A stretch of DNA of 40,408 nucleotides from Bacteroidales bacterium (GTDB lineage: Bacteria; Bacteroidota; Bacteroidia; Bacteroidales; P3): the NCBI GenBank assembly GCA_017439185.1, contig JAFRTM010000009.1:1-40408 (forward strand), written 5' to 3'. Below are positions 1-40,408 of the stretch, one piece after another (position 1 is the first letter of the stretch; each line of letters begins with the position of its first letter). A program made the translations under genes and the position numbers. The notes below the pieces were generated by a model. It did no database searches, was not told the DNA's origin, and worked only from the letters and a program-made list of their open reading frames with translations.

Positions 1-274
1 CAAATTTTTTTTCAAAGTTTTTTGGCTCCTTTTACATACTTCCGCTGATTGCCAGCGGTTTACACTTCGAAAAAATTTTTATTTTTTTCAAATCGGAGCC
101 GATAACGGGGGTTAAAACGGGCAATACGGCGGTGGATTTCAGCAAATTTGGCACAGGTTTTGACACGTTTCCTGTTAATAACTCTGCTTGTTGCTTATAA
201 TCAGTTAAATAAACCGTATTTGAGATTTTCTATGTCTCCTATATTATATTAATGTTCGCGCGCGCTAAAAGGGA

Positions 275-373
275 TTAAAGGTCCATTAATACTTCATTAA
301 TGGTTGATTCGACATTGGTTAAGGGTAAAGCAAGGGTAAATTCGATATTCATTAAGGTGAGATTAAGGTGGCA
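275..373. repeat. 11-bp degenerate tandem repeat array, 9 units
   Basis: Nine consecutive 11-base units can be laid end to end without a gap. Six begin with TTAA (275, 286, 297, 319, 352, 363), two begin with TTCG (308, 341) and one reads GCAAGGGTAAA (330). The unit TTCGACATTGG at 308 is identical to a unit at 32332, and TTAATGGTTGA at 297 differs by one base from TTAATGGTTGG at 39561, so this is a dispersed family and not a chance low-complexity run. The TAA triplets at 276, 287 and 298 fall in three different reading frames; since TTAA is its own complement, the first three units block all six frames. Confidence 0.8.
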
Positions 374-376
374 TTT

Positions 377-451
377 TGCTTTTGGCAAAGCAAGACGTTT
401 CCTTTACTCGGCATACAAACAAGTTTGTATGCTCTCGTTTTTCGGAAACGT
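377..451 (+). repeat. Two-hairpin repeat element, copy A
   Basis: A 75-bp stretch folds into two hairpins. The first has arms TGCTTT (377-382) and AAAGCA (387-392). The second has an outer stem ACGTTTCC (395-402) with GGAAACGT (444-451), enclosing an inner perfect stem GCATACAAAC (411-420) with GTTTGTATGC (423-432). Copy B at 39410-39484 has the same length and layout with mostly different bases. The element lies inside an 11-bp repeat array. It could be a REP-like mobile palindrome or a structured RNA; the sequence does not decide. Confidence 0.6.
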
Positions 452-483
452 TAAGGTGAGGTCCTACTTTGGATAAAGATAGG
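451..483. repeat. 11-bp repeat array, 3 further units after the hairpin element
   Basis: Three 11-base units follow the hairpin element: TTAAGGTGAGG at 451, TCCTACTTTGG at 462 and ATAAAGATAGG at 473. The first differs by one base from the unit at 352. The start at 451 is exactly 8 x 11 bases after the unit at 363, so the phase is kept across the element. Confidence 0.6.
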
Positions 484-687
484 CGTTGGGGCTGAAATGT
501 TAAATATTGGGAAGGTGTGTTAAAATTCCGCTGAGTTGGGGCGTTTTGGGGACTATATAGTAGGGATCGTGAAAAAAATTTATGGCGTGTGTAATATTTT
601 TGAAAGTTTTTGCGTCTAATGGTTTGTTAAAGTAATAATTTTTGAGTTTTTTTGTTATATAATATAACTGTATAGCACGGCAGGCTG

Positions 688-1176
688 ATGGATTCGATAG
701 AGAAATTGGAGAGATACAATGATTTCATGGGGCGTTTTTCGCGTCACGTGGAGAATTATTGTATAGACCACAGCGGGAGCCGAGAGGAGGCTTTGGATTT
801 GATGCAGGAGGTGAGGATGCGTATTTGGACGAGTCTGGATGGTTTTGAGGGGAGGAGTGGCGGAGAGGAGAACAACTGGCTGAAGATGGTGATGCGGTCG
901 GCGGTGACAGACTTCTACAGGAGAGACCGGCATGTGGATACGGTAAGGATAGAGAGTGTGGAGGTTGCGGCGGAGGAAGACTGCTGGGCGGAACTGAGGG
1001 ATATGCTGCAGTGGCTGGAGGTGGCGGAGCGGGAGCTGGTGGAGGAGCGGCTGAGCGGACTTTCGTCGGAGGAGATGGGGCAGAGGCATGGTATTACGGC
1101 TAACAATGTGAATCAAAAAATGTTTAGGATTATCAAAAAATTAAAGGAGATATATGAAAAATACTATGGAGAATGA
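688..1176 (+). CDS. ECF-type RNA polymerase sigma factor
   Basis: A 162-residue protein with the layout of an extracytoplasmic-function sigma factor, which directs RNA polymerase to a small set of promoters. Residues about 10-55 form the region-2 part, including the acidic helix with EEALDLMQEVRMRIW. Residues about 105-160 form region 4, a helix-turn-helix around SSEEMGQRHGITANNVNQK followed by a basic helix. The length is usual for the family. The ATG at 688 gives a full region 2. The stop overlaps the next gene by 23 bases, suggesting translational coupling with a membrane protein that could be its anti-sigma factor. There is no TonB-dependent receptor or FecR-type gene nearby, so this is not the usual Bacteroidetes nutrient-uptake module. 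Confidence 0.85.
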   Translation: MDSIEKLERYNDFMGRFSRHVENYCIDHSGSREEALDLMQEVRMRIWTSLDGFEGRSGGEENNWLKMVMRSAVTDFYRRDRHVDTVRIESVEVAAEEDCWAELRDMLQWLEVAERELVEERLSGLSSEEMGQRHGITANNVNQKMFRIIKKLKEIYEKYYGE

Positions 1177-1522
1177 GAAACGAGAACTGAAGACGGAGAT
1201 TGGCCTGCTGGAGAGGCTGACGGTGGACAGTGCGATGGAGGCGGAGTTGAGGCAACGATGGAAGAAGAGACGGCTGTGGACAGCGGCGAGACATTACCTG
1301 TGTGCCGGAGCGGTGACTGCGGTGGTTACGGTGGGAGTGGTGCTGCTGATTCCGGAGAGGCGGACGGAGGTGCCCATGATTCAGACTACCGGAGCAGTGG
1401 CGAAGGCTAAAGAGGTGGCAGAATGCGGCTATGAGTGCGCCACGGCAAAGGTCTTTAATACCGTTTATGGAAAATGCAGGGGGGGGCAAATTATTAACAA
1501 TCAGATAGTTAATAATAAATAA
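1154..1522 (+). CDS. Small single-pass membrane protein, candidate anti-sigma factor
   Basis: A 122-residue protein I do not recognise as a named family. It has a charged N-terminal part (about residues 1-45, rich in Glu, Lys and Arg), one hydrophobic segment near residues 48-66, and a short C-terminal part. This topology (cytoplasmic N-terminus, one membrane helix) and the 23-base overlap with the sigma gene are what one expects of an anti-sigma factor, but no zinc-binding or FecR motif is visible. The tail after the membrane segment has three cysteines. The function is an inference from position and topology only. The next gene starts 3 bases after its stop. Confidence 0.6.
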   Translation: MKNTMENEKRELKTEIGLLERLTVDSAMEAELRQRWKKRRLWTAARHYLCAGAVTAVVTVGVVLLIPERRTEVPMIQTTGAVAKAKEVAECGYECATAKVFNTVYGKCRGGQIINNQIVNNK

Positions 1523-1525
1523 CAA

Positions 1526-2092
1526 ATGAATAGCAGAACCAAAGTACTTGTAACACGGTGGGTGGTAACCGTGGTGATGGGATTGGCGGTGGTCGGCATT
1601 GCCGCTACGTGCAAGATTAACAAAGAAAAGAACGTAGAGCCGGAGACGAGCGAGATATACAAGCTGTTTGCCGGGAGGGAGGATTTGCGGGTGACGTTTC
1701 TGAAGGACGAGGAGATTGCCGAGGGGTTGAGTTCTGACGTAACGATCATAGAAGCTTTTGACTCGGCGACATTCCGGAAGTTTATGATAGATGACCTCAA
1801 ATGGAGCGAGGAGAGTTTCCATCTGTGGGATTCGCTGGGTGACGGCCAGAATAGGATAGGCGTTTGCTCATTCAAACGAGGGAATCCTGCCGAAGATCAG
1901 ACGAACCGGGACGGAGAAGACGATATGGCTATAGTGGAGTTTAACGATATGTACGTCTGCGTGTTTCACACGAAGAGCGTGGCAGACGCGAGCAAAATTA
2001 TGGAGATAAAGTTTTACGAGCACTTCTCGTATGTGCCCGACCGCGACAAAGAGCCGGAGGGACTGGGAGTGGAGACGGTAATTCAAGACTGA
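1526..2092 (+). CDS. Membrane-anchored or secreted protein of unknown function, third gene of the sigma operon
   Basis: A 188-residue protein. Residues about 10-29 form one hydrophobic segment that ends in GIAATC; this could be a membrane anchor or a poor lipoprotein signal (Thr before Cys is unusual for a lipobox). The rest is acidic and looks soluble and globular, with alternating beta-like and helical stretches, so it probably lies outside the inner membrane. I do not recognise a family. It follows the candidate anti-sigma gene by 3 bases and is probably part of the same transcript. It ends 9 bases before the convergent stop of radA. Confidence 0.6.
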   Translation: MNSRTKVLVTRWVVTVVMGLAVVGIAATCKINKEKNVEPETSEIYKLFAGREDLRVTFLKDEEIAEGLSSDVTIIEAFDSATFRKFMIDDLKWSEESFHLWDSLGDGQNRIGVCSFKRGNPAEDQTNRDGEDDMAIVEFNDMYVCVFHTKSVADASKIMEIKFYEHFSYVPDRDKEPEGLGVETVIQD

Positions 2093-2101
2093 CTTGGAGC
2101 G

Positions 2102-3469
2102 TCAGGCGAAGAGTTTGCGGAAGGCGTCTTCGATGACGGCGACCTCTACGATGTCGATGGCGTATTTCTTCTTGTCAAGGCCTTTGGTGTTATAACGGCT
2201 GACGAAGATCTTCTCGAAGCCGAGACGAGCCGCTTCGGCGATACGCTGTTCGACACGCGAGACGGGACGAATCTCGCCATTGAGGCCCATCTCGGCAGCG
2301 AGGCAGACGGTAGGCGGTATGGGGATATCGACATTGCTGGAGAGGATGGAGCAAGCCACGGCGAGGTCGATGGCCGGATCGTTGACGCGGATGCCGCCGG
2401 CGATGTTGAGGAAAACGTCCTTGGCGCCCAGTTTGAAGCCGCAACGTTTCTCGAGTACGGCGAGGAGCATGCTGAGACGACGGAAGTCGAAACCGTTGGC
2501 GTTACGCTGCGGAGTGCCATAGACGGCGGAGGAGACGAGCGACTGAACTTCGATGAATATAGGCCTGGCCCCTTCTAGAGTGGCCGATATGGCAGCGCCG
2601 CTGAGGTTTTCGTCGCGCTGGGAGAGGAGGATTTCTGACGGGTTGGGGACTTCCCGAAGCCCGCTGTTCTGCATCTCGAAGATGCCGAGCTCAGCGGTGG
2701 AGCCGAAACGGTTTTTGAGAGCACGGAGGATACGGAAGCCATAATTGCGGTCGCCTTCGAACTGGAGGACAGCGTCGACGATATGTTCCATCACCTTGGG
2801 TCCTGCGAGGGTACCGTCCTTGGTGATATGGCCGATGAGGAGCACGGGAGTGCCGCTGAGTTTGGCATAACGCTGGAACTCGGTGGTGCACTCGCGGATT
2901 TGCGATATGCTGCCGGCAGAAGAGTCGATGTCCTCGGAGTTGATAGTCTGGATGGAGTCCACGATGAGGATGTCGGGCTTTACCGCCTCGATATGCTGGA
3001 ATATGCGATTGGTAGAAGTTTCGGAGACCACGTACATCTCGCCCTGAGGAGAGCCTATGCGGTCGGCACGCATCTTGATCTGCTGCTCGCTTTCCTCACC
3101 GCTGACATAGAGGAGACGCTTGTCCTTGATGGAGAGGGCAGTCTGAAGAAGGAGGGTGGACTTTCCGATGCCCGGCTCGCCACCGAGGAGGATGAGGCTA
3201 CCCGGCACGATGCCGCCGCCGAGGACACGGTCGAACTCGTCGCAGTGGGTGCTCATACGGACCGTCTCGTCGTAGGTCACCTCCTCGATACGCTTAGGTT
3301 CGGAGAGAGAGAGACCCTGCTGCTTGGCAGACTTGGCCGAGGAGGTGGCAGCCTGGACCACTTCCTCGTCGAAAGTGTTCCATTTTCCACACTCGGGACA
3401 ACGACCGAGCCAAGAACTGCTCTGGTAGCCACACTCGCGGCAGAAGAAATATTTTTTAGCTTTAGCCAT
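2102..3469 (-). CDS. radA: DNA repair protein RadA (Sms)
   Basis: RadA is a RecA-like ATPase that helps branch migration and processing of recombination intermediates. At 455 residues it has the usual length. An N-terminal zinc finger has C10, C13, C24 and C27. The Walker A motif GEPGIGKS is at 97-104, and the Walker B-like strand ILIVDSIQT is at about 167-175. The RadA-specific KNRFG motif is at 252-256. A C-terminal Lon-protease-like domain occupies roughly the last 170 residues. The start at 3469 places the zinc finger at the N-terminus as in other RadA proteins. A near-perfect Bacteroidetes promoter lies upstream (3526-3556, minus strand). The gene converges on the sigma operon with only 9 bases between them. 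Confidence 0.97.
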   Translation of the reverse strand: MAKAKKYFFCRECGYQSSSWLGRCPECGKWNTFDEEVVQAATSSAKSAKQQGLSLSEPKRIEEVTYDETVRMSTHCDEFDRVLGGGIVPGSLILLGGEPGIGKSTLLLQTALSIKDKRLLYVSGEESEQQIKMRADRIGSPQGEMYVVSETSTNRIFQHIEAVKPDILIVDSIQTINSEDIDSSAGSISQIRECTTEFQRYAKLSGTPVLLIGHITKDGTLAGPKVMEHIVDAVLQFEGDRNYGFRILRALKNRFGSTAELGIFEMQNSGLREVPNPSEILLSQRDENLSGAAISATLEGARPIFIEVQSLVSSAVYGTPQRNANGFDFRRLSMLLAVLEKRCGFKLGAKDVFLNIAGGIRVNDPAIDLAVACSILSSNVDIPIPPTVCLAAEMGLNGEIRPVSRVEQRIAEAARLGFEKIFVSRYNTKGLDKKKYAIDIVEVAVIEDAFRKLFA

Positions 3470-3525
3470 AGTAATTACGTGATATATAAGCGAGACCGAA
3501 ATCCCGAATCAGAAGTTTCGAAATG

Positions 3526-3556
3526 CAAAATTACAACTTTTTTTCATTTCTCCAAA
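3526..3556 (-). promoter_or_regulatory. Bacteroidetes-type promoter for radA
   Basis: Read on the minus strand, the -7 box TAATTTTG (3526-3533) is preceded by TTTG (3553-3556) with exactly 19 bases between, which matches the Bacteroidetes consensus TTTG-N19-TAnnTTTG. It lies 57 bases upstream of the radA start. Confidence 0.75.
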
Positions 3557-3585
3557 GAATTTTCTATGTTTCGCAAAAAAATGTG

Positions 3586-3593
3586 TATCTTTG
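3586..3593 (+). promoter_or_regulatory. Bacteroidetes -7 promoter box for the GT39 gene
   Basis: TATCTTTG fits TAnnTTTG exactly. No good -33 partner is seen at the usual distance. It diverges from the radA promoter about 50 bases away. It covers the possible TTG start at 3591, which argues that translation begins later, at 3609 or 3615, on a short leader. Confidence 0.55.
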
Positions 3594-3608
3594 CAAAGTG
3601 AAAAGAGA

Positions 3609-5357
3609 ATGCCCATGCAGCGCAAAAGACCTATCCATAACATATTAGCGAAGATGCCGGCCGACGGCCTGGTGGCAATAATGCTCGTGGTGTGGTGGCT
3701 GCTGAACATGGTGGCGGGAGGAGTGGTGGAGCTGGCCAACGACGAAGCCTACTATTGGTGGTGGGCGACCGGAAGCGGATTGGACTGGGGCTACTACGAC
3801 CACCCGCCGATGGTGGCGTGGCTGATATGGCTTGGGGCATGGATACCGGGCGAGATAGGAGTGAGAGCCGTGGTGAGCCTGCTGCAGCCCGTGGGACTCT
3901 TTCTGCTGTGGAAGATGTTTGTGGGAGAATACCCGGAGAGCAACAACCGGAAGGCGGCTCTGCTGTTTGTTCTGGCAAGCTTTGCCATGCCATTGCTGCA
4001 ACTGTATGGACTATTGGCGTTGCCCGACGCACCATTGCTGTTCGGGACGGTGGTATTCCTGTGGGCCATACGGAGGATGTGGAGGAGAGGCGACGTGGCC
4101 AGTGCGGTGATGACCGGAGCGGCGACGGCACTGATAGGCTACAGCAAATACCAGGGCATAATCCTTGTGGTTACCGCAGGCATAGTATATATAGTGGCCG
4201 CCTGGCAGAACGGAAACAGATGGAAACGGACAGCTATGCTCATTACAATATGGATTGTGAGCGCGGCAGTATTGTATGCTCCCCATCTGATATGGCTGTG
4301 GAAGCACGACTGGGCTCCGTTGCGATACCATCTGGCAGAGCGTGCCACAGAAGAATACCGGTTTGCGTTCACACTGGAATACCTGGTGGGGCTACTGCTA
4401 CTGTTCTACCCGCTAATGATGTGGTTTGAGGCGAAAGGGCTGGCGAAAGGAGACAAGAGAAGTTTCGTGTCGAGGCTGATGCGGTGGACCGTGGCGGGAT
4501 ATGTGGCGTTCTTCTTCGTGGCGAGTTTCAAGGGGAGGACTCAGCCGCAGTGGGTGCTACCCGCGGTGATAGGCGTCGTGTGGCTTGTGATGGAACATGT
4601 GGCAAGAGCCAAGAGCAAGAAAGCGGTGACGATACTGGCAGTGCTGTCGGCAGTGCTGATGCTGACGGCGAGAGTGCTGGTGATGTTCAACCCCATGGGG
4701 TGGTCGGGAGAGCTGTGGGGCAACAAAGAACATTACACAGAAGTGGGACAAGTAGCCAAAGGCCGGCCCGTGATATATTTGCGAGACTATACCAGCTCGT
4801 GCAAATACCTGTTCTACACCGGAGGCGAAGCCTGCACCTTGCCGCTATATTTCGACCGGGACAGCCAATGGCAATACGCCGATGCAGACAAGGAGTGGAG
4901 AGGAAAAGACGTGTTGCTGATAGTGCCCGAGTGGTACAGCGCGGCGAAGCAAGAGTTGGCAGACGGGTCAGAAATCACCTATTGGGAAGTAACGGACTAT
5001 GTGCCGACAAGACGTATGGCCATAGAGGTGAAAGAGGCATGGACCGAGGGGCAAATGCTCAAAACCCGCCTGAAAATCACAAACCCCTATCCTTATGCCA
5101 TAGCAGGTTATAACGATAGATGGACACGAGTGAGGCTGTCATTCCGCCTGTCACAGAAAGAGCAACCGCATTTTGAGGCGGAGCTGAAAGAAAGCATCGG
5201 AGCTGGAGAAACCAAAGAGTTGGTATGCCAGTTTAACATCGGAGAGCTTGCGGAGAATATTGCAGACAAGCCAGCCGAGATGGGTTTGGAAATAGACGGA
5301 ATGCCAATCTGCAGCAATAGAGCGCATAGCCGGCTGCCACTCAAGATAGCGAAATAA
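3609..5357 (+). CDS. GT39/ArnT-like membrane glycosyltransferase
   Basis: An integral membrane protein of the glycosyltransferase 39 / ArnT-PMT superfamily, which moves sugars from polyprenyl-phosphate carriers to lipids or proteins on the outer face of the inner membrane. About 582 residues from this start. The family's first-loop acidic pair is seen as NDEAYYW (D45, E46), followed by GYYDHPPM at about 61-68, typical of the ArnT/dolichyl-phosphate-mannose branch. About ten hydrophobic segments fill residues 20-365; a soluble C-terminal domain follows. ATG codons at 3609 and 3615 are both possible; a TTG at 3591 lies inside the -7 promoter box and is unlikely. The acceptor cannot be read from the sequence. 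It converges on the next gene (16 bases between stops). Confidence 0.85.
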   Translation: MPMQRKRPIHNILAKMPADGLVAIMLVVWWLLNMVAGGVVELANDEAYYWWWATGSGLDWGYYDHPPMVAWLIWLGAWIPGEIGVRAVVSLLQPVGLFLLWKMFVGEYPESNNRKAALLFVLASFAMPLLQLYGLLALPDAPLLFGTVVFLWAIRRMWRRGDVASAVMTGAATALIGYSKYQGIILVVTAGIVYIVAAWQNGNRWKRTAMLITIWIVSAAVLYAPHLIWLWKHDWAPLRYHLAERATEEYRFAFTLEYLVGLLLLFYPLMMWFEAKGLAKGDKRSFVSRLMRWTVAGYVAFFFVASFKGRTQPQWVLPAVIGVVWLVMEHVARAKSKKAVTILAVLSAVLMLTARVLVMFNPMGWSGELWGNKEHYTEVGQVAKGRPVIYLRDYTSSCKYLFYTGGEACTLPLYFDRDSQWQYADADKEWRGKDVLLIVPEWYSAAKQELADGSEITYWEVTDYVPTRRMAIEVKEAWTEGQMLKTRLKITNPYPYAIAGYNDRWTRVRLSFRLSQKEQPHFEAELKESIGAGETKELVCQFNIGELAENIADKPAEMGLEIDGMPICSNRAHSRLPLKIAK

Positions 5358-5373
5358 AAAGATTAGATTACCC

Positions 5374-6648
5374 TCAGAAGTCGTCTTCGACTTTTACCAC
5401 TTTGTAGACTTTGTCGTTGCGGCGGAGGGGCTGGGAGGTTTTGAAACTGTAGAGGTCGCCTTGCTGGACGAGAGGGACCGGGTCGCGGTCGAGACGGAAC
5501 TCGGAGACGGTGGCACGATAGACGCCTGTGGTGGGGCCTGTGACCATCAGCTCGTCGCCCGGACGCAGGGACTCGGCAGTCTGGAGCTTGGCTTCGGCTA
5601 CAGAGACACGGTTGAAGTAGTTGGTTATTACACCGAGATAGACTTTGTTCTCCGTGGCTTGCGAGCCGTAGCGTTCGGTCCACTCGCCGAGACGGCGTCC
5701 GAGGTAGTAGCCGTCCCAGAAACCACGGTTGAAGACGGTGGCCAGCCTGGTTGTGAGCTGGTCGATGAGTTCTTGGGTATAGCGTCCTTGCCTGATAGCG
5801 AGGAGAGCCTCTTTGTAGCACTCCACGACAGTCTTGACATAGTCGGCACTGCGGCCGCGGCCTTCAATTTTTAGGACTCGCACACCCGCCTTCACAATCT
5901 TGTCGAGGAACGAGATGGTGCAGAGGTCCTTGGGCGACATGATGTATTTGTTGTCGATGACCATCTCGATGTCGGACTCGAGGTCTTTGACGAGATACTC
6001 GCGGCGGCAGAGTTGGAGACAGGCGCCGCGGTTGGCGGAATAGTTGTAGTTGTCGAGGCTGAGGTAGCACTTGCCCGAGACGGACATGCAGAGAGCGCCG
6101 TGGGCAAAGACTTCGAGCTGGACCAGTTCACCCTTTGGGCCACGGATGTCGCGAGCCTTTATCTGCTCATGGATGGCAGCCACCTGCTTGAGCGAGAGCT
6201 CACGGGCGGTGACCATCACATCGGCATAGCGGGAGAAGAATTCCACCGCCTCGATATTGGAGATGTTGGCCTGGGTGGAAATATGGACCTCGACCCCTTG
6301 GGAGCGGGCATAGTTGATGACGGCCATGTCCGAGGCTATGATGGCCGAGACCCCTTCGCCCTTCGCCCGGTCGATGATGGCGTGCATCTCGGAAATCTCG
6401 TCGTCATAGATGATCGTATTGACGGTGAGATAGGTGCGGATGCCGTGGGAGTGGGCGATGGAGCATATCTGGGCGAGGTCTTCGAGCGAGAAGTTGTTGG
6501 CCGAGCGGGAGCGCATATTGAGCTTGCCGACACCGAAATAGACCGAGTCGGCACCCGCCTGTACAGCCGCGGCGAGGGACTCGTAGGAGCCCACCGGAGC
6601 CATCACTTCGACGTCCTGGATTGATGGGTTGAAATCGGTAACAGCCAT
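5374..6648 (-). CDS. U32 peptidase-family protein (tRNA hydroxylation type, TrhP/YegQ-like)
   Basis: A 424-residue protein of the U32 family. The family signature runs from E179 to S197 (EVFAHGALCMSVSGKCYLS), with further cysteines at 210 and 214. Several U32 proteins are now known to act in RNA hydroxylation (TrhP/YegQ makes 5-hydroxyuridine at tRNA position 34; RlhA acts on 23S rRNA), so a tRNA-modifying role is more likely than proteolysis. The length of about 420 residues fits the YegQ/TrhP-like group better than the longer RlhA. It follows the alpha/beta hydrolase gene by 10 bases in transcription order and may share its transcript, although no functional link is apparent. Confidence 0.85.
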   Translation of the reverse strand: MAVTDFNPSIQDVEVMAPVGSYESLAAAVQAGADSVYFGVGKLNMRSRSANNFSLEDLAQICSIAHSHGIRTYLTVNTIIYDDEISEMHAIIDRAKGEGVSAIIASDMAVINYARSQGVEVHISTQANISNIEAVEFFSRYADVMVTARELSLKQVAAIHEQIKARDIRGPKGELVQLEVFAHGALCMSVSGKCYLSLDNYNYSANRGACLQLCRREYLVKDLESDIEMVIDNKYIMSPKDLCTISFLDKIVKAGVRVLKIEGRGRSADYVKTVVECYKEALLAIRQGRYTQELIDQLTTRLATVFNRGFWDGYYLGRRLGEWTERYGSQATENKVYLGVITNYFNRVSVAEAKLQTAESLRPGDELMVTGPTTGVYRATVSEFRLDRDPVPLVQQGDLYSFKTSQPLRRNDKVYKVVKVEDDF

Positions 6649-6658
6649 CGGGAAAAGA

Positions 6659-7576
6659 TTATTTGCCGGTATAGAGTTGTATGATGTTCATATTGGTCCA
6701 CTTGTTGGGCTTGAGAGCCTCGTCCTCGCAAGTGGCGTCATAGTAGGTCACCCGGCCGTCGAGAGCAGCGTTGACGAAAGCCTCGAACTCCTGTATTGTG
6801 GAGGGGAGATAGCCAGCCACTTCGTGTCCACGGCCTTTGAAACGAAGAATCCAATAGGGATAACGATGACGACGGAACTGATGCTTCACAAGCCAGTTGG
6901 CTCCAACAAAGTGGTGACGGCAGAAGTGGAACTGACGATAAAAGACAATCTTGTCCTTGGTGCCGTGGAAGAAGCAGGTGGGAGCCGGCGGTGTGTTGTA
7001 GCGAATCTTGCCGTGTCCGGAATATATGGCGCCGGCATAGGGGATGACGGCAGCCGGTTTCCACCCTTGGGGGAGGACGGCAGCCGGAGGGAGAGAGTTG
7101 GCACGGGAGAAGTCGGTCTGAAGGATGGTTACCGAACCGGCGCTGTTGCCAGTGAGGATGATCTTTTGAGGGTCTATGCACAGCTCGCCGCTGTGGGAGA
7201 CCAGCCAGGCGAGCGCCGCGCAACAATCCTCTGTGGCATAGCGTATGGCGGTGTCGAAATAGCCGAAGACCTTGTTCCACTTGAAGTGGTCGGGGTCCAC
7301 CTTGCGGAGGCCGAGACGGTAGTCGATGGCTACGGCGGTGAAGCCGCGCGAGGCGAGGAGCTTGCAGCAAGAGATGGAGGTGGAGTCGTTGCGGGCACCT
7401 ATGACGAAGCCGCCGCCGAAGACATAGACCACGCAGGCGTGGTCGGGACGGGGATTGGCCGGACGATAGACGTCGAGCTTGAGTGCCGAGTCAGGCCGCT
7501 CGACATAGGTGTAGGTTTCCTGGGCTATGAGTTGGGTAGCAGCAAAGAGGAGGAGTGCGAGGAGTAGGCGTCTCAT
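6659..7576 (-). CDS. Secreted alpha/beta hydrolase (esterase/lipase type)
   Basis: A 305-residue exported protein. Residues 1-19 form a signal peptide (basic MRR, a Leu/Ala-rich core, cleavage near LIAQ). The oxyanion-hole region is FGGGF (about 53-57), the nucleophile elbow is GNSAG at 143-147 with Ser145, the likely acid is Asp208 in HGTKDK, and the likely histidine is His251 in GRGHEV. This is the complete triad of the esterase/lipase (BD-FAE-like) group. The substrate is unknown; a carbohydrate ester or small acyl ester in the periplasm is plausible. It starts 2 bases after the end of the upstream lipoprotein gene, so the two are probably co-transcribed. Confidence 0.85.
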   Translation of the reverse strand: MRRLLLALLLFAATQLIAQETYTYVERPDSALKLDVYRPANPRPDHACVVYVFGGGFVIGARNDSTSISCCKLLASRGFTAVAIDYRLGLRKVDPDHFKWNKVFGYFDTAIRYATEDCCAALAWLVSHSGELCIDPQKIILTGNSAGSVTILQTDFSRANSLPPAAVLPQGWKPAAVIPYAGAIYSGHGKIRYNTPPAPTCFFHGTKDKIVFYRQFHFCRHHFVGANWLVKHQFRRHRYPYWILRFKGRGHEVAGYLPSTIQEFEAFVNAALDGRVTYYDATCEDEALKPNKWTNMNIIQLYTGK

Positions 7577-7578
7577 TT

Positions 7579-8334
7579 CTATTTGTTTCTAAAGATGTAG
7601 AGGTCGTAGGTGATACCAGTGATGATGGTTATGGGAGTATAGCTCACCCCCGTGTTGCCGAAGAAGTAGCTGTCGTTCATACTCCCTCCCAGCAGGTGGC
7701 TGTAGCCTATGTCGAGAGTCCACTTGAGGTGGGGACCGCCGGCACGGAAGAAGAACTGAGGCTCGAGGACGAGAGCGGGGGATGTGCAGGTAAGGATGTC
7801 TCCGCTTTTGATCTTCGTATCGGTAATGTTGGGGAACATGCCGCCGACCTTGAACGCCACTCCGATGTCGATATGGTCGTTGGCCAGTCCTGCCCAGCCG
7901 AAGTTGCATTGTGCGAACGGCAGGTGGTAATGGCCTTCGGTCAGGCGAGTGACGACGTCGGCCGAGTCTTTTTGTTCCCAATGGCCGAGTCCGAATCCGT
8001 AGCCGAGGTAGCCTTCGAGGACCGCCTTGCCCCATGACTTGTAGCCGCCGACGGCAGCTTGCGTATATCCCCCTTTGGCACCGCCCCAGTTGCCGTGGGC
8101 TTGAACGGCGAGCCAGTCGGTGACGCCATAGGTGACCGTTCCACCAAGATAGGCATCGCCACCCATAGGAGAGAGGCCGATGCTGGCATTCATCTGAAGC
8201 TGACCTTTCTCGTGGATGAGCGGAGCCTGGACCACTTGGGGACGATACATCACACAAGAGGTGAGCGATGCGAGCATAAGAACCATCGCGACGAGGGAGA
8301 GACATTTAGCGGTAGAAAACTTATAGATATTCAT
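7579..8334 (-). CDS. Lipoprotein, probably an outer-membrane beta-rich protein
   Basis: A 251-residue protein from the ATG at 8334; a longer reading frame up to 8463 exists but only this start gives a proper lipoprotein signal. Residues 1-27 are a signal peptide with lipobox LTSC (Cys27). The mature part is rich in Gly and aromatic residues in alternating patterns (repeated short beta-strand-like stretches such as WLAVQAHGNWGG and YLGYGFGLGHWE), which suggests an outer-membrane barrel or beta-sandwich. I do not recognise a named family. It is the first gene of a likely three-gene transcript with the hydrolase and the U32 protein. Confidence 0.65.
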   Translation of the reverse strand: MNIYKFSTAKCLSLVAMVLMLASLTSCVMYRPQVVQAPLIHEKGQLQMNASIGLSPMGGDAYLGGTVTYGVTDWLAVQAHGNWGGAKGGYTQAAVGGYKSWGKAVLEGYLGYGFGLGHWEQKDSADVVTRLTEGHYHLPFAQCNFGWAGLANDHIDIGVAFKVGGMFPNITDTKIKSGDILTCTSPALVLEPQFFFRAGGPHLKWTLDIGYSHLLGGSMNDSYFFGNTGVSYTPITIITGITYDLYIFRNK

Positions 8335-8463
8335 AATAATAAATTTTATACAATAAGATAACGGCAAAAGAGAATTATTATTGTAGGAGGAATGGTAAAA
8401 TATGTTAAATTTAGTGGTCAGTGGCCGGCAACTGGACAATGGCAAATTATCACTAAAATTCAC

Positions 8464-8518
8464 TATAGACTTAACATAGAGTTGATACCTAGTTGTATCC
8501 TAGTTGTCAACTAGTTAG
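8464..8518. repeat. 11-bp degenerate tandem repeat array, 5 units
   Basis: Five 11-base units start at 8464, 8475, 8486, 8497 and 8508. The two middle units (TACCTAGTTGT and ATCCTAGTTGT) differ at two positions, and CTAGTT recurs in the fifth. The CCTA core also appears in the arrays at 17981 and 23653 and, as its complement TAGG, in the array at 39495. Confidence 0.75.
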
Positions 8519-8683
8519 CATTTTCCAAAAATAGCCCTCCCGTCAAAAAATCATCAAAAAAAGTCCACTTCTGCAATACCCTTAATAATCAGTTACATAC
8601 CTCAGATTTTAACATTCTATCCCCACAAGTGGCTACTGGATGCTCGAGGTAGTGTACCTTCGGCACACAAATAGAGTGAGACA

Positions 8684-8719
8684 AGTAACCCCACACACCG
8701 ATCGGTGTGTGGGGTTACT
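8684..8719. repeat. Perfect 36-base palindrome
   Basis: The left half reads AGTAACCCCACACACCGA and the right half (8702-8719) is its exact reverse complement, with no loop bases. It can form a very stable RNA hairpin or act as a symmetric DNA site. It lies 48 bases downstream of the speA stop and is flanked by two smaller hairpins. There is no T-run after it in the speA direction, so a simple intrinsic terminator is not certain. Confidence 0.8.
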
Positions 8720-8725
8720 AAGATG

Positions 8726-8742
8726 GTGTGCCTCCGGCACAC
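8726..8742. repeat. Small perfect hairpin next to the 36-base palindrome
   Basis: Arms GTGTGCC and GGCACAC with a TCC loop. A near copy (arms GTGTACC and GGCACAC, loop TTC) lies on the other side of the large palindrome at 8652-8668, so the three hairpins form a symmetric group. Confidence 0.65.
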
Positions 8743-8766
8743 GTGGTTATCTATCAAATCACGTAA

Positions 8767-10167
8767 TCAATATCCGAGAATCTTGAGCATGGATTTGTGG
8801 CTCTGCTCTTTGGCGAAGAGCTTGGTGGTGTAGTCGCCGTTTTCATCGACGTCGATGATTATGTGCTTGGGGGCTGGTATTAGGCAGTGCTGGATGCCTC
8901 CGTAGCCGCCGAGGGACTCCTGGTAGGCGCCGGTGTGGAAGAATCCGATGTAGAGGGGCTCGTCCTTCTGGAGCTTGGGAAGGAATATCGCATTGGCGTG
9001 GGAATCAGCGTTGTAATAGTCTTGCGAGTCGCAGGTAAGTCCGCCGAGGAAGACGCGCTGATACTCGCAGTCCCAGTGGTTGACCGGGAGCATGATGAAG
9101 CGCTGGTTTATGCCCCAAGTGTCTGGCAATGTGGTAATAAACGACGAGTCGATCATATACCAGACCTCGCGGTCGTTCTGGCGCTTCTCGCCGAGGATGG
9201 AGTAGAGTGTGGCGCCGCTCTCGCCTACGGTAAAAGAGCCGAATTCTGTAAAGATGTGAGGCTCCTCGACGCCACGGTTGGCACAGATGTTTTTGATCTG
9301 TGCAAGAATTTCCTCGGCCATATACTCGTAGTCGTAATTGGCTGCCAACGAGGTCTTGGGAGGGAAGCCGCCTCCGATGTTGAGGGAGTCGAGGTCGGGG
9401 CAAACCCGCTTGAGGTCGCAATAGACGTTGAGGCACTTGGCTAGCTCGTTCCAATAGTATGCAGTATCGCGGATGCCCGTGTTGATGAAGAAGTGGAGCA
9501 TTTTGAAAGTAAACTTCGGATTGGATTTGATCTGCTCCTCGTAGAACGAGACTATATCGTTATAGCGGATGCCAAGACGGGAAGTGTAGAAGTCGAACTT
9601 GGGCTCCTCCTCGGCAGCGATCCTTATACCGAGCTTCATCGGAACCGACGGATTCTCAAGCATCTGGTCGAGGGCATAGTACTCGTTCTTGTTGTCGAGG
9701 ATAGGCACTATGTTATGGAATCCGTCGTTGTAGAGTTCCACGATATTTTCAATATACTGAGTCTTCTTGTAGCCGTTGCAGACGATGAACTTGTCTTTGT
9801 CGATAAGTTGCTGAGCGTAAAGCTCCTGGATAAGATTGATATCGAACGCCGATGAGGTCTCGAGGTTGATGTCGTTCTTCAGCGCCTCCTCGAGGACGAA
9901 GGAGAAATGGCTGCTTTTGGTGCAGTAACAGTAGTTGTAAGTGCCGCGGTAGTCGGTCTTGGCGATAGCTACGTTGAACATACGCTTGGCACGCTGGATC
10001 TGGGAACTTATCTTAGGCAGATAGGTAATCTTCAGTGGAGTACCATACTGCTTGATAATCTCCATCAGTGGAATGTTGTGAAAATAGAGTTCCCCGTCTT
10101 CGGTACGAAATTCGTCCTGCGGGAAGTCAAACGTCTGGTCAATTAGATCGTAATACTTGTTTTTCAT
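8767..10167 (-). CDS. speA: Arginine decarboxylase, Bacteroidetes short form
   Basis: A 466-residue PLP-dependent decarboxylase of the alanine-racemase fold (fold III), which converts arginine to agmatine in polyamine synthesis. The PLP lysine is K84 in YCYCTKSSHF; the glycine-rich phosphate-binding stretch is GGGFPP near residue 264; the C-terminal half has CDSQDYY. The length and N-terminal sequence fit the roughly 460-residue enzyme of Bacteroidetes, which is much shorter than E. coli SpeA (about 660). A related decarboxylase (diaminopimelate or carboxynorspermidine) is the main alternative, less likely given the overall resemblance. The gene stands alone with its own promoter and a 60-base leader. 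Confidence 0.85.
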   Translation of the reverse strand: MKNKYYDLIDQTFDFPQDEFRTEDGELYFHNIPLMEIIKQYGTPLKITYLPKISSQIQRAKRMFNVAIAKTDYRGTYNYCYCTKSSHFSFVLEEALKNDINLETSSAFDINLIQELYAQQLIDKDKFIVCNGYKKTQYIENIVELYNDGFHNIVPILDNKNEYYALDQMLENPSVPMKLGIRIAAEEEPKFDFYTSRLGIRYNDIVSFYEEQIKSNPKFTFKMLHFFINTGIRDTAYYWNELAKCLNVYCDLKRVCPDLDSLNIGGGFPPKTSLAANYDYEYMAEEILAQIKNICANRGVEEPHIFTEFGSFTVGESGATLYSILGEKRQNDREVWYMIDSSFITTLPDTWGINQRFIMLPVNHWDCEYQRVFLGGLTCDSQDYYNADSHANAIFLPKLQKDEPLYIGFFHTGAYQESLGGYGGIQHCLIPAPKHIIIDVDENGDYTTKLFAKEQSHKSMLKILGY

Positions 10168-10230
10168 TTCTCCAATCCAATTAAGTTAGTTTATATTTTT
10201 TTATACAATCCGACTTAGTTAAATCGGTTG

Positions 10231-10260
10231 CAAAGATACAACTTTTTTGTATTAAATCAA
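10231..10260 (-). promoter_or_regulatory. Bacteroidetes-type promoter for speA
   Basis: On the minus strand TTG (10258-10260) is followed after 19 bases by TATCTTTG (10231-10238), a full match to the Bacteroidetes consensus. The transcript would have a leader of about 60 bases, in which a short hairpin can form (CCGA and TCGG arms around 10210-10228). Confidence 0.75.
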
Positions 10261-10301
10261 CAAATTTTATTGCACTTTTTTGAAAACATTTTACCAAGCG
10301 G

Positions 10302-10338
10302 ACAAGAAAAAGAATAGACTTCCGCAATACAGAAGCCT
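10302..10338 (-). terminator. Candidate intrinsic terminator after the C25 protease gene
   Basis: On the minus strand a 7-bp stem (AGGCTTC with GAAGTCT, one G-U pair) at 10316-10338 is followed by a T-rich run (ATTCTTTTTCTT). It lies 27 bases beyond the stop of the protease gene, which fits transcript ending. Confidence 0.5.
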
Positions 10339-10364
10339 ATTTATCAATTAATTAACTTACAACC

Positions 10365-12725
10365 TTACTCTTTCACAACCGTACGAACAACCTGAGAATC
10401 CGAGTCGCTCACTTTCACATAATAGACACCTTTTGCCAGTGCCGAAATATTCAAATCGGCAACATCTGAATCAATTTTCTTGGTAATTACCACACGTCCC
10501 ATCATGTCAAACACCGTGATTTCAGCACCCGCCTTAGCCGTCACGACGACACGGTCGGTGGCCGGGTTGGGATAGAGGGACACCTTGGAATCGTCGGCAC
10601 CGGATATCGAAGCCGGCCAGATGTCGAGCCTCAGGAAGGCGGGCTTGTAGTTCTGAGCCGTAGCGGCCAGTTCGTAAGCGCCCACCTCGGTCGGAGCGGT
10701 AATGTTAAGCATGGCGTGGCCCGAAGCGTCGGCGTATGCTGCGCCCAAGAGGTTGCGGTTGGGGTCGGTGATGGCCACGTATGAGAACGGAGCCGCGTTG
10801 ACGCTGACCGATGTGGCTCCATAGCAGAAGCCCGACTGGGAGAGTGTCATGTCGTTGGCCTGGGTAAGCCACGGCATCAGAGACGGATCGCCGAAGGTGT
10901 GGTAGATCTGCCAATAGTAGGCCTTCGACGAGGCCGCAGCCGACGAGTTCTGCACCGCCATATTGCCTTCCATCATCATAGCGCCCATGGAGGTAGCCCA
11001 GTTGTCGAACGCCTCGTCGTGGGTGTGGAACAGATGGTCGTACATGCCCATCTTATCGGCCATATAGACATGGTTCATGGAGCCGCTGATTGACGAACGG
11101 ATACCGACAGCCCAATAGAAATCCTCGTCCCAGTAGGTGGAGTTGCTGCCTCCGATATAGGCTACCGCACCGGCATTGTCGCCTTTGCGGAGCAGAGCCT
11201 CGGCGAAACATGTGGATTCGTCAAACTTGCCTGTCAGGCAGCAGTTGCCGATCATTATGCCGCATTTGTTGTTGTTGGTCATCTGGTTCACCTGCGAGTT
11301 GGTGAGTTCCGGGGAATGCCAGCGGTCGTTGTCGCCATGTGCCGAGTAGTTGATCCAGCCGGCACCTTGGTTATAGACGTTGCGGATGGTGGCAGCCATA
11401 GAGGTGGCGTTGGTGGCAACGGTCACATTGGTGGCGTTGGGATTGATTCCCGTGTTGTTCTTGTAATAGTTTACCGTGGTATAGCCGTAGTCGCCATTGA
11501 CATAGAACTTGGCGGCATAGTCCATAGCCGGGTCTGCATGGGTGTAGCCGTGGTCGCCCGCAGAGCCTCCGTCGATGCCTGCCACAAGGACTGCCCTGTC
11601 AAGGAACGACGGATCCGGGAACGTATATTGCTCATACATAAGGGTCTTGGACAGCTGAGGAGTCAACTGAGCCAGCGTCTGGGCTGAGAAGCGGCCATAG
11701 TAGCAGTCGGGGAGGTTGTCGCCGTCGGTCCAGCTGGCGTAATCCAAATCGGAAGCATGGGACGAAGCCCACCAGCCCGAACCTTCGGTATAGGTCTTGG
11801 CCGGCATCTGGGCGACATCGCCGACAAGGAGGATGAACGTAGGCGCCGGCTTGTCGGCTGTGGCATTGGTATATTGACTCTTGGTGTAAGCCGTCAAACT
11901 TGTGAGGTTGGTGCCGACGCCCTCGTCGCCAGTATAAGCCACGTCGACCATATATCCGATACGCCTCTTCCAGTTCACGAACTCGTCAAGAGCTCCGCGG
12001 AACATGGAATTTGCCAGGATAAGAAGACGGATGGGAGCCGTGGTACGGACCGCTTTGGGGCCGTTCAGCTGGTTGATGGTCTTGCCGGAAGCAAAGGCGG
12101 GAGAATAGTAAAGTTCCTTCATCGCCTGAGTGCCAGCTACATCAGCTTCGGTATAGATGATTTCCGCCTCCACGTGGTTATATATCCTCACCCTGCCCGT
12201 TACGGGGTTGTAGTTTACAGGGTAGAACACCACCTCGGCCAGGTTGCGGTCACGGGCAATACCGATTGCCGTCACCTCCACTATATCGTTCACCGCAAAG
12301 GCATTGGTCGTATAGACCGCCTCGTTCTTCTCCACTCCACCGCGGTTACGACTTGCCGTCTTGCACACAGACGGCTGGAGAGGAGCCACAGCATGGGTCA
12401 AACTCAGCTCCGAGGCGTCGAACTCTTCATAATCTGCATCCAGGATGCGGACACTCATACCTTTGCACAACGGAATCTCCGCCAGATTGCGCAATGCCGG
12501 CAGGCAGGGGCTGCCGATTGCCGACGTGTGGTCAAAGTCGGCAAACTCGATTGTACTATAGGTGGTGCCACCTATAACAGTTTCACCCACCATAGGAGCC
12601 TGCCCCGTGGTGAAGGTAAGTTTCAGACGGTAGTAGTCCGACTGGTTGACCGTGCAGTGTTTCTGGGCCATAAGCGATACCGAGCACAAAACTGCGGCTA
12701 TCGCAAACAAGAATAGTTTTTTCAT
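10365..12725 (-). CDS. Gingipain-like C25 cysteine protease with type IX secretion tail
   Basis: A 786-residue secreted protease. Residues 1-21 are a signal peptide. Residues about 22-225 look like a pro-domain. The catalytic domain (about 230-620) has the C25 His in SAHGDNDRW (His463) and Cys in NCCLTGKFD followed by CFAEALL (Cys496 aligns with the gingipain nucleophile). An Ig-like stretch follows (about 625-705), and residues 714-786 form a type A sorting domain (SLYPNPATDR at the start, a KGVYYVKV strand near the end), which sends proteins through the type IX system across the outer membrane. The window holds no Por secretion genes, so they must be elsewhere. The gene starts 39 bases after the pseudouridine synthase stop; no clear promoter is seen in that gap. 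Confidence 0.92.
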   Translation of the reverse strand: MKKLFLFAIAAVLCSVSLMAQKHCTVNQSDYYRLKLTFTTGQAPMVGETVIGGTTYSTIEFADFDHTSAIGSPCLPALRNLAEIPLCKGMSVRILDADYEEFDASELSLTHAVAPLQPSVCKTASRNRGGVEKNEAVYTTNAFAVNDIVEVTAIGIARDRNLAEVVFYPVNYNPVTGRVRIYNHVEAEIIYTEADVAGTQAMKELYYSPAFASGKTINQLNGPKAVRTTAPIRLLILANSMFRGALDEFVNWKRRIGYMVDVAYTGDEGVGTNLTSLTAYTKSQYTNATADKPAPTFILLVGDVAQMPAKTYTEGSGWWASSHASDLDYASWTDGDNLPDCYYGRFSAQTLAQLTPQLSKTLMYEQYTFPDPSFLDRAVLVAGIDGGSAGDHGYTHADPAMDYAAKFYVNGDYGYTTVNYYKNNTGINPNATNVTVATNATSMAATIRNVYNQGAGWINYSAHGDNDRWHSPELTNSQVNQMTNNNKCGIMIGNCCLTGKFDESTCFAEALLRKGDNAGAVAYIGGSNSTYWDEDFYWAVGIRSSISGSMNHVYMADKMGMYDHLFHTHDEAFDNWATSMGAMMMEGNMAVQNSSAAASSKAYYWQIYHTFGDPSLMPWLTQANDMTLSQSGFCYGATSVSVNAAPFSYVAITDPNRNLLGAAYADASGHAMLNITAPTEVGAYELAATAQNYKPAFLRLDIWPASISGADDSKVSLYPNPATDRVVVTAKAGAEITVFDMMGRVVITKKIDSDVADLNISALAKGVYYVKVSDSDSQVVRTVVKE

Positions 12726-12764
12726 ATTATTAAATTTATTATTTACTTATTATATATAGATACA

Positions 12765-13454
12765 TTAATTATTATTTATGGGTTCAAACTCTATGTTCCA
12801 CGGCGCAGGTGCCTCAAACATCACATCGGTCTTCTTCACCGGATGCACAAAGGCCACTCTCCGGGCATGCAACGATATGCTTCCGTCGGGGTTTGAGCGC
12901 TCGGCGCCATATTTCAGGTCTCCTTTTATCGGGCATCCTGCATGGGCCAACTGGCAACGTATCTGATGATGACGGCCGGTGTGGAGGTCAACTTCGATAA
13001 GATAATACCCACCCGTCGAACGCCCCAGGACCTTGTAAGCCAACTCCGCCTCTTTGGCTCCCGGACGGCTGTGGCCTTTCGTTACATAACTCTTGTTCCG
13101 CTCCTCATTCCTTATAAGCCAGTCATTTAGCAACCCTTCATCGGCATCGGGCCTACTTTTGCTCACCGCCCAATAGGTCTTCCTTATCTCACGTTGCTTT
13201 ATCATCTCGTTGAGGCGCACCAAGGCTTTCGACGTCTTGGCAAAGACCACCACGCCACTCACCGGCCGGTCGAGCCTATGGACCACTCCGCAGAAAACAT
13301 TGCCCGGCTTGTTGTATCTCTCTTTCAGATAGTCCTTGATGTCCTCGACCAGGCACGGATCTCCCGTCTTGTCGCCCTGCACAAGCTGGCCCGCCTGCTT
13401 GTTCAGCACAATCAGGTGGTTGTCTTCGTATATTATCTGGTCGGCGGTCATCAT
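12765..13454 (-). CDS. RluA-family RNA pseudouridine synthase
   Basis: A 229-residue enzyme that turns uridine into pseudouridine in rRNA or tRNA. The catalytic motif HRLDRPVSG is at 59-67, with Asp62 as the catalytic aspartate. It is a single catalytic domain without an S4 RNA-binding domain, as in RluA or TruC-type proteins, so the RNA target cannot be assigned. Two ATG codons in a row open the frame. It begins 3 bases after the cdsA stop and closes the rsfS-ftsH-cdsA cluster. Confidence 0.9.
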   Translation of the reverse strand: MMTADQIIYEDNHLIVLNKQAGQLVQGDKTGDPCLVEDIKDYLKERYNKPGNVFCGVVHRLDRPVSGVVVFAKTSKALVRLNEMIKQREIRKTYWAVSKSRPDADEGLLNDWLIRNEERNKSYVTKGHSRPGAKEAELAYKVLGRSTGGYYLIEVDLHTGRHHQIRCQLAHAGCPIKGDLKYGAERSNPDGSISLHARRVAFVHPVKKTDVMFEAPAPWNIEFEPINNN

Positions 13455-13457
13455 GTT

Positions 13458-14333
13458 CTATAATCCAAATATAAATAACAATACCAACACAAACGGCGTC
13501 AGTATCAGCAGGCTGTCGAAACGGTCGAGGAAGCCGCCGTGACCGGGCATGATCCAGCCCGAGTCCTTGACTCCCACGTGGCGCTTAAGCATCGACTCCA
13601 CCAGGTCGCCCAACGTGCCTATCACTCCACACACAAGACCCAGCAAAGCTCCCTGCCACCAATGCAGGCTGATATATGATTTTGTGAACGATATCTGCCA
13701 TATATAGCAGGCCAAGGCACCAGCCACCATCGCCAGCATCACTCCTATCGCTGTCCCTTCCCACGTCTTGCCTGGCGAGTGGCGCTCCCACATCTTATGC
13801 TTTCCCAACAAGGAGCCTCCCATATAGGCACACGCATCGTTGATCCATACCAAAGCCACCACCAGCATAAGTATATCGGGATTATGGCCCTGCATCAATC
13901 CCATTATTCCCAGCGGCAGGCCGACATAGAAAACCGACACTATGGTATGTCCGACGTCGCCGAAGGGATGGTCGCTCCTGCCCCAAAGCTTGATTATTGC
14001 AGCCACGGGGAATATAAGCATCAACATTACAACCGGAACTACCAAGGCAAGGAACGCAAACGGTGCAAGCGCATAACAGCTATGCAGCGAACATCCGAAC
14101 ATCACCACGGCTATCGTCGCCAGATAACCCAGCCACTCTATCGGCTTGGCCCCCAACTTCTTCACCATCCTGAAATACTCGAACGTACAACCAACCGCCA
14201 CAAACAGCAGAAATGCCAGGAATATCAGCCTGCCGGCGAGGTCGTTGTTCAGCAATACGCCGCTGTACATTGCCCCTACGAACAATGCCACGTAGGCCAT
14301 TGCGCTGGCTGTGCGTATCCAGAATTTCTTCAT
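13458..14333 (-). CDS. cdsA: Phosphatidate cytidylyltransferase CdsA
   Basis: Makes CDP-diacylglycerol from phosphatidic acid and CTP, the branch point of phospholipid synthesis. It supplies the substrate of PssA, which is encoded 11 kb away in this window. At 291 residues it is multi-pass, with about eight hydrophobic segments. The family signature is complete at 247-273: S247-x2-K-R, then K-D, PGHGG and D-R-F-D273. The start lies 2 bases after the ftsH stop and the stop lies 3 bases before the pseudouridine synthase start, so all three are surely co-transcribed. The ftsH-cdsA pairing is typical of Bacteroidetes. Confidence 0.96.
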   Translation of the reverse strand: MKKFWIRTASAMAYVALFVGAMYSGVLLNNDLAGRLIFLAFLLFVAVGCTFEYFRMVKKLGAKPIEWLGYLATIAVVMFGCSLHSCYALAPFAFLALVVPVVMLMLIFPVAAIIKLWGRSDHPFGDVGHTIVSVFYVGLPLGIMGLMQGHNPDILMLVVALVWINDACAYMGGSLLGKHKMWERHSPGKTWEGTAIGVMLAMVAGALACYIWQISFTKSYISLHWWQGALLGLVCGVIGTLGDLVESMLKRHVGVKDSGWIMPGHGGFLDRFDSLLILTPFVLVLLFIFGL

Positions 14334-14335
14334 TG

Positions 14336-16438
14336 CTACGATGTTTGAGTGTCATCGGAAGACTCCGGCAACTCGGAATCCTCGGCAGTTTCGGGTATTT
14401 CCGTTGTTGGAGTGTCCTCTGTCTGTTTTTGTTCTTCTATCTGTTTCTGCTCTTCTTCCCACGGGCGCGGACCGTAGATGCGCTCCAGGTCTTCGCGGAA
14501 CAGCACCTCTTTCTCGAACAACTGACCTGCCAGCTCGTCGAGTTGGCCGCGATGTTCGGTGAGGAGGGTGCGGGCACGGCTGTAAGCCTCCTCCACTATC
14601 CGTTTCACCTCGGCGTCTATCTTCTCGGCGGTCTTCTCGCTGAACGGCTTGGTGAAGTTGAAATCGCTCTGACCGGTGGAGTCGTAGTAGCTGATATTTC
14701 CGATCTCCGGACTCATGCCGTAATACACCACCAGCGACTGGGCCATCTTGGTGGCGCGCTCCATGTCGTTGAGGGCTCCGGTGCTTATCTTGCCGAAGAC
14801 CACCTCCTCCGACGCCCTGCCTGCCATCAGCGACACTATCTCGTCAAACATCTGCTCGTAAGTGGTGATCTGGCGTTCTTCGGGCAGATACCACGCTGCG
14901 CCAAGTGCTCTGCCGCGCGGCACTATGGTCACCTTCACCAGCGGCGACGCCCACCGCAGCAACCAGCTCACCGACGCATGGCCCGACTCGTGGTAGGCTA
15001 TGGTCTTCTTTTCCTCGTCGGTCAGTATCTTGGTGCGTTTCTCCAAACCTCCGACGATTCTGTCTACTGCGTCGAGGAAGTCCTGCTTCTCTATCAGTTT
15101 CTTGTTTTTACGGGCGGCACACAAAGCCGCCTCGTTACACACATTGGCTATATCGGCACCCGAGAATCCCGGTGTCTGCTTGGCGAGGAATTCTCTGTCC
15201 ACATATCCTTCGGCCTCTTTGTCGGTGCACACTTTCAGTCCTCTCATGTGGACCTCGAAGATGGCTTTGCGCTCTTCGATGTCGGGCAGTTCCACATATA
15301 TCTGACGGTCGAATCGTCCGGCACGCAGCAGTGCCTTGTCCAGCACGTCGGCACGGTTGGTGGCAGCCAGCACTATCACGTTGGTACCTGAGGAGAAGCC
15401 GTCCATCTCGGTCAACAGCTGGTTGAGGGTATTCTCTCGCTCGTCGTTGGCGTTGCTCAGTCCGCTGCGTCCACGGGCGCGTCCCACGGCGTCGATCTCG
15501 TCGATGAACACTATACAGGGGGCTTTCTTCTTAGCCTCTTCGAAAAGGTCTCTAACCCTCGAAGCTCCCACTCCCACGAACATCTCCACGAAGTCGGAAC
15601 CCGACATCGAGAAGAACGGCACATGGGCCTCGCCGGCCACGGCTTTGGCGAGCAACGTCTTTCCCGTGCCCGGAGGGCCTACCAGCAGCACGCCTTTTGG
15701 AATCTTGCCGCCCAGGTCGGTATAGCGCTTGGGATTCTTCAGGAAGTCCACCACCTCTACCACCTCTTCTTTGGCTCCAGCCAAACCGGCCACGTCTTTG
15801 AACGTCACGTTGGGCTGGTTCTTGTCGTCGTACATCTTGGCCTTGGACTTGCCAACGCCGAAGATGCTACCACCTCCGCCGCCACCCATCTGGCGTGCCG
15901 CCATCCTGCTCATCAGTATCCAGAACACCACCAGCAGCAGTATCGGCCACGCAAATCCCAGTATCTGTTTCCACGTCCCGTTGTTGCGTGTCACGTTCTC
16001 GAAACTTCCCAGATAGCTCTCGCCAGTCTTTTCCTTCAACTCGTTCAGCTGACGGTCAAAATGGTCCAGATCTCCTATCTTGTATTTGTAGTAAACCTTC
16101 TCGTTCACTTTCTCCTTCACCTTGCCGGGTGTGTTCTTACCGAAAAGGTCAGCGTATTCCTGCTTCCCGCTGGCCTCTTTCTTTATGTACACCTCGGCGT
16201 ATTCCTTGTTTACCACCTGTATCTTCTCATAATCCTTGCTCAACAGTATCGCCTCCAGCTTATCCCACGAGATATCTGTCGAGAAGGTCCTGTCGTTTGC
16301 GGTAAACAGCGACACTCCGAGTATCACTGCCACCACCGCGTACACCACATACAGCACAATGCTCTTGGTGCTTTTCTTCGGACCGTCGCCTTTAGGCGTA
16401 CCGTTCTTGTTTTCCATATTTTTCTCTTTTTCGTCCAT
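14336..16438 (-). CDS. ftsH: ATP-dependent zinc metalloprotease FtsH
   Basis: A 700-residue membrane-anchored AAA+ protease that degrades misfolded membrane proteins and some regulators. Two membrane segments (about 27-46 and 159-177) bracket a periplasmic domain. The AAA domain has Walker A GPPGTGKT (254-261) and Walker [10 protein letters not shown] (about 308-316), with the second region of homology around [18 protein letters not shown]. The protease zinc site is HESGH at 483-487. The C-terminal tail is acidic and low in complexity (Glu, Gln, Thr, Ser). The ATG at 16438 is preceded on the minus strand by a GGGGAAG-like ribosome site; an ATG seven codons later is possible but less well placed. 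It follows rsfS by 24 bases. Confidence 0.97.
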
Positions 16439-16462
16439 TGTAATCTTCCCCTGGTTATTTTA

Positions 16463-16843
16463 TCATTTCTTCTCTCCAAATTCCACACGTTTGCCGTCGG
16501 CCCAGAGCTCGTCGAGCCGGTAATATTCCCGCTTGTCTTTCTGGAACACATGCACCACCACGTCGAAATAGTCCAGCAGAACCCATTCGGCATTGTCGTA
16601 TCCCTCCACCTTCTTCGGCATCTCACCCGTCGCCTTCTTCACCACCTCGTACACCGCGTCCGCCAAAGCCGACACGTGCGACGGCACATTTCCCGACGCT
16701 ATCACAAACCACTGCGCCGGCGCCGTCGTGATCTCCCTCAAATCCAGCAACACCACATTCTCGCCTTTCTTCTCGTCGATCGCCTGCGCTGCCAGTCGCG
16801 CCACCACCTCCGCCGCACTCTTGTTCATTTTCTTCGTTTCCAT
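16463..16843 (-). CDS. rsfS: Ribosomal silencing factor RsfS (Iojap/YbeB)
   Basis: A 126-residue protein that binds large-subunit protein L14 and keeps ribosome subunits apart when nutrients are short. The family pattern is clear: VVLLDLREI at about 28-36, then WFVIASGNVPSHVSALAD and a C-terminal WVLLDYFDVVVHVF. The length is normal. It is the first gene of the rsfS-ftsH-cdsA-rlu cluster. The ATG at 16843 is followed by a short Lys-rich start. The leader upstream runs into an 11-bp repeat array rather than a recognisable promoter; a poor -7 match (TAATGTTTG, one base too long) is at 16870-16878. Confidence 0.95.
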   Translation of the reverse strand: METKKMNKSAAEVVARLAAQAIDEKKGENVVLLDLREITTAPAQWFVIASGNVPSHVSALADAVYEVVKKATGEMPKKVEGYDNAEWVLLDYFDVVVHVFQKDKREYYRLDELWADGKRVEFGEKK

Positions 16844-16874
16844 ATTTTTTTTATCTTTTTATCTTCGTTGCAAA

Positions 16875-16929
16875 CATTAATCAACCATTAACCAAATATT
16901 AACCAACCTTTAATCAAATATTAATCCAC
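16875..16929. repeat. 11-bp degenerate tandem repeat array, 5 units
   Basis: Five 11-base units start at 16875, 16886, 16897, 16908 and 16919, for example CATTAACCAAA and TATTAACCAAC. Each carries TTAA at its third base (16877, 16888, 16899, 16910, 16921), so the stops in TTAA fall in all frames of both strands. Read on the minus strand the units (TTGATTAATG, TTTGGTTAATG) match the style of the arrays at 275 and 39495. The array fills the gap between tsaE and rsfS, the border of two likely transcripts. Confidence 0.8.
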
Positions 16930-16934
16930 CCCTG

Positions 16935-17375
16935 TCATAATTTCACCAGCCACGACTCCAAAAACCGTTCCCCGTTCTCCTCCCTCAATTCCACCCTCAC
17001 ATACCTCTCCGGCAGCAGCCCCTCCACCTTCTCCGTCCACTCCGTAAAGCAATACTCGCCCGAGTAGAAATACTCCTCATAACCGATATCGTATGCCTCC
17101 TCCTCGTTCTTCAGCCGGTAAAAATCAAAATGATATATCGGCCGTCCCTCTCCCGTGGCATACTCGTTCACTATCGCAAACGTAGGACTGCACACCACAT
17201 CCTCCGAACCCAACTCCTCGCACATCTCCTTTATCAGCGTCGTCTTCCCCACTCCCATCTTGCCGAAGAACGCAAAGAAACGCTCCTCGCCATAACTGCA
17301 CAGCAACTCCCGGGCCACCTCCCTCAATTCCTCCAGATGCCCGATTCTTGCACTATATGTCTTCTCTTCAGTCAT
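16935..17375 (-). CDS. tsaE: tRNA threonylcarbamoyladenosine ATPase TsaE
   Basis: A 146-residue P-loop ATPase that works with TsaB and TsaD to make t6A at position 37 of ANN-reading tRNAs. The Walker A motif GKMGVGKT is at 38-45, and the family-typical SPTFAIVNEY and YHFDFYRL stretches follow. The length is usual. It begins 6 bases after the DUF4293 stop and ends the minus-strand cluster. Its stop lies 6 bases from an 11-bp repeat array. Confidence 0.95.
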   Translation of the reverse strand: MTEEKTYSARIGHLEELREVARELLCSYGEERFFAFFGKMGVGKTTLIKEMCEELGSEDVVCSPTFAIVNEYATGEGRPIYHFDFYRLKNEEEAYDIGYEEYFYSGEYCFTEWTEKVEGLLPERYVRVELREENGERFLESWLVKL

Positions 17376-17381
17376 TTTCCT

Positions 17382-17945
17382 TTATCTCAGCCGGTCGGCT
17401 GCCCTTACCTTCTTCTCGTCCCTCTTTATCGCATTTTGTGCCAAGAACAGCAGCACCACCGCAGCGATCGGAGCCCACGTCCCGACATTATATGTCGTGA
17501 CCCATTCCACTCCGACCTGGTTGCCTATCACTCCGTTCATGCCCTTCCTGAACGCATCGACAATCCACACAAAGGCCATAAACACATAAACCACACTCAG
17601 CAAAACCCCCACTGCAACCACTCTCACCTGCTTCATCCTGTTCTTGTACATAAACAGCGCCACCAGGCTCAGCACTATCACCGCGCCGCACACTCCTGCC
17701 ATAGGCCACCAGGGAGCCTTGCGGTATCCCTCTTTTGCCATCGCATTTAGCGGCATCATCATCTCCACCTCGTTCTCCACCTGCGCAGTCTTGGACGGGA
17801 CTATGCCATACTTGAACGTAACCTCCTGCTGACTACCGTCCAGCGCCGGCAACGTCACCTTGTACGTCGCCACCGGGAACATAAAGCACAGCGCCATCGC
17901 GCACGCCGCCAAAATCAAATAAACCGATTGAATTCTCTGTATCAT
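17382..17945 (-). CDS. DUF4293 membrane protein
   Basis: A 187-residue protein with four hydrophobic segments (about 8-27, 75-93, 101-118 and 148-166). The start MIQRIQSVYL is typical of the DUF4293 family, which is found in Bacteroidetes and has no known function. It lies between the BT_3928-family gene (64 bases upstream, with an 11-bp repeat array in the gap) and tsaE (6 bases downstream). Confidence 0.85.
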   Translation of the reverse strand: MIQRIQSVYLILAACAMALCFMFPVATYKVTLPALDGSQQEVTFKYGIVPSKTAQVENEVEMMMPLNAMAKEGYRKAPWWPMAGVCGAVIVLSLVALFMYKNRMKQVRVVAVGVLLSVVYVFMAFVWIVDAFRKGMNGVIGNQVGVEWVTTYNVGTWAPIAAVVLLFLAQNAIKRDEKKVRAADRLR

Positions 17946-17980
17946 GTTTCTATAATTTTTTACTGTTATTTTTCTCGAAC

Positions 17981-18013
17981 TTGCCTCCTAGTTGCCTCCT
18001 ATATGCCTCCTAC
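17981..18013. repeat. 11-bp tandem repeat array, 3 nearly identical units, covering a stop codon
   Basis: Units TTGCCTCCTAG (17981), TTGCCTCCTAT (17992) and ATGCCTCCTAC (18003) are the least degenerate in the window. Each contains CTA, which is TAG on the minus strand, at 17988, 17999 and 18010; these fall in three frames. The one at 18010-18012 is the actual stop codon of the BT_3928-family gene, so the gene ends inside the array and any read-through would meet further stops. Confidence 0.8.
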
Positions 18014-19146
18014 TTCTTGTCAAAGTTATAATCCTGGATTTTCGACGCGTTCCTGTAGTGCCATTTGCCCTTCACCACTCCGTCCTTCATCAGCACAAAC
18101 GCCGGCATCGCCCTCGCCATCACCAGTATCGCCTTCTCGTCGGCTCCATAGAAATCCATCGTCAGCTCGTTCTTGTACATAAAGTCCTGCACCTCCTCTG
18201 TAGGCGCCGACGCCAGCAACACCATCTGTATGTCGTTCTCCAGCGCAAACTCCCACGTCCTCTTCAGCGCCCTCAACCCCTTCTCGCTCATCTTCGTCAA
18301 GTCGGGATTCGGGGCCGTCGCTATTATCAGATACTCCTCAGAAGTCAGCATATCCACCGACATATCATTTCCGTCCATGTCCAGCATCGAGAAGCCGTCG
18401 GCCTTTATCTCATGCGGGTCGTCAACCCTCGACGACACAAATGTCCACTGCGTCGAATCCTGATAAGCCGCCCAATCCTTCGTCTCTATCTCCACCTCTT
18501 CGCCCGTCGCCACATTCTTGTACGTCATATAGCTCTTCAGCTGCGCATTCGGGTCGGTCTCTATCATACGGTTACCAACCTTCCACGACCTGAAGTCGAT
18601 GCAAGGCTCGTTGTTTATGTTATACAGCTGGAAGCCGACCATCAACGCCACCGCAACCGCCATCACCAGCGCATCTCTCTCGAAGCGCCTCTTGTACCTC
18701 AGGCTCCGCGTCAGCACTATCCACACCGTCGGCACATCGATCACCACATTCTTCCAGAACGTCTCCCAGTTGCTCGGCTTCACCGCGTCGCCGAAACAGC
18801 CACAGTCGGTAACCTTGTTCGTGATGGCGTCAATCAGTGTGGTGGCCGTAAAGAACAGCATCATCGCCGCCAGCAGCCACGCCGTCAGCTTCCTGAAACT
18901 ACCCGTCAGCAGCATCACGCCCACCACAAACTCGGCACATATCAGCGCCACCGACAGGAAGTTGGCCATCGGCAACGCCCACTCGAACGTGAAGCTCCCT
19001 ATCGACCAGGCGGTCATGTACTCCTGCACCTTGAATCCGGTCCCCAGCGGATCTACTCCCTTGGTGAAACTCGAAAACAGGAACACCAGTCCCACAAACC
19101 ACCTCGCCACCACATTCAGCGTATAGTTCAATTTTGTATCTTTCAT
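18010..19146 (-). CDS. BT_3928-family protein: DoxX-like membrane domain plus thioredoxin-like domain
   Basis: A 378-residue protein of a Bacteroidetes family usually annotated after BT_3928. The N-terminal half has four to five membrane segments of DoxX/MauE type, with a cysteine pair in DCGCFGD (about 114-120) as in MauE-like proteins. A fifth segment lies near 178-195. The C-terminal part from about 205 looks like a soluble thioredoxin-fold domain outside the membrane, but I see no CxxC. A redox or thiol-transfer role at the inner membrane is an inference. It is co-directional with DUF1599 (22 bases), the same pairing seen in other Bacteroidales. Confidence 0.85.
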   Translation of the reverse strand: MKDTKLNYTLNVVARWFVGLVFLFSSFTKGVDPLGTGFKVQEYMTAWSIGSFTFEWALPMANFLSVALICAEFVVGVMLLTGSFRKLTAWLLAAMMLFFTATTLIDAITNKVTDCGCFGDAVKPSNWETFWKNVVIDVPTVWIVLTRSLRYKRRFERDALVMAVAVALMVGFQLYNINNEPCIDFRSWKVGNRMIETDPNAQLKSYMTYKNVATGEEVEIETKDWAAYQDSTQWTFVSSRVDDPHEIKADGFSMLDMDGNDMSVDMLTSEEYLIIATAPNPDLTKMSEKGLRALKRTWEFALENDIQMVLLASAPTEEVQDFMYKNELTMDFYGADEKAILVMARAMPAFVLMKDGVVKGKWHYRNASKIQDYNFDKK

Positions 19147-19168
19147 ATCGTTTATCTGTTTTTCTTTG

Positions 19169-19714
19169 TTATTCTTTTTCCTCGCTCTCCCTTATCAGGC
19201 AGAACAGCGAATAGTTTATTATGTCCATATATCCTCCTTCCACTCCCTCCGAAATCTCGGTCTTCCCGTCGTTGTCCTCTATCTGCTTTATCCTCTTCAG
19301 CTTCATCAGTATCAGGTCAACCATCGAGCTCACCCTCATCTGGCGCCAAGCCTCGCCATAGTCGTGATTCTTCGCCAGCATCAAGTCGGTCACCTCTTTC
19401 AGCTTCGCATCGTACAATGCCAAAGCCCTCTCTATCGGCAACTCCTCCGGGTCTTCAACAGTCATCTGCTGCTGCACCAGCGCTATGACCGCATAGTTCA
19501 CCATCGCCACAAACTCACTCGCCAACTCCTCTCCTACCCTGTTCTCTCCCGACTCCTGTATGCTCCTGATCCTGTTGGCCTTTATAAATATCTGATCGGT
19601 CAACGACGGCAGTCTCAGCACTCGCCACGACGTGCCGTAATCCCTCGTTTTTTTCTCAAAAACCTCCCTGCATCTCCCTATTTCTCTCCTAAATTCCTCT
19701 TCTGTTTTCGCCAT
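19169..19714 (-). CDS. DUF1599 domain protein
   Basis: A 181-residue soluble, mostly helical protein with two similar halves: DYGTSWRVLRLPSLTDQIFI near residues 39-58 and DYGEAWRQMRVSSMVDLIL near 117-135. This internal duplication is characteristic of DUF1599. The function is unknown; the charged helical repeats recall nucleotide pyrophosphohydrolase-like folds, but I cannot show that. It is the first gene of the minus-strand cluster with BT_3928-family, DUF4293 and tsaE, and is divergent from folP. A promoter lies at 19780-19808. Confidence 0.85.
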   Translation of the reverse strand: MAKTEEEFRREIGRCREVFEKKTRDYGTSWRVLRLPSLTDQIFIKANRIRSIQESGENRVGEELASEFVAMVNYAVIALVQQQMTVEDPEELPIERALALYDAKLKEVTDLMLAKNHDYGEAWRQMRVSSMVDLILMKLKRIKQIEDNDGKTEISEGVEGGYMDIINYSLFCLIRESEEKE

Positions 19715-19771
19715 TTCTATATTTTTTATTATTGATACACAATTAATAATGCTTTTTCACGTTATTATGAT

Positions 19772-20632
19772 ATGAAAAGCAAAGATACGAATTTTTCTGA
19801 AATTACAATTAATTGTAACAAAAAAATTATCACTTTCAACCGGCCGATCGTCATGGGCATCCTCAACATCGGCCCCAACTCCTTCTACGACGGCGGCCTC
19901 TATTCCTCGCCCGAGAAGGCCGTGGCCCACTGTGGCGAACTTCTCCAGGCCGGCGCCGACATCATCGACATCGGTGCCGTCTCCTCCAAGCCGGGAATCG
20001 CCCTCCCCTCTCCCGCCGACGAAGCCGCCACTCTCCAGCCTTTCCTCCTCGCCATCCGCCAGAAGTTCCCCGACGCCATAATCTCTGTCGACACTTGCTG
20101 GGCTTCCGTGGCTGAAGCGGCCGTCGCCGCCGGCGCCAACATCATCAACGACATCAGCGGCGGACAGTTCGACGAAGCCATGTTTCCCACTGTCGCCAAG
20201 TTCCAGGTGCCGTATATCCTCATGCACACACGCGGTCTCCCCTCCCAGATGCAGCAACTCTGCGACTATTCCGACATCATAGAAGACCTCACTCTCTACT
20301 TCTCCCAGCGTCTCGACACGCTCTATTCCCTCGGCGTCAAAGACGTCTGGCTCGACCCCGGATTCGGCTTCGCCAAGACCGTTGAGCAGAACTATTTCCT
20401 CCTCAACCACCTTGACTCCCTCGTCTCCTCGTTCCGCGAGCCTTTCCTCGTCGGCATCTCTCGCAAGAGCATGATTTACCGCACACTCGGCACCACTCCC
20501 GACTCCGCTCTCAACGGCACTTCCGTGCTCAACACCATAGCACTCCTCAAAGGTGCAGGCATCCTTCGTGTCCACGACGTCGCCGAGGCTCGCGAGGTGG
20601 CAACTCTGGTCTCCGCCACTCTCCTCTCTTGA
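19772..20632 (+). CDS. folP: Dihydropteroate synthase FolP with an altered first loop
   Basis: Joins p-aminobenzoate to the pterin diphosphate in folate synthesis and is the target of sulfonamides. A 286-residue TIM-barrel protein of normal length. Seen: the pterin-binding IIDIGAVSSKPG, SVDT with the following strand, NDISGG, MHTRG, DPGFGF, the GISRKSM segment and RVHD near the end. Oddly, the first signature, usually NVTPDSF, reads NIGPNSF (Gly34 for Thr, Asn36 for Asp). The changed loop covers pABA and diphosphate. The start at 19772 overlaps the divergent promoter for DUF1599; no other ATG lies before the first barrel strand. The gene is followed by cdaA, as in many Bacteroidetes. Confidence 0.93.
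   Translation: MKSKDTNFSEITINCNKKIITFNRPIVMGILNIGPNSFYDGGLYSSPEKAVAHCGELLQAGADIIDIGAVSSKPGIALPSPADEAATLQPFLLAIRQKFPDAIISVDTCWASVAEAAVAAGANIINDISGGQFDEAMFPTVAKFQVPYILMHTRGLPSQMQQLCDYSDIIEDLTLYFSQRLDTLYSLGVKDVWLDPGFGFAKTVEQNYFLLNHLDSLVSSFREPFLVGISRKSMIYRTLGTTPDSALNGTSVLNTIALLKGAGILRVHDVAEAREVATLVSATLLS
19780..19808 (-). promoter_or_regulatory. Bacteroidetes-type promoter for the DUF1599-tsaE cluster
   Basis: On the minus strand TTG (19806-19808) and TATCTTTG (19780-19787) are 18 bases apart. The promoter lies inside the first codons of the divergent folP gene, so the two transcription units overlap at their starts. The leader to the DUF1599 start is about 60 bases. Confidence 0.65.
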
Positions 20633-20700
20633 TCCTTTTTCTTCTCCCCCACGCAATAAATATTCTTGTTTCACGTTTCTCTATCACAATTTCTAATAAA

Positions 20701-21501
20701 ATGATACCTCTACTTATTCCCGGCCTGCCCAGCGTTCGCCTCATCGACATCATCGACATCCTGCTCGTCACTCTCTTTTTCTTCTACGTTTACCGTTTTG
20801 TCCGCGGCACCAACGTAATGCGCATCTTCTGGGCCATCGTCATCATCGTCATCTCCTGGCAACTCACCGCCCGCCTCGACATGCGCCTTTCCAGCGGAAT
20901 CCTCGAACAGGTCGTGAGCGTCGGCCTCATCGCCCTCGTCATCATCTTCCAGCCCGAAATCCGCAAGTTCCTGCTCCTCGTTGGCACCAAGACCACCGCA
21001 GCCGGCGACTCCTTCAAAAAACGTCTCCTCTTCTGGAAGCACAACCTGAGCCAGCAGAACAACTCCACCTCCTTCGAGCCCTACATCCAAGCCTGCATGC
21101 ACATGTCCCAGTCGAAGACTGGCGCCCTCATCATCTTCAAACGCCAAAACGAACTCGACGACTTCATCGCCACAGGCGAAACCATCGACGCCACTGCCTC
21201 TGCCCCTCTCCTCGAATCGCTGTTTTTCAAGAACTCCCCTCTCCACGACGGCGCAGTCATCGTCCGCCGCAACACCATACTCGCCGCACGCTGCATTCTT
21301 CCCGTATCCTCCAACCCCGACATTGACCCCAACCTCGGTCTCCGCCATCGTTCTGCCATAGGCATCACCGAGCAACTCGACGCCATAAGCGTCATCGTCA
21401 GCGAAGAGACTGGCGCCATCTCCTATGCCGTCAACGGCCAGATCTTCCACAACGTCTCGCCTCTCCAGCTACGCCAGTTCCTTGAGAAAAACCTCAACTA
21501 A
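20701..21501 (+). CDS. cdaA: Diadenylate cyclase CdaA (c-di-AMP synthase)
   Basis: Makes cyclic di-AMP, which controls potassium and osmotic balance and the cell wall. From the ATG at 20701 it has 266 residues with three N-terminal membrane segments (about 15-33, 40-56 and 70-85) and a DisA_N catalytic domain. The DGA motif is at 173-175 and the RHR motif at 205-207, followed by Ser-Ala where Ala-Ala is more usual. The frame can be read back to a TTG at 20629, but that overlaps the folP stop and adds a non-family tail. It follows folP by 68 bases and converges on the acyl-CoA ligase gene (2 bases between stops). Confidence 0.93.
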   Translation: MIPLLIPGLPSVRLIDIIDILLVTLFFFYVYRFVRGTNVMRIFWAIVIIVISWQLTARLDMRLSSGILEQVVSVGLIALVIIFQPEIRKFLLLVGTKTTAAGDSFKKRLLFWKHNLSQQNNSTSFEPYIQACMHMSQSKTGALIIFKRQNELDDFIATGETIDATASAPLLESLFFKNSPLHDGAVIVRRNTILAARCILPVSSNPDIDPNLGLRHRSAIGITEQLDAISVIVSEETGAISYAVNGQIFHNVSPLQLRQFLEKNLN

Positions 21502-21503
21502 GC

Positions 21504-23372
21504 TTATTCGTCTTTCTTCTTCTTTGTAAAGTTCAACGACGGCAATTCTATACCTTTGAAGGCCGCCAGTATCGGATTGCCCTTCTCCTCTTCTTTCTGA
21601 TATATCTCGTTAATAAGAGTCTTATATTTCACTTTCAGCACGTTGCGCTTTACCTTCAGCGTCGGCGATAGCATTCCGTTGGCCGAGGTCCATTCCTCGC
21701 TCACCAGTCTGAAACGCTTCACCTGCTCGTGGGCGGCAAACTCTTCGTTGATCTTGTCCACCACCCTCTGCATCTTCGCATGAATCTCCTCTTTGCTTAC
21801 CAGCTCGTCGTTGTCACGGTAGTGCACACTGTGCTTCAGCGCCCAGTAATGCAGCGTGTTGAAGTTTGGCGATATTATTGCCGAGCAGAATTTCTCGTTC
21901 TCCCCGATTATCATTATCTGGTCTATATACTCCGACTCCCTGAAGCGGTTCTCCAGCACCTGCGGTGCCACATACTTTCCTGCCGACAGCTTGAAGATGT
22001 CTTTCTTCCGGTCTGTAATCTTCAGGTATTTTCCGTTGACGAACACTCCCACGTCGCCCGTGTGGAACCATCCGTCACCGTCTATCACCTCGGCTGTATA
22101 TTCGGGATCTTTGAAATAGCCTTTCATCACGTGAGGTCCGCGTGTCAATATCTCCCCGTCTTCCGCCAGCTTCACCTCCACTCCCTCGAGCACCGGTCCC
22201 ACCGTCCCTATCTTCACCAGGTGGTCGTGCGGGTTGTTCACTGCTATCACCGGACTCGTCTCGCTCAAGCCGTAACCTTCATAGATACACAGTCCCGCTG
22301 CCGTGAACAGCTTCACCAGCCTCGGCGGTATCGAGCTGCTGCCCGTCACTATCGTCATCCGTCTCCCGCCGAACTTGTCTCTCCACTTGCTATACACCAG
22401 CCGATCATATATCTCGTGTCCTATCCTGAACCACGGGTTGTATTTCACCTTGCCGTAATCCCAGCGGCAGCCGTGCTTTATCGCCCTGAAATATATCCAT
22501 CTCCGCAGCCCCTTGAAATCCTTGCCCGCCGCATAAAGCTTGTCGTAGAACATCTCTATCACCCTCGGCACCGCACAGAATCCGTCGGCCTTGATGTCCG
22601 CTAGGTCCCTCGCTATCGTTCCCATGCTCTCCGCATAGTAGATACTCGCTCCGAGATACTGGTAATGATAGTTCATCGAACGCTCATACACATGGTTCAG
22701 CGGCAGGAAACTCAGTATCTTCGCCTTGTCGTCCAGTATATTCACCTTCGAGTGGGCCAGGAAGTTCGAACACAGATTCCTGTGCGTCAGCATCACTCCC
22801 TTGGGAGCGCCAGTCGTGCCACTCGTGTATATCAGCGTGCACCAGTCGTCAGTGCTTATCGTCTCCTTCCTCTCCTCCACTATCGGCATGTTCTTCTCCT
22901 TGCTCGCTATTCCCGCCTTCAATATCTCCATCATCCTATGCTCTCCCTCGATATTGGCGAGGGTAAATATCTGCGGCGGCACCTCCATCTTCTCCAACGC
23001 CGGCTTTATCCTCCTCAGCAACAATGCCGTACTCACAAACAGCATCTTAGCCTCGCTGTGAGTAAAGATATGCAGATAGTTCTCAGTGCTCAACGTCGGG
23101 TAAACCGGCACATGCACCACTCCCGCCAACGCCAACGCCATATCTATAAAGTTCCACTCCGGACAGTTTGCCGATATCGTTATCACCCTGTCGCCCGGCT
23201 GCAACCCGAGCTCTATCAGTCCGCATGCCAGATAATGGGCATATTTGTAATATTCGTTACAACTATACTTCACCCATTCCCCGTTGCTCTTACCTGCCAA
23301 AATATCGTCTTTCGGGTGATTTTCAACCAGATGATCCAACAAATCGAATGTACGTGTTATCTCTATTTGCAT
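21504..23372 (-). CDS. Long-chain fatty acid-CoA ligase
   Basis: A 622-residue AMP-forming enzyme that activates fatty acids to acyl-CoA. The AMP-binding P-loop YTSGTTGAPKG is at 182-192; the downstream motifs YGLSETSP, the TGDVG motif (hinge-side aspartate) and DRKKDIFKLSAGKYVAP are all present. The length and the N-terminal start fit the FadD15/bacterial long-chain group (about 600 residues). No signal peptide. It stands alone with a well-formed promoter 25 bases upstream. Whether its role is uptake of fatty acids or recycling for membrane lipids is not visible. Confidence 0.9.
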   Translation of the reverse strand: MQIEITRTFDLLDHLVENHPKDDILAGKSNGEWVKYSCNEYYKYAHYLACGLIELGLQPGDRVITISANCPEWNFIDMALALAGVVHVPVYPTLSTENYLHIFTHSEAKMLFVSTALLLRRIKPALEKMEVPPQIFTLANIEGEHRMMEILKAGIASKEKNMPIVEERKETISTDDWCTLIYTSGTTGAPKGVMLTHRNLCSNFLAHSKVNILDDKAKILSFLPLNHVYERSMNYHYQYLGASIYYAESMGTIARDLADIKADGFCAVPRVIEMFYDKLYAAGKDFKGLRRWIYFRAIKHGCRWDYGKVKYNPWFRIGHEIYDRLVYSKWRDKFGGRRMTIVTGSSSIPPRLVKLFTAAGLCIYEGYGLSETSPVIAVNNPHDHLVKIGTVGPVLEGVEVKLAEDGEILTRGPHVMKGYFKDPEYTAEVIDGDGWFHTGDVGVFVNGKYLKITDRKKDIFKLSAGKYVAPQVLENRFRESEYIDQIMIIGENEKFCSAIISPNFNTLHYWALKHSVHYRDNDELVSKEEIHAKMQRVVDKINEEFAAHEQVKRFRLVSEEWTSANGMLSPTLKVKRNVLKVKYKTLINEIYQKEEEKGNPILAAFKGIELPSLNFTKKKKDE

Positions 23373-23397
23373 AGTACGTCTATTTTATAAAGAATTG

Positions 23398-23427
23398 CAA
23401 AAGTACAACTTTTTTTTTACTTGACAA
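23398..23427 (-). promoter_or_regulatory. Bacteroidetes-type promoter for the acyl-CoA ligase
   Basis: On the minus strand TTG (23425-23427), 19 bases, then TACTTTTG (23398-23405): a full consensus match, with a leader of about 20 bases. Confidence 0.75.
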
Positions 23428-23572
23428 CTTTTCTCTGTTATTTTTTTTCCACCAGTCAATCTTACTCCCTCTATATATGTATGACACAAACACCCTCTTT
23501 GGGGACACATTTTTTTGCTTTTCCATAAAATTTAACATTTGCTTGCCACCTAAAACCAAAACCGCAACACAC

Positions 23573-23598
23573 CCGCCTCTCTCTTAAAAGAGAGGCGG
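23573..23598 (-). terminator. Strong hairpin downstream of the ComF-family gene
   Basis: A perfect 10-bp stem (CCGCCTCTCT with AGAGAGGCGG) with a 6-base loop. It lies about 90 bases past the end of the ComF-family gene. On the minus strand it is followed by a T-rich but interrupted run (GGTTTTGGTTTT), so it may end the pssA-queA-comF transcript; it could also be a processing hairpin. Confidence 0.45.
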
Positions 23599-23652
23599 AG
23601 TTAAGTGATAGCCTCCAAATTTTTCTCGACTTTACCCTTACTTTATGTCGAA

Positions 23653-23696
23653 TCAAAGTCCTATCAACCTCCTATGGACTACCTATCAACCTCCGG
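23653..23696. repeat. 11-bp degenerate tandem repeat array, 4 units, overlapping a gene end
   Basis: Units start at 23653, 23664, 23675 and 23686. Examples are TCAACCTCCTA (23664) and TGGACTACCTA (23675). Units 1-3 end in CCTA, giving TAG on the minus strand in three frames. The stop codon of the ComF-family gene (23686-23688) is the first triplet of unit 4, so the last codons of the gene are made of repeat sequence. Confidence 0.75.
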
Positions 23697-24387
23697 CGTA
23701 TGCCAGCGAGGCCACACTCACCTTTACCCCCTCTATCCCTTTCAACGCCTCCGCACACGCCACCACCGTCGCCCCCGTGGTAATCACATCGTCAAACAGC
23801 AGTACATGCTTCCCTTTCAGCCGCTCCCCATGCCTCGCCCCGAACGAACCCTCTATATTCTTATGCCGCTCGCCGTGACCCTTCCTCGCCTGCGCCATCG
23901 TATAGTATTTCCGGTACAGCACACCCGTCTCCACCTTCTTGCCCAACTCCTCTGCCACTCCTTTCCCCAATATAAAGCTCTGATTGTAACCCCTTTGCAA
24001 GAATTTTACAAAATGTAGAGGCACCGGAACCACCACATCCACTCCTTCAAACCTCCCCGATTCTCTCAACTCCCTCCCTATCACCCTCCCCATGGAACGC
24101 CCGAAACGCTCGTTGCCGTAATATTTTATGTCGTGCACTATATGCTGCGACACATCTCCCTTCCTGAAAAACATATACGCAGCAGCCGACTCACATGCAA
24201 TCAGCTGTTTAAGTCTCAATTCAAGATCGTTACCCTCCACATCCGCCTGCCCGGTCGGACGCACCTTCTTCAGGCAGTCATAGCATATATCATGCTCTCC
24301 TGCAATCAGTTGCCTCCCACAGGCACAACAATGTGGTGCCAGAAGCACATACATCAAGTCTTTTATCGGACTAAATCCACCCATCAC
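23686..24387 (-). CDS. ComF-family protein (phosphoribosyltransferase-like)
   Basis: A 233-residue protein like ComFC, which in transformable bacteria helps with DNA uptake. The N-terminus has a zinc-finger-like set of cysteines (C20, C23, C35, C38). The C-terminal PRTase domain has the PRPP-binding motif FDDVITTGAT at 198-207. Many non-transformable Bacteroidetes also carry it, and no other competence gene is in this window, so the role is open. Its start overlaps the queA stop by 4 bases (ATGA type). Its last codons lie in an 11-bp repeat unit. Confidence 0.88.
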   Translation of the reverse strand: MMGGFSPIKDLMYVLLAPHCCACGRQLIAGEHDICYDCLKKVRPTGQADVEGNDLELRLKQLIACESAAAYMFFRKGDVSQHIVHDIKYYGNERFGRSMGRVIGRELRESGRFEGVDVVVPVPLHFVKFLQRGYNQSFILGKGVAEELGKKVETGVLYRKYYTMAQARKGHGERHKNIEGSFGARHGERLKGKHVLLFDDVITTGATVVACAEALKGIEGVKVSVASLAYAGG

Positions 24388-25598
24388 TTCAGGAACAGAC
24401 AGCTATCACCGTAACTTAAGAACCTGAATCCATGATTCATAGCATACTCATAGCACCTCCTCCAATCTTCCCCGATAAATGCCGATACCAGCAACAGCAA
24501 AGTGCTCTTCGGTTGATGGAAATTTGTAATCATACCATTGATTACATGATACTTGTATCCCGGGGCTATCATCAGTTGAGTATCTCCATGAAGCACCTCA
24601 CAGTCATGCCAGTCCAGCCATTTCAACACATTGGCATAAGACTCTTGCAATGAGATACTTCGCTCCTCATACACATACGGATCCCACTGTCCGATGTGCA
24701 TTTCCTCCAAATTAGGCTCATATTTAAGCCTTACACCAAACCAATACACTGATTCTATGGTTCTTACACTCGTTGTCCCCACCGCCACAAGGCGTTCTCC
24801 GCGATGCTCCGCCATATTCCTTATATTATCCGAACTCATCGCGATTTTCTCCACGTGCATCTCATGCCCACCTATTTCCTCGCTCGACACCGGCTTGAAC
24901 GTGCCTGCTCCCACATGCAGCGTGATAAATTCCGTATCTATAGATTTGTTTCTAAGTGCGTTAAAGACCCTGTCGGTAAAATGCAACCCTGCCGTCGGTG
25001 CCGCCACCGACCCCTCGGGTTCGGCATATATTGTCTGATAACGAATACGGTCGCTCGCCTCCGCCTCGCGGTGCAGGTACGGCGGCAACGGTATCTGACC
25101 CGTCTTGTCCAGCAATTCGGCGAAGCTCACTCCCTTATCCCATTTGAAATCAACGATCCACGCATTTCCGACCGCCTCTCCCCTCTCTGCCTTCAGCACC
25201 ACTTCCTCCTCTCCTATCATTACCCGGCGGCTCAATGCGCCCTGCTTCCATTTCTTGTTGTTGCCGATGAAACACAGCCACTTACACTCTCCCCTCTCCT
25301 CAAAAGCCTGGGAAACAGCCATATTGTACGGTTCCAAGCAAAAAACCTCTATCCGGGAGCCGCTCTCCTTCTGGAACAGCAGGCGGGCATGAATGACCTT
25401 AGTGTTGTTGAACACCAGCATAGTGCCTTCCGGCAGATAGTCCGCCACATTCTTGAACTGGCTCTCTCCTATCTCGCCTCCTCTATAAACCAGCAGCTTA
25501 GACTCGTCACGCTCCGCCAACGGATATTTCGCTATACGTTCATCGGGCAGCGGGTAGTCATAATCCTCTATCCTTATTCCTTTGGGGTCAGTCAGCAC
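24384..25598 (-). CDS. queA: S-adenosylmethionine:tRNA ribosyltransferase-isomerase QueA family, long form
   Basis: QueA adds the cyclopentane-ring precursor from SAM to preQ1 in tRNA on the way to queuosine. Family motifs are clear: MLVFNNTKVIHARL, the APTAGLHFT stretch, THVGAGTF-like ITLHVGAGTFKPV, GTTSVRTIES, and NFHQPKSTLLLLVSAF near the end. At 404 residues it is longer than classical QueA (about 350); the extra length is spread through the first half. Long forms are common in Bacteroidetes, sometimes beside a classical copy, so this could be a paralogue with a shifted role. It overlaps pssA by 11 bases and the ComF-family gene by 4. Confidence 0.85.
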   Translation of the reverse strand: MLTDPKGIRIEDYDYPLPDERIAKYPLAERDESKLLVYRGGEIGESQFKNVADYLPEGTMLVFNNTKVIHARLLFQKESGSRIEVFCLEPYNMAVSQAFEERGECKWLCFIGNNKKWKQGALSRRVMIGEEEVVLKAERGEAVGNAWIVDFKWDKGVSFAELLDKTGQIPLPPYLHREAEASDRIRYQTIYAEPEGSVAAPTAGLHFTDRVFNALRNKSIDTEFITLHVGAGTFKPVSSEEIGGHEMHVEKIAMSSDNIRNMAEHRGERLVAVGTTSVRTIESVYWFGVRLKYEPNLEEMHIGQWDPYVYEERSISLQESYANVLKWLDWHDCEVLHGDTQLMIAPGYKYHVINGMITNFHQPKSTLLLLVSAFIGEDWRRCYEYAMNHGFRFLSYGDSCLFLK

Positions 25599-26343
25599 TC
25601 TCCCCTCCTTTCCTGATGGTCGCCAGTGCCAAGATTATGTACTCTCCCACAGCTATTGCCAAACCCAGCACCCCGAAAAGGACTATCGTCAGCACACTTA
25701 TTATAAGGAATATATATTTAATATAATTGTCTTTCCATTTGAGACTCTTAAATTTCAGTCCAAACAGAGGCAAGTCCGACACCATCAGAACACAACCGAT
25801 CAGAGCCACTATAGCCATCACCAGGCATCCCGTATGGCCAAACAACAAACCATAGAATCCCCTCATCGGCAAGAGCGACAGTCCCATCCAACCGGGACAG
25901 ACGAAGCAGAATCCTATCGAAGCCCACACTATGGCGTTGGCAGGCGTTGGCAAACCCCTGAACGAGTGACTTTGGCGTGTGTCGAGGTTGAACTTTGCCA
26001 GCCTATATGCCGAAGCAAGCGGTATCAGCAGTGCCACAAAGGCAATCCAGTTGGGCGTGGCGGCGTGAAGCAGCAGGTTGAACAATATAAACGCCGGAGC
26101 CACGCCCGATGTTACAAGGTCGGCGAGCGAGTCCAGCTCCTTGCCCATCGGGGACGCCACTTTCAGCAGACGGGCCACAAGTCCGTCGAAGAAATCGAAC
26201 ACTATGCCGAACAGCATAAATATTGCCGCATACTGCAACCTCCCCTGCACCGCCTGCCAACAGGCAATCACTCCGCACAGCAAGTTGCAGAGCGTTATAA
26301 AATTCGGAATCTGCCTCTTTATCTTTTCCATTTTCTCTGTCAC
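25588..26343 (-). CDS. pssA: CDP-diacylglycerol-serine O-phosphatidyltransferase PssA
   Basis: Makes phosphatidylserine, the precursor of phosphatidylethanolamine, using CDP-diacylglycerol from CdsA. A 251-residue multi-pass protein. The CDP-alcohol phosphotransferase motif is complete: D53-G54-x2-A57-R58-x8-G67-x3-D71-x3-D75. About six to seven membrane segments. It is the first gene of a tight cluster with queA and the ComF-family gene. A strong hairpin (26353-26385) separates it from the upstream lipoprotein gene. Confidence 0.92.
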   Translation of the reverse strand: MTEKMEKIKRQIPNFITLCNLLCGVIACWQAVQGRLQYAAIFMLFGIVFDFFDGLVARLLKVASPMGKELDSLADLVTSGVAPAFILFNLLLHAATPNWIAFVALLIPLASAYRLAKFNLDTRQSHSFRGLPTPANAIVWASIGFCFVCPGWMGLSLLPMRGFYGLLFGHTGCLVMAIVALIGCVLMVSDLPLFGLKFKSLKWKDNYIKYIFLIISVLTIVLFGVLGLAIAVGEYIILALATIRKGGESAD

Positions 26344-26352
26344 CTATACTAT

Positions 26353-26385
26353 CACACGGAATGCAGGTTCTCTGCATTCCGTGTG
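26353..26385. repeat. Perfect 13-bp-stem hairpin between pssA and the TPR lipoprotein gene
   Basis: Arms CACACGGAATGCA (26353-26365) and TGCATTCCGTGTG (26373-26385) with a 7-base loop. It lies 20 bases past the lipoprotein stop and 10 bases before the pssA start, so it could end the lipoprotein transcript or act in the pssA leader. It has no T-run in the direction of transcription. Confidence 0.7.
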
Positions 26386-26404
26386 CTTTCTATTGTCCAT
26401 AAAA

Positions 26405-28246
26405 CTATTCTTCGGTGTAAAGCTGCACTATGGTCTTGAACTCCTTGTCCTCCCAATAAGCGCGGAACTCCACATCGGTCTGAGCCCTGCTCTTGTACTC
26501 ATAGTTCTGGGCCACCGACTCTTTCAGGTTCTTCAGTGCGTTGGCCTTGTCGCCCATACGAGCGTATGCCACAGCTCTCAGATAATACACGTCGGCATTC
26601 TGGTCCAAGCAGCAGTCAAGGGTACGGATAGCCGTCGAGGTCTCGTCGTTCATCAGCTGGGCAAAAGCTAGGTTGAAACTGCAGGTGCTGGTCTTCAGCG
26701 TCTTCTCCGCCTCTTCATAATCGCCCTGTTTCAGCGACAAGATAGGAATGTTTGCATCAGCATCAGCACTGCCTTGTTTCTTGGCCTCCTCAAAATATTT
26801 CTTGGCAATCGGATACTCCTTCTTAGCCATATACAGAAGACCCGTATTGTTCAGTACATCGGGGTTGTGAGGGTTCAGTTCCCTTGCCACGTTGAGGTAG
26901 CGGTCAGCCTCATCGTAATCGCCCAAATAGAGCGACACAGCTCCGGCATTGTTCCAAGCCGCCCATTCGTTGCTGTGATTCTCTGTAGCCCATTTGTAGT
27001 ATTTCAGTTTTGTAGGATAGCTATAGTTGATATAAGCCGCATACATAAGTTCGTCGAACGAGAGTTTCGACGGGTTGATGCTGGCCTGCCTGGCAAGATC
27101 CTGGTCGTTTTTGCGAGCCTCGGAATAGTAGAGAGCTATCTGCGCCCTTCTCAAGCTGGGGAAGATCTCGTCGGCAATCACGCTGTAGGTGTTCGCCATA
27201 TTCTTAATCATCTGCTCGCGCTTGATAAGGTTCTGCTGAGTCTCGACAATATTCACTATGGCGTGCTTGTCCTGGATCTCGTCAGCCTCTTCGACCATCA
27301 GCACAAAATGTACCCAGTCTTCGCCAGCCGCACGAGTGGTCATCATCACCTCTTTCTGGAGGTTATATTTGTAGTAGTCGAGGTCTTGTGCTTTCACCTT
27401 GGCACGTTTTGCCATTGCGTCTAGAGTCTCCTTGAATACCCTCTGGAACTGCTCGGTCGCCACATCGGCCCTGCCCTTGGACACTCCGACGTTGTTGGTC
27501 TCCTCGCCTTCGGGAGAAGCCCATCCGGTGATGGTGACCTGCTTGGGCAGACCGTTCTGCAACATAACCTGCTTCAGGTCTTCCAATCCGTTCTTGGTGT
27601 CGAACTTGCGGTTCATCTCAAAGTTCCAGTCAAGTTTCGACAGTCCGTTGGGAAAATAGATATCGGCGGTCTCCACCACACCCTGTTTCTTATTGTAGTT
27701 TATCGGGGCGATGGAGATATTGCCGCGGATGTCCACCAATGCCGAAGTGGTGTTCACTCCTTCGCAAATCAGAACCTCGTTAAACATCTTGCCGCCGCGT
27801 TTCTCCACGATCTCGTCGGCGAACTTGGTCTCCACGTCGGTCATATCGGTCTTGTATCCCACGGGGGCCAAAGTCACGATACCCGTCTCCATGCCCGGCT
27901 TGTAGTCAATCAAGTCGGTATAGGTGAAGCGTCCACCCGTCGTGTAGCTTATCTTCGTACCTTCGCCTTCCACGTTCTCGCCTTTCAGAGTCATAGGTTC
28001 CAGGGGAATCCTTCCGCCGTCCCACGAGAACACCGGCTGTACGAACATCGCCACATTCTTTGCAAAATATTTCTTAGGAATGGCACCAGTGAATTTCACT
28101 ACCACTTTGTCGTCCATCATAGCCACCGGATCCGGGGTTGCCTGATAACGGATTTCGCCGCTGTGCTTCTTCATATAGCTCAACCCCTTACATCCTGTGA
28201 GCAGAAACAAACACGCAATGGACAGTAAAAAAAGTGTTTTTTTCAT
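26405..28246 (-). CDS. OmpA-like/TPR lipoprotein
   Basis: A 613-residue lipoprotein. The signal peptide ends in LTGC (Cys19). Residues about 193-270 resemble an OmpA C-terminal (peptidoglycan-binding) domain: ADIYFPNGLSKL, ITGWASPEG and SKGRAD. Residues about 400-560 contain tetratricopeptide repeats, including a clear AWNNAGAVSLYLGDYDEADRYL unit and PDVLNNTGLLYMAKKEY. The combination suggests a periplasmic outer-membrane-anchored protein that touches peptidoglycan and binds partner proteins; PorE of type IX secretion has similar parts but in another order and with a beta-propeller, which I do not see here. It has its own promoter and a leader of about 100 bases. Confidence 0.75.
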   Translation of the reverse strand: MKKTLFLLSIACLFLLTGCKGLSYMKKHSGEIRYQATPDPVAMMDDKVVVKFTGAIPKKYFAKNVAMFVQPVFSWDGGRIPLEPMTLKGENVEGEGTKISYTTGGRFTYTDLIDYKPGMETGIVTLAPVGYKTDMTDVETKFADEIVEKRGGKMFNEVLICEGVNTTSALVDIRGNISIAPINYNKKQGVVETADIYFPNGLSKLDWNFEMNRKFDTKNGLEDLKQVMLQNGLPKQVTITGWASPEGEETNNVGVSKGRADVATEQFQRVFKETLDAMAKRAKVKAQDLDYYKYNLQKEVMMTTRAAGEDWVHFVLMVEEADEIQDKHAIVNIVETQQNLIKREQMIKNMANTYSVIADEIFPSLRRAQIALYYSEARKNDQDLARQASINPSKLSFDELMYAAYINYSYPTKLKYYKWATENHSNEWAAWNNAGAVSLYLGDYDEADRYLNVARELNPHNPDVLNNTGLLYMAKKEYPIAKKYFEEAKKQGSADADANIPILSLKQGDYEEAEKTLKTSTCSFNLAFAQLMNDETSTAIRTLDCCLDQNADVYYLRAVAYARMGDKANALKNLKESVAQNYEYKSRAQTDVEFRAYWEDKEFKTIVQLYTEE

Positions 28247-28347
28247 AAAGTAGATGATGTTTATTATTTCTATTCTGTATTTTTACTTACTTGTTTATCA
28301 ATATCATATCACTCAATAGCGCTCCTTTAAGCGATATTTGTAAAATG

Positions 28348-28355
28348 CAAAGTTA
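28348..28355 (-). promoter_or_regulatory. Bacteroidetes -7 promoter box for the TPR lipoprotein
   Basis: TAACTTTG on the minus strand fits TAnnTTTG. The base group 19 upstream reads GTTC, a weak -33. The resulting leader of about 100 bases is long for this window. Confidence 0.5.
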
Positions 28356-28404
28356 CTAAACTTTTTTATATTGTGAACATTTTTATAAAAATATTTTTCC
28401 GCCG

Positions 28405-31302
28405 CTAAGACTCTTCGTCATCGTCGACCGTCGTTTTATCACCTTTTTCACAGATATTTTTCACTTTACAATATTTACAAGCATCAACGACTTTCTCCAC
28501 CGGAGAGAACGGAATCGAAGGATCAAACAATTCCTTGAACAATGCGCACATCAGGTCCTCAAAAGCTTTGATTTCCTCATCCGACACCTCTTCTTTGCCG
28601 TTAACCTTAAACGGCACGTATTCACCTTTTTTCAGGGCATAGATTCCCAATCTTGCCTTAAACGGAATTTCCCTTTCCTTTGCTTTCGCTAAGGATTCCT
28701 GGACTTTCTTGTAGCACCAGGCATAAAAGAGGACCTGGAACGGTTTCTCGCCTATCTCATTATTGATTTCATCTACCGCCAGCGAACCTTTATCGACATT
28801 TCCTGTTTTGTAGTCAGTGATTCTCAGTGTTCCGTCAAACAAGTCGATACGGTCGGCAGTGCAACGGAAGAGACGTTCCACGCCGTCGACCTCAATCTTT
28901 ATCGGCGGGAGCTTGTCCGACGACGGGTCCTTCTCGACATATTTGTATTCCATGTATTTGGGCACCACAGTATGGCCTTCGTCCAGGACCTTGATTTCGT
29001 TCTCCAGACATTTCTTTATCTGGTCGGTGATGGCGAGACAGTTGATGTGGTTCACCCCTTCCGTTATTGTTGTGTACTTGTACTCTTTTGAGATATGAGC
29101 TTCGACCTTGCTCTCCAAACCGACCAACTCGTTCTTCAAGTTCTCCTTCTGCAGCGGCTTGTCCAGGAATTTAGCGTTGTACAGACACTCCAGATAAGAG
29201 TGGACGAGATTCCCGAACTGGGCGGCATCCCATTCGTCGGTGAGGTCTTCCGTTTCCTCGACATGCAGGACACCCTCATAGTAGAACCTGAGCGGACACT
29301 GCCTATATTGTGCGAGCGAACTCGGCGAGTAACGTTTCTTCTTTAACTTATCAATAATATCTGGAGTCTTCGCGACCACGCTCTTCGTGATATCGCCCAC
29401 CATCCTGTTAGGCATCTCCAGCCGTTGGCGGGATATTCCGATACCATATTTAGGAGCCAGTTCCGACTCCACCTGCAGGAGGAAGCGGCTCGGAGCCCCT
29501 TTGCCGGCACCGTTGGTATCCGTCGAGTAAACAATGTAAGTCTCCTTGGCGTGCTGTATTAGATGGTAGAAATTATAGGCATAAACCGAGTCTTTCTCCT
29601 TATACGTCGGCATGTGCTTCCCGCGTTTCAAGTTATATGGAATCAGCGAGTTGTCGTTCCGGGAGGAGGGGATGACCCCTTCGTTGGCAGAGAGGAGGAT
29701 CACGCGGTCATAGTTCAGGTTACGCGTTTCGAGCACACCAGTGACCTGCAAGGTACCAATCGGTTCACCTATAAAGCTGATAGTATGACGTTTGGCCGTG
29801 CGGAGATAAATCTTTTCCAGGACAGAAAGACTATTGATTGCCTCGCTGTATTCCTCGTACAGTCCGAGGATGTAGTCCATCATTTCCTTCAACGAGGCAA
29901 CCGACGAGCGAACCCTGGAATCGGTATTATGCTCATCGGTCAAGATTCTTTCCGCCAAATCACTGATTCTATGAGTTATATCGATATTGTCACACAAGGG
30001 CGCGAACAGCCCCGTGCTGTCCAAGACCTTCCACATTTCCGGTTTTTCCGTTTGCAGAATTCCCATATCGACACTCACCATATTGTTGTCCTGGAGGAAA
30101 TCGTCGAGGTCATTAGCGAAGTTCTTATCTGCGATAATACGACCCATCAGAGGGTTCCGCATGATGTCCAGAATGTCGGAATGGAAATAGCGCGGCGAAC
30201 CACCATGGTCACGGCTCCGGCGGTAGAGAGAGAAGACAGAGGAGGCGAGAGCATGGGCGTTACTTGAGACAAACGGAAGTCCCATGGTTATATTAACTTC
30301 TTTGACCGGCAGAATGTTTACCACCGCCTGCAGCAGGCTCTCGTCGGCCAGCACGATGGCCGTGTTGGCCATTTCGCGCTTGAATTTCTCTATGGCCTTT
30401 TCCTCTTTCTCATCACCTTTCAAGGAATTGATGAGGTCGGCGGCGAATCTTGCCTGTGTCACGCTGTCGGGCGACTGTACGATGTGGATTTTCTTGTCGT
30501 CGGAGGCAAAATGCTCGGGGAATTGTATGTCTTGCGGGAAAAGTCCCTCCTCTTTGTGGAGGCGGAGGAAATGGCCAGCCTCCTGGTTTGCGTCGTTAAA
30601 ATAGTAGGGGTCGCCGTCGGGCTCGAAAAAGCCGAGTCCCCGACGCTGATATTCCTTAATAATGATCTTCTCCGCCTCGGAGAGGGCGTTGAAACCGACG
30701 AAATAGGTAGGACCTACGTCATGACTGTCGAGGAGTTCCCCGATGTGCTCCGCCACTTTGCGGTAAGCCATACCAGAATACGCCATACCCTTGTCCACCA
30801 ACCTCTTACGAAAATCGGAATAATAATATTTAAGGTTACGGTAAAACTCGAGGTAACGCGACTTCTTTTCACTCTCGCCATCCTTCCACGCTTCCACGTT
30901 CCAGTTGTCGATTTCCTTGATGTCGGCGAGGTTGGTGTAAATGCTGTCCGCGTCGACCATATAGCGGTCAATCTCGTTGAAGTCAGAGATTATGATGTCG
31001 GCAGTGGAAACAAATTCCTCGAACGAAGATTTGTAGCCCGTCCCCCGTTTGCGGTGGACGTCGAAGAGCTCAAACAAGAGAAACTCGTTTTTTGTGATTT
31101 CAAGATCGCCCAGTTGGACAATCATGTCGTCGAAGCCAATCATTCGCGGCTCAAAATGAGTATGGGGAATCAACTCGTTGAGGTAAGAGCGCATATATAG
31201 GAACGGACGGCGGTTGTTGAACACGACCGTCACCTTGTCGAGATTTTTAACGTCTTGCTGCTCGCAGATTTTGCGAGCTATAGTTTTTAAGAAAGGTTCC
31301 AT
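28405..31302 (-). CDS. AddB-like PD-(D/E)XK nuclease
   Basis: A 965-residue protein like the AddB subunit of the AddAB double-strand-break resection enzyme. The N-terminal two thirds look like an inactive helicase-type domain. The C-terminal RecB-type nuclease domain has GNLVHSYLE (His701), D817, and the D830-Y-K832 core. Four cysteines in the order C669 ... C942-x2-C945-x5-C951 match the iron-sulfur cluster of AddB that staples the nuclease domain. The AddA partner is not next to it; the neighbour is a sugar nucleotidyltransferase 4 bases upstream. The composition of the gene changes midway (see findings). Confidence 0.88.
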   Translation of the reverse strand: MEPFLKTIARKICEQQDVKNLDKVTVVFNNRRPFLYMRSYLNELIPHTHFEPRMIGFDDMIVQLGDLEITKNEFLLFELFDVHRKRGTGYKSSFEEFVSTADIIISDFNEIDRYMVDADSIYTNLADIKEIDNWNVEAWKDGESEKKSRYLEFYRNLKYYYSDFRKRLVDKGMAYSGMAYRKVAEHIGELLDSHDVGPTYFVGFNALSEAEKIIIKEYQRRGLGFFEPDGDPYYFNDANQEAGHFLRLHKEEGLFPQDIQFPEHFASDDKKIHIVQSPDSVTQARFAADLINSLKGDEKEEKAIEKFKREMANTAIVLADESLLQAVVNILPVKEVNITMGLPFVSSNAHALASSVFSLYRRSRDHGGSPRYFHSDILDIMRNPLMGRIIADKNFANDLDDFLQDNNMVSVDMGILQTEKPEMWKVLDSTGLFAPLCDNIDITHRISDLAERILTDEHNTDSRVRSSVASLKEMMDYILGLYEEYSEAINSLSVLEKIYLRTAKRHTISFIGEPIGTLQVTGVLETRNLNYDRVILLSANEGVIPSSRNDNSLIPYNLKRGKHMPTYKEKDSVYAYNFYHLIQHAKETYIVYSTDTNGAGKGAPSRFLLQVESELAPKYGIGISRQRLEMPNRMVGDITKSVVAKTPDIIDKLKKKRYSPSSLAQYRQCPLRFYYEGVLHVEETEDLTDEWDAAQFGNLVHSYLECLYNAKFLDKPLQKENLKNELVGLESKVEAHISKEYKYTTITEGVNHINCLAITDQIKKCLENEIKVLDEGHTVVPKYMEYKYVEKDPSSDKLPPIKIEVDGVERLFRCTADRIDLFDGTLRITDYKTGNVDKGSLAVDEINNEIGEKPFQVLFYAWCYKKVQESLAKAKEREIPFKARLGIYALKKGEYVPFKVNGKEEVSDEEIKAFEDLMCALFKELFDPSIPFSPVEKVVDACKYCKVKNICEKGDKTTVDDDEES

Positions 31303-31306
31303 ACAA

Positions 31307-32029
31307 TCAATATGTTACGAAAGATTTTGCGATAGCGAGAGTTTCAGGTTTGCCCACATCGAGCCAGTCGGCAGGATTATGGACGAAACGACTAATTCTA
31401 TGACAGTTGGCCAGCTTGAGATAGGCAGGAATTATAGGATAGGGAGCGTCGGCCGGCGGGAGAGCCTGCCAGAGCGACGGGGAAACGACAGAAATGCCGC
31501 TAAAAGCATAGGAATCAACCGGTTCGATAAAGTTTTCACATTTAATCTCCTCCCCGCTGGAAGAATTGCGCCAACCACAGAGGATGCCATCGGAGTTGAA
31601 GAGAAGTTGCCTGGAAGTCGGGCGGAGACCCACCGCGAGAGTACCAACAGATTTGGAATCAATATGGTAGTCATAGATTTCCTTAAGCGAAAGACGGGAC
31701 AAGATGTCCACATTGTGAACGAGGACAGGCTGGTCAGGGAGGAAATATTGAGAAGCCTTTTTGAGACCCGCGCCAGTGTCGAGAAGACAGTCCCGCTCGT
31801 CGGAGACGAGGATTTCGGCATCCCAGCGGCGGGAAGAGATGAAGTCGATGACCATGTCGCCAAAATGGTGGACATTCACCACTATGCGGTCAGCCCCATT
31901 AGCGATAAGATTCAATATATTGATTTCAAGTAACGTATGACCGTTTACCTCGACCAGAGCCTTGGGGCGGTCGTTGGTGAGAGGGCGTAGGCGGGTGCCG
32001 AGACCGGCGGCGAGAAGAAATGCCTGCAT
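31307..32029 (-). CDS. Sugar-1-phosphate nucleotidyltransferase (MurU/mannose-1-P guanylyltransferase type)
   Basis: A 240-residue enzyme that joins a sugar phosphate to a nucleotide. The N-terminal nucleotide-binding motif LAAGLGTRLRPLT is followed by RPKAL with the catalytic lysine. The short, single-domain form is like MurU (N-acetylmuramate-1-phosphate uridylyltransferase) of cell-wall recycling, or like short GDP-mannose pyrophosphorylases; the kinase AmgK that would support MurU is not in the window. It lies 4 bases before the AddB-like gene, so the two are probably co-transcribed. Confidence 0.8.
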   Translation of the reverse strand: MQAFLLAAGLGTRLRPLTNDRPKALVEVNGHTLLEINILNLIANGADRIVVNVHHFGDMVIDFISSRRWDAEILVSDERDCLLDTGAGLKKASQYFLPDQPVLVHNVDILSRLSLKEIYDYHIDSKSVGTLAVGLRPTSRQLLFNSDGILCGWRNSSSGEEIKCENFIEPVDSYAFSGISVVSPSLWQALPPADAPYPIIPAYLKLANCHRISRFVHNPADWLDVGKPETLAIAKSFVTY

Positions 32030-32287
32030 AGGAGTAACCGTTTTGTATAAAATAACGGAAAAGAGGCGTTTTTATTGCCATAAGACTAAAAAAAACTCAT
32101 AATAGGCGATAAACAACTCTCAATCAATGGACTATGTCCGATTTAGAATTGCGAGAGCAAGACGACACAAAGTTGAGACAGAGAAAAACGGGTCAAAATG
32201 TTAAAATTAAAGATACACCACTGATTTACAACAAAATACCATCTTTGAGGCAGGTCCAGAAATTGCAAAACACTAAGTAATTGTAGA

Positions 32288-32353
32288 TTAATGGCTTATA
32301 GGTATCAACTCTATGTCAACTCTATGGTTGGTTCGACATTGGTTCAGGTTTGA
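32288..32353. repeat. 11-bp degenerate tandem repeat array, 6 units
   Basis: Units start at 32288, 32299, 32310, 32321, 32332 and 32343. TTCGACATTGG at 32332 is identical to the unit at 308; TAGG, TTAA and CTATG words recur. The array lies midway in the divergent region between the nucleotidyltransferase and rfbA. Confidence 0.75.
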
Positions 32354-32492
32354 AAAAGGGGAGAAAAATGAGAGGGTCGGATTGGGAGTTTTTGAGAAAT
32401 ACGGGAGGGTAAAAATTAGAAGTTTTTAGAGGAAGATTTGAAAGTTTTTATAAATAAATCGTTGTAAAAAGTGTGGAAAGAAGAAAAAGTTG

Positions 32493-32500
32493 TATATTTG
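32493..32500 (+). promoter_or_regulatory. Bacteroidetes -7 promoter box for the rfb operon
   Basis: TATATTTG fits TAnnTTTG. The -33 element is not clear. The leader to rfbA is about 95 bases and ends in a good ribosome site (AAAGGAG at 32590-32596). Confidence 0.5.
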
Positions 32501-32602
32501 CAGATTGTAACTATTGGTTGCGGGGCATGGAGATTCAGAGATAAACAGTTGTATCTATGAACGTTGTCCGCAAACAAACGGAAATAAAAAAAGGAGAAAA
32601 CA

Positions 32603-33484
32603 ATGAAAGGAATAGTCTTGGCCGGAGGATCCGGCACCCGTCTCTACCCGATCACGAAAGGAGTGAGCAAGCAGTTGCTGCCCATCTACGACAAGCCGAT
32701 GGTGTATTACCCGTTGTCGGTGCTTATGATAGCCGGCATCCGCGACATCCTGCTGATCTCGACGCCCGACGACCTGCCCGGGTTCAAGAGGCTGTTGGGA
32801 GACGGTAAAGACTTTGGAATCAACCTTTCATACGCCGAGCAGCCGTCGCCCGACGGACTGGCGCAGGCGTTCATCATAGGAGAGGAATTTGTGGGAGACG
32901 ATGCCGTGTGTCTGGTGCTGGGAGACAATATTTTCCAAGGAAACGGACTCGGGGCGCTGATGCGCGACGCGGTGAGGGCGGCGGAAGAAGAGAAGAAAGC
33001 GACAGTGTTCGGCTATTGGGTTGCCGACCCCGAGAGGTACGGAGTCGCCGAGTTCGACAAAGAAGGCAACGTGCTGTCGATAGAAGAGAAGCCCAAAGAG
33101 CCCAAGAGCAACTATGCCGTGGTGGGACTCTATTTCTACCCCAACAAGGTGGTGAAGATAGCCAAAAGCATAAAGCCGTCGGCCCGCGGAGAGCTGGAAA
33201 TCACGAGCGTGAACCAGCAGTTTCTGGAAGACAAAGAGCTGAAAGTAAAACTGTTGGGCAGAGGATTTGCCTGGCTCGACACAGGGACACACGACTCCCT
33301 TGCCGAGGCCTCGACCTTTATAGAAGTGATAGAGAAGAGGCAAGGGCTGAAAGTGGCGTGCCTGGAGAGCATAGCCTACGAGAAAGGCTGGATAGGCGAC
33401 GACGACATCAGGAGAGTTGCCGAGCCGATGAAGAAGAACCAGTATGGACAATATCTGCTAAATCTGATAAATCACAAGCAATGA
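32603..33484 (+). CDS. rfbA: Glucose-1-phosphate thymidylyltransferase RfbA
   Basis: First step of dTDP-L-rhamnose synthesis: dTTP plus glucose-1-phosphate to dTDP-glucose. At 293 residues it has the normal length. The motif [20 protein letters not shown] near the N-terminus and VLGDNIF near residue 110 are diagnostic. The start is preceded by AAAGGAG. The stop overlaps the rfbC start (ATGA), so the two are translationally coupled. Confidence 0.97.
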
Positions 33485-34041
33485 GCGTAATACGCACAGA
33501 CATAGAGGGTGTTCTGATAATCGAGCCGAAAGTGTTCGGCGACGCGAGAGGCTACTTCTTCGAGAGTTTCAACGGAGAGCGATTTGCCGAAGAGACCGGA
33601 GTGGCGACCACGTTTGTGCAAGACAACGAGTCGAGGTCCAGTTACGGAGTGGTAAGAGGGCTACATTTCCAGAAGCCGCCCTTTGCCCAAGGGAAGCTGG
33701 TAAGATGTGTGGTCGGAGAGGTGATCGACGTGGCGGTGGATATAAGGGAAGGGAGTGCGACCTACGGAAAGTGGGTAGGAGTGCGGCTGAGCGAGAGCAA
33801 CCACCGGCAGTTGTGGCTGCCCAAAGGCATGGCCCACGGCTTTGCCGTGCTGACGCAAGAGGCTGTGTTCCAATATAAATGTGACGAATATTACCATCCC
33901 GAGGCCGAAGGAGCCCTGGCATGGGACGACCCGACAATCGGAATCGACTGGCTGGTGCCGAGCGAGAAAGTGGTGCTTTCGGAGAAAGACAGCCACCATC
34001 CGAGGCTAAAAGACTTTGTAACACCGTTCAAGAAGCTATGA
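33481..34041 (+). CDS. rfbC: dTDP-4-dehydrorhamnose 3,5-epimerase RfbC
   Basis: Third enzyme of dTDP-rhamnose synthesis. From the ATG at 33481 it has 186 residues, the usual size. The cupin-type core has the catalytic His62 in RGLHFQ and Tyr132 near QYKCDEYY. The reading frame is open far upstream (to 32908), but that part runs over rfbA in another frame; this start overlaps the rfbA stop by ATGA. The stop overlaps rfbD in the same way. Confidence 0.96.
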
Positions 34042-34922
34042 ACAATAGAATCAACATATTAGTGACAGGATCCAACGGTCAGTTGGGGCGACATATAGCC
34101 TGGCTGGCGTCGGGGTCGAGCGACAACTACATGTTTGCCGACATCGAAGAGCTGGACATCACCGACAAGAGAGCAGTAGATAGATATGTTGCTGACAACA
34201 AGATTGATGTGATCATAAACTGTGCCGCCTACACCAATGTCGATCAAGCCGAAGACAACGAAGCCGACGCGATGCACATAAACGCCACGGCCGTAGGTTA
34301 CCTAGCTGATTCCATGAAAAATAACGGTGGAACACTCATACATATCTCGACCGATTATGTGTTCGGCGGCGAGAGGCACAACACCCCGATAGCAGAAGAT
34401 GCCGAACCCAATCCCCGTGGAGCCTACGGTAGGACGAAGCTCGCCGGAGAGAAGCAGGTGATTGCCTCCGGATGTAAATACTTGATAATAAGGACCGCGT
34501 GGCTATATAGCGAATATGGCAAGAACTTTGTGAAGACCATGATGGCCCTCACCGGCAGCCGCGAAGAGGTGAGAGTGGTAGAAGACCAGGTAGGCTCGCC
34601 CACTTACGCCGGAGACCTCGCCAGCGCGATATTCGAGATAGTGGAAGAGAGGAAATATGCCGACAACCAAGGCATTTACCATTATACAAACGAAGGAGTG
34701 TGCAGCTGGTACGATTTCGCGATGGAGATAAAGCAGATGGCCGGCAACGAAAGATGCAGAGTGACCCCCTGCCGCAGCGCAGAATACCCGAGCAAGGTGG
34801 AGCGGCCCTCCTATTCGGTGCTGGACAAGAGCAAATGCAAGCAGACCTTCAAGATAGAGATACCCTACTGGAAAGAGAGTCTGGAGAAGTGTATAAAAAA
34901 CATAAAGAGCAGCGACCAATGA
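34038..34922 (+). CDS. rfbD: dTDP-4-dehydrorhamnose reductase RfbD
   Basis: Last step of dTDP-L-rhamnose synthesis. A 294-residue short-chain dehydrogenase-fold protein. The nucleotide-binding GSNGQLG is at 11-17; STDYVFGG and the YGRTKLAGE active-site tyrosine and lysine follow. The start at 34038 overlaps the rfbC stop (ATGA) and the stop overlaps rfbB the same way. Confidence 0.95.
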   Translation: MNNRINILVTGSNGQLGRHIAWLASGSSDNYMFADIEELDITDKRAVDRYVADNKIDVIINCAAYTNVDQAEDNEADAMHINATAVGYLADSMKNNGGTLIHISTDYVFGGERHNTPIAEDAEPNPRGAYGRTKLAGEKQVIASGCKYLIIRTAWLYSEYGKNFVKTMMALTGSREEVRVVEDQVGSPTYAGDLASAIFEIVEERKYADNQGIYHYTNEGVCSWYDFAMEIKQMAGNERCRVTPCRSAEYPSKVERPSYSVLDKSKCKQTFKIEIPYWKESLEKCIKNIKSSDQ

Positions 34923-36025
34923 AGAAAAGCATCATAATAACCGGAGGAGCCGGATTCATAGGCAGCCATATAGTGCGGCTGATGGTGAAGAAATATCCCG
35001 ACTACAAAATCATCAACCTCGACAAGCTGACCTACGCCGGGAACCTGGAAAACCTCAAAGACATAGAGGGGGCCAGCAATTACAGCTTTGCGAAAATGGA
35101 CATCTGCGATTTCGAAGGAGTCCTCGAGCTGATGAAGAGAGAGGAAGTCAACGGAGTGATACACCTGGCCGCCGAAAGCCACGTAGATAGAAGTATCAAA
35201 GACCCCTTCGCCTTTGCGCAGACCAACGTGATGGGTACGCTGAGCCTGCTACAGGCGGCACGCCTCTATTGGGAGAGCCTGCCCGAGAAGTACGAAGGGA
35301 AGCGGTTTTACCATATCTCGACCGACGAGGTTTATGGAGCCTTGCAGTTAGACAATCCCGCCGGGAAAGACGGGAAAGGTCCCTACGGCACCGAGTTTTT
35401 CACAGAAAACACCCGTTATCAGCCCCATAGTCCCTATTCCGCCGCCAAGGCGAGCAGCGACCACTTCGTGAGAGCCTTCCACGACACCTACGGAATGCCG
35501 ACCATAGTGACCAACTGCTCGAACAACTACGGCCCCTACCAGTTCCCCGAGAAACTGATACCGCTGTTTATCAACAATATACGTAAAAGGAAGCCGTTGC
35601 CTGTATATGGCAAAGGAGAGAACGTGAGAGACTGGCTGTATGTGGAAGACCATGCGGCGGCGATAGACCTGATATTCCACCAAGGGAAAGCCGGCGAGAC
35701 GTACAACATAGGCGGCTTCAACGAGTGGAAGAACATAGACATAGTGAAAACCCTGATAAAGACAGTAGATAGGCAGCTGGGGAGGAAAGAGGGAGAAGAC
35801 CTGGACCTGATAACCTACGTGGCCGACCGTGCCGGGCACGACCTGAGGTATGCCATAGACGCCAGCAAGCTGGAGAGAGAGCTGGGATGGAAGCCGAAGG
35901 TGCAGTTCGAAGAGGGAATAGAGCTGACGGTGAAATGGTATCTGGAGAACGAGAAATGGATGGACAACGTGACCAGCGGAGCCTATCAGGAATATTACGA
36001 ATCGATGTACGGCAACAGGAGATAA
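34919..36025 (+). CDS. rfbB: dTDP-glucose 4,6-dehydratase RfbB
   Basis: Second step of the dTDP-rhamnose pathway. A 368-residue extended short-chain dehydrogenase. GGAGFIGSH at 9-17 binds NAD, T135-D136-E137 carries the dehydratase acid-base pair, and Tyr173 with Lys177 form the YxxxK site. The start overlaps the rfbD stop (ATGA). The next gene begins 6 bases later. Confidence 0.97.
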   Translation: MKKSIIITGGAGFIGSHIVRLMVKKYPDYKIINLDKLTYAGNLENLKDIEGASNYSFAKMDICDFEGVLELMKREEVNGVIHLAAESHVDRSIKDPFAFAQTNVMGTLSLLQAARLYWESLPEKYEGKRFYHISTDEVYGALQLDNPAGKDGKGPYGTEFFTENTRYQPHSPYSAAKASSDHFVRAFHDTYGMPTIVTNCSNNYGPYQFPEKLIPLFINNIRKRKPLPVYGKGENVRDWLYVEDHAAAIDLIFHQGKAGETYNIGGFNEWKNIDIVKTLIKTVDRQLGRKEGEDLDLITYVADRAGHDLRYAIDASKLERELGWKPKVQFEEGIELTVKWYLENEKWMDNVTSGAYQEYYESMYGNRR

Positions 36026-36031
36026 AGAGAT

Positions 36032-37960
36032 ATGGCACAAGGACTGACACACAAGATATTTTACGCCATCGCCAAGCGTTACCGCCACTCGCCCGTGTCA
36101 CGGTGGATAGTGCTGGTAGCCGACATGATGTCGCTGGTACTGTCGTTTGCCATAGCAGCCGTGTTTGCGCTGCACGACCAGGGGTGGCAAATAGAATGGG
36201 TGCCGCTGATGACGCAGCTTTTCGGGTGTCTGACGATGACCACGATACTATTCTTCGTCACCGGGACCTATAGAGGAATCATACGCCACTCGGGGCTGTA
36301 CGACGTCTATCGCATACTGCTCTCGTGCGGGATCTCGTTTTTGATAGGGACCGCCGCCGTCTTCATCAACAACAACACCGAGCTGGTGAATCCCCGCCTG
36401 ATGCCGTCGTACACGATGCTGGCGATAACCTATATGGCGCTCGGCCTGATGATGATGATCTTCAGGATAGTGTGTCAGAGAATATATAATGAATATGTGA
36501 AGAAGCAGCTGCCCTGGCGCAACGTGGTGATTTACGGAGCCGGGAGTGCGGGGGTGATAGCCCATAACGCGCTGAAAACCGACAGCCAGTTCGAATACAG
36601 AGTGATAGCCTTTATCGACGACAACACGGCGAAGGTGAACCAGGCAATAGACGGAGTGCCGATCATGCAGGCGAAAGACGTGCTGAACGCGAAATTCATA
36701 GAGCACAAGAGAGTGAAGCAGCTGGTGATAGCCATACCCAGCCTGGACCTAAAGCAGAAGCAAAACATCATGAACAAGGCGCTGGACCTGGGGCTGACGG
36801 TGAAGTCGGTGCCGCATATCAAGTCGTGGATCAACGGCACGTTCAGTTCCAACCAGATAGAAGACATAAAGATCGAGGATTTGCTGGAGCGAGAGTCGAT
36901 AAAGCTGGACAACATGAACGTGGTGAGAGAGGTGCTGGACAAGACCATACTGGTGACAGGAGCCGCCGGAAGCATCGGGAGCGAGATTTGCCGTCAGGTG
37001 ATACAATACCATCCCAAGAGGATAGTGATGGTCGATCAGGCCGAGTCGCCGATGTACGACCTCCAGTGGGAGCTGCGCAACACCGAGCCCTACAAGCAGC
37101 ACACCGAGCAGATGGCGTTCGAGATAGCGAATATCAAAGATGCGGTGAGGATGCGCGAGATCATGGGGAGATACCGTCCCGACGTGATATACCATGCGGC
37201 GGCCTACAAGCATGTGCCGTTCATGGAAGAGAACGTTTACGAGGCTTTAGCCGTCAACGTGTTCGGCACCAAGCTGGTGGCCGACTTGGCGATAGAATAC
37301 GGAGTGCAGAAATTTGTGATGGTGAGCACCGACAAGGCCGTGAACCCCACCAATGTGATGGGAGCGAGCAAGAGGATGGCGGAGATATACATACAGAGCC
37401 GTTCGACCGAGAGCACCCATTTTGTTACCACGCGGTTCGGCAATGTGCTGGGGAGCAACGGGAGTGTGATACCCCTGTTCAAGAAGCAGCTGGCAGCCGG
37501 GGGGCCGCTGACGGTGACCCACAAAGAGATTACGCGTTACTTTATGACCATCCCCGAGGCCTGCAGCCTGGTGCTGGAAGCCGGTGCGATGGGGGAAGGA
37601 GGCGACATCTTCGTGTTCGACATGGGGCAGCCGGTGAAGATCTACGACCTAGCGGTGAAGATGATACAGCTGTCGGGGCTGCAGGGGATAGAGATCAAAG
37701 AGATAGGGCTGAGGCCGGGAGAGAAGCTGTACGAGGAGTTGCTGGCGACGAAAGAGAACACTATGCCGACCTACCATTCCAAGATTATGCGCGCGCAGGT
37801 GCGCACGTATCCATTAAATGATATAGACCGCGAATATGGGGAGCTGAGGGAGCTGATGCCGAAGATGGACGAGATGGAACTGGTGGCAAAAATGAAAGAA
37901 ATAGTGCCGGAATATGTGAGCAACAACAGTGTTTTTTGCACGCTGGACAAAAAAAATTAG
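36032..37960 (+). CDS. FlaA1/CapD/WbpM-like nucleotide-sugar 4,6-dehydratase
   Basis: A 642-residue inner-membrane protein that converts UDP-GlcNAc-type sugars at the start of surface-polysaccharide or glycan synthesis. Four membrane segments lie within the first 150 residues. A first Rossmann motif (YGAGSAG, 168-174) is followed by the catalytic domain with GAAGSIGS at 310-317 and STDKAVNPTNVMGASKRMAE, where Met replaces the usual Tyr of the YxxxK site as in WbpM. It follows rfbB by 6 bases and so belongs to the same transcript, but it is not part of rhamnose synthesis; together they point to a rhamnose-containing surface glycan. No glycosyltransferase or flippase lies next to them. Confidence 0.92.
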   Translation: MAQGLTHKIFYAIAKRYRHSPVSRWIVLVADMMSLVLSFAIAAVFALHDQGWQIEWVPLMTQLFGCLTMTTILFFVTGTYRGIIRHSGLYDVYRILLSCGISFLIGTAAVFINNNTELVNPRLMPSYTMLAITYMALGLMMMIFRIVCQRIYNEYVKKQLPWRNVVIYGAGSAGVIAHNALKTDSQFEYRVIAFIDDNTAKVNQAIDGVPIMQAKDVLNAKFIEHKRVKQLVIAIPSLDLKQKQNIMNKALDLGLTVKSVPHIKSWINGTFSSNQIEDIKIEDLLERESIKLDNMNVVREVLDKTILVTGAAGSIGSEICRQVIQYHPKRIVMVDQAESPMYDLQWELRNTEPYKQHTEQMAFEIANIKDAVRMREIMGRYRPDVIYHAAAYKHVPFMEENVYEALAVNVFGTKLVADLAIEYGVQKFVMVSTDKAVNPTNVMGASKRMAEIYIQSRSTESTHFVTTRFGNVLGSNGSVIPLFKKQLAAGGPLTVTHKEITRYFMTIPEACSLVLEAGAMGEGGDIFVFDMGQPVKIYDLAVKMIQLSGLQGIEIKEIGLRPGEKLYEELLATKENTMPTYHSKIMRAQVRTYPLNDIDREYGELRELMPKMDEMELVAKMKEIVPEYVSNNSVFCTLDKKN

Positions 37961-37978
37961 ATTTTTTTGCGGAAAGAG

Positions 37979-38000
37979 ACATCGGGCGAAATGCCGATGT
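37979..38000. repeat. Hairpin after the FlaA1-like gene
   Basis: Arms ACATCGG and CCGATGT with an 8-base loop, 19 bases after the stop. No T-run follows on the plus strand, so its role as the operon terminator is uncertain. Confidence 0.4.
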
Positions 38001-38080
38001 AGAGAGGCTTTCGAGGGGGGTCGGGTAATTTTCGGGGAAAAATAGGAAAAAATTCTGGGTTTTCCCTAAAATTATGATAG

Positions 38081-38088
38081 TACTTTTG
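38081..38088 (+). promoter_or_regulatory. Bacteroidetes -7 promoter box for the Ser-rich protein gene
   Basis: TACTTTTG fits TAnnTTTG exactly; no clear -33. It lies 53 bases before the start codon, which has a good ribosome site (AAAGGAG at 38127-38133). Confidence 0.55.
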
Positions 38089-38140
38089 TATCGAAAAAAA
38101 AGAGAAAAAGCATTAACCCCATAAAAGAAAGGAGTCAATC

Positions 38141-39325
38141 ATGAAAACGTCAAGAATTTTAGCAGTAATGGTGATGGGCATAGCCCTGTGTGTAACGCCA
38201 GTGTATGCACAACGCGGTCACGGTGGTGGCGGCGGCAGCCGAGGCGGTGGCAGTAGTTTTTCGGGAGGAAGCCGTGGGGGAAGCAGCCACTCGAGCGGAA
38301 TGTCGCGCGGATCATCCTATTCAGGGAGCAGCAGTAGCAGGAGTTACAGTTCGCCTTCGAGCAGCAGCAGTAGAAGCTACAGCTCGCCCTCGAGCAGCAG
38401 CAGGAGTTACAGTTCATCCTCGAGCAGTAGCCATCGCAGCTACAGCCCGTCAACCAGCAGCAGCCGGAGCTACAGCTCGTCGTCGAGCAGCAGTAGCAGA
38501 AGTTACAGCTCGCCTTCGGGCAGCGGCAGCAGCAGGAGTTACAGCTCGCCCTCGGCCCCGTCGAGAGGGAGCTACGGAGGAGGCAGCCATCGTCCCTCGT
38601 CGGAGATGAGAGGCAGCAGCCGTCCGACCGTCACGCGTGGCTCGGCCACCACGGGAGTGGCGCGTGGAAAATACAGCGGGACGCGGCCCCACTCGAGTGG
38701 AGTAGGCGGTCCCACGCGCGGAAATGTGGCGCCGACCCCGGCGACCCCCGGCAGCCGCGGACGCAGCGACGTAGCCAACAGGCCCGCCGGCACGATGGGA
38801 GGACCCACGACCGGAGCGAGGACAGCGCCCTACTCGCGTCCAGGCAGACCCGGCGGAGTTACGCCCCCGTCCAGCCGTCCGATGCACCCTGCACCCTACT
38901 TCCACCACCCGCACCATCACGGCATGATACACATGCGCCCGGTGATCTGGCACCCGCTGCCCCCGCGCCCACTGTTCTGGCCCGGATTCTGGTACTACTG
39001 CAACAGCTACTGGTATGACTATCATGTGACCGATGTGGTGGTGGTGAGACAATATGTGAACGACACCTACCACGTAGATATGATAGACTACGCGATGAGC
39101 GGGGACTACATGTACGCCCTGGTGAACGACAGCGACGGCAAGACCTACCTGCAAGTGTATAGCAACGAAGACAAGCTGATAGCCGAGCAGGTGGTAAACA
39201 AGAAGTACTGCAAGATGGAGATCGACCGCGAGAACGGCGGCTGCTGGATCTTCAAGAAAGGCGACAAAGACCCGCTGCTGTTCATCTACACCGGATCAGA
39301 GCTTCTGATATACGAAGCCGACTAA
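38141..39325 (+). CDS. Secreted Ser/Gly/Arg-rich repetitive protein
   Basis: A 394-residue protein. Residues 1-24 form a signal peptide (cleavage near VYAQ). Residues about 25-145 are low in complexity: a Gly/Arg-rich start, then many imperfect copies of SYSSPSSSSSR-type units. Residues about 145-245 are rich in Gly, Pro, Arg and Thr; a His/Pro/Trp-rich stretch follows (HPAPYFHHPHHHG), and the last 100 residues look like a compact beta-rich domain. The DNA repeats (about 38330-38570) are AGCAGC-type and could slip in replication. I do not recognise the family; a surface or cell-wall location and binding of metal by the His cluster are guesses. It is a single gene with its own promoter and terminator. 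Confidence 0.8.
   Translation: MKTSRILAVMVMGIALCVTPVYAQRGHGGGGGSRGGGSSFSGGSRGGSSHSSGMSRGSSYSGSSSSRSYSSPSSSSSRSYSSPSSSSRSYSSSSSSSHRSYSPSTSSSRSYSSSSSSSSRSYSSPSGSGSSRSYSSPSAPSRGSYGGGSHRPSSEMRGSSRPTVTRGSATTGVARGKYSGTRPHSSGVGGPTRGNVAPTPATPGSRGRSDVANRPAGTMGGPTTGARTAPYSRPGRPGGVTPPSSRPMHPAPYFHHPHHHGMIHMRPVIWHPLPPRPLFWPGFWYYCNSYWYDYHVTDVVVVRQYVNDTYHVDMIDYAMSGDYMYALVNDSDGKTYLQVYSNEDKLIAEQVVNKKYCKMEIDRENGGCWIFKKGDKDPLLFIYTGSELLIYEAD
38330..38570 (+). repeat. Imperfect in-frame tandem repeats coding for Ser-rich units
   Basis: Repeats of AGCAGCAGCAGGAGTTAC-type words code for SYSSPSSSSSR and variants. Length differences between units are whole codons. Such tracts can expand or shrink, which would change the length of the protein's low-complexity arm. 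Confidence 0.6.
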
Positions 39326-39358
39326 GAGAGGCAAGGGAAATCTAAATCATAGATTCGC

Positions 39359-39396
39359 GGGAGGGGAGCCGGAAGGTTCCCCTCCCTGTTTTTTTT
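39359..39396 (+). terminator. Intrinsic terminator of the Ser-rich protein gene
   Basis: A perfect 9-bp stem, GGGAGGGGA (39359-39367) with TCCCCTCCC (39378-39386), a 10-base loop, and a run of eight T after TG. It lies 33 bases past the stop codon and is the best terminator in the window. Confidence 0.9.
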
Positions 39397-39409
39397 AGTG
39401 CCTAGTAGT

Positions 39410-39484
39410 TTTCGCTTTGCGAAAGACGTTGCTTTGTCTTTGGAGAGCAAGCAAGCTTGCTTTCCTCTCAACTTCTGCAACGTC
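39410..39484 (+). repeat. Two-hairpin repeat element, copy B
   Basis: The first hairpin has arms TTTCGC (39410-39415) and GCGAAA (39419-39424). The second has an outer stem GACGTTGC (39425-39432) with GCAACGTC (39477-39484) and an inner palindrome AAGCAAGCTTGCTT (39449-39462). This is the same order, spacing and 75-bp length as copy A at 377-451. An 11-bp repeat array begins 10 bases later. Confidence 0.6.
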
Positions 39485-39494
39485 CAGTGGCTGG

Positions 39495-39615
39495 TAGGAG
39501 GCACCTAGGACACACATAGGACATTGATTCGACTTTGGTTAATATCAAGTTAAAGGTTGGTTAATGGTTGGTAGGACATAAAGTAAGGGCAAAGCAATGA
39601 TAAAGCAAGGGTAAG
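39495..39615. repeat. 11-bp degenerate tandem repeat array, 11 units
   Basis: Eleven units of 11 bases fill 121 bases exactly, starting at 39495 and repeating every 11 (39506, 39517 and so on to 39605). Units include TAGGACACACA, TTCGACTTTGG, TTAATGGTTGG and GCAAGGGTAAG. Compare TTCGACATTGG and GCAAGGGTAAA in the array at 275. This is the longest array in the window. Confidence 0.85.
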
Positions 39616-40228
39616 AAGGGGGAGGGGAATGGGTTGGGGAAACTGGACTGGGAATCAGAGGGATAATATGGCGTTAAGATTATTTAACATTTTTTATATA
39701 TTAAAATGGGTCTTAAAAAGGGGGTTGAGAGGTTCATATATATAGAGGGGCATAAGTTTTTGAAGTTTATGAGGGGCTTAGTGGCGAGGTGCGGCAGTAA
39801 GGTAAACGGGCGGAAGGGAACATAATAAAAATGAGAGAATTGCGTTATAAAGGTAGGGCAAGGGGCAGAGAGGAAGAGAGAGAGTAAGGTTATAGAAAGA
39901 GACGGAGCGGGGACGGACGGCTGGTTAGGCGGCGTAAAAAAAAGATAAAAAAGCGCATCTGACAATCAGGGGGTTATAAAAATATTTTAATAGACATGTC
40001 AGTTTTAACACTTTTTTCAGACTAATATATATAGGAGGTGTTTAATAAAAGCAATATGTAAAACAAATTAAGCCCGGAAATGTTAAATCTTTATATTTTT
40101 TACCTCTTGATGTCCCCTTTTTGCCTTTTCATGGGTGTTATATTATAGAGGACAAATTTATTGGATGACTAAAAGTGGAAAAGAAATAAAACATAATGTA
40201 TAACCATCTAAAAAGAAAGGACACTATC

Positions 40229-40408
40229 ATGAAAAAGTTACTCATCGTCACATTGCTTGCATTGGCCGTACAAACAGTTTTTGCACAACAATCGACAGAA
40301 CAAGCAGACAAACAATATCACCGGTCTATAAATGTCAGCTTCGGATACCTTCCTGTAAAATACAATCCTGGAGTTTTGGTAGGAAACTTCATTACAAATA
40401 CAGATGGC
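40229..40408 (+). CDS. Start of an exported protein, cut by the window edge
   Basis: An open frame of 60 codons from the ATG at 40229 to the last base. The first 20 residues are a clear signal peptide (MKKLLIVTLLALAV, cleavage near VFAQ). The following residues (YHRSINVSFGYLPVKYNPG) look like the first strands of an outer-membrane or surface beta-protein. A weak ribosome site (AAAGAAAGGA) precedes it. Codon use is more AT-rich than in the neighbouring genes. Too little is present to name it. Confidence 0.7.
   Translation, partial: MKKLLIVTLLALAVQTVFAQQSTEQADKQYHRSINVSFGYLPVKYNPGVLVGNFITNTDG

Follow-up and report, generated by a model that had tools for sequence, protein, structure and literature searches.

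The window, the whole 40,408-bp stretch of a Bacteroidales contig analysed here, carries arrays of 11-bp tandem units among its genes (Table 1). The gene at 688, downstream of the 275 array, encodes a sigma factor with Sigma70 domains. A hairpin element is inserted in this array, and positions 374-455, folded as DNA, gave a z of -5.4. A homologue of the array on contig C17 has no hairpin at the place of 374-450 but does have a related one at another point of its array, along with at least one additional unit. The array at 17958-18012 stretches between the stop codon of a MauE/DoxX-domain gene and a point 12 bp ahead of the DUF4293 start (genes by Pfam), and that at 32244-32386 lies 216 bp upstream of a gene at 32603, which we take to be rmlA-like. 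The window has no Rfam match above the gathering score.

Table 1. Arrays of 11-bp units and associated elements in the window
Feature	Position	Strand	Score	Context or basis
11-bp array, 9 units	275-373	+	45.4 bits	314 bp upstream of sigma-factor gene at 688
Hairpin element, two stem-loops	374-450	+		Inserted in 275 array; folding and comparison with the C17 copy
Stub of 275 array beyond hairpin	451-483	+		First unit TTAAGGTGAGG clear, other two weak
11-bp array, 9 units, block family (TAGGACACAAG TAGGTATCAAC TCTATGGTAAG and neighbours)	8459-8557	-	23.3 bits	
11-bp array, 7 units	16870-16946	-	40.4 bits	Between tsaE and rsfS genes (Pfam)
11-bp array, 5 units	17958-18012	-	21.8 bits	
11-bp array, 8 units	23620-23707	-	32.7 bits	Overlaps end of phosphoribosyltransferase-domain gene (Pfam)
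11-bp array, 13 units	32244-32386	+	51.6 bits	Centre well matched, ends weak
11-bp array, 14 units	39484-39637	+	66.2 bits	Longest of window

A preliminary description had divided eight stretches into 46 units of 11 bases; the split was reproduced for all eight without gaps, and the word matches it named (308 with 32332, 330 with 39605, 297 with 39561) were correct on rechecking. The period it proposed also stood against shuffled controls. Across the 12 window gaps, identity at lag 11 was 0.334, against 0.277 in dinucleotide-preserving shuffles (z 8.0), with lag 28 (z 3.3) the next best in the range 3 to 39; coding DNA gave no lag-11 peak in the same analysis. Within the gaps of a 778,504-bp sample (36% of the genome, window included), lags 11, 22 and 33 were prominent (z 15.3, 9.6 and 6.1, by binomial error) and lag 7 was weaker (z 8.6), leaving 11 as the dominant period.

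The units recur elsewhere in the genome. A profile iterated from the window found 71 arrays of at least 18 bits in the searched 36% of the genome, against 0.8 in shuffled and 8 in reversed sequence; because the reversed control still yields 8, the 71 may include false positives. Short tandem units thus occupy many intergenic loci of this one genome, and extrapolation gives a total of about 200 arrays. Seven of the eight stretches listed earlier are among the 71, six of them longer than first stated, with weakly matching end units, and those at 8464, 16875, 17981 and 23653 read on the minus strand by profile. The stretch at 451-483, where only the first unit is convincing, is missing from the set. 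The arrays are indeed dispersed in intergenic gaps, but the statement that they fill them was too strong: the share of gap DNA taken up by those of at least 18 bits is 5.5% where the flanking genes are codirectional, 11% where they diverge and 0.8% where they converge. These gap classes carry error, since genes were called with a simple codon-usage script, and several long gaps probably contain missed genes. A dispersed 11-bp family, above chance and with words common to distant arrays, is borne out, and no description of it was found in the literature searched.

The units are discrete words drawn from a small vocabulary common to the arrays. Identical unit pairs between arrays number 156, with 3.5 expected, and ordered runs of two words in common number 57, compared with 16.5 when order is shuffled and 4.8 when words are shuffled. 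Likeness between neighbouring units is 0.58, falling to 0.37 five units away, and is 0.40 between arrays. The positions at which units differ are clustered (0.57 versus 0.31), as would be expected of short copied tracts. The homologous copies on contigs C17 and C21 differ by at least one whole 11-bp unit.

Individual unit positions are tightly constrained. Among 140 interior units of non-block arrays, picked by their neighbours only, position 1 is T or G and position 4 A or G in 99% each, position 5 is never C, position 8 is T or C in 93% and position 9 A or T in 95%. Differences at position 5 are mostly A-T swaps (38 of 50) and those at position 1 mostly G-T (24 of 31). Neighbouring positions are coupled most strongly within 2-4 and within 8-10 and least across the unit boundary. 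Both the strict base classes and this coupling would suit a protein that reads a degenerate 11-bp motif, aligned along one DNA face upstream of promoters, and acts as a regulator, insulator or nucleoid protein, with the vocabulary being the words accepted by its binding surface. We regard such a platform as possible but doubtful. Boxes of the -7 type (TAnnTTTG) located 50-250 bp beyond the 71 arrays fall on the same strand in 31 cases and on the other in 10, but genes there also tend toward the same direction. The 23 convergent gaps of 60-900 bp hold no array, against 3.1 expected after length matching (P 0.02); however, convergent gaps of six relatives do hold 11-bp arrays (5/28, with 14/49 divergent and 16/124 codirectional). 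A strong preference for divergent gaps was discarded, being mostly explained by gap length, and the enrichment left after length matching is weak (20 versus 16.4, P 0.08). Within codirectional gaps both orientations occur, 27 arrays running with the genes and 15 against.

Comparison with relatives bears on the same question. Lag-11 signals of z at least 6 occurred in five of 18 same-genus genomes sampled (G012, G016, G029, G023 and G024), in each case with other words, and z remained below 1 in 30-40 kb samples from three sister-genus genomes and two other Bacteroidales. The profile, run on relatives, found 11 arrays against 12 in reversed sequence, and hence no enrichment. The word TAGGTATCAACTCTATGGTAAG, with at most three mismatches, occurs 52 times in our genome and once in 60 relatives. 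Most of the orthologous gaps examined hold no array. Between tsaE and rsfS (30 of 39 matching genomes, one without rsfS; first 193 bases after tsaE scanned), clear 11-bp arrays occur in three of 29 syntenic species, our own, G004 and G024, the latter two with words different from ours; G022 has a weak AT-rich segment only, and the gap is at most 45 bp in 18 of the 28 other species. Between the MauE/DoxX and DUF4293 genes (30 of 40 matching genomes, two with an unmeasurable gap), the array is present in our genome and in none of the 27 others with a measurable gap. Because the arrays of related species use other words, repeated birth and copying are indicated, and not a single control element conserved between species. 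Some relatives have lags stronger than 11: 8 in G023 and G014, 21 in G008 and G001, and 24 in G027. The comparison of array lengths between close strains, made on four intervals of the pair G008/G023 (88%), offered no informative 11-bp array. A palindrome scan of the six relatives reported four, imperfect ones being missed, and one was folded separately.

The earlier suggestion that units spaced by one helical turn form a same-face binding platform was not borne out: relatives conserve neither the arrays nor their words, predicted curvature shows no excess (the 11-bp roll component is not above that of column-permuted units), and helical phase across the hairpin is kept in C21 (88 bp) and not in C17 (85 bp). 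A binding role is nonetheless conceivable because unit positions are so strongly constrained. One unlikely version treats the units as a combinatorial DNA vocabulary in which two three-base modules (positions 2-4 and 8-10) enclose a looser middle and the bases at positions 1, 5 and 11 are restricted. Its reader would be a genus-specific, fast-evolving protein bound once per helical turn; as the preference of this protein shifted, words would be replaced between species while the 11-bp step stayed.

Several bacterial groups are known to carry degenerate short intergenic tandem repeats of the STRR/LSSR kind, on whose origin there is no agreement. The iterons of ParR/parC systems, with a unit of about one helical turn, are 11-bp phased direct repeats of near-identical units at one locus beside par genes; ours share the phasing and unit length but are dispersed and degenerate, and the conserved position and words expected of a protein-binding iteron array were not seen in relatives. 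REP/BIME palindromes are dispersed, species-specific intergenic elements with RAYT transposases. Our arrays resemble them in dispersal and species specificity, but the units are not palindromic, and Y1 transposase, the transposase sought, had no match in our genome (92% complete), while it was found in five of 14 control genomes. The STRR of cyanobacteria are heptamer repeats. Arrays of the heptamer TAACTGA have been described in Beggiatoaceae, cyanobacteria and some Bacteroidetes, with whole-unit indels reported for Cyanothece and slippage proposed (MacGregor 2015, PMC4679880). As far as that account goes, those repeats and ours share short tandem intergenic units, many loci per genome and a scattered distribution among species; theirs have a 7-bp unit, a single sequence in the case of TAACTGA, whereas ours have 11 bp and many words. 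Period 11 dominates the lag spectrum of our gaps, lag 7 being weaker, and, unlike heptamer repeats, our arrays do not cluster immediately ahead of start codons.

Within the Bacteroidales, BrickBuilt of Porphyromonas gingivalis is described as a MITE minisatellite with a 23-nt unit, 19 copies, and a leader and tail bearing terminal inverted repeats (PMC4596501). On this description, it too is an intergenic tandem repeat at many loci, but our arrays have no such ends and number about 200 by extrapolation rather than 19. That our arrays are likewise the interior of a MITE-like element, which would carry them from gap to gap, seems very unlikely. One block family, with about 50 recurrences and a partly kept 5' module, would fit. 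Across the 71 arrays, however, neither terminal inverted repeats at fixed ends nor target-site duplications were found: inverted 8-mers flank 18, and swapping the flanks gives 17.7; direct repeats (5-12 bp) abut both ends of only one; and no 9-mer of the near flanks is common to more than seven. That the arrays work as leader or spacer RNA within transcripts we consider highly improbable. Some do lie in likely operons, between the stop codon of one gene and the start of the next, and one strand of the arrays is C-poor (12.5%), but a number lie upstream of a -7 box, both orientations are present in short codirectional gaps, and in seven of eight foldings (four window arrays, both strands) the RNA was no more stable than shuffles, the remaining one giving z -2.0.

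We favour, with a probability of about 0.5, the reading of these arrays as lineage-specific minisatellites of intergenic DNA, built of 11-bp units and belonging to the degenerate intergenic tandem repeats. An 11-bp stretch in a spacer would be duplicated in tandem, the array would grow and shrink by whole units, and words or short word runs would be taken in by copying from other arrays of that genome. Each species would in this way come to hold a small vocabulary of its own, with arrays that would be mosaics of few founder words and would settle in spacers tolerant of length. We infer that slippage is the source of the units and ectopic copying that of word sharing, and that the arrays have no sequence-specific role. 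Consistent with this are their rarity at two orthologous gaps, the recurrence of the period with other words in relatives, the likeness of neighbours, the clustered differences, the ordered runs in common, the C17/C21 unit difference and the lack of element ends. The strict base classes argue against it, as do block-family units beyond the search pattern, which are better preserved than most of the flanking sequence. The A-T and G-T swap bias also counts against minisatellites because plain mutation would not produce it, unless the arrays were young and derived from few founders. Among the three roles first offered, a nucleoid-protein platform, a transcription barrier and a selfish repeat, the last fits best, but to call it decaying is questionable, given how sharply unit positions are kept.

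Since several species of the genus share a period and differ in words, step length is separable from sequence, and the origin of the step, whether polymerase slippage, helical pitch or a bound protein, therefore becomes testable. Moreover, the words that distant arrays share are a trace by which copying between bacterial chromosomal loci can be measured. An orientation set by replication was rejected, array strand and regional GC skew being inconsistent by eye (partly matching on contig C26, not on C25); neighbouring arrays lie on one strand in 41 of 64 pairs.

Each of the eight stretches named in the preliminary description splits into 11-base units as stated, and the word matches it quoted between distant arrays were all recovered. 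Across 12 gaps between genes of the window, identity at lag 11 was 0.334 versus 0.277 after shuffling (z 8.0), as that description had anticipated; by the same measure, the signal is absent from the window genes. The genome comprises 2.15 Mb in 28 contigs and is 92% complete, with the window forming the entire contig C21. We sampled 37 further stretches, bringing coverage to 36% of the genome, and in the gaps of this sample peaks at lags 11, 22 and 33 persist, alongside a smaller peak at lag 7 (z 8.6). Among named records, the protein encoded at 32603 has its nearest matches in assemblies of uncultured Bacteroidales, with a top identity of 87% among records that possibly omit those very near the window; RUG-named assemblies are rumen assemblies.

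With a threshold of 18 bits, a unit profile iterated from the window units detected 71 arrays in the 36% sample, comprising 556 units, compared with 0.8 arrays in shuffled gaps (mean of five) and eight in reversed gaps. The units recur elsewhere in the genome; seven of the eight original arrays are among the 71, and one is not. Extrapolated by density, the genome would hold approximately 197 arrays and 1,540 units. A recurrent block of about five units has a 22-bp core with 52 matches in the genome at up to three mismatches, and none in its reversed control at that tolerance. In 36 aligned copies the units, including those outside the search pattern, are better kept than most flanks. Some 100 bp ahead of the block arrays are the motif ACTGATWATCA and TGTTAAAAT, both partly retained from copy to copy.

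The array units are words rather than a loose profile, since the 245 words scoring 3 or more from 49 arrays outside the block family include 156 identical pairs across different arrays, versus 3.5 with columns shuffled. From 140 interior units, picked by their neighbours alone, the scheme reads T/G at position 1, not G at 2, free at 3, A/G at 4, not C at 5, mostly G at 6, not C at 7, T/C at 8, A/T at 9, free at 10 and not T at 11. Coupling between neighbouring positions is high inside 2–4 (0.49) and 8–10 (0.37, 0.41), 0.22–0.26 across positions 4 to 7, 0.12 for 7–8, and lowest (0.04) between position 11 and position 1 of the following unit. Units resemble their neighbours more than distant units, and ordered word pairs are common to separate arrays above the shuffled-order expectation. 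Differences between adjacent units fall into set kinds: G–T at position 1 (24/31), A–T at position 5 (38/50) and T–C at position 8 (29/38). With end units included, the class is kept per array at positions 5 (35/35) and 11 (52/56), and in just 15/26 and 17/32 cases at positions 4 and 9.

Eighteen same-genus genomes were sampled at 12–100 kb apiece, with approximate z values from binomial error. Lag-11 z reached 7.8 in relative genome G012, 10.3 in G016, 8.4 in G029, 6.7 in G023 (where lag 8 exceeds lag 11) and 6.1 in G024; nine genomes gave 2.3 to 4.4, and G018, G333, G031 and G027 gave 1.0 or below. In G031, gaps at loci L236–L240 peak at lags 9, 18 and 27, not 11, a signal that may come from missed coding DNA. 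The relatives' words differ from those of our genome, and the window profile, which the preliminary description had proposed to search for in related genomes, showed no enrichment there (11 arrays versus 12 reversed; 127,912 bp). By eye, arrays with TCTATGG-kind words are present in G014 and G334, the two nearest relatives judged from DUF4293, and units in G012, G016 and G029 also form palindromes, one of which, in G029, folds with 47 base pairs. Several gaps at G029 loci L216–L220 hold recurring unit palindromes, [GATTGTTCTTC]n loop [GAAGAACAATC]n. The density of 11-bp segments is 12.6 per 10 kb of gap in our genome, 8.7 in the genus and 3.2 in 80 pooled Bacteroidales loci, of which some belong to this genus or lie near it. 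The pool's lag-11 z of 4.8 lies under peaks at multiples of three, which betray missed genes. Three sister-genus genomes and two other Bacteroidales gave lag-11 z below 1 in 30–40 kb samples.

Orthologous gaps were compared in sets of 30 loci each, from 39 (tsaE–rsfS) and 40 (DUF4293) matching genomes. In the tsaE–rsfS gap, a clear array occurs in three of 29 syntenic species (ours, G004 and G024), with our words unlike those of the other two; that of G022 holds a weak AT-rich segment, and the gap is at most 45 bp in 18 of the 28 other species. These distances run to the protein-match start, and the first 193 bases were scanned, three gaps exceeding 140. The gap before DUF4293 carries an 11-bp array in our genome alone; in the others (27 of 29 measurable) it spans 1–183 bp, and three hold ~7–8 bp arrays by eye.

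We favour an origin in which tandem duplication of an 11-bp segment would give rise to arrays and copying from array to array would spread them, because words are species-limited, ordered runs are shared, differences are clustered, a whole-unit indel occurs, element ends are lacking and arrays are absent at conserved gaps. What this reading accounts for least easily is how sharply the base classes are defined. That they stem from a few founder words and recent spread is an even bet; selection by a putative bound protein is a possible but rather unlikely source. The 11-bp step is close to the helical pitch, as proposed, but neither curvature nor phase across inserts supported a role for phase.

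Arrays occur in 38/179 codirectional, 22/43 divergent and 1/28 convergent gaps of at least 60 bp. Against length-matched expectation (60–900 bp), divergent gaps with arrays number 20 versus 16.4 (P 0.08) and convergent gaps 0/23 versus 3.1 (P 0.02). Six relatives together have 11-bp segments in 16/124 codirectional, 14/49 divergent and 5/28 convergent gaps; the convergent absence is therefore not general. In codirectional gaps the array strand runs along the genes in 27 cases and opposite in 15, and a −7 box, TAnnTTTG, downstream of arrays is more frequent on the array strand.

No description of an 11-bp family in Bacteroidales was found in the literature searched, which mostly excluded subscription journals. 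Cyanobacterial STRR, which are heptamer repeats, are among the nearest known kinds. Others are heptamer TAACTGA arrays (PMC4679880) and the BrickBuilt minisatellite of P. gingivalis, with a 23-nt unit (PMC4596501).

Degenerate ~7–8 bp arrays (TCAGTGG, AATTGAG and CCACTAA kinds) were seen by eye in similar gaps. A hairpin element, TTTTGCT..AGCAAGACGTT..CTCGGCAT..GCTCTCG..AACG with varying stems, also occurs on contigs C24, C25, C14 and C17. Its pattern gave 10 matches in the genome sample, seven elements and three coding-looking; all seven elements adjoin 11-bp or 7-bp arrays by eye. In relative G008, two of three matches are elements, located inside 7-bp arrays. Across 198 genomes the exact pattern, too strict to gauge spread, matched one copy alone, in our genome. 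Judged by sequence, C21 and C17 both start at a common repeat.

Coordinates of repeat features in the window, other contigs (C) and relative loci (L)
Feature	Location	Strand	Remark
Contig start	1–141		Identical to first 141 bases of C17; beyond, close likeness through the array
Hairpin element	374–450		
Similar to hairpin element	39408–39475		By eye
Motif and TGTTAAAAT	8557–8620	−	Also at other block copies
TAGGAGGC-kind array	17958–18012	−	Starts at TAG, the stop codon of the preceding gene
TAGGAGGC-kind array	C24:47432		Starts at TAG
~7–8 bp arrays	L295, L302, L303		
~7–8 bp array	beside C25:61350		Example of gaps in our genome
33/63-bp tandem repeats	38326–38554		Within gene 38141–39325, for which Pfam gave no match at E 0.001
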